Positions 1 through 64,000 of a DNA stretch of 64,000 nucleotides are shown piece by piece. Position numbers and translations under genes: made by a program. The notes under the pieces are model-generated. The model saw only the letters and a program-made list of their open reading frames with translations, was not told where the DNA came from and made no database searches. The DNA lies in NCBI GenBank assembly GCA_948144175.1, contig CANXME010002096.1, positions 2,914,001 through 2,978,000 of the forward strand, written 5' to 3'. Every line of letters begins with the position of its first letter. The first letter of the stretch is position 1. The stretch is from Closterium sp. NIES-65. Lineage: Eukaryota; Streptophyta; Zygnematophyceae; Desmidiales; Closteriaceae.

Positions 1-91
1 ACCAAAGGTACCCACTGGGACATTCTTGCTTCCACAACAAACATCAAACCCCTCATCATGCCGCCCCCCTTCCCCCCAGCACACAGCGTAC

Positions 92-3000
92 CAGGTGCAA
101 CAGCCCATGGCCGTGGGGTGGAGAGCAGGCCACGAGGGGGCGGCACTCCAGCACCTCCACGAGCACCTTGAGCAGCAGCAGATGACCCTCCAGCAGCTGC
201 GGTGTGGCAAGAACACATAGGGAATAAGGTAAAGCTTGTAAGAAGTGAGAAGAGAACTCGAGGACCGCTACGAGCACTTTGAGCGGCAGCAGATGGCCTT
301 CCAGCAGCTGAGGTATACATGGCAAGGGAGGAGAAAAATCGTTGGCATTGTTAGGTTTATTAAGTCAGGGAGCATCCCAACACCTCGATGATCAGGGAGC
401 ATCCCAACACCTCGATGATCAGGGAGCATCCCAACACCTCGATGAGCGCTTTTTGAGGAGCAGCAACAACAATCCATCACCTCCACCAGCACTTTAAGCA
501 GCGCCTCCAGATGGCTCTCCAGCAGCTAGGATGTGGCCAGAAAGTACAGGGAACACAGTGAGCTCTGTTAGGAATGAGCACTTTGGCACCTCTAGCTGCA
601 CTTTGAGCAGCAGCAGATGGCCTTCCAATCCAACAGCTGGGAAGAGGAAAGATGAGGTGAGCGTAGAAGGTGAGGAGAGAAGGTTTTTTTTTTTTTTTGG
701 TGCTCTCTCCTTTCTTCCATATTTGCTCTCCTCCTCTTCCTCCTCCATCCCCACCTCCTCTCTCCTCTCTGCACCTTTTCTCCCCGAGCCTCCTCTCCTC
801 AATGATCTCCGTCCTCGCCTCACGATGCAAGCACGAATCTGGAAAACTTCAGAGGTCTAAGAATCCTGGAGGTCCTCGAAATTCTGCTCTCAATCTCCCA
901 GAACTGATATGCATAAGTTATGCATCTATAAGTCGCAGATATCCTAGACCCTCAAGCGATCAACCTACCTCACAGATATCATCTCCTTGGTGCGACCTGT
1001 AGACGCATCACTTATGTTTATCAATATAATGAGATCGTGAGCAGCGATCCCCGAGGACCTCCAGGATTCCCAGACCTCTGAAGTTTCCTAGGAGAAGGCG
1101 CTCCTCGCGGCAAGAGTTGAGCACGAACCAAACTCAAATGTGTTTGGTAGAACTTTTCCTTACGTTTACATTCAGCCAAACCGAACTGGACAGGTTTGGT
1201 TGAACATTCTTCAAAGCAGCAGTATACTGTTGGGCATTTACAGTCTACCATTTGGCAGGGCGAGTGCCAGCCGTTCATAAATGGTACATGTTGGGGCCGA
1301 AATCGTGAGGCAGACTGTAAAACCCTAAACCACACTGTCAAATGTATACTGCTGCTTTAAGACTTTTTAGGGTTCGAGGTTTGCTTTGCTTGTACTAGGG
1401 CGAACCGAAACGGTTTGGCCAAACTTTTTAGGGTTCGGCCGAACTCAAACTTTCGGTTTGAGGGTCCATTTCATTTTACTCCTGAATTGAACCCTGCCTT
1501 GTCCGAACAGTCGAACCTTTCGAGATTATCTGTCAGGGGCAGAACCAAACAACTTCGGCCCGCCCAAACTTTTTCGAAGTTTGACCGAACATTTTTGGGG
1601 AAAACAGAAGTTCGGTTTGGTTGGAGTGCAATCGAGCACGTTCGACCGAACCGAACCAGAGTTTGGTTCGTTGCTCATCTCTACTCTCAACTCCTCACCT
1701 CCACCTTTCTCTTTCTCTACTCACAACCTCTCCCCTCACCTCTTCCCTGCCATCCATTCCCCATGTCACGTGCTGCAGCCAGCGAATCTCCTCGTCCAGA
1801 AGCTTCCTGACAACTTCCTCCTCGTCTCGAAGACACACCCCCTGCACCACCTTGCACAGCAACTCCCAGTACTGGAGGGGAGGGAGGAGCGGGTGATGGA
1901 TGAGAAGAGAGGGAGAGGAGAATGATGAATAAGTACAACACCTGAATACATCACCTTGCATAGCAACTCCCAGTGCTGGAGGGGAGGGAGGAGCGGGTGA
2001 TGGATGAGAAGAGAGGGAGAGGAGAAACGACGAATAAGTACAACACCTGAATACATCACCTTGCATAGCAACTCCCAGTACTGGAGGGGGGGGAGGGGGG
2101 GGTAAGAGGGAAGGAGAGAGAGAGATCATAGGACGTCAAACGAGGAAAAATGACGCATAGGAGCAACCAGTGGATGTACCACCTTGCACAGCTGCCCCCT
2201 CCCAGTACTGGAGGGGTTGAGAGAAAGGGGGATGAGAGGGGGGCGGGGAGGTTTGAGAGAAGGGGGGATGAGAAGGGGGGGGGGGGGGGGGTTGAGAGAA
2301 GTGGAAGTGAATGAGAGGAGAGAGAGATAAAGAGACGTCAACAGAGGAGGGGTCCCCTCCACCACAAAAATAGCAAGAGCATTGTGAATCAACGCTCCTG
2401 TCCACCACTCCACCGCTTCTCACTGATCTTCACTGCCAGGTTGTGCACTCACTGGTCTGTTGTGTTTTGGTTGCTTGTCAGCAGCAGCACGGGCAGAGGC
2501 GAGGGAGTGGAAGATGCAGGAGTGGATGGATGTGAAGGGGCGTGAGGGATGGCCTGGGAGGCCGAGAGTGGCACCAGCCTGGCCTGTCACTGCTGCTGCT
2601 CGCGATGACATTGCTGCTGCTGCTGCTGGTAGTGCTGTGGAAGCTGGTGCGACTGATGGTGCTGCTGGCTGTGTGGTGGAGGAGGGGAGTGGCGGCCACT
2701 TTTCCAGGCTGTTGGGAGGACGGGTGGGTGGGAGAATAGGAGCATGGGGGAGGACAAGGAAAAAGGTTGATTACGCCATAGGACATGGCACGATCACATG
2801 AGATGTGTGTGTTGGCGTGGTGCTAACAGGAAGATTGGGTGACTGGGCTGAGAGAATGCTAAAGATAGATGAACATCTTGTAAGGGTGAACATCAGGGTA
2901 GAAAAGTAAAGGAAAAAAAAAAACTGAACATAGAAAGATATTTACCGTCTACGTGGACCAACGCAGTACCTTATGTGAAGAAAGAGCTCTGCAAATTTGT

Positions 3001-6000
3001 ATCGAATTTCAGTTTCTGGACAGTGCAAGCAGGTGTCCTGGGGGGGTGCCAGCATGTGAAGAAGAGGATGGAATGGCCAGAGAATCAGGAGTGGATAGGC
3101 GGGAGCAAGAAACGTTAGGAGAAGTAGGGAGCATGAAGTAGAAAAAACTATCCATTTAATACATGTCTAATAGCTGAAGCTCAATTAGCTGAAGCAACGA
3201 ATGGAATGGAATGGAATGGACGGAGTACGATGAACGGGACGAGACTCACAACAATGAATCGGGAAACGAAGTGAGAGGAGAAGAGGATGGTGGCGATCTC
3301 TCTCCGACGACCCAGGCACTCTGACTGTGATATCAAGAGAAGAAGACAGGAGGTGGGTGGGGGCGGGAGGGGGGAGGGGAGGTGGGGGGGAGAGTCAGGG
3401 GAGGGAGGGAGCGAGGGGAAGTGAGAGGAGAAGAGGATGGTGGCGATCTCTCTCCGACGACCCAGGCACTCTGACTGAGGGGAACAAGAGAAGAAAAAAA
3501 GGGGGGGGGGGGGGGGAAGGGAGTGAGGGGAAGTGGGGAAAACGAATGACTGAGAATTTTTTTTTTCAAGGTGTGCAGCCACTTGCAATTTAGAAAGAGC
3601 GCGAATGAAGTCGACAAATACAAGAGGGCTTTTTGCAGGAGGAAGAAAAGGAAGAGGGGTGAAAAAATCGGGGGAAGGTGTTGAGGGGGGGGGGGGGGGG
3701 GGGGGGGGGGGAGGGGATTTGTTGGAGCAGAGGAGAAAGGGCTAAAACACCAAACTCACCGGCACCAGCGCTCCTTCTATCGCCAAGCACGCATTGTCGA
3801 GATGCAACAATAAGTCGGCAGCTTCATCCTCCCCATCATCCTCTGTTCCTCACATTCCTAGTCCCCACACACACCAGCACCACCGCTCCTTCTATCGCCA
3901 GGCAAGCATCATCAGGATGTCACAGTGAGTCTGCCCCGTCCTCATCCTCCCCATCCTCCTCCTAATCCTCTGTTCATCACTTTCCTAGCCCCACACTCAC
4001 CAGCACCACCGCTCCTTCTATGGCCAGGCACGCATCATCAGGATGCAACGGTGAATCCGCCCCGTCCTCATCCGCCTCCCAAGCGTCTCTCCATCACTCC
4101 CCCAAGCCCCACACTCACCAGCACCACCGCTCCTTCTATCGCCAGGCACGCATCATCAGGATATAACAGTGAATCCGCCCCGTCCTCATCCTCTTCCTCC
4201 TCATCATCCTCGTCCTCTGATTCATCGCTCTCCTCCCCTCCCCTCTTCCCCGAGCCGGCCTGCTCCACCCGCTGCTTTAGCCCAGACTGCAGGGCTAGGT
4301 GCTGCCAATGGTGGGAGCAATGGGAGGTGGGAGAAACAGGAGAGACAGTTAAGGGACGGGAGGGATGAAAGGGAAGAGCAGGAGAGAGGGGTGTAAAAAG
4401 AAGGATGAAATTTGGAAGGGAGCCCTACAGGTGAATCAGGGAGCAGCGAACTAACATGGGTTTTAGCAGGTGTGGGTTGCATTACACATTCATGATGTAT
4501 GTAGGTATGCATTACACATTCATGATGTATGTAGGTATGCATTACACATTCATGATGTATGTAGGTATGCGTTGCAAGGGCTTGCCTCTGAGGAGCACAA
4601 GAGGACAATCTAGCAAAAATATTATTTTATAGGCGCCTAAAGTCTTGTATTTGACAAGCACAACAGGACATTTTAACCACTAACATGCATGCACATTTGG
4701 TATGCACGCATGCATCAACACATGGACGCATGCACACATGCAGCTCTGCATGGATACATTTCTTGTGTGCACGCATACATACATACACCGTGCACAATTC
4801 ACTCACAGCAACAGCTGCTGCAGTATCGAATGCATGCGGATTGGGTGACACCATGGCCTGCAAAGAGCCAATCGATGCCGCCCAGGCGAGCATCATGATG
4901 GTATTGGTGAGCTCTGACCAATCAGCCGGCAGCAGGGTAGACGGCGCATCCATGATCTGTGGGGGCAGTAAGGAGAGGAATCAGTTATAATTCTCCCCGT
5001 GCAAGTAACAAAACGCACGAGACCGAACTGAGGGTGCATCATAATTTTTTAGACGCCTAAAGAAACAAAACGCATGGGACAAAAATGAGGTGGATCAGAG
5101 CAGCAGACTGGTGTCGCAGCGTGGTGAAGCTGGGAGAAAGCGGTGAGGAATGAGACTTACTGCTACAAATGGCGGCACATCCCTTCCAGGCACAGGGGCC
5201 ACTGCTGCTGCCGGAACAGGGGCTGCCGTCGCGGCTGCTGGCGAGTCTACAGCAGCTGCTTCTACAACTGCTTGCTGCGCTGGTGCTTGTGCTTGTGCTG
5301 GTGCTTGTGCTGCTCCAGCAGCACCTGCTGCAGGAGGCTGAGGAGCTGGGGCGTCCTCGCTAGGAACAACCCCTTTATTGGCAGCATTTTCACAAGTATC
5401 TACAGTGAGTCCCCCGTTATCCAGAATAATGTCCTGTACTTCCACGTCTTCCTCCTCCCCCTCGTCCATCCCCTCACCCACCCTCTTTGCTTCCGCGACC
5501 ACCACTGTGCCATCCGCCCTGCAGGGAACAACACCAAAGCCACACACAGGCACAGGTAGAGGTTTCACAGGAAATGAATCACCTCACCAGATGCGACAAC
5601 TTGGCTCCAACAAAAAATAAAAGAAAGAAAGAAAGAAAGAAAAGAAAGAAAGAAAGGAAAGAAATAAATAAATAAATAAATAAATAAAGAAAACAATACT
5701 TCCAATCAGTCCAGCCCAAAATTCACCTCAGCAAAGGCCAGAGAAGAATAGAAGAGCTGATTGGATAGATATCGCATAATAGTTAACAAAGAAAGAACAA
5801 GAGGCCGAGAAGCTGCTGGCAGCTTAAAAAGTGCCTCAAAAGACACCAAGTGGCTGCTGGCAGCCATTTCGAAGAAGGCACAACAGAATGATTTTGTTTT
5901 TTGAGTCGAATAAAATCGAGAATCGCTCACCGGATGAGGCAGGTTGGCTCAGACGAATTGCCAGGTGCCGTGGCAAGGAGAGGGGCGGCCGCCACTGGCA

Positions 6001-9000
6001 CTGTACGGGCTACAGTGATCCCCACAATGCTCTCTATAGTGCTTGCTACAGTACCCGCTGCTGCGGCTGTGTATGCGGCATCTGGCAGCTGCTCCTCGTC
6101 GCTGCCTTCCTCCTCGCAGTCCTCCCAGAGGCCTGGTGCTGTGCTAGAGGCGCCACCAAAGTGATCGCCAAACAGCTGAAACATGTTAGGGTTTGGGGGG
6201 CCACGGCACGATGGAAACAGGCGAACACACATCGAATTAAGGAGAGGAGAAGAAACTTTTCAAGGGCACGGCAAACAGAGACACTCACCAGGAGCTTCAG
6301 AATGTGCAGGGCGCTCATGTAGCACTTCCGCCTCGTGCTGTCATCCGTTGCACGCGGCAGGGCTTGGGTCTGAAAGACTGACATGAGGGCACTGCGGAAG
6401 GATGTAGGCGGGATGGAGAGGGGGGAGGAGGGAGAGAAGAGAGTGGCCAATTAGTAAGGGGGGCGACATGAGGGCACTGCGGAAGGATGAGAACGAGGGG
6501 GGCGTTCCGAAGGTGAGAGGGAGAGGAGGTCGGGTGTTGTTGACAAGAGAGAAAGTACTGGTGTGGTTTTTGGAGAAGTGAGAAGAAGACGGTACAGAGC
6601 AAAGAGAGGTAGAACCAGGCCCGGACATGTACACCTACAAACCAATCAGACTACACATGCCCTGAAACGATGCGGATATGAAACCATGAGCCAGAAGAAT
6701 TGAGCTTTGGGGTTTAGTAATGAGCTCAAAGCTCTCTAAGTACAAACGAAATGAGCAAGGAATGGATGAGGAGGGAATCTGAGGTAATCCCTAGGGGATC
6801 AAGGGCAATCCCAAGGCAATGTCCAATTGGTGGGTTGGAGATTGCTTGGTGATCACATTTGGGTTTGGTTGGGATGTGGGTGTGTGTACACCCAACCAAA
6901 CACAGTGCAATCTACACAACGCTAGGATATAAACGTACAAGTACAAAAGTTGAAATTGAAGTCTAGCTCTAACAAGTCATGCATTCGTTTGGGCAGACAA
7001 CAAAATTTGAAAGGTCACCTGAAGCCACTGGACTGGAGAAAGCTCGCTCGGAAGCGAAGGGTGGCAGGCGAGGGCTGGCGGTTGACAGGCAGCAATAGCC
7101 CGTCCAGCACCTGGTGGTGAGTGGCGTGGTGGGATGCATGGAGGCACACGGGCATAAGGGGCAGATGGGATGGGTGGATGGGAAGATGATGGAATGGGGC
7201 GCTGATGCATGAGAGAATTATGGTTAACAGATGGGAGCTTGGAACAGTGAGTGAGCAAGCGACGAAGTATGGTGATTACCTGCAGCAGCGTATCTGGCCA
7301 TTGCTCTAAACCCTGAAACCCCACCCTAATCACCTGCAGTAGCGTGCCTGGCGAATTGCTCTAAACCCTGAAACCCCACCCTAATCACCTGCAGTAGCGT
7401 GCCTGGCGAATTGCTCTAAACCCTGAAACCCCACCCTAATCACCTGCAGTAGCGTGCCTGACAGTCGCGCTAAACCCTTAAACCCGGAAACTGCTACACC
7501 CTCAAACAAGGAAATCCTAATCACCTGCAGCGTATAAACAAGGCGTGGCGAGGGACGCAGGAGATGCGTCAGAATGGTTGCAGCCTCGGCTGCTGATGGC
7601 GCTGACTGGATGCTCTGCAGGGGGAGTCACAGTCAGTGGTCAGATGTGAGGGAGAGAACACGAAAGAGGGAGACGATGAGAGAGTATGAAATCTAGGGCG
7701 GGTGCAGGGAGAGGGTATATAGGAGAGACAGGTCACTGTGACCAGGTGTATGTGTGCTGTGGTGATGCATGCACCTGTCCATGACGCATAGGCCCATGCG
7801 GATGCAGGTGTAGTAGCGACCTGGGCAGAATCAGATCCCACCGACCAAGAATCAAATCTTCACAACTGCGCGATCGACAAGAGATAAACAGCTCCTGCGA
7901 CTGACGACTACAAAACGATTCTCAAACACTGACAAAGAATTGAACACCTGTGTGAGTGCGACTGACTGACCATGAAATCGTCAAGAATGGCGCGGTGTGT
8001 TGGCAGCAGCATGAGGAGCTCGTCCGCTGCCTGATGTGCGGAGAGGCAGGGGAGGGGGGTGGGAAGAAGGGAAGGGAGTGGGTGGACGCTAGACATGAGC
8101 ATCGGGTTGTAAATCAACTCGAATCCAGACGACCCTGTTGCACCAGACAATTCATAACAAATTGGATTCAGTCAGGTCTGGGTGGAGTCGAGTCAACACA
8201 CCAGACGAGCCTGTTGCACTCAATACACTTTTGAAGAAGCGACTCAAGGAAGACAAACCTGCTGCACTTGATGGTTGGCGGATTGAAGCAGGCGGAAGAG
8301 AGTGCCGTACACCTGCAGGCACGCAAAGAAACGGTTCCAAACTCAGAAATATCAAGCTGGTTCATTAGTCGATCGAAAATCGAGTCTGACTAAAAAAATC
8401 AGACGGAAGGGAATGCCGTACACCTGCCATGCAGGGAGACAATTTCCCAACAACAAACAACAGAGCCGGCGGGCTGGTTCAATCATTGAAGAGCCAATCA
8501 ATCACAAGGTCAAACATCTTTGAATGAAGGCGTGAGGGAAGAAAAGTGACATGGAACATGAAACAACAAGGATAATCACAAGCATGTGATCCCCCCCGTC
8601 CGCCCCGCAGCCCTGCCACTCCGCTCTCCCCTTCCCTTCTTCTCGCTCAAATACATCCTCCTTCCTTTTGCCGACCCCATTCCCCTCAAACCCTAACCCA
8701 CCTCCCCCTGTCGTGCCATGAGCACTCCCGGAAGCTCTGCCTCCCCTCCCTCCCCTTGCTGCCTGCTGCGAGGTCGGGGATTCAGCTGGAACGAGAGGAG
8801 GCATGGGGGGGGGGTTGCACCGGAAAGGAGAGGAGCAGAAGAAAACGAAGATAGAGGCATGCAGTCACATTTAAGAGCACCTCCATTACAATCACACAAA
8901 GACAATGAAAGAACACAATCCTCTAGGCGGTTCAGGAATAGCCTAAGAGTGCATCCGTTACAGTCACACACCTACAATCATTGTAACTGAACCACACACC

Positions 9001-12000
9001 ATGACAGAAGCAATGAGTCGCCGCCCGTCCGTGATCCCGCATTGCCGGAGCACGAGCCAATCAGAGAGCAGCTCATGGCCGTCCAATAGCAGCCGCACAC
9101 GCGCCAAGTCACACTCGAGCTTGTGGGCCACCTGGCAAGTCAAGGCAGGTCAACGCAAGTCAGGGCAATAGTTTCAGCAAGCTGAGAGAAAGAGGGGGAA
9201 CAGGAAAAGAACAGTGCAACCGATTCCATCAGAATACATATATATATATATATATATTAAATACATTAAACAAACAGACGTTTATGTATGCACATGTATG
9301 TTGTAGCCCACCTTGAGTCGCAGCAAGCGCAGGTACTCGTTTGCATGCGTGTGAACAAAGAAGTTCACATGTTTGCTGTGTGCCACTGTCACCTGCTTGT
9401 GATGGGATGTGGTGGGATCGGATGGGGCATGAACGATAAGCCTATCATGCTTGCTGTGTTTGTACAGCTGAAGAGTAAAATGAAAAGAAAATAAAATTAA
9501 ATAAAGCAACGAACAAATCTCACCTCCACCTGAAATGGCCTGTTTCAGATCTCACCTCCACCTGAAATGGCCTGTTTCAGATCTCACCTCCACCTGAAAT
9601 GGCCTGTTTCAGATCTCACCTCCACCTGAAATGGCCTGTTTCAGATCTCACCTCCACCTGAAATGGCCTGTTTCAGATCTCACCTCCACCTGAAATGGCC
9701 TGTTTCAGATCTCACCTCCACCTGAAATGGCCTGTTTCAGATCTCACCTCCACCTGAAATGGCCTGTTTCAGATCTCACCTCCACCTGAAATGGCCTGTT
9801 TCAGATCTCACCTCCACCTGAAATGGCCTGTTTCAGATCTCACCTCCACCTGAAATGGCCTGTTTCAGATCTCACCTCCACCTGAAATGGCCTGTTTCAG
9901 ATCTCACCTCCACCTGAAATGGCCTGTTTCAGATCTCACCTCCACCTGAAATGGCCTGTTTCAGATCTCACCTCCACTTGAAACGGCCTGCCCTGGTAGG
10001 AGGCGCCGTGGGGCGGCACTCTGCGGGGACAGCTGGCCTCACAGCGCGTGAGGAATTGCTGGGAGGGAGGGGGGGAAGGGGGTGTGTGGTGGGCGGAGGG
10101 GAAGGGTGTATGGGTGGAGGGCGGTTTTTGATGGGGGAGGCAGAGAGGGGAGCAGGCCTTTGTTTGACGGCCTGTCCTGGTAGGTAGCACCGTGGGGTGG
10201 CACCCTGCGAGGGCAGGAAGCCTCACAGAGAATGAGGAATTGCTGGGAGTGGAAGTGGGAGAGAAGGGCATGGGGCAGGGGAGGCGATGGAGGAATTATA
10301 GAAAAGCAGTAGGCCTGAGTGCATGTCGGAAGAAGAGGAGTGCATGTGATGCAATTTGTGCACATCCATATGTATGGAAGGCGTGTCTTTTGTTGCACAC
10401 TTGCAGGTTGTTTGTCCCTCCATGCTCACTCACCCTACCCTCCTATGTGCTGCTCTCGCACTTACTGTCAAGAGCAAAAGGCAGCGCTGTGCTTGCTCCT
10501 CTGCTGAAGCTTGCCCTTCCAAACTACTGCCACCCTTGCTGCCCCTGCCACCCTCGCCACCCCTTGTGCCTTCTCCGTTCAACTCCCCACTCCTTGCACC
10601 CCCCACCTCCCTCTCCTGCTCCCTTGCTTCCAGCCCACCCTCATCCTCCTGTCCAGCCATTGCCACATCATCACCGCCGCCATCCCTTGCATCACCCGTC
10701 CTCTCCCCGCCATCACTCTCCTCCGCACTCGTTTCCATGGGCAGCGCATCCCTCCCAGTGGGCGCCACTCCTCCTGCGCTTCTCCCTTTCACGTCCCCGT
10801 TATGCCCTCCCAACATCTGCCCGTTATACCCCGCACTTGTCCCTCCCTCCAGCTGCTGCATCGCAGCAGCAAGGCGCCGCATGCACTCGCCTATGAAGCT
10901 CTGCCGCACCGCCACCAGCTTGGCCTGGAAAATAGAAGTTGGGCAGGAAGGAAGGGGTAAGGGGAAAATGGGGTTGGTGGGGAGGAATGGAGGGGAGAGC
11001 ATGCACTCGCCTATGAAGCTCTGCCGTACCGCCACTAGCTTGGCCTGGAGGGAGGGGGTAGAGAGGGTTGGCAAGTAAGGAAGGTGAGGGGAGAGACAGC
11101 GGAGAGCCAATGACCACACGAGCTGCACTCCCTTCAACTGCCCCACGTCTCCTGCCACTGCCACCTGCACGCCCTCCCTCGCAACACTGCGGCACCTACC
11201 TTTTCTGGGGCTACAAGCGAGGAGTGCAGGTCCCTTAATAGCTGGATGCAGAGCTGCCAGATGGCGGCAGAGGGGCAGGCAGCGGAGAGCCAGCGACCAC
11301 ACGAGACCCAATGATGTGACACTAGAAGGCAACACTGTGACTGTATGTAATAGCATGAGGAGCACACACCTTCTCCGGAGCTACAAGGGATGAATGTAAG
11401 TCCCTGAGCAGCTGGATGCAGGGTTGCCAGATGGCAGGAGAGGGGCAGCGGAGAGCCAGTGACCACACGAGGTCCACTCCCTTCAGTTGCCCCACGTCCC
11501 CCGCCACTGCCACCTGCACGCCCGCGCCTGCCGATGCTGCCCCTGCTACTGCTACTGGCAGTGCTGTCGCTGCTGGTGCTGGTGTTGCTCCGGGTGCTGC
11601 TGAGGTGACTGCGAGCACGCCTGATGCTGTGTTGATGCTGATGAATATGCGGTGGAACAGCCTGATAGAGTGTGAGGGAGAGGAGGGGGTGCATTATAGG
11701 ACAAGTTTTGAGGCACGGATGAAAATGTGGTGGAAGAGCCTGGTAGAGCGAGGGAAGGGGAAGCAACCGAGTGACTTTTGAGACATATCAAACGGCCTGA
11801 TGCTGTGGTGATGCTGATACTCATGCGGAGGAAGAGGACCCTGGTACAGCCCAGGGAGAGGTACGGGGCGAGTGGGTAAGAGAGGCAGCACATCATGCGG
11901 TTGGAAAGAAATAGAGAAGGAACGTGATTGTCAGTGCGACAGAGGGAAGGGGTCGGGGTATTGACACATTAGACCCAGGCAGGAAGCCTCCAAAAAGAAC

Positions 12001-13124
12001 CACTGAATAAGCAAGGAAAAATGGGGTGGAGAAGGGGAAAGGGGGGGAGGAGAAGCAGCATTCGCAGGCAGGTAATGCATGGTGGTGGTCATCGCAGTGA
12101 CAAGGAGCAGAAACAAGAAGTAATGTGCAAAAAGAAAGAATGAAAAGAAGAAGAAGTAGAAGAAAATGCAATGTTTACACACAATGCATGGCACTGCAAA
12201 GCTCACCCACCTCCAAGCGATGGGCGAGAACTGCTCCGGAGGCAGCTGCGTCAACCAATCCAAGAGCGCCACCTGTCCCGTCGAGCTCACGGCCCCTCCC
12301 ACCACCCCGACCCCTGTGCCCACACTCCCCACCTCCCCTATCCGCCCACCCGCCTCTCCTCTCCACTCCCCCCCTTCCCTCCCCTCCACAGCATCACACA
12401 GCCACGTCAGCGCCAGCTGGCGGTCCTCAGGGCACGCTGGGTGCTCCACTAGCTCCGTCCATATCACGCGCAGCCCCTCTGGCTGTAACTCCATGCCGCC
12501 TGCCTGCACGATGGTAGAGGTTTTGGGTGTAGAAAGGGGTTTGGAATGGTGTGCTGAGAAATCAGGCACGGGTCCTTGACGAGCTGGGAAGACATGCTGG
12601 GTGTTCCACTAACAAGCCCCGTGCCTCCAGCCTGCAGGTTGGTAGAGATTTACGGTTTCACGGATTATGAAGGGGTTTAGAAAGGCGTGCAGCAGGTACG
12701 GGTCCTTGACGAGCTGGGAAGACATGCTGGGTGTTCCACTAACTCCGTCCAAATCACCCCAGCCCCTCTGTCTGTAGCTCCATGCCGCCCGCCTGGAGGT
12801 TGGTAAGGGTTAAAGAAGGGTTTAGAAAGGATTTGGGAGGGGTTTGAGAATGGTTCAAGAGGAAATTGATTCGGGGGTTGGTGAGAGGTTTAAAAAGGGG
12901 TTTATAAAAGATTCAGGAAGGGTGTTGAGAAGGCAGGCATAGGTGCTCCACTAGCTCAGTCCATATCACCCGTAGTTCTCGACGAAAGGATGACGAAAAG
13001 AAGAGGGGAAGCAAGCACCTGCAGCGCCCAGAGGAGGAAGGAGAGGCGGGCAGTGATGTTGTCGCGGTGGGAGTGCCTGCCATCCACCAACGTGCACTGC
13101 TCCAACTGCCGCTGCAGCTGCACG

Positions 13125-13175
<51 letters not shown>

Positions 13176-16100
13176 GAGCACTGCTGCTGTTGCTGCCGCC
13201 CCTCCTGCCCGTGCTTCTGCTGCTCCTCCTGCTGCTGCTGCCCTTGCGGCTCGTCACAGTCCATAGCGGGCGACGATCTCTCCTCCTCTGCCGCAACCCC
13301 ACCGCCACGGCACTCCTGCCTCACCTCTTCCGCCACCACCACGCCATGCATGGGACTGCCGTCACTGCTGGCCAAGACGCTGGCGTCTGGAACTGGTAGT
13401 GGGCTGCTGCTGCTGGGTGGAACGGGGCTGACTGGAAGAGGTTTGCTTGGAGCAGTGATGGGCTGTGGTTGGTGGGGGGAGGCAGAGCGTGCAGAGGCGA
13501 ACATGGAGCGGGCCAGGCCCTTGTAGGTCTGTAGACTGCCCAGTACCTGCAAGGGGGAGGAGAGGGAGGAAAGGAGAAAAGGACAAAAGGGGAAGGGGAG
13601 TTGAGCGCAGGGGAAGAGCATGTGGAAGGGAACAGGGAGCGGGCCAGACCCTTGTACGTCTGCAGACTGCCCGGTACCTGCTAGGGGGAGGAGGGAGTGG
13701 GAAGGGAAGTGGACATAAAGGAAAAGGAGAGGAGGGGAAAGGAAGAGAGGGGAAAGGAAGAGAGGGGAAAGGAAGAGAGGGGAAAGGAAGAGTTTGAGGG
13801 CTGGAAGAGCGTAGAGAGGCAAGCAGGATCTCAGACTGCGTGGGGTTCAGGTCTCAATGCAGACAATGTGTGCTTCCTGTGCTCTCATTGCTAGCGTGCC
13901 ATTCATGAGTGGCACAAGCAGACCTTGGAGTCATGAAGCACTGGTTTATCTATAAGACTGAAAATAAAAACCTGCTCATGCAACTCATTCCACGTCACAC
14001 ATGCCTACAGTACAGTGTTGTAATGTACTTCATTTCTTACTAAAGCAGTATGACGACTGCATGCACGAACGCTTACAGTGTACTCGAGCTCATGGTTTGC
14101 CATTTTGAGGCCCCTCAATAATGCATGCATGCTTACAAGTACTCAAGCTCGTGGTTTGAATTCCTATTCATCCTTACAGTTGGGGTGGAGCGCAGTTGGG
14201 GTGCGGAGAGATGATTTTCCGAACTGCACCCTCAAGAATGCATGCATGCTTACAGTGTACTCGAGCTCGTGGTTTGCATTCAGCGATTGCAGCTGAGCCT
14301 GCAGCATCTGCTGCTCCTGCAACACACGAGACGAGCAACGAAGGAATGACGAGAGGCATGCAGTAGTGAGGTAGGGAGGGGTTGACATGACTAGCAATAG
14401 CAACTTTAACATGCTCATAACAAGACGGAAACAAATTGCACACACGGACACTTGCATGCTGCACAAACACACACACAGTAACACACATGCACCTCGGCAA
14501 GTGGAGCGCAGCTGGGGTGCAGAGAGATGATTTTCCGAATAAAAGGAATGGAAGGGCAAACGGAGGAGTGCAAGGCGGTGAGAGCAGCACCTCAGCAGGT
14601 GGAGCGGGGTTGGGGTGCAGAGAGATGATCTCCCGCACATGGAGGAAGGGGAAATGCAGGAGTGCAAGGGGGTTGAAGAATCACCTCAGCAGGTGGAGCG
14701 GGGTTGGGGTGCAGAGAGATGATCTCTCGCAGCAGCTGGAGGGCTGGTATGACACTCTCCTCCCGCGAGATGGCTTGTAGGCAGCGTTGCATGTACTCCT
14801 GTAAGAGAGAAAGAAGGGGTCGCGGTGGGGAGAGGGGAAGGGGGGTTTTGGAGGGGGGAGGAGAGAGGGACGGGGAGGGGAGGGGGTTAAATGAGAATAG
14901 GAGGAATGACACTCTCCTCCCGCGAGATGGCCTGCAGGCAGCGCTGCATGTACTCTTGTGAATGGGAAGTGAGGAAGAAATAGCGGGAGGGATGGAGTGT
15001 GTGGAGAAAAGAGAAATAGCACTCCCTTTTTCGAGAAGGGAAAAGGAAGGTCTGCAGGCAGGCACTGCATTACTCCTGAGAAGTGTATCATGGGGGGGAA
15101 AGAAGAAAACGGAGAAATACTGAGAGCACTCATGGACAAAAAATGGAACACAAAAACAAACCCCTGAAAGAACATATTACTCACGAACCAGAAAATTGAT
15201 AGTGAAAGGGTCCCACCTCTTTATTAGCACACCCAACAGAAGCATAGTGGCCCAACACCTCCGTGAGGGCCTTCGATTCAAGCACGTTCACTGATGCAAC
15301 ATCTGCTGCTGCTGCCAGTGCTGCTGCCGATGCTGCTGCTGATGCTGCTGCCGATGCTGACGCTGACCCTGACGTTTGGACTGCATGGGTGTGAGGCGGG
15401 TCGAATACGAGTGTCCAGAGAAGCTGCAGCAGCCTGTATGGAGAGTGTAGGGGGGAAGATGGGACAGAAGAATGAGTGGATACCAATGCTGATGCTGCTG
15501 CCGATGCTGCTGCTGATGATGATGACCCTGTTGGAACTGAGTGGGTGTGAGGCGGGTCAAACACGAGCGTCCAGAGCAGCTGGCTGGAGCAGCCTGCAAG
15601 GAGGGAATAGGAGGGTCCCATCTCTCCAAGAAAAGTAGAAAATGAAAGAATTAGGCACCAGCTCTGCTGTGAAAAGTGAGAGTACAGCAGATTGCTGCAC
15701 CATTTGCATTTAAAATCCAACTGACAGGCACGAAAGCCACAGGAATTCACCAGAACCTACAAATTTCACCTAAACGAAACATCACCTGAAAGCCACGAAA
15801 AATCACCTGGAGGCCATGACGCCACGGGTGTCGGACCGCGCGAGCTTCTTCACCAGCTGCATCAGCTTCGCTATATCTGCCGCTGAGCGACCCTGGTGGG
15901 GCGGGGAGGAAGGAGCAAAGAAGCGGGCTAAGATCAGCTCAGGAAATTCAAATAGGAATGTGAGGTGAGGACTTCTCCTCACATGCCTGGTTTTCCCACC
16001 AGCTGCATCAGCTTTGCGATGTCTGCTGCTGAGCGACCCTGGTGGAGAGGGGGGGAAGGAAGAAAGAAGTCGGCTTGGTTCAACTCAGAAGGAGTGATTT

Positions 16101-19100
16101 TCTGCCACTCGCTGTCTACGTGACCCTGGAATGGGTAGGAGGTTTTTTTAGTCGACATAAAAGCAAATTCAACTCCGAAGGTGTGATTTTCTGCCATTTG
16201 CTGTCTATGTGACCCTGGAATGGGTGGGAGGAGGCAGAGAGGTGGCACGTTGCATACACATTCAGAGGCAGAGAGGTGGCACGTTGCATACACATTCAGA
16301 GGCAGAGAGGTGGCACGTTGCATACACATTCAGAGGCAGAGAGGTGGCACGTTGCATACACATTCAGAGGCAGAGAGGTGGCACGTTGCATACACATTCA
16401 GAGGCAGAGAGGTGGCACGTTGCATACACATTCAGAGGCAGAGAGGTGGCACGTTGCATACACATTCAGAGGCAGAGAGGTGGCACGTTGCATACACATT
16501 CAGAGGCAGAGAGGTGGCACGTTGCATACACATTCAGAGGCAGAGAGGTGGCACGTTGCATACACATTCAGAGGCAGAGAGGTGGCACGTTGCATACACA
16601 TTCAGAGGCAGAGAGGTGGCACGTTGCATACACATTCACAGCACAAGCTTCACACATGTGAGTGGGTGGGTTCGTTCATGTGCCTTGGCTTAAAATAACA
16701 AACAATTGCACCCACCCCACTCACATGTGTGAAGCTTGGCTCGGCTCTGGAGAGAAGCCTACGAGGCTACGCACATGCCATGCCACCATGGGACACTGGC
16801 AGAGTGGTCCTTTTCTTTTCAAGTCATGCAAATGCATGAAGAAGGAAGGCGTGAGAGCAGCAGCGGTCACCTGGATGTGTTGCAGGCGTGAGAAGAGCGA
16901 GTCGAGGTAATCATGCCTCACTGTCTGTGTGATGTTTCATGCATGTCATCCGAGAGCAGCGGTCACCTGGATGTGTTGCAGGCGTGAGAAGAGCGAGTCG
17001 AGGTAATCATGCCTCACTGTCTGTGTGATGTTTCATGCATGTCATCCGAGAGCAGCGGTCACCTGGATGTGCTGCAGGCGTGAGAAGAGCGAGTCGAGGT
17101 AATCATGCCTCACTGTCTGTGTGATGTTTCATGCATATCATCCGAGAGCAGCGGTCACCTGGATGTGCTGCAGGCGTGAGAAGAGCGAGTCGAGCTGCTC
17201 GTCTGAGAAGGACCAGGCCAGCTCCGCCAGCAGATCGAAAATGTTGTTCTTCACCTGCACAGCGAGAGGAAGGAAGGAATAAGGGGGAAGTCGAGGGGGG
17301 GAGCATGAGGAGGGGAGGAAAGAGAGTCGAGGTGATCATAGGGGAAGGACCAGGCTAGCTCCGCCAGCAGGTCAAATGGCAGCTTGTTCTTCACCTGCCA
17401 GGGAGAGGAAGGAAGGAATGAGGGGAAGCTTAGCTTCGCCACGCCATGATGCTCTATGAATGCCTCCTCACTACCTGGACATTCTCGACTGCTTCTCCCT
17501 GGCTCGCCTGCACGGCCTCCCCTCGGGTCACCTGAGCTTTTTCAGCTGCCTCATCCCACCCTGTCCAGATGTTTCCCCACCTCGCGAAAATCGCTAAGGC
17601 GCCTAAAAAAACAGAAGCCCAACCCATACATCTCACTCATCGCACTCAAACCACACCTCACCGCTTCACACCATGCCTCACCGCTTCAAACTGGTCGGGC
17701 TTCTCAGTGGCGGCCCACACGGCATCCAGGTGCTTCCCCAGCAGGCGGCGCTGGTTGAGCAGCGCCCTCATGATCTTTACCACCTGGGGGAGAATGGGGG
17801 AAAGGAGGGAGGAATAAGACGAGGCTTCTCAGTGGCAGCCCACACGGCGTCCAGGTGCTTCCCCAGCAGGCGACGCTGGTTGAGCAGCGCCCTCACGATC
17901 TTTACCACCTGGGGGAGAATGGGGGAACGGCGGGAAGGAATAAGACGAGGCTTCTCAGTGGCAGCCCACACGGCGTCCAGGTGCTTCCCCAGCAGGCGAC
18001 GCTGGTTGAGCAGCGCCCTCATGATCTTTACCACCTGGGGGAGAATGGGGGCAAGGGGGGAGGAATAAGACGAGGCTTCTCAGTGGCAGCCCACACGGCG
18101 ATGCTGGTTGAGCAGCGCTCGCATGATTCGCACGACCTGGGGAAGAAGGGGGTTTTGTTGGGCGGGAGGAGGGTGGGGGGAAGAGGGGAAGAGGGGAAGA
18201 GGGGAAGAGGGAAGGAGATAAGACGAGGCTTCTCAGTCGCGGCCCACACGGCGTTGAGCAGTGCTGGTTGAGCAGCGCTGGTTGAGCGGCGCTGGTTGAG
18301 CGGCGCTGGTTGAGCAGCGCTGGTTGAACAGCGCCCTCATGATTCGCACGACCGATAGTTGGTGCGAAACAGGGAGGGAGGAAATTCCACCATATTAGTT
18401 AGATGTTTTTAAAAAAAAAACAAAAAAAACAAAACAAAAAAAAACAACAACAACAACAAAAACAAGGCGGGCGCACAAGAGGACGTACTTGGTCCACGTA
18501 TTGCTTGTGGTGCAGGTTGGAGCGCAGGACAAGTGGCAGAATCTTATTGGCCTCCAGCCAATTGATTGTTGATCTCAAGGCTGCTCCCTTGTCCCTGAAA
18601 TCACACACACATGGCGCATCAGTGAACAAAACAAGAACTTGCATGTCTGAGTTTACTCAAAACTCTTCCTTGTATCAGAAGCCACATGACATACACATGG
18701 CTCATGGCACGTCACCACAAATATATATATATATATATAAATATATATGCATATATATACATATATAAACAAGACAACAGAATCTCGAGCATGTGGTTGA
18801 TTTCTCTGGTGGCTGACAGCTGCTTGCTGAATGAAAGCACTCCCAGCATGCGCTTCACCATGCTCTCCCATGCTGCCCCATACACACACCCATCAACAGC
18901 CGACAGCTGTTGACAGCTGCTTGCTGAACGATGGCACTCCCAGCATGCGCTGCAGCACCATGCGCCTCTGCACCACCCCCACTACCCCACTCATAATCAA
19001 CCACCTCACCTCACCCCCAGCTCACCTCATATCATCTGCACCCGGAACGCCACAAGACCACTCACTCACCTCATCTTCAGAGCAGCTGAGCTTTCGAGCA

Positions 19101-20588
19101 TGCGGTTGATCTCCCTGGCCGCCGATAACTGCTTGCTGAACGATGGCGCTCCCAGCATGCGCTTCACCATGAGCCTCTGCACCGTCCCCACTACTGCCTC
19201 TGCTGCCACCTCCACATCATCAACATCAGCATCCTCCTCATCCTCCTCCTCCTCTTCTTCCTCTTCTTCCTCTTCTTCCTCCTCTGCCTCCGCAAGACTA
19301 ATGTCAAAGAGAATGTCGCGAACGCTACTAGCAGAGGAGGGCAGGGCGAGCAGCGCGCGAACATGGCGCAGAGTGAGTGAGAGGCACTGGAAGGAGCCGT
19401 CCCGGGGGCCCTCGTTGAGAGATTCCATGTGGTAGCCGATGCACCGCGTTATGGCCAGCAGCAATTCCTTGCAGGGCTGGTGGGTGGGGTGGGGAAGGGA
19501 GGGAGGGGGAGAGAGAGAGAGGGAGAGAGGACTGCTTGAGGGAGAGAGGGTGAGGGAGAGAGGGTGAGGGAGAGAGGGTGAGGGAGAGAGGGTGAGGGAG
19601 AGAGGGAGGAGGGGGCAGGGGGAACAGGGTGAGCGAGAGGCACTGGAAGGAGCCGTCCCTGGGCCCCTCGTTGAGTGAATCCATGTGATTTCTGCTGATG
19701 CAGCGCTGCCGGTTATGGCCAGCAGGACGGCCCTGCACGGCCGATGGAGGGGGGGGAGAGAGGGAGAGAGCGAGGAGAGTGCCGAGAGAGGGAGAAACAA
19801 GAAGTATGCAGGTAAGAATGCAGGTAAGAATGCAGGTAAGAATTAATACTTCTTGTCTAACTGGCAGGACGGCTCTGCTCTGCACGTTTAAGAGAGCCAG
19901 TGAGATGAGACGCAGAGAGAGGGATAGTATGGAAGAAGAGTGACCACGTGTTTCAGACAGCGGAGGTTAGAGAGGGTGACCACATGTTTCAGCGAGCGGT
20001 GGTGAGAGAAGGTGAGACTTCGTGGTTGAACAGACAGAAGGAGGAGGTTAGTGAAGGAGCGGAAGGGGAATCTTCAAGACTGGAAGCTCCGGAATACAAA
20101 GAGGGGGGTGGAGAGGAGAGAGGGGAGCGAGATGAATGCAATGCGTGCAACCAAGGAAAGAGCAATTGTATCTAAGAAGTGCATTCAGTGAGAGAAGTTG
20201 AAAGGGCAAAACGCGCCAACCCCAACAAGCAGCAGCATGTTGCTGACGTGTGGAGTGAGAAACTCTGCTGCCGTTAGCAGGGAACGCAGCAAACTTGCAA
20301 ACCAGCACAAGTAGACAGACTAGATGAAGGCACAAGATGAAAGCAACATAACACCAAATCAAGCACAAAGGCTGACGTCACAAGCTAGGCTCGACGACAG
20401 CCACGAAGTGAGCCCCAATCCCCACCCACCAGCAGCAGCATGTTGCCATCGTGAGGAGTGGGGAACTCGGCTGCTGCTGCTGCCAGGGTGACAGGCTAGC
20501 AGCAAACAGGGCGACACATATATCAAATGCCAAAAAGATCAAGGCGTGCATCACAGGGATGAGGCATGATGAGACCCCCACCACCAGC

Positions 20589-20619
<31 letters not shown>

Positions 20620-22636
20620 CCACCACCACCACCACCACCACCACCACCACCACCAGGCATGTTGCCGACGTGAGGAGTGGGGAACGCTGCTGCTGTTGCC
20701 AGGGGTCGCAGCAGCACCTCTACCACCACCAAAGGCATGCGCTGCGGCAGGGGGGCGTGTTGGAGAGACGGGGAAGAAGGGGAGGGACTTTAGAGTGGAC
20801 TCAAAAGGTACCTACCTGCAGCAGCATGTTGCCGACGTGAGGGGTGAGGAACTCTGCTGCCGTTGCCAGGGGGCGCAGCAGTGCCTCTACAGCCACCAGA
20901 GGCATGCGTGGCCAGGGGATGCGGGGGAGAGGTGGGGACGGCGATGAGGGTGGTAATGCCGCCTTCCTGCCCACGAAACCCTCCTGCCGTCCCTGCTGCT
21001 CCTGCCACTTGTGCCGTTGCTGCCGTTCGTGCTCTTGTCTGATTGTTCCTAACCTAGCAGCATGTGCTTCGATCTGCCTGTCAAACCCCGACATGAGCCT
21101 CAGAAGCACCTGCACCACGCGTCCATACCCATTCCCATACGCCGTCTGCCCAAAGTAGTTCAGAAACCGCACCAGCCACTGGTGCGAGCCCACGCTTCCG
21201 CCCTCCCCTTCTTCCCCCCTTTCCCCCCCGCCTCTCCTCCCCCCAGCCGCCTGGGATCCGGGGGAAGGGAGTCCGGGGAGGGAGGGACCGATTGGGGCGG
21301 GGTCTAGGGGCAGGGAGATGGCATAGAAGCACGGGCGGTCCAATCGCGGCGCAACACGTGGCAGCTGCTCGTTCTTGTGTTTGCAGTGGAACTGACATGT
21401 GCTGTCCCATCCCTGCGCCATGGCTGTTAGAAGCGCTGCTATCTCCTCTTCTACCTCCACACTCCTCCTCTCTGCCTCCTCAACCTCCTCCTTCCTCTCC
21501 CTCACTCTCTCCCCCTGCCCGTCCCCCTCCCCTCCACCCACCACTCCTTCTCCAGCCGCAGCAGCCGCAGCAGCCGCTGCATCCGCCAGAGCCTCCCTCA
21601 CTATAATCAACTCAAGCAGCTTCAGTACAATCACATCCATAAGGGAAACAAACGCCTCGAAGATATTCCCATGCACGTCACGTCCCCACTTCCAGATCGC
21701 GCGGTCGTCCAGGCACTTCTCAAACAGGCTAGGCGCGGCCTCCCTGAAGAGCGTCGCCAGCTTGCGCTTCAGCACAGCGCGTCGCATCAGCCGCTGCGCC
21801 TCTGCTCGCACCGCGGGACTCACTATAGGACCTGACTCGTCCGGGTCTGCTGCGACAGGTGCAGCACCAGCCGCACCAGCAGAAGCAGCAGCACCAGAAC
21901 CAGCATCAGCAGCGGGAGAAGCAGCGTGGAGTATGCGAGCAGCGGCAGCGAGGCAGGAGCGCATGTGGTTAGGCCAAACCGTCCAAGGCCACTTGCCCAA
22001 CCCGTCCATGATCGTCCCCAGCAGCGACCCTGGGAACTCCAGATCCGCTACAGTCATCTCCGGCGCTACAGCCGTCCCCCGCGCGGTGGATCCTGCGGCT
22101 CTCGCTGGACGACGTGGCAGCCGCGGCCCCATGCGGCGATCTTCGTCCACGTCATCGTCGTCATCCGCCACGTCATCATCATCCTCGTCGTCGTCAGATG
22201 GGGTCGTGACTCGCGCGCGTTCCAAGGGCGCGGGGGACATCTCGGGGAGCGGAAGAGCCGCGGGGGGAGGGGAATCGGGCCACTGAAAAGGCTGAAAAGA
22301 CTCCTCAGGAGGCTCGTCCGCATCGTCGTCCCCCTCCTCCCCTTCCTCCTCCCCCTCCTCCCCCTCCTCCGCCTCCGCCTCATCCCCTAGTTCCTCTTCC
22401 TCCACTTCCCGCACGCCTGAATCTTCTTCCGCCTCTGCTACAGCCTCCGCCGCCGCTCTCCGCGCGTTATTTCCGCGCTGCGCCTCCTCCGCGCCTCTGC
22501 TGCCGTCGCTCGACCCCTCGCTTCCCTCCGACGGGCTCCACCCGCGTTCCTCGTCTCGCATGTCGTTTGCTCCTTCCGAATCCGATCCCGATTTCGCTTC
22601 TGACGAGCGACGAGCTGCGGACCGGCTGTCCATCAT
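92..22636 (-). CDS. USP9X/FAF-like ubiquitin carboxyl-terminal hydrolase, 5' part of gene (partial)
   Basis: A large deubiquitinase of peptidase family C19, which removes ubiquitin from substrate proteins. Only the long helical-repeat N-terminal region and the internal ubiquitin-like module are in the window; the Cys/His catalytic domain would lie beyond base 1, so activity cannot be judged. The ATG at 22636 opens a 607-codon exon rich in acidic and Ala stretches. Later exons follow the order of animal USP9X: LRSNLHHKQYVDQ (18489-18594), LDAVWAATEKP (17682-17783), DLLAELAWSF (17159-17254), SVIPALQLLREI (14685-14798), the ubiquitin-like exons (9000-9392), STRRKCYMSALHILKLL (6289-6391), SIGSLQAMVSPNP (4807-4956) and LLEGHLLLLK (92-196). 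Family assignment rests on this colinear similarity, recalled rather than searched. Low-complexity inserts (Q16, acidic runs) lengthen it relative to animal proteins. Confidence 0.85.
245..651 (-). repeat. Acceptor-side copies of exon 31, plus a 27-bp triplet repeat
   Basis: Three decayed copies of the start of the 92-196 exon lie in the upstream intron (about 245-312, 435-526 and 583-651). Each ends at a cag|ctg-type acceptor like the real one. A 27-bp unit is repeated three times at about 364-445. Confidence 0.7.
1945..2213 (-). repeat. Acceptor-side copies of exon 30
   Basis: Three copies of the exon start with its tactgggag-like acceptor edge lie upstream (on the right) of the exon at 1770-1871. 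They sit in G-rich, GGGGAGGGAGGAG-type spacers that are themselves repeated. Confidence 0.75.
3420..3480 (-). repeat. Copy of exon 28 start
   Basis: This stretch repeats most of 3265-3324, including the acceptor edge and the coding of SECLGRRREIATILF, about 150 bases upstream in the transcript sense. Poly-G runs follow at about 3499-3514 and 3687-3711. Confidence 0.75.
3760..4118 (-). repeat. Donor-side copies of exon 27
   Basis: Three copies of the 3' end of the exon at 4119-4286 follow it downstream (about 4000-4050, 3880-3935 and 3765-3815). Each encodes a variant of ACLAIEGAVVL and keeps a GTGAGTG- or GTGTGTG-like donor. The spacers between them are also related. Confidence 0.8.
4478..4570. 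repeat. 30-bp tandem repeat, three copies
   Basis: A unit containing cattacacattcatgatgta is repeated three times without variation in the intron between exons 27 and 26. Confidence 0.9.
5621..5692. repeat. AAAG / AAAT microsatellite
   Basis: An (aaag)n run passes into an (aaat)n run within the intron between exons 25 and 24. Confidence 0.9.
7262..7465 (-). repeat. Donor-side copies of exon 21 (about 54-bp tandem)
   Basis: Four copies of a block read as gctactgcag|gtgattagg on the minus strand follow the exon at 7525-7614. They reproduce its ctgcag|gtgattagg junction. The intervening part is a short ctaaaccctgaaacccc-like unit, which resembles plant telomere-type words but is not a telomere array. 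Confidence 0.8.
9000..9392 (-). other. Ubiquitin-like module encoded by exons 16 and 17 (9392-9312, 9131-9000)
   Basis: The two exons encode a stretch that reads like a beta-grasp fold: VTVAHSKHVNFFVHTHANEY and LRLLRLK, then VAHKLECDLARVRLLLDGHE and LLSDWLVLRQCGITDG. Family members carry an internal ubiquitin-like domain at this position, after a block like exon 15 and before a PGV-containing linker like exon 18 (ELPGVLMARQG). Both exons are phase 0 on both sides, so the module could be skipped without a frameshift. Confidence 0.7.
9238..9258. repeat. AT microsatellite
   Basis: A short (at)n run in the intron between exons 17 and 16. Confidence 0.85.
9516..9971 (-). repeat. 32-bp minisatellite made from the exon 15 end and its splice donor, about 14 copies
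   Basis: The array abuts the exon at 9972-10058. On the minus strand each unit holds the exon end tttcaggtggag followed by the donor gtgagatctg, almost identical to the true junction tttcaagtggag|gtgagatct. The array fills most of the intron, so about 14 consensus donors lie in a row. Copies are essentially identical, implying recent expansion. Confidence 0.9.
10165..10249 (-). repeat. Acceptor-side copy of exon 15
   Basis: A copy of nearly the whole 87-base exon lies upstream in the intron, ending at the same ggaattg|ctggga acceptor edge. It is about 80% identical by eye. Confidence 0.8.
10993..11310 (-). repeat. Copies of exon 14 start and exon 13 end
   Basis: 10999-11044 duplicates the start of exon 14 (SFIGECM coding and its acceptor). 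11098-11310 holds two partial copies of the 3' half of exon 13, including the QLKGV and LVAPEK coding parts. Confidence 0.75.
11700..11850 (-). repeat. Acceptor-side copies of exon 13
   Basis: Two shortened copies of the exon 13 start (about 11705-11745 and 11795-11850) precede the true acceptor at 11661. Confidence 0.65.
12580..12970 (-). repeat. Acceptor-side copies of exon 12
   Basis: Three partial copies of the exon start (ELQPEGLRVIWTELVEH coding) precede 12503, at about 12595-12640, 12715-12796 and 12940-12972. Tandem ggtttagaaaggg-like words lie between them. Confidence 0.7.
13127..13174 (-). repeat. CTG/CAG trinucleotide run coding for polyglutamine
   Basis: Sixteen uninterrupted glutamine codons lie in frame inside exon 11 (13019-13546). 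The flanks are also Gln-rich, giving a disordered segment of roughly 60 residues. Confidence 0.9.
13610..13800. repeat. Copy of exon 11 start and a GA-rich 15-bp tandem
   Basis: 13620-13680 duplicates the exon 11 start (LQTYKGLARS coding) and acceptor. 13735-13792 is a short tandem of ggaaaggaagagagg. Confidence 0.7.
14070..14165 (-). repeat. Donor-side copies of exon 10
   Basis: Two copies of the NANHELEYT-coding end of the exon at 14254-14316 lie downstream of it, each with a gtaag-like donor. Confidence 0.75.
14485..15080 (-). repeat. Copies flanking exon 9 on both sides
   Basis: Donor-side copies of the exon end (REIISLHPNPAPPAE coding) occur at about 14495-14545 and 14590-14640. Acceptor-side copies of the exon start (YMQRCLQAISREESV coding) occur at about 14907-14955 and 15050-15077. 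The real exon is 14685-14798. Confidence 0.85.
15480..15600 (-). repeat. Acceptor-side copy of exon 8
   Basis: This repeats the exon start (LLWTLVFDPPHTH coding and the Ala-rich gctgat tract), with an acceptor like that at 15433. Confidence 0.8.
15970..16215 (-). repeat. Acceptor-side copies of exon 7 and a duplicated linker
   Basis: 15990-16042 copies the exon 7 start (GRSAADIAKLMQLV coding). 16088-16135 and 16178-16225 are two copies of a further linker, each ending in the same gacc|ctgg edge. Confidence 0.75.
16230..16637. repeat. 34-bp minisatellite, about 12 copies
   Basis: Near-perfect copies of a 34-bp unit containing ggcagagaggtggcacgttg, in the intron between exons 7 and 6. Because 34 is not a multiple of three, it stays open in all three plus-strand frames; this is an artefact, not a protein. 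Confidence 0.95.
16862..17158 (-). repeat. Three tandem donor-side copies of exon 6, about 93 bp each
   Basis: Each unit holds the last ~37 bases of exon 6 (SLFSRLQHIQ coding), its CAG|GTGACC donor and about 55 bases of intron. The true exon is the rightmost copy, 17159-17254. A separate acceptor-side copy of the exon start lies at 17345-17396. Confidence 0.9.
17784..18352 (-). repeat. Tandem acceptor-side copies of exon 4, about 126 bp each
   Basis: At least four copies of the first ~29 codons of exon 4 with their acceptor precede the true exon (17682-17783). The two nearest copies and the exon read through in one frame (right ends 17908 and 18034), so a 42-residue unit is repeated without a stop. 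The outer copies, 18060-18352, are degraded into gctggttgag repeats. Confidence 0.85.
18409..18775. repeat. A-rich and AT microsatellites flanking exon 3
   Basis: 18409-18468 is a poly-A/AAC tract just downstream of exon 3 (18489-18594). 18720-18772 is an (at)n run upstream of it. Confidence 0.85.
18786..19885 (-). repeat. Copies flanking exon 2 on both sides
   Basis: Donor-side copies of the exon end (LGAPSFSKQLSAAREINR coding) lie at about 18786-18870 and 18905-18990. Acceptor-side copies of its start lie at about 19620-19738 and 19855-19885. A gagagagggtgaggga tandem fills 19500-19610. Exon 2 itself (19070-19476) carries a TCC/TCT run coding for about 20 acidic residues. Confidence 0.8.
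20229..20745 (-). repeat. Donor-side copies of exon 1 and a CCA/GGT run
   Basis: Three copies of the exon 1 end (LATAAEFLTPHVGNM coding) lie downstream, at about 20656-20745, 20432-20500 and 20229-20285. They become less similar with distance. A (cca)n run of about 60 bases at 20596-20655 sits at the edge of the first copy. Confidence 0.85.
20816..22636 (-). other. First exon of the USP9X-like gene
   Basis: An open stretch of 607 codons from the paired ATG ATG at 22636-22631 to a GTAGGT donor just left of 20816. The first ~190 residues are Ser/Glu/Asp-rich with long acidic runs and are probably disordered. A folded part follows with blocks such as FLNYFGQTAYGNGYGRVVQVL and PLATAAEFLTPHVGNMLLQ, which look like helical repeats. 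The start is chosen because it is the only long open first exon and the frame continues cleanly into the exon at 19476. Confidence 0.75.
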
Positions 22637-23148
22637 GACGAATTACAAAGCCTTTCGCGAGCCTATGAACGAAAATTCAAACCGGATCTCCCATAATCTA
22701 AACTAAGGGAAAATCTCACTTTGGCCAAAGCTTCTCCTGCGTAGGTGAAGCACCTGAGATGTGAGTAACTAGGCGGTAAATGAATGGGTGCCATGGATTC
22801 AGCCGCCAGCCCATGCTGGAGAAAAGCGCCTAGATATTATCCCATGCTTCGCTCTTCCTTATCAACGGGCTTTGTTTCTCGTGTAACACTGAGGTACAGC
22901 TCTAACAAAGTAACGGCATTCATACAATCTGTCCTACATTCTTCAACATAGTATTGACTTGGAAAGTACTGTTTTCTTCGCGTTATTAATACCGGTATGC
23001 AATCCTTGTTCAATCATTGACAAGAAGTATGCTTGCGCAGCACTAGAAACGAACCATAAACCAATAAATGAACCTGAACAACACAAAATCGCAAGATTCT
23101 AGAAAGAACAAAGCAACTGGCACTGAACTGAAGAGAGTGTTTCGCAAC
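22637..23148. other. Intergenic: 5' flank of the USP9X-like gene
   Basis: About 510 bases between the deubiquitinase start codon and the first repeat of the DIRS-like element. I see no ORF, RNA gene or clear core promoter motif. The promoter and 5' UTR of the minus-strand gene are expected here. Confidence 0.5.
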
Positions 23149-23335
23149 ATTATAATTTTTAAACACACATGTAGTGTTTTTTAAAATTGTGTATTGTGAA
23201 AGCGAAGCTGCTTGTACTGCACAATTGGCATCGTCGAAGCGCGCTAAACGCCCTTCTCCAACTACAAAAACCGTGGGTTGGAGCTCATTTCCCTCCACCC
23301 ACGTTTCTCAATTTTCAAACGGCTCACTCAACATT
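23149..23335 (+). repeat. Repeat A1 of the DIRS-like element
   Basis: A 187-bp sequence starting attataatttttaaacac, repeated in the same orientation at 34853-35039 with no difference seen. Confidence 0.9.
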
Positions 23336-23444
23336 TTCCGCTCGAGTAGTCTTTCCCTCCAAGCTGGCTAGGATTAAATCGCTTCCTAGAGGCGAGTCAC
23401 CCTCTACTTTACTCAGCGACATTTTCAACTTCAATCGCTCAACG

Positions 23445-24638
23445 ATGGCACCTACGCCGACACTTAACAACGGGAACTCGTCAACCCCCGCTTCCGACTC
23501 CGACCGTAACGCCCGCGATTCTGCGGGCGAACGCCGTAACAAGCGTCGGGCAGAAGACGGACCTTCCGCCCCGACTGCAGTGGACGTGCTGCTGGGCGGG
23601 CTCGAGGTCCACAAAAACGCCGAAAACCAGCAGCACCCTTCGGTCCCTGTGGCGCCAGTGGCGCCTGTGGCGCCAGTGGCACCTGTGGCGCAAGTGGCGA
23701 CGGGGACTGGCGCGGCACACGCGACTGACGCCGAGCACACGCCAGCACCCGCTGCTGGACCGTCGCGTCAGCGTCAGAGGAGGCGGACTGCAGTCTCCTC
23801 GTCTGACGCGACCGCCGCCCCTGCGCTGACGCAGGCGTTGACCCCGGACCAGGTCAACGCGCTGCTGTCCCTTCTACAGCAGCAACCCGTCAGCGTTACA
23901 GCCGCGGAAACTGCACTACCCGCCGCATCTGCGTCGGCTAAAAAAGAAACTGCAAAAAAGGAGAAAGGCACACGGGGAGCACGGACGAACCGGCATGACA
24001 ACGACGCAGCGACTGCCGCTCCCCCTGCTCCAGCGGTCGACAACGACACCGACGACTCTGAAGATGAAGCCAGTGAGGCTCCAGTCAACAATGTTAATTT
24101 TATTGGCACGGAAAACCTTCCCCCCCTCCCTTCTTCTAATCTTACCTTCTCGGCGGCAACCTTCGTCAACGACTCCGTGCGAGAGCAAGCGGAGCTACTG
24201 GAGGACCTGCGGGCGTACCTGCTGCACGCCGAATACAAGGCGCAGCGCGGTGATCCGGCGGGCGGACTCGAACTCATCTCACACGCTCTCAACCTCATCG
24301 CGGGGCGTTTCGAGGTGCTTCAAGTGGAGGACGCCTCCGACTTTCGCACGGCGAAGCGCTTTAAGCTGTACCAGCAGAAGAGCCTGCTGACTTCTCGACC
24401 CTTCAAGCAGGCGGTCGCGGACATGGCGGCGATGGACCGTGCGGCAAGCGGATACGCTCGTGTCAACCGCGGCGGAAACAACGGGCCGATGCCGTTCTTA
24501 CCCAAGCGAGGCCCCCCGCCCACGGCCAATTGCCGTGGGTTCCGGGGCTCATGCTTCCGCTGCGGCCAGCCGGGCCACGTGGCAAGTGCCTGCCCTCGGA
24601 ACGGGCATGGAGGCCAGGGACCCGCTCCGGTGGTGTAG
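23445..24638 (+). CDS. Gag-like protein of the DIRS-like element
   Basis: The 397-residue frame starts at the ATG following CGCTCAACG, is Ala/Pro/Thr-rich in its first half, and ends with one classical zinc knuckle CFRCGQPGHVASAC (C-x2-C-x4-H-x4-C), typical of nucleic-acid-binding Gag. A folded core with AELLEDLRAYLLHAEYKAQR and DFRTAKRFKLYQQKSLL precedes it. The frame is also open upstream to about 23187 through A1, but no ATG lies there. It is intact and ends with TAG. Confidence 0.75.
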   Translation: MAPTPTLNNGNSSTPASDSDRNARDSAGERRNKRRAEDGPSAPTAVDVLLGGLEVHKNAENQQHPSVPVAPVAPVAPVAPVAQVATGTGAAHATDAEHTPAPAAGPSRQRQRRRTAVSSSDATAAPALTQALTPDQVNALLSLLQQQPVSVTAAETALPAASASAKKETAKKEKGTRGARTNRHDNDAATAAPPAPAVDNDTDDSEDEASEAPVNNVNFIGTENLPPLPSSNLTFSAATFVNDSVREQAELLEDLRAYLLHAEYKAQRGDPAGGLELISHALNLIAGRFEVLQVEDASDFRTAKRFKLYQQKSLLTSRPFKQAVADMAAMDRAASGYARVNRGGNNGPMPFLPKRGPPPTANCRGFRGSCFRCGQPGHVASACPRNGHGGQGPAPVV

Positions 24639-25818
<1,180 letters not shown>

Positions 25819-26481
25819 TGTCGGGGCAAACACGCATGCCACGTTCACACGTACCGCCATCCAAGAACTCATAGAGACGGGAGCGGCAATTCCGATGGCC
25901 GCAACGGAGCTTACATGCATAAGTCCACTCAACGTGGTCGAGCAAAAAGACAAATGCAGGCTCATTCTTGATCTGAGGAAAGTCAACGCCAACTTGATCA
26001 TCCCCAAGTTCAAGTACGAAGGGCTCAGCCGCGTCGCCGACCTTGCGCGCGTTGGGGATTGGATGTTCTCCATTGACCTCAAATCTGGTTACCACCACAT
26101 CGACATCCACCCATCGTGCTGGAAGTTCCTTGGCTTTGAATTTGATAAGCGCACATACGCATTCCGTTCACTACCATTTGGCCTCGCGACAGCTCCATTC
26201 GTTTTCACGCAGCTCATCAAGCAACTAGCTCGGCGTTGGCGAGATTAAGGCATCCGAGTCGTACCTTACGTGGACGACATCTTATTTCTCTGCCAGTTGA
26301 AAGAGGACGCGCAAGCAACTTGCCAGCGGGTGATATTGGATCTTAAAGAGGCAGGCCTTGTGATAAACGCGAAGAAATCACAACTGTCACCATCGCAGCG
26401 TCTCCGATTCCTGGGCGTAGAACTCGAGACCGATACCGGCCGATTCTCCATCGGTCCGGACCGACGAGCCTTACTACATGC
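25819..26481 (+). pseudogene. Reverse transcriptase, 5' part, DIRS-like element (interrupted)
   Basis: Carries RT blocks in order: CRLILDLRKVNANL, FSIDLKSGYHHIDIH (first catalytic Asp), SLPFGLATAPFVFTQL, then PYVDDILF (the YVDD box) and LRFLGVELETDTG. A TAA at 26246-26248 interrupts the frame just before GIRVVPYVDD; a single C-to-T change from CAA (Gln) would explain it. The frame is cut at 26481 by the copia insertion and resumes in the same frame after the duplicated catgc at 32634. Confidence 0.8.
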
Positions 26482-26611
26482 TGTCAGATTTATATGACAT
26501 AGTTGCTGTAGGCTATAGTGGGGTAGCACATATGGGGTACAGGGTTTCTAGGGTTGTATTTGTACCTTATCTTTCCTTTGTCATTTCATTCTTGTTTTCT
26601 TATCTTTCACA
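26482..26611 (+). repeat. 5' LTR of copia A
   Basis: 130 bp, TGTCAGATTT...TTTCACA, followed at once by the primer binding site TGGTATAGAGC (26612-26622). Related to but well diverged from the LTR of element B. No 3' LTR is present. Confidence 0.85.
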
Positions 26612-26639
26612 TGGTATAGAGCGGGTCCTTCCTAAGGAC

Positions 26640-27600
26640 CGTTTTTTTTAGGGCCCACCGAAGCGCGCCCCGAGGCGCGCAATTTTTTTCGCGACCCTTC
26701 GGGTCGCCTTACTCTCGCGGCCCCGCTGTCCCTCTGACGCGGCCCCGCCACCCCTGCTTGACGCGGCCCCGCCGCCTCCTCTGCAGCGGCTCCGCCGCCT
26801 CCTCAGACGCGGCCCCGCCGCCCGCTGATCGCGGCCCCGCCGCCCGCTCTGACGCGGCCCCGCCGCCGGCTCTGACGCGGCCCCGCCGCCCGCTGATCGC
26901 GGCCCGCCGCTGGCCCTGACGCGGCCCCGCTGCCGGCTCTTAGCCGGCCTCGCCGCCGGCTCCAACGCGGCCCCGCCGCCCGCCTCGACGAGGCCCCGCC
27001 GCCGGCTCTGACGCGGCCCCGCCGCCGCCTCCTGATCGCGGCCCCGCCTCGGCTCTCTCGCGGCCTCGCCGCCGGCCCTGACGCGGCCCCGCCCCGGCTC
27101 TCACGCGGCCCCGCTGCCGGCTCTCTTGCGGCCCCGACACCGGCTCTCTTGCGAACCCGCCCCGGCTCTCTTACGGCCCCGCCGCTGGCCCTGACGCGGC
27201 CCCTGCCTCGGCTCTCCGGCGGCCCCGCCGCCGGCTCTCTTGCGGCCCTGCCGCCAGCTCTGAAGCGGCCCCGCCCCTGCTCTCACGCGGCCCTGCCGCC
27301 GGCTCTGACGCGGCCCCGCCCCGGTTCTTTCACGCGGCCCTGCCGCCCCACCTACAGCAGCCGAGCCGCCCTGTCGCCGAGCCCCCCCCGGGAGCCGAGC
27401 CGCCCTGCCCCCGAGCCGCCCTGCCGCCGAGCCGCCCGGGAGCCGAGCCGCCCTGCACCCGAGCCGCCCAACCGCCGAGCAGCCCGGGAACCGAGCCGCT
27501 GTGCACCCGAGCCGCCCGGTCGCCGAGTCGCCTTTCTGCAGAGCTGCACGACCTGCCCTGCCTGGTGAGCACCGTCCCACTGTCACTGCGAGCTCTTTCC
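26640..27600 (+). other. GC-rich repetitive leader of copia A
   Basis: About 950 bases of reiterated gcggccccgccgccggctct-like units passing into gagccgccctgc units. Open frames on both strands here are repeat artefacts. Elements B, C and D have equivalent leaders with different units. Confidence 0.8.
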
Positions 27601-27631
27601 CTACTGCTTGCACTGCGTCGCTGTCGTCGCC

Positions 27632-30600
27632 ATGGCTACCCCTAGTGTCCTAGCTTTTGACGCTGAGGGTCGCGCCATTGATTTTGAGGTCTGGTTAGAC
27701 GACCTGCAGTTGTTCTTACAGTGCGACAGGGCTGACAGTCTTTCTCTCTTTGACCTCACCTCTGGCGCCTCTCCTGCTCCTGCTGCTGATGCTGATCCCA
27801 CTGTCCGCTCTCAGTGGGCCACCCGCGATGCTGCTGCACGTCTTGCTGTGCGTCGCCACCTCCCTACCTCTGAGCGTGCGCACTTTAGTCAGTACAAGAG
27901 TGCTCAGACCTTGTACGACGCTGTAGTTGCGCGCTACTCCTCCCCTGCCACTGCTGCACTGAGCCGTCTCATGCTTCCCTACCTTTTTCCTGACCTCTCT
28001 GCCTTTCCCACTGTCGCTGACCTCATTACGCACCTCCGCACTAGTGACACTCGCTACCGCGCCGCCCTTCCTGCTGAGTTCTGCGCTAAGAACCCACCCC
28101 CCATGTACATCGCTCTCTACTACGTAGTCGCGCGCCTCCCTGACTCCCTTCGCGTCGTCAGGGACCACTTTCTCGCAGTCTGTCCCACCACCCTCACCGT
28201 CGACCTCCTCGAGAAGGCCCTACTCGCAGCGGAGAAGAGCATAGTCGTTGTAGGTGCTTCTCATGGTGACCCTCGCACCCCCATCTTTGAGGGGTGCTCT
28301 CCTTCCCCCTTGCTGCCCTCTGTTGCCTCTGCTGCTGCTGCCGACCTGCTTGGTCTTGAGTCGGTCGGCGCGGCGTCTGCCCCTAGTGGGAGACGTCGCT
28401 CCAGCAAGGGCAAGGGGGGCAAGGGCGCGGGTGGAGCTGGAGGGGGCGGTGGCGGTGGCGGCGGTGGCGGCGGAGGGAGTGGGGGTGGCGGCGGGACTAG
28501 TGGCGGGGGTGGTGGTGGTGGTGGCAGCAGCGGCGGAGACGGTGGTGGTGGTGCCAGCGGTGGTGGTGGAGGCAGCGGCGGAGGTGGAGGCGGCGGAGGT
28601 GGAGGCGGTGGAGGCGGCAGCGGAGGAGGCGGTGGTGGTGGAGGAGGTGGAGCTGGTCGGGGTGGTACCCAGCAGCGTAGCGGCGGTGGTGGTGGCCAGC
28701 GCTCGCAGCGGCAGCAGCAGCAGCGCTCGCGGGACATCCCTCCGCCTCAGCAGCTTCGTGAGTGGTACGCTGGGCGTCAGAGGGGTGGGGGTGGTCCCTG
28801 CACCTACGTTCTTCGTTCCAGCGACCGCGCGGGTGAGCAGTGTGGGGGTGCCCACGCCGCCCAGTGCTGCTTTGGCCGCCTGACGGACGCTTGGCGTCAG
28901 CAGTTCCCTGGGGCTACTGAGATCCCTCGCTGGGATGAGCTTCTTAGGGCTGGTGTAGCGATCTTTGATCTTGATTTTGATGCTATCCTTGCTGCTATGT
29001 ATGCTGTGACTTATAGTGAGGAGAATGAGGGTTACCGGTGTTTCCAGCCCGACCCGGGCATTGGTACTGCTGCGCTAGGTGCTTGTGAGGCTGCTGCTCT
29101 AGGTGCCAGTGCGTCTGCGCTCTCAGGTACTGGTGAGACTGCGCTCTCAGGTACTGCGTCGTCCTCGTCCTCCCTCACTTTCATTCTTGACTCCGGGGCT
29201 TCTCGCTCCTTCTTTCGAGACCGCACTACCCTTACGCCGCTCGGCCGGCCGGTTGCAGTCTCCCTTGCTGACCCCTCTGGGGGTCCTGTCCTGTCTCACT
29301 TCTCCACTGTCCTCCCGTGTCCGGCCGCCCCTTCGGGCACCCTGTCTGGTCTGTACCTTCCCTCGTTCTCTACGAACTTGGTGAGTGGTGCGGACCTGCA
29401 GGATGTGGGGGTTCACCAGTTCACTCCTGCGAGTCAGCGGGTGACCCACTGCACGGAGGCACGCACAGGCCGACACCTGGCCACGTTCTCGCGTCGGCCG
29501 GGGTCGAGTCTCTACACCCTGACCGTTGAGTCTCGTCCTGTCCCTGCGTCTGGTCAGGTGGCTGCGTCAGGTCAGGTGTTTGCTGCTGCGTCCCGGTCAG
29601 GTACTGAGTCTGCCCCCTGTTCTTGTCGCCTCCTGTCTCACGAGACTCTCCTGTGGCACCACCGTCTTGGCCACCCCTCCTTGCCCCGTCTTCGGAGCAT
29701 GGCTTCCCGTGTTCTTGTCTCTGGTCTTCCCCAGTCTCTCCCTCCTCTCCCCTCCGGGCCAGGACCTTCCTGTGTCCCCTGTGTCGAGGGTCGCCTCCGG
29801 GCTACTCCTCACTCCTCCCACTTCCCCCCGACAGAGGCTCCCCTGCAGACGCTTCACATGGATGTGTGGGGCCCAGCCCGCGTCCGTGGGCAGGGTCACG
29901 AGCGCTACTTCCTGTTGGTGGTTGACGACTACTCGCGTTACACCACAGTCCTCCCCTTGCGCAGCAAGGGTACGGTCACTGAGGTGCTGATCGACTGGAT
30001 CCGCGAGGCTCGTCTCCAGCTCAGGAAGAGTTTCGGCTCAGACTTTCCTGTTCTGCGTCTGCACTCGGACAGAGGCGGAGAGTTCTCTTCTCGCCTTCTG
30101 CGAGACTACTGTCGTGCACGTGGGATCCGCCAGACCTTCACGCTTCCGGACTCACCACAGCAAAATGGGATTGCTGAGCGCCGCATTGGCATGGTCATGG
30201 ATGTCGCTCGTACGTCCATGATGCATGCGGCTGCCCCCCATTTTCTGTGGCCGTTTGCGGTGAGGTACGCGGCGCATCAGCTCAACCTTCACCCCCGGGT
30301 CTCTCGGCCTGCGATGTCCCCAGCTTTGCTGTGGACTGGGAAGGTTGGCGATGCGTCTGTGTTCCGTGTCTGGGGATCTCGGGCGTTTGTCCGCGACTTG
30401 TCTGCGGACAAGCTGTCCCCTCGTGCTGCTCCCTGTGTCTTCCTTGGCTTCCCCACTGACGCCCCAGGGTGGCAGTTTTACCACCCCTCCTCTCGTCGTG
30501 TTCTGTCCTCCCAGGACGTCACGTTCGACGAGTCAGTCCCCTTCTACCGTCTCTTCCCCTACCGCACTCCTTCCCTCCCCCCTCCCCCGGACTTCCTTGT

Positions 30601-32290
30601 GCCGGTTCCCCCCCCGGTAGACCCCCTCCCCCCTCAGGTTCCTGCCCCCTCAGGTGTGTCCCAGGTAGACACCGTTGACCCGGTCGAGGTTACTGGTGAC
30701 TCTGGTGCTGCTGCAGGTGCTGAGCCTGGGGGTGCTGACTCTGGGGGTGCGTTGCGTGGGGGTGCTGAGCCTGGGGGTGCTACTGCTGGGGGTGCTGGGC
30801 CTGAGGGTGCTGCTGCGGAGGGTGCGGAGCCTGGGGGTGCTGAGCCGGGGGGTGCTGTGCCTGGAGGTGCTGGGTCTGGGGGTGCTGAGTCGGGAGCTGC
30901 TGAGCCTGGGGGTGCTGAGCTGGGAGCTGCTGAGCCTGGGGGTGCTGCGTCTGGAGCTGCTGAGCCTGGGGTTTCTCCTGCTGCTGCGTCTCGCCGGGAG
31001 CCCCTCTCTCCGTAGGAGCTGCGCGAGTGGTTCGCTCGCCGCTGGAGGCGTGCTGCTGAGTCTGGAGGTGCTGCTGGAGCTGGAGCTGGAGCTTCTTTGA
31101 CCGTCAAGGGTGCGGGTGCTGCCGGTCCCGGAGCTGCTGGATCTGCTGGTCCTCCTGGAGCTGGAGCTGCTGAGGGCGTTGGTGCTGAGCCTACTGCTGT
31201 TGGTCCTGCCGCTGGAGGTGTGGGTGGCGCTGGTGCTGTCGCTGAGGGTACTGGTGCTGTTCCTGCTGAGTCTGGAGCTGCCGCGCGGCCTCGGCCGTAC
31301 TACGTCCCGCTCCTGCAGCAGGTTCTTGGTCTTTCTCCTCCAGTAGAGGGTCCACCGCCTGTCCAGTCGCAGTCCCTGCTGGAGCCTTCCTCTCCACTGC
31401 CTGCTCCCTCTCCTTACACTGGTCCTACTGGAGGTCTTGCTGAGCGTCGTGAGCCTGCGTCTCGTCCCGCGTCGCCTGTTCGTGCTACTCGCGCTAGTGG
31501 TCGCAGTTCGCGTCAGCGTCCTCCTCCTGTCCCTGGCACGCACCGGATGTCTTTGCGTCCGTCCACTGCTCCTCTGCGTGCCCCTTTGCCTTCTCCTCCT
31601 GAGTCCTCTCTTCCTGCGCTTGCCGACCCTGAGTCGGACTCTCTTCGTGCTGCCAGTCCTACTGTCACGCGTCTGCTTGCTACTGTCGTCACTGACCCCT
31701 CTTTTGAGTCCACTGCTGCGTCTGCTCTAGTCGCTGAGCTCGTCGACTTTGCTGCTCGCTGTCGTCTCGACTACGCTGCTAGTCTTGTTGCTGAGTCTGC
31801 GTTTGTCTGTCCTCCGTCCGTCGGGGGTGAGTGTGCTCTTGGCACGGACGTCCTAGAGGACAGGCAGGAGGAGTTACAGTGTCTAGCGGCTGCTTCACCT
31901 CATCTCGCGTCTGTACTGCTTGCCCCTGAGGGAGACCCGGATGCACTAGACATCCCGACTCCGCGTTCTTACGCGGAGGCTGTAGAGGGTCCCTACTCCT
32001 CTCAGTGGCAGGCAGCTATGGATGCAGAGATGGCTTCCTGGAAGTCCACAGGCACCTACGTTGACGCAGTTCCCCCTCCTGGGGCGAACATCGTCAGTGG
32101 CATGTGGATCTTCCGGGTGAAGCGGCCGCCGGGCTCTCCACCTGTCTTCAAGGCGCGGTATGTTGCTCGTGGCTTCAGTCAGCGGCAGGGAGTTGACTAC
32201 TTTCAGACCTTCTCTCCCACCCCGAAGATGACCACTCTTCGGGTGCTGCTGCACATAGCCGCTCAGCGCGACTACGAGCTTCACTCTCTC
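27632..32290 (+). pseudogene. Gag-pol of copia A, one stop and 3' truncated
   Basis: Starts MATPSVLAFDAEG. In order: gag, a Gly-rich tract (about 28430-28670), a Cys/His motif (near 28798), protease DSGASRSFF (near 29190), the GAG-pre-integrase H-H-C-C block (LLWHHRLGH... CVPC), integrase with VWGP, DDYSRY, DRGGEF and QQNGIAERR, an EPGGA-repeat linker, and RT up to YELHSL. A TAG at 31013 interrupts the linker and the same frame resumes. The second half of RT (the YVDD box) and RNase H are missing. Confidence 0.85.
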
Positions 32291-32633
32291 AGAATCCCAA
32301 CCACTAGACCATTGGGATAAAAGGGCTTGTTTCAGTAGCGGGTCAGTGCGCCCATAACCCCCCAGGCAACCGTGCCTGTAACCCTTCCCTAGGATCAATC
32401 GGGGATCACCAGTGGACCTCTGACACCCCCCCGCACTGGGATGCCCGAAGTGCATACACCAAGATTCGAACCCGAGACCTTCGCTCTGATACCATCTCAG
32501 AATCCCAACCACTAGACCATTGGGATAAAAGGGCTTGTTTCAGTAGCGGGTCAGTGCGCCCATAACCCCCCAGGCAACCGTGCCTGTAACCCTTCCCTAG
32601 GATCAATCGGGGATCACCAGTGGACCTCTGACA
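32287..32633 (-). mobile_element. TRIM/SMART-type miniature LTR element with tRNA-like promoter boxes
   Basis: Read on the minus strand: 5' LTR 32633-32495 (139 bp, TGTCAGAGG...TTCTGAGA), primer site TGGTATCAGAGC directly adjacent (32494-32483), a 69-base internal part, a purine tract GCGGGGGGG, then 3' LTR 32425-32287 with no difference seen. It has no coding capacity. A perfect RNA polymerase III A-box word TGGTCTAGTGG (32519-32509) and a B-box-like GGTTCGAATCT (32472-32462) are about 36 bases apart across the LTR/primer-site junction, as in a tRNA gene. A tRNA-derived SINE is the alternative, but it would not explain two terminal repeats with correctly placed primer site and purine tract. 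Confidence 0.75.
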
Positions 32634-32638
32634 CATGC

Positions 32639-33743
32639 AACCATCCGGAACCTCCTGAGCGCAAGCAAGGCATGCCGACCAGTCCCGGTCCGCCACGTGG
32701 CCAGAATCACTGGCATGCTCGCATCGATGGGTGTCGCACTTGGCGCGACAGCTCGCGCATTCAGCCATGCTATGTTACAAGTGATGGTTGACGCACCGTC
32801 ATGGAAAAGCAGCGTCGTTATCCCCCGATCTGCAGCAGAAGAGCTCCAATTTTGGCTCGAGGAGTTCGACCGTTTCAACGGCGCACCTTTTCACGTCAAG
32901 AACAGCTACGACGCGGTAATCCACGTGGATGCCAGCTCTCATGGTTGGGGCGCCACTCTGACCACATTTCCGGGTGGCATCGAAGAAGCTAGCGCAACCA
33001 TGTCAGAGCCGCTACGAGGAACGTCCAGCACGCGACGGGAGATCGAAGGCGTCCTTTGGGCGCTAGAAACGTACGCGAACAAGATCAAGCAAAAACATGT
33101 TCTCGTGCGGGTGGACAACCAGGGCGTATTCTTCATCCTTCGCAAAGGCGGCTCTCACAGCCCCGACCTCACAACGGCATGCAAGAGCATCATCCGAACA
33201 TGCATGGCGTTTGGCACGCGCTTGATCATTGAATGGATTCCGCGCGAGCTCAACACACACGCCGACGAGCTTTCAAAAATGGTCGACCACGACGATTACG
33301 CGCTGAAAACGCCGTGGTTCCGGATCTTGGAACGTCGTTGGGGTCCTCACTCCATCGACCTTTTCGCAAACTCCCGCAACACCCAACTGCCGCGCTTCTG
33401 TTCAAAGATTCCCCACCCGGCAGCCATTGCAGTTGATGCGTTCTCGATCGCGTGGACACCTGAAAACAACTTCGCCTTCCCCCCACCTCAACTGGTCCCA
33501 GCCGTCCTCCATCACGCACAACGCACCCATGCATCACTCACACTGATAGTTCCGCACTGGCCAGGCGCAAGCTGGTGGCCACTCTTGCAACCCTCCCCAC
33601 GCACTTGGGCACCACACATCCACGCGCACATCCCTCTGACACACGGAAGCCAATGCCTAGACGTAGGGTCCCATTCAACTGCTTTTTTGGGCATGGGACT
33701 ACCGCACAGCCCAATCATTGCACTGCGAGTGGCATTTGACTAA
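32639..33743 (+). CDS. RNase H part of the DIRS-like pol, 3' of the insertion
   Basis: Continues the RT frame after the insertion. RNase H acidic residues are visible in VIHVDASSHGWGATL, REIEGVLWAL, VRVDNQGVFF and ELNTHADEL, and the sequence continues as a DIRS-type extension (HSIDLFANSRNTQLPRF). It removes the RNA strand during reverse transcription. It ends with TAA at 33741 without internal stops. No ATG start is expected because it is the 3' part of a longer frame. Confidence 0.8.
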
Positions 33744-33805
33744 TTCAAAATATATACACCTTGTGTTCAGATTTGCTCCCAAAGTTACACGACCAACTGA
33801 TCAAC

Positions 33806-34807
33806 ATGCTCGCGCAGTCCCGCGCCGATTCTACGATTCGGACATATGAACCATACTGGGCCAAGTTTCGAGCCTTCTGCACAAAAGTGAACCTTCCATT
33901 CCTCCCGGCATCCGACATGACCCTCGCGCTATACCTGGTACACGCAATCCGACGCAAAGCCACCCTGTCCGTAGTGCAGCTAACCTGCTCGGCGGTCAGC
34001 TTCGCCCATCGCATGACCGGGAGCAAATGCCCGACAACCGGACCGTTCACCACCCAAGTCCGTGACTATGCAAAGCGACACTGCCCACGCCCTACTCGTC
34101 TGAAGGAACCCGTCTCGATCCAACAAGTCCAGGAAATGGCCGCGAGCTACTTGCAGTCCGACGATCCTGCGCAATTTCAGAAAGGGTTGATACCCATCCT
34201 CATGTACTCCGGATTCCTGCGATACTCTGACCTAGTAGCCATAAAATGGCAAGACATCCAATTCGACGACGAGGTCATGTGGATTCTCATACCACACTCC
34301 AAGACCGATCAAGCTGGTTACGGCACTTGGATACCCATTGCAGCAACGGCGGACCCCTGCTGCCCAGTGCGCTGCACCCGACGCTTCATCCGACTCGCTG
34401 GCTATGGCCCACGGTCAGAGGGACCATTGATTCGTGTCTTCGGTCACGGTTCAACCAGCGAGGGCCAGGCTAGGCCACCTTCATACACTACGATCCGGAA
34501 CTGGTGCAAGGAAGCCTTCGCAAAGGTTGGCCTTGGAGAGTTGCAGCTAGGCACCCATTCTTTCCGAAAAGGTGCAGCCACAGTAGCAGCCAACACGGGA
34601 GTGCCAAACAGAGTCTTCAAACGGCTGGGCAGATGGCGAAGCGACACAGCAAAGGAAATGTATGTTACGCCATACGTCGAGCCCCTCATCGAAGCCTCCC
34701 GTACCCTACAAGATTCGACGCATGCGGTGTCATCGGCGCAACACACAGAGGCACTCGTACGCAACCGGAGGCCCCCGCTGCCCATGTCTCAGAGACCCCA
34801 TTTGTAA
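33806..34807 (+). CDS. Tyrosine recombinase of the DIRS-like element
   Basis: Phage-integrase-like recombinase that would integrate the circular cDNA. Catalytic motifs are visible: Arg in MYSGFLRYSDLVAIKW, the H-x-x-R box in LGTHSFRKGAA, and the nucleophile region GRWRSDTAKEMYVTPYV. The frame (333 residues) is open, with the first ATG at 33806, 62 bases after the RNase H stop and in another frame. It could be expressed from its own ATG or by re-initiation. All key residues appear present. Confidence 0.85.
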   Translation: MLAQSRADSTIRTYEPYWAKFRAFCTKVNLPFLPASDMTLALYLVHAIRRKATLSVVQLTCSAVSFAHRMTGSKCPTTGPFTTQVRDYAKRHCPRPTRLKEPVSIQQVQEMAASYLQSDDPAQFQKGLIPILMYSGFLRYSDLVAIKWQDIQFDDEVMWILIPHSKTDQAGYGTWIPIAATADPCCPVRCTRRFIRLAGYGPRSEGPLIRVFGHGSTSEGQARPPSYTTIRNWCKEAFAKVGLGELQLGTHSFRKGAATVAANTGVPNRVFKRLGRWRSDTAKEMYVTPYVEPLIEASRTLQDSTHAVSSAQHTEALVRNRRPPLPMSQRPHL

Positions 34808-35233
34808 TGAGAACGATGCCAATTGATAAGAAAGAAAGCAAGCTTTCTCAATATTATAATTTTTAAACACACATGTAGTGTTTTTTAAAATTGTGTATTG
34901 TGAAAGCGAAGCTGCTTGTACTGCACAATTGGCATCGTCGAAGCGCGCTAAACGCCCTTCTCCAACTACAAAAACCGTGGGTTGGAGCTCATTTCCCTCC
35001 ACCCACGTTTCTCAATTTTCAAACGGCTCACTCAACATTCCCACCACCCACCCCAGTGTAAACCGCCTTGCTAATGCCACTTGGATAGGGTACATAATAG
35101 CTAGTGTTAGTAGTCCGCACTAGCTTATGTCGAACGATGATGCAAATGTTGTAATACGCCATTTGTAATGAGAACGATGCCTTTGTAATGAGAACGATGC
35201 CAATTGATAAGAAAGAAAGCAAGCTTTCTCAAT
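34801..35233 (+). repeat. 3' split repeats B1-A2-spacer-B2 of the DIRS-like element
   Basis: B1 34801-34852 abuts A2 34853-35039. B2 is at 35182-35233. A 142-bp spacer (35040-35181) separates A2 and B2 and ends with an extra 20-bp partial copy of the B start. Confidence 0.85.
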
Positions 35234-35445
35234 GGTAGTTTTTTAGTATGTTATTGTAATGACATGTGCACGGACATATGCAACTATCCCCAAACCACGT
35301 GCATGTAACACCGAATGTCGCCACACGGCGTCGCATCACCAACCCAAATTAGTACCTGGTTGCGGCAAGGCTAAACAGTGTCTTGGAGCAGCTTGCAAGA
35401 AATGCTGAATTAGTGAAGCAGAAGCGCTTTGGAAATAGAGCAGCT
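35234..35445. other. Short spacer between the DIRS-like element and the WSD gene
   Basis: AT-rich sequence, 3' flank of the acyltransferase gene on the minus strand. No feature recognised. Confidence 0.5.
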
Positions 35446-38400
35446 TCAATGCACCGATGCCTGGAGAGCAGCAAAGGCGTCTTCACAGCAGCGCATGAGG
35501 AAGGCTGGATCCGGCACATTCTCCCTGATGGCTGAGAGGACTATGTGTGCCGCCCCATTGTATGTCTGGAAATGCAGCGTGAGTGCCTGAAAAGGGGGGA
35601 GGGGGAAGAGGGAGATAGAAGGTAGGGGGGGGGATTGTGGTAAAAGGCTGGATCCGAAAGGTTCTCCCTCACACCTGACAGCACTATGTGTGCCGTCCCA
35701 TTGTATGTCTGCAAATGCAGCGTGAGTGCCTGAGGGGGAAGGGGAAGAGTGATTGCTGGGAAAAGTATTATGTGTGCTGCCCCATGGCACATCACTCTCA
35801 CATCACATGCACTCATGACACATCACTCTCACATGCACCCATGACACATCACTCTCACATCCACCCATGCCACATCACTCTCTCATGCACCCATCATATA
35901 TCACTCCCACATGCACCCATCACACATGTCTCACATACACCCAGCACCCATGACTCACACACATACACCCAGCACCCACAACTCACATACACCCAGCAGC
36001 ACCCACAACTCACATACCACCAGTACACATGACTCACATACCACCAGTACACATGACTCACATACCACCAGTACACATGACTCACATACCACCAGTACAC
36101 ATGACTCACATACCACCAGTACACATGACTCACATACCACCAGTACACATGACTCACATACCACCAGTACACATGACTCACAAACCACCAGTACACATGA
36201 CTCACATACCACCAGTACACATGACTCACATACCACCAGTACACATGACTCACATACCACCAGTACACATGACTCACATACCACCAGTACACATGACTCA
36301 CATACCACCAGTACACATGACTCACATACACCCAGCCCAGCACCCACGACTCACGTACACCCATGACACATCACTCACATCAGCCATGTGTACTGGTGGG
36401 GCTGATGCGCTCGACGGCATCGATGGCTGATGCGCTCGATGGCATGCCCCCCCGAGGCTGACCCCCGCCACAGGCCCCAACAGCACCTCGTGTGCAATCA
36501 TCGTCCGATTACTCATGCACCAATCACACATGATCACTCAAAAGTCACCTCATTCCCATCACACATGGCTCACATGTGGCTGTCCCAGGACGGCCGGGCT
36601 GATACGCTCAATGGCATGCCTTCCCATGCTCACCCCCTCCACCGCCACCTCGCATGCACACATGCACTCATCACACATCACTCACACGCACCCATCATCC
36701 ATCACACATGACTCACATGTGGCTGTCCCAGGACGGTGGGGCTGATCCGCTCGAAGGCATGCCCCCCCAGGCTCACTTCCTCCACGGGCCCCATCATGTT
36801 GGAGAAGGAGAGGGTTGTCTGGTCCAGCAGGCGTCCCATCAGCGTGCACGCTGACTGGAAGGGTTTACCGGAGGGTTAGAAAAGTTTAGAGAGGGTTTAC
36901 AGGGGTTTAGAAGGTTGATGTGCTCGATGGCATGCCCCCCAAGGCTGACCTCCTCCACGGGTCCCATCATGTTGGAAAACGAGATGGTCGTCTGATCCAA
37001 CAGGCGCCCATCAGGGTGCATGCTGCCTGCGGGAGTTGAGAGAGGTTTAAAGGGGTGGAAATAAGGTATGTGCTGAGGAGACAAGCCTCCTCCATGGGAC
37101 CCATCATGTTGGAGAAGGAGATGTGCCACAGGCCTCCCAACCTGAGGTGGCGCAGGCGGTGCATCAGTGCCCTTGCTGCCTAAGATTGCAAAAAAGTCGA
37201 ACCGAGCGTAGTACAAGAGAAAAAAAAAGGGGGCGAGCGAGCACAAGTCCCTACATTGACACTGAAATGAGCCCCCAGTGGCTTTTGGGTCGATTCAAAA
37301 GCCACCTCAGCGAGACACAGCTTCCCATCATGCCAGCAGTAGCAAGGACAAGCCTTGCATTGAAATAACTGTAATGAGCCTCCAGAGACTGCCGTTTGGA
37401 TGCACACATGCTCGCCACCATGCGCAGCCTTTTGCGGCGCCTCAAAGGTCACCTCAGTGACACACAGCTCACTCACCTTCATGCCGGCAGTAGCGAGCAC
37501 GAGTCTCGCATTGACATAGTTGTAATGAGCCTCCAGAGATTGCCGCTTGGACGCACACATGCTCGCCACCATGCGCAGCCTTTTGCGGCGCCTCAAAGGT
37601 CACCTCAGTGACACACAGCTCACTCACCTTCATGCCGGCAGTAGCGAGCACGAGTCTCGCATTGACATAGTTGTAATGAGCCTCCAGAGATTGCCGCTTG
37701 GACGCACACATGCTCGCCACCATGCGCAGCCGCCGCTGCTCCACCTCCCCTGCTGCACCCCCTTCTTTGCTCTGCACCATTCCCTCCGCCTCCCCTGCCG
37801 CCTGCTCGCTCTTGGGGATTCCATTCACCCCTTGCGTGCCGTTGCTGCTCTTGCTGTCGCTGCTGCCGTTTCTAGTCGGCAGGCCGTTGGTGAGTACCGG
37901 CGAGTGCACAGGCAGGGGCAGCAGGAAGGTTCCGAGGCAGTTGCCCCAGCGCGCCTTGGATCGACCAGCAAGCATGGAGGATATTTCCTGGAAGGGGGAG
38001 GAGGAGAGCGGAAGGAAGGGGAAAAGAGGGGAGATCTGGTGAAGGGGAAACAGCGTAGAGCAGTAGGAAGGTTCAGAAGCTGTTGATACAGCATGGCTTG
38101 GAGCGTCCGGCAGGCATGGAAGTCATTTCCTGGGAGGAGGCAAAGGGGAGGAGGGGAGGGGGGAAGTAAAGGAAAGGCTAGAGAAGAGAAGGTTGGAGGA
38201 AAGGGAAAACAGAGTGGAGGAGCAGCACAGGAGGAGAAGGTGGGGTTGGAAGGCTTGGGGTTGGGTGGGATGAAGGTGAGGAAGAAATTTCAAATGAGCT
38301 GAGGAATAGAAGGTAGACGTGCACACAGTGGTGTGCGGTGCGGCATGGTGCAGTGCGGTGCATTGTGAAGATAAAGCATCATTGTGTGAGGGTGGATTGA

Positions 38401-41400
38401 CTCAACGGCCCTTTTAACCACCAGCTGCCTGGCACTGCTACACCTGCCAGCCGATTGCCAGGTGTGCCCGAAGCTGGTAAATTGGAGTGCAGGCTTTCCT
38501 GGGGGAGGTTTACCTGAAGCTCAGGCGCTGGGCGGATGTTTACAATGCAGATGGCGTTGCGAATGCAAACACAGGCAGGTAGCGGGTAGGTGGCAACTGG
38601 GGTAGGTAGGTCAATGTGAAGTTGGTAATTTGAAGTGCCAGGCTCACTGGGGAAGGTTTACCTGAAGCCCAGGCGCGGGGCGGATGTTGACAACACAGAC
38701 AGCGCTGAGGCGAACAGTGGTAGGCAGTGGGGAGGTGGCAACTGGGGTAGGCTCTACTGTAAGCAAAAAGGGAGTAGCATCAAGGAGGGTGAACAGGAGA
38801 TTAGTAAGAAGAGAAGGAGTGGATGGTTGGTTAGCAGAGGCAAGGGGTACGGTTGTGAGGAGTTGGCAGAGGGAGAGAGAGTGTATGTGATGCGTGAGCA
38901 GTCGAGCCCTGGTGAGTGCATACCATGCTCCCACTCACCTGCTCTTTCAGCTGTCATCACTCATCATGCTTGAGCCTACCTGCTTTCTGTGTTTGGTGGT
39001 CGTGGTGGTGGCGAAAGAAACAACCCTGCCAAGGCAATGATGCAATGCGTCTAGCTCACCTGCTCTCTCTGCCTGCTGCTCGTGGTGGTGGCGCAGGTAA
39101 CGGTCGAGTCCCCCTGAGATTACCGTCACCATCACATCGTTGATGGTCTGACGGGGTGTGGGACGAAGGGGATGTGAGAGATTTTTTAATTGGCTAAAAA
39201 GTCGTGTTGGTGGCGCAGGTAGTGATCGAGACCTCCTGCGATCACCGTCACCATCACATCGTTAATGATCTGATGGGGCATGCGAGGGGATGTAAAAAGG
39301 GACGTGGAACGCCGGGGATGTGGAAGGGGAGGTGGAAGAGGGGGGATTTGCAAGGAAAGGAAGTTCGAGCATGCAATCACAGTGACGTCGTTATTTGTTC
39401 AGGGTTTAAGGTGTGAGCCACAGACGGATGCGTTACAGACAGAGTGATATTGCAATCATGGTGACGTCCTCATATATTGCCAGGCGCACAGGACTCACCG
39501 CACCAAAGGCTCGTCTGACCCTCGAAATGTCAGTCAGGCTCATCGGCCCACTCACTCCAAACACAAACCTTCCCCCTCCTCCATCTCCACTCCCATCCCC
39601 TCCCACAGCATCCCCTCCCCCAGTCTGCACCTCCCCTCTCCCCTCCTCCGGGTGCTGCAGCACGGCACTGCTCCCTTTTCCGCCTTTCTTCTGCGCGCCA
39701 CCACTCCCCGACTTCATCTTGACACAGGTGGCAGTATCAGCGCGCCACAGCAGCACAGCCATGAACGTTGACACGTGCCACAGCGTGTTCCCCAACACAG
39801 CTATCACTTGCCACATCCACCTCCCCACACCCACCAACCCTCCCACTCCCCCTCTCTTTCCTGCCGCCCCTGCCCCTTTCCCCATGGCACCCCCACCACC
39901 CGCACCCACACTCCCACCCGCATCTGCTGTAACCCTTTCTGAAGGTACTGCTGCTTCTGCTGCTGCCTGCCCGACTGGGTCTGGGGCAAACGGCGATTCA
40001 GTCATCGAGTCAAGCGTGAATGCCGATGCTGCAGACGGCATGTGTACTTTCCCGGGCTTTAACTGTTCCTTCTCGGGCTCTCCCACGTCATCCAGCTGCT
40101 TCCGCAGCTCCTCACTCTCCTCCACCTCCACCGCTGCAGCTGCAGCTGCACTGCTGGGCTGGGAGCCGGTCTGGCGCTTGGCGGTGGGGAGGGTGGGCAG
40201 GAGGGCGGAGTTGTCGGTGCGGCGGGTGCAGGCGAGCAGGAGAGACATGAGCGACACGCCGTCGCCCATGGAGTGGTGGATGCTGCGTCGGGGGCGACGG
40301 GGAAAAGCAGGAAGCGGGATTGGAGAGAGGCGAGCAGAAGAACGGTGGGTGGGAAGAGGGAGCTACAGACATGAGCAACACCTGGTCGCCAGAGTGATGG
40401 ATGCTGCGAACGGGCAGGAGAAAATGGGGGGCAACGGGTGGGAGGGAGGGGGGCAAGGGGAAATGAAAAGCGGGGGCATGGGTAGGATTGGAGGGAAGAG
40501 GTAATACGAGACATAAGCAACACTCCGCCACCCAGGGCGCATTGGAGGGCTGCGCGTTGGTGGGGTGGGGGGAGAGGAGGGTGGGCGGGAGGAGGTAAGG
40601 GGGAAAGGGGGGGCGGGAGGAGTTAAGGGGGCACGGGATCTGGTAGGGTGGGCAAGGAGAGGGAGTTGGAGACGTTTGAGACACTCCGTTACCCAGGGAG
40701 TGGTGGACGCCACTCATGGCGGGGAGGCATTGTTTGTTTGAGGGAGAGAAGGGGGAAGAGGTGGAGATGGAGGAAGGGGAGTTAGAGACATGAGCGCCCC
40801 TCCACTCCGTCGTCCAGGGCGCAGGTGGATGCTGCGCTTGGGCGGGAGAAGTGGGGTGAGGAGATGGACGGTTAGGAGGGGTGAGAAGAGGGAGTGTGCG
40901 CACGTTCTGCCAGGAAGATGGGAAGCGTGTCTGCAGTACAGTACACACGACATTTGCGAGAGCGTACAGTGCAGTTTTCTTAACTAGACTAAAAAGTGAC
41001 CAAACGTGTCTGTTATTTATATCCATGTCTTCTGCGAGCGCGTACTAGCATCGTACAGGAAGAGAGCAGCCGAGCGGCTGTGAGGCAGAAGCACGAGGTG
41101 TACGCGCCAGAGAGGGCGGGAGGCGTCGAAAGGCGGCTGGTGCTGCAAGCGCCGCTTGTGCCACTCCATGCTCCCCGCTTCGAAGCACGCCGACTACCAC
41201 CTCGCGCTTACACAATCGTCAATAATTGCCTGTCATACACAAGCTATCTGTGATGAGCTAACAGATGGCTTCGTACCGGAAGAGAGCAGCGGAGCGACCA
41301 TTGGGCAGAGGCACAAGGTGAACGCGCCAGAGGGGGCGGGAGGCGTCGAAGGGCGGCTGGTGCTGCAGGCGCCGCATGTGCCACTCCATGCTCCCCGCCT

Positions 41401-42282
41401 CGTAGCACGCCGAATCGCACTTCGCGCCTCTTGTTTCTTCCGCCGCCGGCCTTGCACCTCCTTCCGCCGATTCTGCCTCTCTTGCAGCTCCTTCCGCGCG
41501 CGCTGCTCCCGCGCTACTGTCCCCGTTATTGTCACATCCGTCAGGCGGGGTGCCTTCCACGACGTGGTAGGCCATGTCGACGGTCGTCCGCACCCACACC
41601 TGCTCGCCGCCCTTACAACGGCCACGGTGTTCCTGCGACACGAGGATGACGTTACGAAAACACAGTAGCGCGTAGAGAAATGACTTGGTGAAAAGTGATG
41701 AAATGGATGGTGGAAAATGGCATCGCGCGTTTCCCGTTTGGAACAGGACGCATGACTCGACGGGTCGAGCTCTATCTGTGTAGCGGTCTGAAATGGGACG
41801 AGTTGATGGGATTGGCCGAGCAGAGTGGAACTTTCTGTCTCCAAAAGTGGGATGCATAGGTCCCCAATCAAGGCGTGGTAATGGAACGAGCGAATTGGGA
41901 CATAACGGGACTGTAGAGATTGGGAGCGCGTCGTTTCGGGACGGAAAACCACTACACCTCTTTTCCACTCCGCTCGAGGGGTGTAATTCTTCGTTCATCT
42001 ACCAAGATCCCAGTTTTAAACAGAACTCTTTACCATGCGACTGTGAAAGCGAGGATGCTTCAAAAGGGTATCCGAGAGAATCGTCCTAAGCTCGTCGATC
42101 TCCATGCGGTCTTTAAACTCCAGCGCGCACAGGACGGTCGTGTAGAACTCGTCAGAAAGGAAAAAACGAGCCGTTGGTGACAGCGGCTCGGCATCGCGTC
42201 TTTGCTCTTTCGGTTGCAATGTCGCGTCTGCTACGTCGCTCTCAAGCTTGACCTTCACCGGCGGAAGCTTCGGGTTATCCAT
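35446..42282 (-). CDS. WSD1-like: WSD1-like wax ester synthase / diacylglycerol O-acyltransferase, complete gene
   Basis: Transfers acyl groups from acyl-CoA to fatty alcohol (wax ester) or diacylglycerol (triacylglycerol), usually at the ER membrane. Exons: 42282-42034, 41632-41277, 40282-39499, 39147-39060, 38756-38662, 37987-37628, 36854-36717, 35586-35446. All junctions are GT-AG, phases agree, and the product is 736 residues ending in TGA. Family signatures in order: LSPTARFFLSDEFY, TLLKHPRFHSRM, WVRTTVDMAYHV, the catalytic IHHSMGDGVSLMSLLLACTR (HHxxxDG intact, formed across the exon 2/3 junction), TINDVMVTVISGGLDRYL, CVVNIRPAPGLQ, RWGNCLGTFLLPLP, KRQSLEAHYNY, SFSNMMGPVEEVSLGGHA and ALTLHFQTYNG. 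Plant WSD1 is about 480 residues; the excess comes from Ala/Gly/Glu-rich inserts in exons 2, 3 and 6. The upstream TTG at 42288 is not needed. Confidence 0.9.
35640..35735 (-). repeat. Copy of WSD exon 8 start
   Basis: An acceptor-side copy of exon 8 (ALTLHLQTYNGTAHIVLS coding) lies just upstream of the true final exon 35446-35586. It would read into a different end, so it is an intronic duplicate or an alternative last exon. Confidence 0.8.
36015..36330 (-). repeat. 24-bp minisatellite carrying a splice-donor word, about 13 copies
   Basis: Tandem copies of a unit with acacatgactcacataccac. On the minus strand each contains atgtgagtcatgtgt, matching the true donor of WSD exon 7 (ccacat|gtgagtcatgtgt at 36717). 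The array lies in the last intron. Long His/Thr or Tyr/Trp open frames through it are artefacts. Confidence 0.9.
36385..37150 (-). repeat. Copies flanking WSD exon 7
   Basis: Donor-side partial copies occur at about 36395-36480 and 36575-36625. Acceptor-side copies with SFSNMMGPVEEVSLGGHA or variants occur at about 36915-37025 and 37085-37135. The true exon 36717-36854 is the only one that keeps phase with both neighbours. Confidence 0.8.
37318..37627 (-). repeat. Tandem donor-side copies of WSD exon 6, about 150 bp each
   Basis: Two near-identical copies and one diverged copy of the exon end (MVASMCASKRQSLEAHYNY coding) with the GTGAGTG donor follow the true exon 37628-37987. A diverged acceptor-side copy lies at about 38060-38132. 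Confidence 0.85.
38510..39275 (-). repeat. Copies of WSD exons 5 and 4
   Basis: 38512-38580 copies the end of exon 5 (NIRPAPELQ coding plus donor). 39195-39275 is an acceptor-side copy of exon 4 (INDVMVTVIAGGLDHYLRH coding). 38935-39005 holds short donor-side copies of exon 4. Confidence 0.75.
40365..40850 (-). repeat. Four decayed copies of the WSD exon 3 start (active-site block)
   Basis: Blocks at about 40370-40410, 40505-40550, 40670-40715 and 40785-40840 resemble the exon 3 start with its acceptor, the segment encoding IHHSMGDGVSLMS. The HHxxxDG codons are damaged in each. Confidence 0.65.
41050..41195 (-). repeat. Donor-side copy of WSD exon 2 end
   Basis: About 145 bases closely match 41277-41420, including the gtac donor word. 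The copy lies downstream of the true exon end at 41277. Confidence 0.8.
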
Positions 42283-42992
42283 TTGCAAAATGCAGGGAAA
42301 AAAAAGGGAACTTGGTCGAGAGAGGTCAAATTGTCAGAACTTCTTGCACACTGTTAGTAGCTACTATGACCGACGTCCACAATGTGAACTGCTGAGCTGA
42401 GAGCTAAGAGGATGACAGGGAGTCTGAGCCCTGTTGCCACGTGATCGATGCTCCTTGTGTAAGGGGAGTCAGGATGTGGTTCTGGGTGACTGGATTACCG
42501 CCAAATTGTGCCATGCAGTTCTTATCCTCGATGACTGTGGCGAGGTGATACCAAAAGCGGCGAGCCTGAACGACGAGTCTGTGAAATGTGAGGTTGCTGT
42601 TGAGATAGGAAACAAATGATGGGGAAAATGAGTGCATTGACGGCAGTAGAGAGATGGTAATGAAAGCCTGGACAGAGCTCATTCCGAACCTGTCCTTCTC
42701 TTGGCTCGGCGTCAATCGACGGCTCAGTGAAATTGCAAATTTCTAGGTTTGAACAAGGAACGGTGTCGATAGCCTTGAATCTGCGGGTGCGTGGATGCAG
42801 CTTCCACGATATGGTCTGTAGGTCCGAAAGATGACCAGTGAGAGAGGCTCGGCCAGAGCCAAGCCGTAGCTGGAAGAAAGATTTGAGGTCTGACACAACC
42901 TGGAGATCGTGAGACAAAAGCGCTTATCGGAACGTTGGGAAACATGTGGCCGGTGTACAGTAAATCGTGGCCAAGGAATATGTGTGGATAAG
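42283..42992. other. 5' flank of the WSD gene
   Basis: About 700 bases between the WSD start codon and the gypsy LTR. A minus-strand open frame of 131 codons (42522-42917) has no recognisable motif or ATG context and is not called. The promoter and 5' UTR are expected here. Confidence 0.5.
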
Positions 42993-43348
42993 TGTTACGA
43001 GTGCAATTGAGCGAGCGAGCTAGAATTGCACTATCTAAGCAAAACAATACAATGAGCCAAGGAATGAGCGATGAATATATAGCAAAGCTAGCGTGGTAAC
43101 GGTAACGCGAGAAATGGGGTGCGCTACGGGCCTAGTGCCGAGGTTGGGGGATGTCGAGGCGGAGGTCCGGAACGCGGGTTACCAACCAAACCGTGAGGTT
43201 GGGTCGCATCGTGAACAGTGGCGGGAGTCAGGGTCGAGGCGAGTGTTGCGAGCGGGTAACGTTTCACTGTTGGATGCCAATGGCGGGAATGGTCATGTAT
43301 GCAGTAGGCAGGGACGCGAAGTAAGGAAAATGGTTTTTCCTTATACTA
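42993..43348 (-). repeat. Putative 3' LTR of the gypsy element
   Basis: Follows a purine-rich ggggaggggggt tract on the minus strand and ends ...CGTAACA at 42993. A TATA-like tatatattc word lies near 43075. There is no second LTR in the window to confirm the borders. Confidence 0.45.
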
Positions 43349-43429
43349 CCCCCCTCCCCAAAGGGGCCCTCCTTACGAGAGCGCGTATACATCTCGAAAG
43401 TTTCGGCTGCGCAGGTACTCGGTGAGGAC

Positions 43430-44161
43430 AGAGTGGTTTTCGAATTTATCCAGGGGGGTCATTTGTCTTCGGTGGGCGTGCGGTCTTTCCAGCGGATCGG
43501 GAATTCGATCCTGCGGGCTCCCTGTGGGTCACAAACTCTGTTGCTCATTATTTTTTCAGGCGTGATGATTGGCTCTGTCGGCGGTCATGTCATGCTGGCG
43601 GGGTGGTGGCGAGGCAGTTGGCTGGTGGATGGGATGTACGGGCAAAGCAGGCTGACGTGGAACGATGCGCTGACGTACGGGTCAGCGGGGAGGAGGAGGT
43701 GGGCGGTGACGGAGGTGATTATGTGGCTGATGCGAAATGGCCCGCAATATCGGGGGCGGAGTTTTGGAGTGATGGGTAGACGGAGATTTTGAGTGTCGAG
43801 TAATACCAGGTCGTCGGGTTGGTAAGTGACAGGGCGGCGGTGCCGGTCGGCGTCGCCCTTAGCGATGACGTTTGATTTTATTATTGCTTCTGCTGCTCGG
43901 GTCCCTGCTGCCTGTAGTATTTCCGCGAAGTGTTGTGCACGTGGTACTGGGTTGTCGGGATTCGGGGTCATGGGTACTGTGGGTTCTTGTCCGTAGTTCA
44001 GATAAAAGGGTAACTGTTGGGTCGTGGCGGATGGCGAGTTGTTGTATGCGAACTCGTTGAGTGGCAATTGCTGTTCCCACGTAATCGTCGCGTCGCACAT
44101 GGCTCGGACGAGCTGTTCCATGGTCTGTCTGTCCGTCGGTTTCGCGGTGGTACGATGAACT
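43430..44161 (-). pseudogene. Gypsy integrase C-terminal part and chromodomain
   Basis: Begins with the end of the integrase core (ETDGQTMEQLVRAM, LNEFAYNN), then DDLVLLDTQNLRLP and KLRPRYCGPFRI (GPF/Y module), and after a frame change a chromodomain-like RIEFPIRWKDRTPTEDK with an in-frame stop. A chromodomain would direct integration to modified chromatin. Confidence 0.75.
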
Positions 44162-44293
44162 TGTCAGAACATATAGCTTACCTGTTTGTGTAGGCTACAG
44201 TGGGGTATCCCATAAGGGGTACAACACAATTAGGTTTCCTATTTGTACTCATTCTTGACTTAGTCAATTCATTCCTCTTCTCACTGTTTCACA
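44162..44293 (+). repeat. 5' LTR of copia B
   Basis: 132 bp, TGTCAGAACATATAGC...GTTTCACA, followed directly by the primer binding site at 44294. Confidence 0.93.
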
Positions 44294-44319
44294 TGGTATA
44301 GAGCTAGGTCCCTCCAGGA

Positions 44320-45334
44320 CCGATTTTTTGGGCCCACCGAAGCGCGCCCAGAGGCGCGATTTTTTTAGCGACCCCTCGAGTCGCCCTCTCCCCTGCGGCC
44401 TCCCCGCCCACTCTGTCGCGGCCCCGCCCTGACCCTTACGCGGCCACGCCGCCTGCTCCTTACGCGGCCCCGCCCCCGGCCCTTACGCGGCCCCGCGCCG
44501 GCTCCTACGCGGCCCTTACGCGACCCCGCGCCGGCCCCTTACGCGGCCCTTACGCGGCCACGCCGCCGGCTCTCACGCGGCCCCGCAGCTGGCTTCTACG
44601 AGGCCCCGTCCCGGCTCCTACGCGGCCCCGTCCCCGGCTCCTACTCGGCCCCGCGCCGGCCCTTACGCGGCCTCGCCGCCGGCTCCATCGCGGCCCTGCC
44701 CCGGCTTCTACGCGGCCCCGTCCCCAGCCCCTTACGCGGCCCCGCCGCAGGCTCCTACGCGGCCCCGCCGCCGGCTCCTACTCGGCCCCGCGCCGGCCCT
44801 TACGCGGCCTCGCCGCCGGCTCCATCGCGGCCCCGCCCCTGCTCAGACACGGCCCTGTCCGCCGGCCCCTTACGCGGCCCTGCCGCCGACCTCTACTCGG
44901 CCCTGCGCCGGCCCCTACGCGGCTCGGCCGCCGACTCCATCGCGGCCCTGCAGCCGGCTCCAACGCGGCCCTGCCCCGGCTCCTACGCCGGCCCTAACGC
45001 GGCCCCGCCCTGGTTCTCTCACGCGACCCCGCCGCCTCACCTGCAGCAGTCGGGCAGCAGGGCCGCCGAGCCGCCCAGGAGCCGAGCCGCCCTGCACCCG
45101 AGCCGCCCTGCACCCGAGCCGCCCTGCAGCCGAGCCGCCCGGGAGCCGAGCCGCCCTGCACCCGAGCCGCCCTGCCGCCGAGCCGCCCGGGAGCCGAGCC
45201 GCTGTACACACGAGCCGCCCGGTCGCCGTTCTGCTTGTCTGTCGAGCTGCACGGCCTGCCCTGCCTGGTGAGCACAGTCCCTCTGTCACTGCGCCCTCTT
45301 TCCCTACTGCTTGCACTACTTCGCTGTAGTCATC
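44320..45334 (+). other. GC-rich leader of copia B
   Basis: Reiterated ttacgcggccccgccgccgg-like units pass into gagccgccctgcacc units. No coding function is assigned. Confidence 0.75.
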
Positions 45335-48300
45335 ATGGCCACCCCTAGTGTCCTAGCCTTTGACGCCGAGGGTCGCGCCATTGATTTTGAGGTCTGGCTG
45401 GACGACCTGCAGCTTTTCTTACAGTGCGACAAAGCTGACAGCCTTTCTCTCTTTGACCTCACCTCTGGCGCCTCTCCTGCTCCTGCTGCCGATGCTGATC
45501 CCACTGTCCGCTCTCAGTGGGCCACCCGCGATGCTGCTGCACGTCTTGCTGTGCGTCGCCACCTCCCTACCTCTGAGCGTGCACACTTTAGTCAGTACAA
45601 GAGTGCTCAGACCTTGTACGACGCTGTAGTTGCGCGCTACTCCTCCCCTGCCACTGCTGCACTGAGCCGTCTCATGCTTCCCTACCTCTTTCCTGACCTC
45701 TCTGCCTTTCCCACTGTCGCTGACCTCATTACGCACCTCCGCACTAGTGACACTCGCTACCGCGCCGCCCTTCCTGCTGAGTTCTGCGCTAAGAACCCCC
45801 CCCCCATGTACATCACTCTCTACTACGTAGTCGCGCGCCTCCCTGACTCCCTCCGTGTAGTCAGGGACCACTTTCTCGCAGTCTGTCCCACCACTCTCAC
45901 CGTCGACCTCCTCGAGAAGGCCCTCCTCGCAGCGGAGAAGAGCATAGTCGCTGTAGGTGCCTCTCGTGGTGACCCTCGCACCCCCATCTTTGAGGGGTGC
46001 TCTCCTTCCCCCTTGCTGCCCTCTGTTGCCTCTGCTGCTGCGGCCGACCTGCTTGGTCTTGAGTCGGTCGGCGCGGCGTCCGCCCCTAGTGGGAGACGTC
46101 GCTCTAGCAAGGGCAAGGGGGGCAAGGGCACGGGCGGAGCTGGTGGGGGCGGTGGCGGTGGCGGCGGAGGCGGCGGAGGGAGTGGGGGTGGCGGCGGGAG
46201 TAGTGGTGGTGGTGGTGGTGGTGGTGGCAGCAGCGGCGGAGACGGTGGTGGTGGTGGCAGCGGTGGTGGTGGAGGCAGCGGCGGGGGAGGAGGCGGTGGA
46301 GGTGGAGGCGGTGGAGGCGCCGGCGGAGGAGGCGGTAGTGGTGGAGGAGGTGGAGCTAGTCGTGGTGGTACCCAGCAGCGGAGCGGCGGTGGTGGTGCCC
46401 AGCGCTCGCAGCGGCAGCAGCAGCAGCGTTCGCGGGACATCCCTCCGCCTCAGCAGCTTCGTGAGTGGTACGTTGCGCGTCAGAGGGGTGGGGGTACTGG
46501 TCCCTGCGCCTACGTTCTTCGCTCCGGCGACCGCGCGGGTGAGCAGTGTGGGGGTGCCCACTCCACCCAGCGCTGCTTTGGCCGCCTGACGGACGCTTGG
46601 CGTCAGCAGTTCCCCGGGGCTAGTGAGATCCCTCGCTGGGATGAGCTCCTTAGGGCTGGTGTAGCGATCTTTGATCTTGATTTTGATGCTATCCTTTCTG
46701 CTATGTATGCTGTGACTTATAGTGAGGAGAATGAGGGTTACCGGTGTTTCCAGCCCGACCCGGGCATTGGTACTGCTGCGCTAGGTACTTGTGAGGCTGC
46801 TGCTCTAGGTGCCAGTGCGTCTGCGCTCTCAGGTACTAGTGAGACTGCGCTCTCAGGTGCTGGTGAGACTGCGCTCTCAGGTACTGCGTCGCCCTCGTCC
46901 TCCCTCACTTTCACACTTGACTCTGGGGCTTCTCGCTCCTTCTTTCGAGACCGCACTACCCTTACGCCTCTTGGCCGGCCGGTTGCGGTCTCCCTTGCTG
47001 ACCCCTCTGGGGGTCCTGTCCTGTCTCACTTCTCCACTGTCCTCCCGTGTCCGGCTGCCCCTTCGGGCACCCTGTCTAGTCTGTACCTTCCCTCGTTCTC
47101 TACGAACTTGGTGAGTGGTGCGGACCTACAGGATGCGGGGGTTCACCAGTTCACTCCTGCGAGGCGACGGGTGACCCACTGCACGGACGCAGACACAGGC
47201 CGACACCTGGCCACCTTTTCGCGTCGGCCGGGGTCGAGTCTCTACACCCTGACCACTTCGTCTCCTCCTGTCCCTGCGTCTGGTCGGGTAGCTGCGTCAG
47301 GTCAGGTGTTTGCTGCTGCTTCCCGGTCAGGTCCTGAGTCTGCCCCCTGTTCTTGTCGCCTCCTGTCTCACGAGACTCTCCTGTGGCACCACCGTCTTGG
47401 CCACCCCTCCTTGCCCCGTCTTTGGAGCATGGCTTCCCGTGTCCTTGTCTCTGGTCTTCCCCAGTCTCTCCCTCCTCTCCCCTCCGGGCCAGGACCTTCC
47501 TGTGTCCCCTGTGTCGAGGGTCGCCTCCGGGCTACTCCTCACTCCTCCCACTTCCCCCCGACAGAGGCTCCCCTGCAGACGCTTCACATGGATGTGTGGG
47601 GCCCAGCCCCCGTCCGTGGGCAGGGTTACGAGCGCTACTTCCTGTTGGTGGTTGACGACTACTCGCGTTACACCACAGTCCTCCCCTTGCGCAGCAAGGG
47701 TGCGGTCACTGAGGTGCTGATCGACTGGATCCGCGAGGCTCGTCTCCAGCTCAGGAAGAGCTTCGGCTCGGACTTTCCTGTTCTGCGTCTGCACTCTGAC
47801 AGAGGCGGAGAGTTCTCTTCTAGCCTTCTGCGAGACTACTGTCGTGCACGGGGGATCCGCCAGACCTTCACGCTTCCGGACTCACCACAGCAAAATGGGA
47901 TTGCTGAGCGCCGCATTGGCATGGTCATGGATGTCGCTCGTACGTCCATGATGCATGCGGCTGCCCCCCATTTTCTGTGGCCGTTTGCTGTGAGGTACGC
48001 GGCGCATCAGCTCAACCTTCACCCCCGGGTCTCTCAGCCTGCGATGTCCCCAGTCTTGCTGTGGACAGGGAAGGTTGGCGATGCGTCTGTGTTCCGTGTC
48101 TGGGGATCTCGGGCGTTTGTCCGCGACTTGTCTGCGGACAAGCTGTCCCCCCGTGCTGCTCCCTGTGTCTTCCTTGGCTTCCCCACTGACGCCCCAGGGT
48201 GGCAGTTTTACCACCCCTCCTCTCGTCGTGTTCTGTCCTCCCAGGACGTCACGTTCGACGAGTCAGTCCCCTTCTACCGTCTCTTCCCCTACCGCACTCC

Positions 48301-51262
48301 TTCCCTCCCCCCTCCCCCGGACTTCCTTGTGCCGGTTCCCCCCCCGGTCGACCCCCTCCCCCCTCAGGTTCCTGCCCCCTCAAGTGTGTCCCAGGTAGAC
48401 GCCGTTGACCCGGTCGAGGTTACTGGTGACTCTGGTGCTGCTGCGGGTGCTGAGCCTGGGGGTGCTGACTCTGGGGGTGCTGACCCTGAGGGTGCGGGGC
48501 CTGGGGGTGCTACTGCTGGGGGTGCTGGGCCTGGGGGTGCTACTGCGGTGGGTGCGGAGCCTGGGGGTACTGAGCCGGGGGGTGCTGTGCCTGGAGGTGC
48601 TGAGTCTGGGGGTGCTGAGTCGGGGGCTGCTGAGCCTGAGGGTACTGAGCTGGGAGCTGCTGAGCCTGGGGGTGCTGCGCCTAGAGTTGCTGAGCCTGGG
48701 GTTTCTCCTGCTGCTGCGTCTCGCCGGGAGCCCCTCTCTCCACCGGAGCTGCGCGAGTGGTTCGCTCGCCGCTGGAGGCGTGCTGCTGAGTCTGGAGGTG
48801 CTGCTGGAGCTGGAGCTGGAGCTTCTTCGACCGTCGAGGGTGCGGGTGCTGCCGGTCCCGGAGCTGCTGGACCTACTGGTCCTCCTGGAGCTGGAGCTGC
48901 TGAGGGCGTTGGTGCTGAGCCTGCTGCTGTTGGACCTGCCGCTGGAGGTGTAGGTGGCGCTGGTGCTGTCGCTGAGGGTGCTGGTGCTGTCCCTGCTGAG
49001 TCTGGAGCTGCCGCGCGGCCTCGGCCGTACTTCGTTCCGCTCCTGCAGCAGGTTCTTGGTCTTTCTCCTCTAGTAGAGGGTCCACCGCCTGTCCAGTCGC
49101 AGTCCCTACTGGAGCCTTCCTCTCCGCTGCCTGCTCCCTCTCCTTACACTGGTCCTACTGGAGGTCTTGCTGAGCGTCGTGAGCCTGCGTCTCGTCCCGC
49201 GTCGCCTGTTCGTGCTGCTCGCGCTAGTGGTCGCAGTTCGCGTCAGCGCCCTCCTCCTGTCCCTGGCACGCACCGGATGTCTCTGCGTCCGTCCACTGCT
49301 CCTCTGCGTGCCCCTTTGCCTTCTCCTCCTGAGTCCTCTCTTCCTGCGCTTGCCGACCCTGAGTCGGACTCTCTTCGCGCTGCCAGTCCTACTGTCACGC
49401 GTCTGCTTGCTACTGTCGTCACTGACCCCTCGTTTGAGTCCACTGCTGCGTCTGCTCTTGTCGCTGAGCTCGTTGACTTTGCTGCTCGCTGTCGTCTCGA
49501 CTACGCTGCTAGTCTTGTTGCTGAGTCTGTGTCTGGCTGTCCTCCGTCCGTCGGGGGTGAGTGTGCTCTTGGCACGGACGTCCTAGAGGACAGGCAGGAG
49601 GAGTTACAGTGTCTAGCGGCTGCTTCACCTCATCTCGCGTCTGTACTGCTTGCCCCTGAGGGAGACCCGGATGCACTAGACATCCCGACTCCGCGTTCTT
49701 ACGCGGAGGCCGTAGAGGGTCCCTACTCCTCTCAGTGGCAGGCAGCTATGGATGCAGAGATGGCTTCCTGGAAGTCCACAGGCACCTACGTTGACGCAGT
49801 TCCCCCTCCTGGGGCGAACATCGTCAGTGGCATGTGGATCTTCAGGGTGAAGCGACCGCCGGGCTCTCCACCTGTCTTCAAGGCACGGTACGTTGCTCGT
49901 GGCTTCAGTCAGCGGCAGGGAGTTGACTACTTTCAGACCTTCTCTCCCACCCCGAAGATGACCACTCTTCGGGTGCTGCTGCACATAGCCGCTCAGCGCG
50001 ACTACGAGCTTCACTCTCTCGACTTCAGCACTGCGTTCCTGCAGGGTAGCCTGCACGAGGAGATCTGGCTGCGCCGTCCGCCTGGCTTCACTGGGACTTT
50101 CCCTCCTGGCACCCAGTGGAGCCTCCGACGGCCAGTCTACGGTCTCCGCCAGGCACCGCGTGAGTGGCACGACACACTGAGGACTACGCTTGCGGCTCTT
50201 GGGTTTGCTCCTTCTACTGCTGACCCGTCGCTGTTTCTTCGCACCGACGCTTCCCTGCCGCCGTTCTACATCCTCGTGTACGTCGACGACTTGGTCTTTG
50301 CCACAGCGGACACTGCTGGACTCGCCTACGTGAAGTCCGAGCTGCTGAAGAGACACACGTGCACAGACCTGGGTGAACTGCGCAGCTACCTTGGCTTGCA
50401 GATCACTCGGGACAGAGCACGCCGCACCATCACCTTGACTCAGTCACACATGGTGCAGCAGGTCCTTCAGCGCTTTGGCTTCACGTACTCCTCGCCTCAG
50501 GCCACTCCTCTGTCTACTCGCCACTCACTCTCAGCTCTGCCTTCGGATGAGTCCGTAGAGTCGAGTGGTCCGTATGCAGAGCTTGTTGGCTGCCTCATGT
50601 ACCTGATGACCTGCACACGACCCGACCTCGCATACCCTCTGAGCATCCTTGCACGCTATGTTGCTCCTGGGAGACACCGACCAGAGCACATGGCTGCAGC
50701 AAAGAGGGTATTGCGCTACCTGTGCAGTACGTCAGGCATGGGGCTAGTGCTTGGAGGGCGTAGTCCAGTGGTCCTTACAGGCCACGCGGACGCTTCTTGG
50801 GCTGACGACCAGGCTACGCAGCGGTCGTCACAGGGTTACACCTTCAGCCTTGGTTCCGGCTCTGTCTCGTGGCGGTCTACTCGCTCGTCTTCGGTTCTCG
50901 GCTCCAGTTGTGAGGCTGAGATCTACGCCGGGGCCATGGCTGCATAGGAGCTTCGCTGGCTCACCTACCTGCTGACTGACCTTGGAGAGCCGCCTCGTTC
51001 TCCTCCAGTGCTGTACGTAGACAACAAGGCCATGCTGGCCTTGTGTCGAGAGCAGCGCTTGGAGCACAGAACGAAGCACATTGCTCTCCGCTACTTCCTT
51101 GCTCGTGAGCTGCAGCAGCGTGGTCAGTTGCGACTTGCGTACGTGGCCTCTGAGGCCAACACTGCTGATGTGTTCACCAAGGCACTGGCGCCTTGTGACC
51201 ATCAGCGCTTTTGTACCCAGCTGGGTCTTGTGCCTGTCTTGCCTCACTTGCTCTCTTCTTGA
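45335..51262 (+). CDS. Copia B gag-pol polyprotein, one premature TAG near the end
   Basis: The ATG at 45335 (MATPSVLAFDAEG) opens 1,870 codons up to a TAG at 50945. The same frame continues to a TGA at 51260 (1,975 codons if read through). Approximate residues: gag 1-260, Gly-rich 265-355, C-x13-C-x3-H motif near 388, protease DSGASRSFF near 526, pre-integrase HHCC 683-724, integrase D, D and E region 750-860, EPGGA repeats about 1030-1110, RT 1460-1700 with YVDD near 1648, RNase H 1815-1975 (HADASWADD). The TAG falls where element C has CAG (Gln), inside RNase H. All other catalytic motifs are intact, so the element is one substitution away from an open frame. Confidence 0.9.
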
Positions 51263-51466
51263 CTTTACTTGTACTGTGACATATATATACCTGCTCTTGC
51301 TTGTCTTGCTTTATATATATGTCTGTACTCTTGCATGTGAACTGGCCTTTGGCCTTGCTCTTGTGCTCGGACTGTGTGGTGACTTTGTGATCCACCCCGA
51401 GCTTGCTTTGCTTTGCTTGACTGGTCTTGTGACCTCTTGTTCTCCCCCACTTTGCCTATGGGGGTG

Positions 51467-51598
51467 TGTCAGAACATATAGCTTACCTGTTTGTGTAGGC
51501 TACAGTGGGGTATCCCATAAGGGGTACAACACAATTAGGTTTCCTATTTGTACTCATTCTTGACTTAGTCAATTCATTCCTCTTCTCACTGTTTCACA
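51467..51598 (+). repeat. 3' LTR of copia B
   Basis: Identical to 44162-44293 by eye and followed by the duplicated gaact. Confidence 0.93.
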
Positions 51599-51603
51599 GA
51601 ACT

Positions 51604-52150
51604 AAATTGTAGTCGCGTGCCGAACTGTTGCCACAGGTTCCGCCAGAAGTTGCTGGTGAATTTCGTGTCGTGGTCGCTGATGATCGCCGCTGGTATCTCG
51701 TGTAGTCGAGCGATGGTGTCGACGAAGAGTCGAGCTGTTTCTTCGAACGTGATTGATTTCTTGAAGGTTGCGAAGTGTGCCATTTTCGTCAGCCGATCAA
51801 CGACGACCAGGATCGGGTCGTTCCCACTTGCTCCAGCCGGTAACCCCGTGATGAAGTCTTTGGTCACGTGCTGCCAAGCACGATTTGGTGGTGGTATCGG
51901 CTGCAACTGTCCTACTGGTCGCTGTCGTGACGACTTCATGAGCTGGCAGGTGGAACACGATGCCACGTGTCGTTGCACGTCGGTCAGCATTTCGGGCCAG
52001 TAGTAATACCGCTGCAGCTGCTGGCGTGTTTTTTTCTACTCCAAAATGTCTTGAGGTGACTCCGTCGTGTGCAACCTGTAGCAGTAATTCCCGTAGTAAG
52101 GTGTAGCCCGGTACCCAGATCCTATCAGTGCCGGCTTTTATGTAATACAC
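51604..52150 (-). pseudogene. Gypsy integrase N-terminal zinc and core region
   Basis: Contains CSTCQLMKSS (end of the H2C2 finger), TKDFITGLP (first catalytic Asp) and IISDHDTKF (second). A frameshift near 52025 separates the histidine part of the finger. The bases 51599-51603 are the duplicated target site of copia B. Confidence 0.75.
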
Positions 52151-52199
52151 CTATTTTGTTACTGCGAACTGCTGCGAGTTTCCTCCGGTGAAGATCAAG

Positions 52200-53895
52200 T
52201 CTGTTTGGTAGCCGTGGGTAAATAGTCACGTTAGCAGTGGGCTGGTCTGGGTGAGTAGTATGGCGTAGATCTGGGCAGTGGGGCGGGTCAATGTGTCGGC
52301 GATGTTTGATGCCCCCTTTTTGTAAGTGACCGTATAATGAAAATTTGACTCGAGGAAATCGAGCCAGCAAATCTGTCGTGGGTTGAGGTGGGGCTGTGCG
52401 CGGAGGTATTGTAGTGATTTGTGGTCTGCCCATACTGTCACGTCTGCGCTGGTCAAATAACAGCGCCACACTTTGAACGCGTGCACGATCGCGATCATTT
52501 TGTGGTCGTGTATCGGGTAATTTTTCTCGGGCGGGTGCAGTTTTCGTGACTCGTGTGCGATGGGCTGTAGGCTGTTGCCGGAATCATGTAGCACTACGGC
52601 TCCAATGGCGATGTCGCTTGCGTCTGTAGCTACTTCGAATGGGCGGTGTGGGTCGGCGATGCGCAGTACGGGCGGGGATAGAGAACATTTTTCAGGGCAG
52701 AAAAGGCAGCATTCTCTTCCCCCCCCCCCCCCCACGTAAAAACGACCCCCTTCCGCAGTAAATCCGTCAGTGGGGCCGTTAACCGTGCCATGTCGGGGAC
52801 GAACCGACACACATAATTTGTCGGGGGGTGCCACGCTTTTACCTTGTCCAGCTTTTTTGGGTCGATCTCAACTCCATCTTCCGAAATAATGTGCCCCAAA
52901 TATTATAACCTATCCTGGAAGAACTCGCACTTGGAACCCTTGGTTAGTAGTGTGTGCTCGTCTTAACTTTAAACACCGCTTCCATGTCTGCTAAGTGCTG
53001 CTGCTTATCACGACTATAGACTAGGATGTCGTCGAGGTAAACTATCACACACTTATCTAAGAGCGGACCAAACGCCTCGTTCATGGTCATCTCAAATGTC
53101 GTCGGTGCGTTGGTCAGCCCGAATGGCATCACGGTGTACTCGAAAGACCCGTACTAAGTTCTAAATGCTGTCTTGGCGCAGTCTGATGGTTCGACTCGAA
53201 TCTGGTGGTAACCTCCCAGTTAATCTAATTTCGAAAAGACCCTTGCTTTTCGTAGTTGATCTATCTGTTCGTCGGCACGGGGAATGGGGTATTGCCATTT
53301 CACTGTTACTCTGTTCAGTGCTCTCTAGTCGATACACATGCAAAACCCTCCATATTTTTTTCGATGTGAACAGTATCGGTGCGGCGAACGGTGACGAGCA
53401 CGGTCGAATGATTTTTCTCTCTAACAGGTAGTCTAACCGCTTCCTCAGTTCGTCGAGCTCGGGTTGTGTCAGTCTGACTTGTCGCGGTACGGTTGGCTGT
53501 GCCCCCGGTTCTAGTTCTATGCGGTAGTCGTGTGCTCGCCGATGTGGCAACCCCTCCGGCAAGTCGACAAGAAAAATCTTCGCGTAATGTTTCAGTAGTT
53601 CCTGAAATTCGGGTGGTACAACTGCCAGCAGTTTCTGAAAATCGCTCGGCTGCTCTGCTGCTCCTACCAATGTGATATCCACCACATACACGTCAGCTCC
53701 AGCGGCGACAACCCGTTTCATTGTGATGGCGTTGACGTGGACCGTCAAAGACTTAGGTGACTGCCAACGAGGTAATTCGACTCAGTTACCATTACTTCGC
53801 ATAGTGTAGCTACCCGTCATCCACTCGATTCGCGGATTGTAATATCGCAGCCAATCACGTCCCAGTAAAATGTCGTGCCCTTCCAGTGTCGTCGC
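52200..53895 (-). pseudogene. Gypsy protease end, reverse transcriptase and RNase H
   Basis: Protease tail GHDILLGRDWL near 53870. RT blocks LLERKIIRPCSSPFAAPILF (near 53400), MPFGLTNAPTTFEMTM (near 53120) and YLDDILVYSRD (near 53030). RNase H with FEVATDASDIAIGAVV (near 52640) and the E and D positions after it. Frames break near 53160, 52940 and at a C homopolymer near 52725. Confidence 0.8.
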
Positions 53896-53939
53896 TGTCA
53901 AACTTGTTGAACAAGAAAAGTAAAGCAAGCTCAGGGTGG

Positions 53940-56900
53940 ATCACAACGTCACCACACAATCCGAGCACAAGTTCAAGGCCACAAGGCCAGTTCACATGCA
54001 GGAGTACACATTTATATATATAAGGCTAAACAAGCAAGAGCAGCAATATATATTTGTAACAGTACAAAGAGGGTCAAGAGGAGAGCAAGTGAGGCAAGAC
54101 AGACACAAGACCCAACTGGGTACAGCAGCGCTGATGATCACAAGGCGGAAGTGCCTTGGTGAAGACATCAGCAGTGTTGGCCTCGGAGGCCACGTACGCA
54201 AGTCGCAACTGACCACGCTGCTGTAGCTCACGAGCAAGGAAGTAGCGAAGAGCAATGTGCTTTGTTCTGTGCTCCAGTCTCTGCTCTCGACACAAGGCCA
54301 GCATGGCCTTGTTGTCGACGTACAGGACTGGAGGAGAACGAGGCGGCTCTCCAAGGTCGGTCAGCAGGTAGGTGAGCCAGCGAAGCTGCTGAGCAGCCAT
54401 GGCCCCTGCGTAGATCTTAGCCTCACAACAGGAGCCGAGAACAGAAGACGACCGAGTAGCCCGTCACGAAACAGAGCCGGAACCAAGGCTGAAGGTGTAA
54501 CCCTGTGACGACCGCTGCGTAGCCTGGTCGTCAGCCCAAGAAGCGTCTGCGTGTCCAGTGAGGACCACTGGACTCCGCCCTCCAAGCACTAGCCCCATGC
54601 CCGACGTACTGCACAAGTAGCGCAACACCCTCTTCGCTGCAGCCATGTGCTCTGGTCGGTGTCTCCCAGGAGCAACATAGCGTGCAAGAATGCTAAGAGG
54701 GTATGCAAGGTCAGGTCGTGTGCAGGTCATCAGGTACATGAGACAGCCAACAAGCTCTGGGTACGGGCCACTCGACTCTACGGACTCATCCGAAGGCAGA
54801 GATGAGAGCGAGTGGCGAGTAGACAGAGGAGTGGCCTGAGGCGAGGATTACGTGAAGCCGAAGCGCTGAAGGACCTGCTGCACCATGTGTGACTGAGTCA
54901 GGGTGATGGTGCGGCGTGCTCTGTCCCGGGTGATCTGCAAGCCAAGGTAGCTGCGCAGTTCACCCAGGTCAGTGCACGTGTGTCTCTTCTGCAGCTCGGA
55001 CTTCACGTAGGCGAGTCCAGTAGTGTCAGCTGTGGCAAAGACCAAGTCGTCGACGTACACGAGGATGTAGAACGGCGGCAGAGAGGTGTCGGTGCGCAGA
55101 ATCAGCGACGGGTCGGCAGTAGAAGGAGCAAACCCAAGAGCCGCAAGTGTAGTCCTCAGTGTGTCGTGCCACTCACGTGGCGCCTGTCGGAGACCGTAGA
55201 CTGGACGCCGGAGACTCCACTGGGTACCAGAAGGGAAAGACCCAGTGAAGCCAGGTGGGCGGCGCAGCCAGATCTCCTCGTGTAGGCTGCCCTGCAAGAA
55301 AGCTGTGCGGAAGTTGAGAGAGTGCAGCTCGTAGTCACTGTGAGCAGCAACGTGCAGCTGTACCCAAAGAGTGGTCATCTTCGGGGTGGGGGAGAAGGTC
55401 TGAAAGTAGTCAACTCCCTGTCGCTATCTGAACCCACGAGCCACGTAACGCGCCTTGAAGACAGGCGGAGAACCCGGCGGCCGCTTCACCCTGAAGATCC
55501 ACATGCCACTGACGATGTTCGCCCCAGGAGGGGGGACCGCGTCAACGTAGGTGCCTGTGGACTTCCAAGAAGCCATCTCTGCATCCATAGCTGCCTGCCA
55601 CTGAGAGGAGTAGGGACCCTCTATCGCCTCCGCGTAAGAGCGCGTAGTCGGGATGTCAAGTGCATCCGGGTCTCCCTTAGGGGTAAGCAGTACGGACACG
55701 AGATGAGGTGAAGCAGCTGCCAGACACTGGAAATCCTCCTGCCTGTCCTCAAGGACGTCCGTGCCAAGGGCACACTCACCCCCGACGGACGGAGGATTGA
55801 CAGACTCAGACTCAGCGACAAGACTAGCAGCAAAGTCGAGGCGACAGCGAGCAGCAAAGTCGACGAGCTCAGCAATGAGGGCAAACGCAGTAGAAGACTT
55901 GAAAGAAGGGTCAGTGACAGCAGTAGCAAGGAGACGCGTGACAGTAGGACTGGCAGCACGAAGAGAGTCCGACTCCGGATCGGCGAGAGCAGGAAGAGAG
56001 GACGCAGGAGGAGAAGGCAAAGGGGCACGCAGAGGAGCAGTAGACGGACGCAGAGATATCCGGTGCGTGCCAGGGGCAGGAGGAGGACGCTGACGCGAAC
56101 TACAAGCACAAGCGCTAGCAGGACGGACAGGCAACGCAGGACGAGACGCAGACTCACGACGCTCAGTAAGGCCGCAAGTAGGACCAGTGTAAGGAGAAGG
56201 AGCAGGTAGTGGGGACGGGACAGGCTGTGAACACGCTAAGGGAGGAGGACCAGGAGGAGGCGAGAGACCAAGAACCTGCTGAAGGAGCGGAACGAAGTAC
56301 AGCTGAGGCCGCGCGGCGACTCCAGACTCAGCAGGGACAGCACCAGTACCCCCAGCGGCAGTACCAGAACCAGCAGCAGCTCCAACGTCCAGGTCCTCAG
56401 TACCAGCCTCACCACCAACGCCCGAGTCCTCAGCACCAGCAGTGGCTCCAACACCAGGGTCCACAGCACCAGCCTCAGCTCCAACGCCCGGGACCTCAGC
56501 ACCAGCAGCGACTCCAACACCAGGGTCCATAGCACCAGCCGCAGCTCCAACGCCCGGGTCCTCAGCACCAGTAGCACCTCCAACTCACGGGTCCGCAGCA
56601 CCAGCAGCAGCGCCAACGCCAGGGTCGGCAGCACCAGCCGCAGCTCCAACGCCCGGGTCCGTAGCACCAGCAGCAGCCGGGTCCGTGAGACGAGGCGCGC
56701 CACTCCGAAGTGTGCAACGGCGCTCATACCACTCACGGATCCGCTCACGGGAGGGGATCTCCCGACTAGGAGGAGAAGTACCAGCACCAGTCCCTGTAGT
56801 GCGCCTGGTCCCAGAGGTACCTCTGCGGAGGCGGCAGTAGTGTAAGTACCACTCACGCAACTGCTCCGAGGACAGGTCTCGTCCAGGTGTAGCACCCTCA

Positions 56901-59900
56901 GGCCCAGCACCCCCAGGCTCAGCACCCCCAGTCACCGCACCCCCAGGCTCAGCACCCCCAGTCACCGCACCCCCAGGCTCAGCACCCCCAGCCTCAGTAC
57001 CCCCAGTGTCCGCATCCCCAGGCTCAGCACCCCCAGAGTCCGCACCCCCAGGCTCAGCACCCCCAGTCTCCGCACCCCCAGGCTCAGCACCCCCAACAGG
57101 ACGAGAGTCGACAGCAACCTCAACAGGCTCGACCGGGTCTACCTGAGACACACCTGAGGGAGCGGCACCCTGAGGGGGGAGGGGGTCTACGACAGCAGCA
57201 CCTGGCGCGAGGAAGAGAGGCGGGGGTGGGAGCAGGGCAGTGCGGTAGGGGAAGAGGCGGTAGTAGGGGACAGACTCGTCAAAAGTGACGTCCTGAGAGG
57301 GCAAGACCCGGTGCAAGGTGGCGTGGTAAAACTGCCAACCAGGCGCGTCCGGAACAAAGCCGAGGAAGACGCAGGGAACAGCACGAGAGGAGAGCTTGTC
57401 CGCAGACGAATCGCGGACAAAAGCTCGAGATCCCCAGACCCGGAATCGCGACGCATCGCCAACCTCCCCCGTCCACAGTAGTGTGGGCGAGGTCTCCGGC
57501 AAGGAGACACGGGGCCAGAGGTTGAGCTGATGCGCAGCGTACCGGACCGCAAACGGCCACAGAAAGTGGGGGGCAGCCGCATGGATCAAGGAGGTACGGG
57601 CGACCTCCATGACCAGTCCAATGCGGCGCTCCGCAACCCCATTCTGCTGTGGAGAGGCCGGAAGCGTGAACGACTGGTCAATGCCGTGCTCAGCACAGTA
57701 GGCTGCCAAGAGGTCGGAGGAGAACTCACCACCTCTGTCAGAGTGCAAGCGCAGGACAGGAAAGTCCGAGCGGAAACGCTCGCTGAGCTGGAGACGAGCT
57801 CTGCGGATCCAAGGGATCAAAACATCAGGGACCTCACCCTTGGTGCGCAAGGGGAAGACCGTGGTGTAGCGCGAGTAGTCGTCAGCAACGATCAGGAAGT
57901 ACCTCTCCTGACCCTACCACGGATGCGAGCTGGGCCCCACACGTCCATGTGGAGCGTCTGCAACGGAGCAGTCGTCGGGGGAAACGAGGAGTGAGGAGCG
58001 GCGCGCTGCCGCCCCTCGACACAGGGAAGGCAGGGAGGAGCAGGCGAGGGTGGGAGGGGAGGGAGGACCCTGGGAAGACCAGAAACAAGGTACCGGGAGT
58101 GCATGGCACGAAGGCGCTGCACAGACGGGTGGCCAAGTCGGTGGTGCCAGAGAACAGTCTCGTGTGCTAGAGAGCGACACGAGCAGGGGGCAGACAGCTG
58201 ACCTAACGCAGACGCAGACGCAGACGCAGCGACCTGAGGGGGGGCAGTAGTCAGTGTGTACAGGTCCGACCCCGGCTGCCGGGTGAAGGTAGCCAAGTGG
58301 CGGCCTGTACGAGCACACGTGCAGTGTGTGACACGCTCGTAGGCAGGGGTGAACTGGTGAACACCCGCGTCCTCGAGTGCACAACCTGCCACCAAGTTCG
58401 TAGAGAACGAGGGGAGGTGGAGACCTGACAGTGTGCCCGACGGGACCGCAGGACAGGGAAGGACGGTGAAGGAGGTCACAATGACCGGACCCCCAGAGGG
58501 GTCAGCGAGGGAGACAGCTACTGGCCGAGCAAGGGGCTCAAGGGCAATGCGGTCACGAAAGAAACAGCGAGAGGCACCTGAATCCAGCGTGAAGGTGTGC
58601 AGTGCTGCAGTCGACACAGTACTTAGGGGGGGAGACGTACAAGCACCTAGAGCAGCAGCCTCACCAGCACCTGGGGCAGGGGACACGTAAGTACCTGAAG
58701 TGGCAGACACACTAGTCCTAATGCCCGGGTCGGGCGGGACACTCAGGTACTCAGCACCCTCTCCACTAGTAGACATCACATACATGGTAGTGAGAATAGC
58801 ATCAAAGTCTAGAGCATAGATATCTATCCCCTTCTTCAGGAGATCAACCCAACGGGGCAGCTCAGTGGCCTGAGGGAACTGAACACGCCAAGCATCGTTC
58901 AGATGAGCGAAGCTACGCTGTGTGGCGTGCGGTCCCCCACACTTCTGGCCAGTGCGGTCACCAGTGCGAATGACGTACGTGCAACTAAGGCCACCCCCCC
59001 CCCCCCCCGTGCTGAGAGTACCACTCACGGACCTCCTGGGGCGATAGAGTGTGCTGCTGGCCCTGGCCACCGCCAGTGCCTCCACGACCACCACCGCCGC
59101 TACCACCTCCTCGACCACCCCAACCCTGGCCGCTGCCTCGTCCACTACCACCCCCACCACCTCCTCCGCCCCGGCCACCTCCCCCGCCGCTGCCGCCACC
59201 CCCCCCACCGCTGCCACCTCCCCCACCCGCGCCAAACCCCCCGCCACCACCACCTCCCCCACCACCGCCACCCCCGCTGTCACCACCACCGCCCTTGCCC
59301 CCCTTGCCCTTGCCGCTGCGGCGCCCGCTCGAAGCAGACGCAGTCGCGACCTTCTCAGCACCAAGGAGGTCGACAGCAGCAGCAGAGGTGACAGAGGGAA
59401 GAAGGGGGGAGGGAGAACACCCCTCAAAAAACGGGGTACGGGGGTCACCACGAGAGGCACCTACAGCGACTATGCTAGCCTCAGCTGCAAGGAGTTCCTT
59501 CTCGAGGAGGGCAATGGTGAGCTCGGTGGGGCAGCGAGCTAGGAAGTGGTCCCTGACTGAGCGCAGAGTGTCAGGGAGGCGCGTGACTAGGTGGTAGAGA
59601 GTGAGCCAGAGCGGGGGTGGGTTCGTAGCAAGGAACTCATCAGGCATAGCAGCGCGGAAGCGAGCCTCACTAGTACGGAGGTGCGTAATGAGGTCAGCGA
59701 CTGTGTGGAACGAGGCTAAGTCGGGGAACAGGTAGGGAAGGGAGAGACGGCCTAGTGCCGCAGAGGCCGGTGAGGAGTAGCGGGCAACGACAGCAGTGTA
59801 CAGTGCCTGTGCAGTCTTGTGCTGCCCAAAGTGCTCGCGCTCATCTATCGGCAGAGAGTTGCGAATAGCGAAGCGAGCATGGGCGTCACGAGTCTGCCAC

Positions 59901-60082
59901 TGTGAGCGAGCAGGGCTGTCAGCAGTAGCAGCAGGAGCAGTAGCGTGGCCTAAGGCGTGATCGTACAGTGAGATGTCTTCCTTGGCAGTGAGCTGTAGGA
60001 AGAGGTGTAGGTCATCAAGCCAGGTGTCGAACTTCACTGGGCGGCCCTCAGCATCGAAGGCTAGCACAGGAGGGCTAGCCAT
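53940..60082 (-). pseudogene. Copia C gag-pol pseudogene
   Basis: Starts MASPPVLAFDAEG at 60082. Gag and the Gly-rich part run to a frameshift at a C homopolymer (58991-59007). Protease, pre-integrase and the integrase start follow to a single-base frameshift near 57914. Integrase and the EPGGA linker run to a TGA near 56586, and RT reads to a TAG at about 55426 (Gln in B). A TAA near 54848 replaces Tyr. RNase H continues to about 54075 with another stop near 54464. Motifs such as HMDVWGP, DRGGEF, YVDD and DASWADD remain visible. Confidence 0.85.
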
Positions 60083-60119
60083 GGTAGCAGCAGTAGGAAA
60101 AGCAGTAGGAGTAGTCAAA

Positions 60120-60849
60120 GGGTAGGTAGGGCGGCGCGGCTCGGTACAGGTAGGGCGGCGCGGCTCGGTACAGGTAGGGCGGCGCGGCTCGGTACAGGTA
60201 GGGCGGCGCGGCTCGGGTCGGGCGGCGCGGCTCGGTTAGGGCTGGGCGGCTCGGGTCGGGCGGCTCGGTTCGGTTAGGGCTGGGCGGCTCGGGTCGGACT
60301 GGGCGGCTCGGTTCGGGCTGCTCGGTTCGGGCGGCTCGTTCTGGGTGGGGGCGTTCGGGGCCTCTAAGGGCGAGCGCAGGGAGCGGGTGGGGCCGCTAGG
60401 GACGAGCGCGGGGCCGACGTGGGCCTCTAAGGGCGAGCGCGGGGCCTATCAGGGCCGTGAGGGACGAGCGCGGGGCCTGAAGGGCAAACGCGGGGCCACC
60501 CGGGGCCTTAGGGACGAGCGCGGGGCCGATTCGGGGCCGTGAAGGGTGAGCGCGGGGCCGTTCAGGGCCTCTAAGGGCGAGCGCGAGGCCGACGTGGGCC
60601 GCTAAGGGCAAACGCGGGGCCGATCGGGGCCGTTAAGGACGAGCGCGGGGCCGACGTGGGCATCTAGGGTTAAGCGCGGGGCCGATTCGGGGCCTCTAAA
60701 AGCGAGCGCGGGGCCGATCGAGGCCTCTAGGTGCAAGAGCGCGGGGCCGACGGGGCCTCTAGGGGCGTGAAAGCCGAGGCGCCCTAGGGCGTAGGTAGGT
60801 AGGTAGGTAGGTGGTGGGCCCTAAAAAAAATCGGTCCTAGGAAGGACCT
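60120..60849 (-). other. GC-rich leader of copia C
   Basis: Includes four tandem units of about 26 bp with ggtagggcggcgcggctcgg (60120-60215) and many gagcgcggggcc units (60360-60760), plus a short ggta run at 60790-60812. Confidence 0.8.
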
Positions 60850-60860
60850 GCTCTATACCA

Positions 60861-60986
60861 TGTTGAACAAGAATGAATGAACTAACAGTGTAATGAGTAC
60901 AAGTAGGAAACCCTAGAAATGTGTACCCCCTATAGGCTAACCCACTGTAGCCTAAATAACTACAACAACATATATAATGTTTCACA
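60861..60986 (-). repeat. 5' LTR of copia C
   Basis: On the minus strand it reads TGTGAAACATTATATATG...CTTGTTCAACA and is followed by the primer site. It shares the ggctacagtggg core with the LTR of B. Confidence 0.8.
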
Positions 60987-60991
60987 AAACT

Positions 60992-61109
60992 TATACACTA
61001 CAGTTGGTTTAGGCTGTAGTGGGGTAGTTACTATGGGGTACAGTAAGTTTAGTTTTTGCTACTTGTACCCAACCCTTTCCTAGTGCACACACACTTGTTG
61101 ATTCAAACA
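60992..61109 (+). repeat. Distal part of copia D 5' LTR
   Basis: Contains the taggct...agtggggta block shared by the LTRs of A, B and C, and ends ...ATTCAAACA before the primer site. Confidence 0.75.
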
Positions 61110-61694
61110 TGGTATTACGAGCCTAGGTTAGGAACCTAGGACCACTTAGTTCTAAGGGCCCACCGTTCCGCTAGAAGCGCCCTCATGCGCCCTACCTTCC
61201 TTGTGCCCTCGTGCGCCTCTCTGCTAGTGCGCCCTCGCGCGCCCTCTCTCTCACGCTGCCCATGCGCAGCCCGCTAGCCGCCCGCGCGCGGCCCACTAGC
61301 CGCCCTTGCGCGGCCCATTTCTTGTGCGCACGACCCGCTAGCCACCCGTGCAGTCGACGCCGCCCGCGCGCAGCCTACCCTGGCCTCGCGCGGCCCCTAG
61401 CACAGCCCGCGAGCTGCCCGTTGACCGGCCCTGCTGACCGTCCCGCGGGCGGCCGCCTCGTGCTCGTAGGCCGCCGCCCGCACGTAGGCCGCCGCCTCGC
61501 ACAGCCGCAAACCGCGCGCCGGCCCGCCCTGCTTGCCCTAGCCGCGCCGCACCGTCCTGCCCGAGTCGCGTCACCCTGACCGAGCCGCGCTGCCGTATTG
61601 TGCACCACCCGCAGCAACTGCCGCTCCTGTTCCTGCTGCTACTGCTGTTCCTGCTGCTCTTAATATTCCTACTGCTAATGCTACTGCTGCCACT

Positions 61695-64000
61695 ATGGCT
61701 AGTCCCACCGTTCTTTCTTTTGATGCTGAGGGCCGTCCGATTCAGTTTGATGCTTAGCTCGACGGCCTGCACCTGTTACTACAGATCACTGCTAAGGACG
61801 ATGTCTTGCTGTATGATCACGCGTCCGAAACCGCTCTAGCATCTGCTGAGACTGCTGACAGTACAGCTCGCTCCTGGTGGCAGACTCGTGACGCTCACGC
61901 TCGCCTAGCCATTCGCATTCACCTGCCGTTAGATGAGCGCGCGCATTTTGGCTAGCACAAGACTGCTAAGGCACTGTACGATGCAGTAGTCGCGTGCTAC
62001 TCCTCGCCTGCCTCTGCTACGATCGGCCGTCTCTCGCTGCCCTATCTTTTCCCCGATCTGGCCGCCTTTCCCACAGTCGCTGACCTCATTACTCACCTCC
62101 GCACTAGTGACACTCGCTACCGAGCCGCCCTTCCTGCTGAGTTTCTCGCCAAGAATCCTTCCCCAATGTACCTCGTTCTCTACCACCTAGTCACCCGTCT
62201 CCCTGACTCTCTTCGCGCAGTCAGGGACCACTTTCTCACCCTCTACCCGACCGAGCTCACCGTTGACCTGCTCGAGAAGCGCCTGCTTGGATCTGAGGCT
62301 AGCATAGTCGTAGTAGGTGCCTCTCATGGCGACCCCCGCACGCCCTTCTTTGACGGGTGTTCCCCTCCCCTCCTTCTCCCCTCGGTCGCCTTTGCTGCCG
62401 CTGTCGACTACCTTGGTGCGGAGGAAGTCGGGGCTGCGTCTGCTCCCAGTGGGAGGCGCAAGGGCGGCCGGGGCAAGGGGGGCAAGGGTAGTGGCGGCGA
62501 CAGCGGGGGAGGTGGAGGTGGAGGCGGTGGGTGCGGTGGGGGTGGTGGCGGTGGTGGGGGTGGTGGCGCGGCTGGGGGGGTCAGTGGCAGCGGCGTGGGT
62601 GGTGGCAGCAGTGGTGGTGGAGGAGGCCGGGTTGAAGGCGGTGGTGGTGGCGGCAGTGGGCGTGGTGGCGGCGGCTGGGATGGTGGTCGGGGTGGACGAG
62701 CGCAGCGTGGAGGTTCGGGTGGTGTCCAGCGCCAGCAGCAGCGTTTCTGAGTGACCCCGTCGCCCTAGCAGCTTCGTGAGTGGTAATCTGAGCATGGGGG
62801 GTCTGGGGGAGGTGGTACCTGCCCGTATGTCATTCGCACAGGTGACCACACTTAAGACGTGTGGGAGGCCGCACACGCAACAGTGCTGCTTCTCCCGTCT
62901 CGACGACGCCTGGCGTGCACAGTTCCCTGACGCCTTTGAGCTGCCCGGCTAGGCTGATCTGCTTAAAAAGAACATTGCTATCTTTGCTCTTGACTTTGAT
63001 GTTATCCTTGGTGCTATGTATGCTTTGACTATTAGTATTGAGGGTGACTGTTACCTGCGTGTCCGGCTTGACCCGGGCATTGAGACCAGTGAGGCTGCCG
63101 CTCTAGGTGCTAGTGCGTCTGCTGCCCCAGGTCCTAGTGAGGCTGCTGCTCCAGGTGCTCGTGATTCTGCTGCTTCTGGTGCTCGTGAGTCTGCACCTTC
63201 AGGCAGTGTGTCTACTAAGGCACTGTACACCTTCACACTGGAATCAGGTGCTTCCCGTTGTTTCTTTCGAGACCGCACTGCCCTAGCACAGCTCCCTAGG
63301 CCTGTTGCTGTCTCCCTGGCTGACCCCTCCGGGGGTACGGTCCTTGCGACCTCCACCACTGCCCTCCCTTGTCCTGCTGTCCCGTCCGGCACGCTGTCGG
63401 GTCTTTACCTCCACTCGTTCTCTACGAACTTGGTGGCGGGTTCTGCGCTCTAGGACGCGGGTGTTCACCAGTTCACCCCTGCCTATGAGCGTGTGACACA
63501 CTACACGTGTGCTCAGACGGGTCGTCACCTGGCTACCTTCACTCGGTAGCCGGGGTCGGACCTGTACACACTGACCACTGAGTCCCCTCAGGTAGCTACG
63601 TCTGCGTCAACGTCAGGTCAGTTGTCCGCCCCCTGCTCGTGTCGCACTTTGTCAGACCGGACGGTCCTCGAGCACCACCGGCTTGGTCACCCTTCGATGC
63701 AGCGCCTTTGTGGCATGCACTCCAGGTACCTTGTCTCTGGTCTCCCCAGGTCACTGCCTCCCCTGCCACCGTACCCTGCCCCTCCTTGCCTTCCCTGTGT
63801 CGAGGGGCGGCAACGCGCCGCTCCCCACTCCTCTGAGTTCCCCTCGACGGAGGCTCCTCTGACCACCCTTCAAATGGACATATGGGGCCCAGCCCGCGTC
63901 CGTGGACAGGGCGGAGAGCGCTATTTTTTGCTGGTAGTTGACGACTACACGCGTTACAGCACGGTCTTCCCCTTGCGCACCAAGGGAGAGGTCCCTGATG
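61695..64000 (+). pseudogene. Copia D gag-pol pseudogene (5' part)
   Basis: Starts MASPTVLSFDAEG and can be followed through gag, a Gly-rich tract (62480-62700), the Cys motif region (CPYVIRTGDH, near 62820), protease (LESGASRCFFRD, near 63240), the pre-integrase block and the start of integrase (MDIWGP, DDYTRYS) to the window edge. In-frame stops occur at about 61755, 61952, 62748, 62765, 62785, 62950, 63451 and 63546, and there are frame changes near 62850. Most stops replace Gln or Trp codons of the related elements. Confidence 0.8.

Follow-up and report, generated by a model that had tools for sequence, protein, structure and literature searches.

Copies of exon edges and their splice sites in the introns of two Closterium genes

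Do the introns of a Closterium gene hold copies of the exon edges that flank them and, if so, how did these copies arise and does the spliceosome use them? The question is raised by a window of 64,000 nucleotides from Closterium sp. NIES-65, the whole stretch of DNA analysed here. Its left third is a ubiquitin protease gene of the USP9X/UBP24 type on the minus strand. The curated model of this gene has GT-AG borders at all 30 introns and one frame of 2313 open codons with 0 stops. The frame is still open at position 92, and therefore the gene continues beyond the left edge of the window; its catalytic domain lies outside. The median lengths are 106 nucleotides for exons and 422.5 for introns, and the introns are in phase 0 (24) or phase 2 (6), none in phase 1. 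The gene matched the Pfam family PF25010 (ARM_UBP24_USP9X-Y, 4.8e-59) and the structure of human USP9X (7yxx, 2.1e-34). Closterium proteins matched it as well, among them P0001 of NIES-53, with 87% identity to the model at residues 741-1724, approximately exons 3-20; P0001 was also the sole match in a third homolog search. An initial automatic prediction of 145 exons served as a guide only and was superseded by the curated model of 31 exons. A trained ab initio predictor called 49 exons and had 20 of the 31 curated exons exact.

Copies of exon edges in the introns, termed decoys here, were collected as HSPs, as TRF arrays and in a strict search confined to the side of an exon where its copies would be expected, with no more than 70 exon bases in the query. 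HSPs were removed if shorter than 18 bp, spaced by more than 2500 or below a trinucleotide entropy of 3.6, which dropped 14 in USP9X and 4 in a second gene, WSD. The features of the USP9X-like gene are as follows.

92..22636, minus strand: USP9X/UBP24-like gene, 31 exons (curated model; ATG at 22636, exon 31 ends at 92)
20229..20741, minus strand: three copies of the exon 1 end, at 20657-20741 (without donor), 20424-20488 and 20229-20291 (HSPs, strict search)
19625..19795, minus strand: exon 2 start-edge decoy, acceptor AG altered (HSPs, strict search)
18785..18985, minus strand: two exon 2 end-region decoys, donor outside the alignment (HSPs)
17823..18353, minus strand: exon 4 start-edge decoys, 125-bp units (acceptor and exon start) and older degraded copies (TRF, HSPs)
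17315..17425, minus strand: exon 5 start-edge decoy (HSPs, strict search)
16859..17098, minus strand: exon 5 end-edge decoys, 96-bp head-to-tail copies with a donor in each (TRF, HSPs)
16231..16638, no strand: comparison array without a junction, 34-bp unit x12, 100% matches, in intron 5 only (TRF)
15997..16088, minus strand: exon 6 start-edge decoy; differences 4 synonymous, 0 nonsynonymous (HSPs)
15487..15615, minus strand: exon 7 start-edge decoy (HSPs, strict search)
14903..14959, minus strand: exon 8 start-edge decoy, AG lost; differences 4 synonymous, 0 nonsynonymous (HSPs)
14489..14637, minus strand: exon 8 end-edge decoys, 94-bp units (TRF, HSPs)
14061..14163, minus strand: two exon 9 end-edge decoys with donors (HSPs, strict search)
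13612..13747, minus strand: exon 10 start-edge decoy (HSPs, strict search)
12619..12975, minus strand: exon 11 start-edge decoys at 12619-12743, 12723-12846 and 12942-12975 (HSPs, strict search)
11795..11836, minus strand: exon 12 start-region decoy, acceptor outside the alignment (HSPs, strict search)
11087..11305, minus strand: two exon 12 end-region decoys, synonymous to nonsynonymous differences 11:2 and 7:2, donor on the first
10999..11049, minus strand: exon 13 start-edge decoy, open and in frame if used (strict search)
10167..10249, minus strand: exon 14 start-edge decoy (HSPs, strict search)
9517..9971, minus strand: 32-bp array in which the exon 14 donor recurs 14 more times (TRF)
7275..7485, minus strand: 55-bp array, weakly linked to the exon 20 donor edge by a short match, unrelated by the family threshold
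6465..6489, minus strand: exon 22 start-edge decoy, 25/25 identical (control test, HSPs)
3750..4079, minus strand: exon 26 end-edge decoys in donor-bearing units of 118 bp (TRF, HSPs)
3418..3538, minus strand: exon 27 start-edge decoy, 57/57 exon bases identical, intron part 49/62
1949..2216, minus strand: exon 30 start-edge decoys in acceptor-bearing units of 105 bp (TRF, HSPs)
256..631, minus strand: three exon 31 start-region decoys, acceptors on two (HSPs, strict search)

For each USP9X junction, the edge was compared by alignment with its own intron and, as controls, with the 29 other introns of the gene. The own intron scored above all 29 controls for 30 of the 60 junctions, of which approximately 2 were expected by rank. 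These 30 junctions were spread over 23 of the 30 introns, and five of them were weak (scores 21-27). A score of at least 28 was reached at 25 of the 60 junctions, and the alignment crossed the junction in 19 of those 25. The strict threshold retained 36 decoys, which occupy 16 of the 30 introns and derive from 21 junctions, 14 of them acceptors and 7 donors; the junction lay inside the alignment for 29 of the 36. Local repeats made up 5,793 of the 15,606 intron bases.

The initial annotation had described copies of exon starts upstream of exons and of exon ends downstream in nearly every intron of this gene, and the same pattern in the WSD gene. Exon-edge copies are confirmed in the introns of both genes, and the side rule held in the unrestricted USP9X HSP list. 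The wording "nearly every intron" went too far, since the copies occupy 16 (strict search) to 23 (control test) of the 30 introns, and exons 28, 21 and 15, named as clear cases, had no support under our exon numbering. A search on the opposite side matched 4 of 58 USP9X edges and 3 of 12 WSD edges; the exons concerned are all short, at 75-138 nt, and the 70-nt query overlaps their other edge. Taken as a set, these matches are probably the same decoys.

The WSD gene codes for a wax synthase/DGAT protein and shows the same structure. The own intron beat all 36 controls at 10 of its 14 junctions, and the alignment spanned the junction in all 10.

35446..42282, minus strand: WSD (wax synthase/DGAT) gene, 8 exons, 736 aa
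41051..41193, minus strand: exon 2 end-edge decoy, 127/143 identical
40367..40836, minus strand: exon 3 start-edge decoys at 40367-40408 and 40784-40836
39202..39273, minus strand: exon 4 start-edge decoy
38978..39021, minus strand: exon 4 end-edge copy, score 43, slightly below the strict threshold
38508..38606, minus strand: exon 5 end-edge decoy, approximately 90/95 exon bases, acceptor excluded
38060..38133, minus strand: exon 6 start-edge decoy, synonymous to nonsynonymous differences 4:10, one of them a stop
37325..37580, minus strand: exon 6 end-edge decoys, 151-bp units, 110/110 and 92/105 identical, the second without GT
36913..37029, minus strand: exon 7 start-edge decoy
36425..36642, minus strand: exon 7 end-edge decoys
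35644..35733, minus strand: exon 8 start-edge decoy

Chance similarity, or low-complexity sequence taken for copies, would be favoured by introns rich in C/T and G/A simple tracts, and some control introns did score up to 58. Since every control intron was nevertheless beaten at 30/60 and 10/14 junctions, and a 32-bp unit at the exon 14 donor had 14 matches in the window but 0 in 100 shuffles, we regard this explanation as practically negligible. Mobile intron sequence (introners or transposon-borne sequence) was rejected on the same own-intron results; a few junctions with a low own score matched another intron, with control scores up to 49. Insertion of cDNA was rejected because no HSP joined two exons.

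The initial annotation had proposed tandem duplication across exon-intron boundaries as the origin of the copies. This is supported by seven head-to-tail TRF arrays that include a junction (84-99% matches), by the repeat-rich introns and by the second gene. With A for an exon start and D for an exon end, these arrays are A30 (105 bp), D26 (118 bp), D14 (32 bp), D8 (94 bp), D6 (21 bp), D5 (96 bp) and A4 (125 bp). The clearest is D14, in which the 32-bp unit is repeated approximately 15 times at the exon 14 donor. The other edge copies are single and diverged. A narrower reading, in which introns grow solely at junctions, was dropped, as arrays confined to introns exist.

Two related processes were considered for the structure of the copies. 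In an intron created by tandem duplication, the donor is followed at once by a copy of the start of the downstream exon. This process was rejected because the start-edge decoys precede the real acceptor by 104-569 nt. All junction-aligned start-edge decoys except A2 and A8 have their own AG. In whole-exon tandem duplication, which also yields mutually exclusive exons, exon-derived copies likewise adjoin the exon. No whole USP9X exon was contained in any single HSP of the unrestricted list, and the WSD exon 5 decoy, the nearest case with approximately 90/95 bases, is without an acceptor, so that whole-exon duplication was rejected as well.

We consider it probable that repeated small tandem duplications across single junctions, a filter by selection and conservation of the exon side produced the decoys, which are mostly ignored in splicing. 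Small head-to-tail duplications would recur, those crossing a junction with units mostly of 85-300 bp and at the shortest 21 and 32 bp. A duplication within an exon or of a whole exon would alter the protein and be removed by selection. A duplication of a single junction would be tolerated: the functional edge would stay on the exon body and the extra copy, along with an acceptor or donor of its own, would remain in the intron. As selection would fix the exon-side copy, junction duplications would stay recognisable for longer than intron-only ones. The spliceosome would mostly ignore the decoys, probably by exon definition, in which a short intact exon with both of its sites is preferred to an edge without the partner site. 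The junction arrays, the lack of a whole-exon HSP, the own-intron specificity, the intact sites with scores like those of real ones, the random placement of arrays, the short exons with longer introns, the direct joining of WSD exons 6 and 7 in most gene models and the WSD exon 7 end multiplied in a single model support this model. Against it stand the high number of junction-linked repeat families, the synonymous excess, the unrecognisable intron parts at 8 of 19 junctions and the gene models that include decoys, which are treated in turn below.

Ordinary intron repeats, according to the initial annotation, would not track splice junctions. At this locus, that is doubtful. Junctions in USP9X are spaced approximately 375 bp apart; a unit placed at random would cross one with a frequency of 35% in the present introns and of 51% once repeats are stripped. 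The TRF test took 19 rows of period at least 20, from which one overlapping 192-bp row and 2 wholly exonic rows were excluded. A junction was included in 7 of the 17 arrays tested (null mean 6.4, P=0.47), and in 7 of a chosen subset of 15 (null 6.1). Diverged single copies were tied to junctions far more often: in a self-comparison with a manual family count, approximately 22 of 24 families with periods above 50 bp were junction-linked. A first simulation with equal rates and pooled ages gave an expectation of 38-40% junction-linked, and under equal decay the observed count had a P of 1e-8 to 4e-5. With introns decaying 2-3x faster, it was ordinary at a divergence of 0.10 (P 0.01 to 1) and still unlikely at 0.06 (P 2e-8 to 0.01).

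The tracking of junctions may thus be largely survivorship: diverged repeats appear to track junctions because selection preserves the exon-side copy. Survivorship would suffice under certain conditions only, since in the simulations faster intron decay cancels the excess over just a part of the range, and duplication may have a true preference for junctions. A duplication process that prefers exon edges, for example through microhomology of splice sites or transcription-linked structures, would account for the approximately 22/24 linked families, of which 35-52% would be expected under equal decay, and for the TRF arrays of period above 50, of which 5 of 6 included a junction (null 3.2, P=0.14). 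Against such targeting are the near-random rate over all 17 arrays, the eight arrays with at least 90% matches, of which 4 included a junction (null 4.0), and the removal of the excess by faster intron decay in part of the tested range. We judge it unlikely.

The splice sites of the decoys were mostly intact and as strong as the real ones. Of 29 junction-aligned USP9X decoys, 27 retained the junction dinucleotide, as did 10 of 11 readable WSD decoys. These counts show no sign of purging, although the alignment itself favours intact sites. The leave-one-out site score of the real USP9X site exceeded that of the decoy by a mean of 0.25 (sd 2.09), and the decoy scored at least as high as the real site in 17 of 27. 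The initial annotation had suggested that the decoys could feed alternative splicing. A role in protein diversity found no support: if used, 24 of the 27 intact decoys would cause a frameshift or stop, and all 14 further exon 14 donors would cause a frameshift or an added stop. Only A13, A27 and A31 (at 307) would be open and in frame.

Some of the copied edges are also multiplied in gene models of other strains. Edges were compared across 17 gene models, P0005 and P0008 being left out, and some edge was present at least twice in 6 of the 17 and not in the other 11. Such multiplied edges in protein models show presence, not absence, since models normally hide introns. The exon 13 start edge (twice) and the exon 14 end of USP9X were multiplied in Naga37s-1 P0002, and the exon 2 end in Yama58-4 P0007. 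For WSD, the exon 3 start was multiplied in P0010, P0011 and P0012 and the exon 6 end in P0012; the exon 7 end occurred 7 times in NIES-53 P0019 and at most a single time in any of the other 10 WSD models tested. By eye, P0003 contained two segments absent from the modelled USP9X exons.

The NIES-64 protein P0009 matched the peptides of all 8 WSD exons exactly, and the NIES-65 model P0012 contained 5 of the 8. Inspection by eye found decoy sequence inside both of these WSD models, and P0016 ran into an intron. Ten Closterium models extend to exon 6, and in 7 of them (P0010, P0011, P0013, P0014, P0015, P0018 and P0019; by eye) exon 7 follows directly on exon 6. The decoy sequence between exons 6 and 7 in P0009 (36717-37987) is a possible annotation error. 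The ab initio predictor, run without RNA, chose the same decoy inclusion as P0009. The annotation pipeline behind the Closterium models is described as having used RNA evidence (PMC10407611), and therefore some decoy use is possible; P0009, P0012 and P0016 could reflect it.

Functional decoys, that is, copies serving as alternative splice sites for isoforms or unproductive transcripts, would agree with the mostly intact and strong sites, with the in-frame, open A13 (its edge doubled in Naga37s-1 P0002), A27 and A31 (307), with the decoy sequence seen by eye in P0009 and P0012, and with a coding-like substitution bias (see below). The frameshifts and stops count against protein isoforms, though not against unproductive splicing; the bias is shared by decoys unable to code; and the NIES-53 models P0001 and P0003 hold each of the edges they contain (37 of 60) once only. 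Taken together, these points leave a function for the decoys quite improbable.

Decoys and real exons of USP9X differed at 47, 37 and 125 of 620 first, second and third codon positions, respectively, and those of WSD at 36, 24 and 71 of 328. With one best decoy per junction, the third-position share in USP9X was 78/118, whereas simulated neutral decoys had means of 0.45-0.46 and a maximum of 0.57 in 90 runs. Synonymous changes made up 111 of 183 codon changes in USP9X (0.607), a fraction of 0.482 in WSD (interval 0.370-0.593) and 0.559 in both genes (cluster bootstrap 0.487-0.635); the simulated neutral fraction was approximately 0.40-0.44. The USP9X differences are too synonymous for neutral decay; WSD alone is compatible with neutrality. 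The bias was also present in decoys unable to code, namely A8, which has lost its AG, and D12, which is out of frame and contains stops.

Other comparisons concerned the origin of these differences. At 65 amino-acid differences in USP9X, the orthologs matched the real exon in 41, the decoy side in 12 and were ambiguous in 12; the 41 therefore arose on the decoy. In the exon 2 decoy, 5 of 6 amino-acid differences matched the Yama58-4 protein P0007, the sole ortholog available there. Indels were multiples of 3 in 7 of 18 cases in the exon part and in 4 of 40 in the intron part. The intron part was examined in one junction-aligned decoy per junction, at 19 of the 21 junctions. It beat all controls at 11 of the 19 and failed to do so at the other 8, where the exon part was 81-96% identical.

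The synonymous bias and the intron-part data would be consistent with copies that had diverged before they were joined, or with conversion limited to exons. Such copies could come from unequal exchange or template switching between diverged gene copies (paralogs, hybrid parents), or the real exons could later have been overwritten from gene copies of this kind by exon-limited conversion; decoy and real edge would then differ mainly at synonymous sites. The third-position excess in both genes, the share above the simulated maximum, the synonymous fractions, the persistence of the bias in A8 and D12, the exon 2 decoy and the indel pattern all point in this direction. Hybrid origin and recombination between diverged copies have been reported for one strain, NIES-4550, in a study of the frequently duplicating Closterium psl complex (PMC10407611). 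Against it, WSD alone does not reject neutrality, 41 of 65 amino-acid differences arose on the decoy, and the D5, A4 and A27 decoys are nearly identical to the real edges, as plain recent duplication predicts. We hold this origin as a tentative alternative to duplication within one gene copy. Still more speculatively, exon edges might be copied continually into introns from diverged copies of the same gene (paralogs, hybrid parents), and the introns would accumulate fossil alleles with live splice sites.

Tandem repeats at exon-intron boundaries are already known. The Closterium copies stand out by their density, by their one-edge form and by the strength of their splice sites. Internal tandem repeats at such boundaries were described in human segmental-duplication genes, where they vary between gene copies and are reported to alter splicing and lengthen introns (PMC2812944). 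As in Closterium, the human repeats overlap the boundary and many are of minisatellite size (PMC2812944). Across the human set, the count was 27 intron modifications, supported by RNA (PMC2812944). In Closterium, as many as half of the junctions in one gene and the majority in a second are affected, and the copies seen in the DNA are largely single and diverged. Exon-derived sequence also enters an intron when tandem duplication of a coding sequence that contains a proto-splice site gives rise to a new intron (PMC2891723). The Closterium case differs in that no intron is created: existing introns receive extra edge copies, mostly with an acceptor or donor of their own. The study of the Closterium psl complex, on copy-number variation and hybrid recombination, deals with whole genes and contigs, and exon-edge duplications are unmentioned in the sections considered here (PMC10407611). 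Among the literature matches listed, which mostly did not extend to subscription journals, no report of exon-edge decoys in Closterium was found.

The two genes offer a natural experiment in how the spliceosome chooses among near-identical sites, as for dozens of decoys the chief difference from the real site is that the other half of the exon is missing. RNA from one strain would directly test exon definition in a streptophyte alga. For annotation, the decoy sequence in the WSD models P0009 of NIES-64 and P0012 of NIES-65 is a warning. Decoys that keep residues of other strains (12 of the 65 differences) may serve as a record of the history of a gene.

An Rfam search gave no match. An uninterrupted frame of 1891 aa at 45272-50947 on the plus strand belongs to a Copia-type retrotransposon and includes domains of the integrase, SH3-like and reverse transcriptase types; a copy related to it, at 27569-32320, is broken into two frames. 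At 32601-34807 on the plus strand, an RNase H-like frame is followed by a tyrosine-recombinase frame (PF00589), a layout that we take to be that of a DIRS-like element. Arrays of a GC-rich 23-bp unit lie at 26716-27348 and 44417-44994, upstream of two Copia frames.
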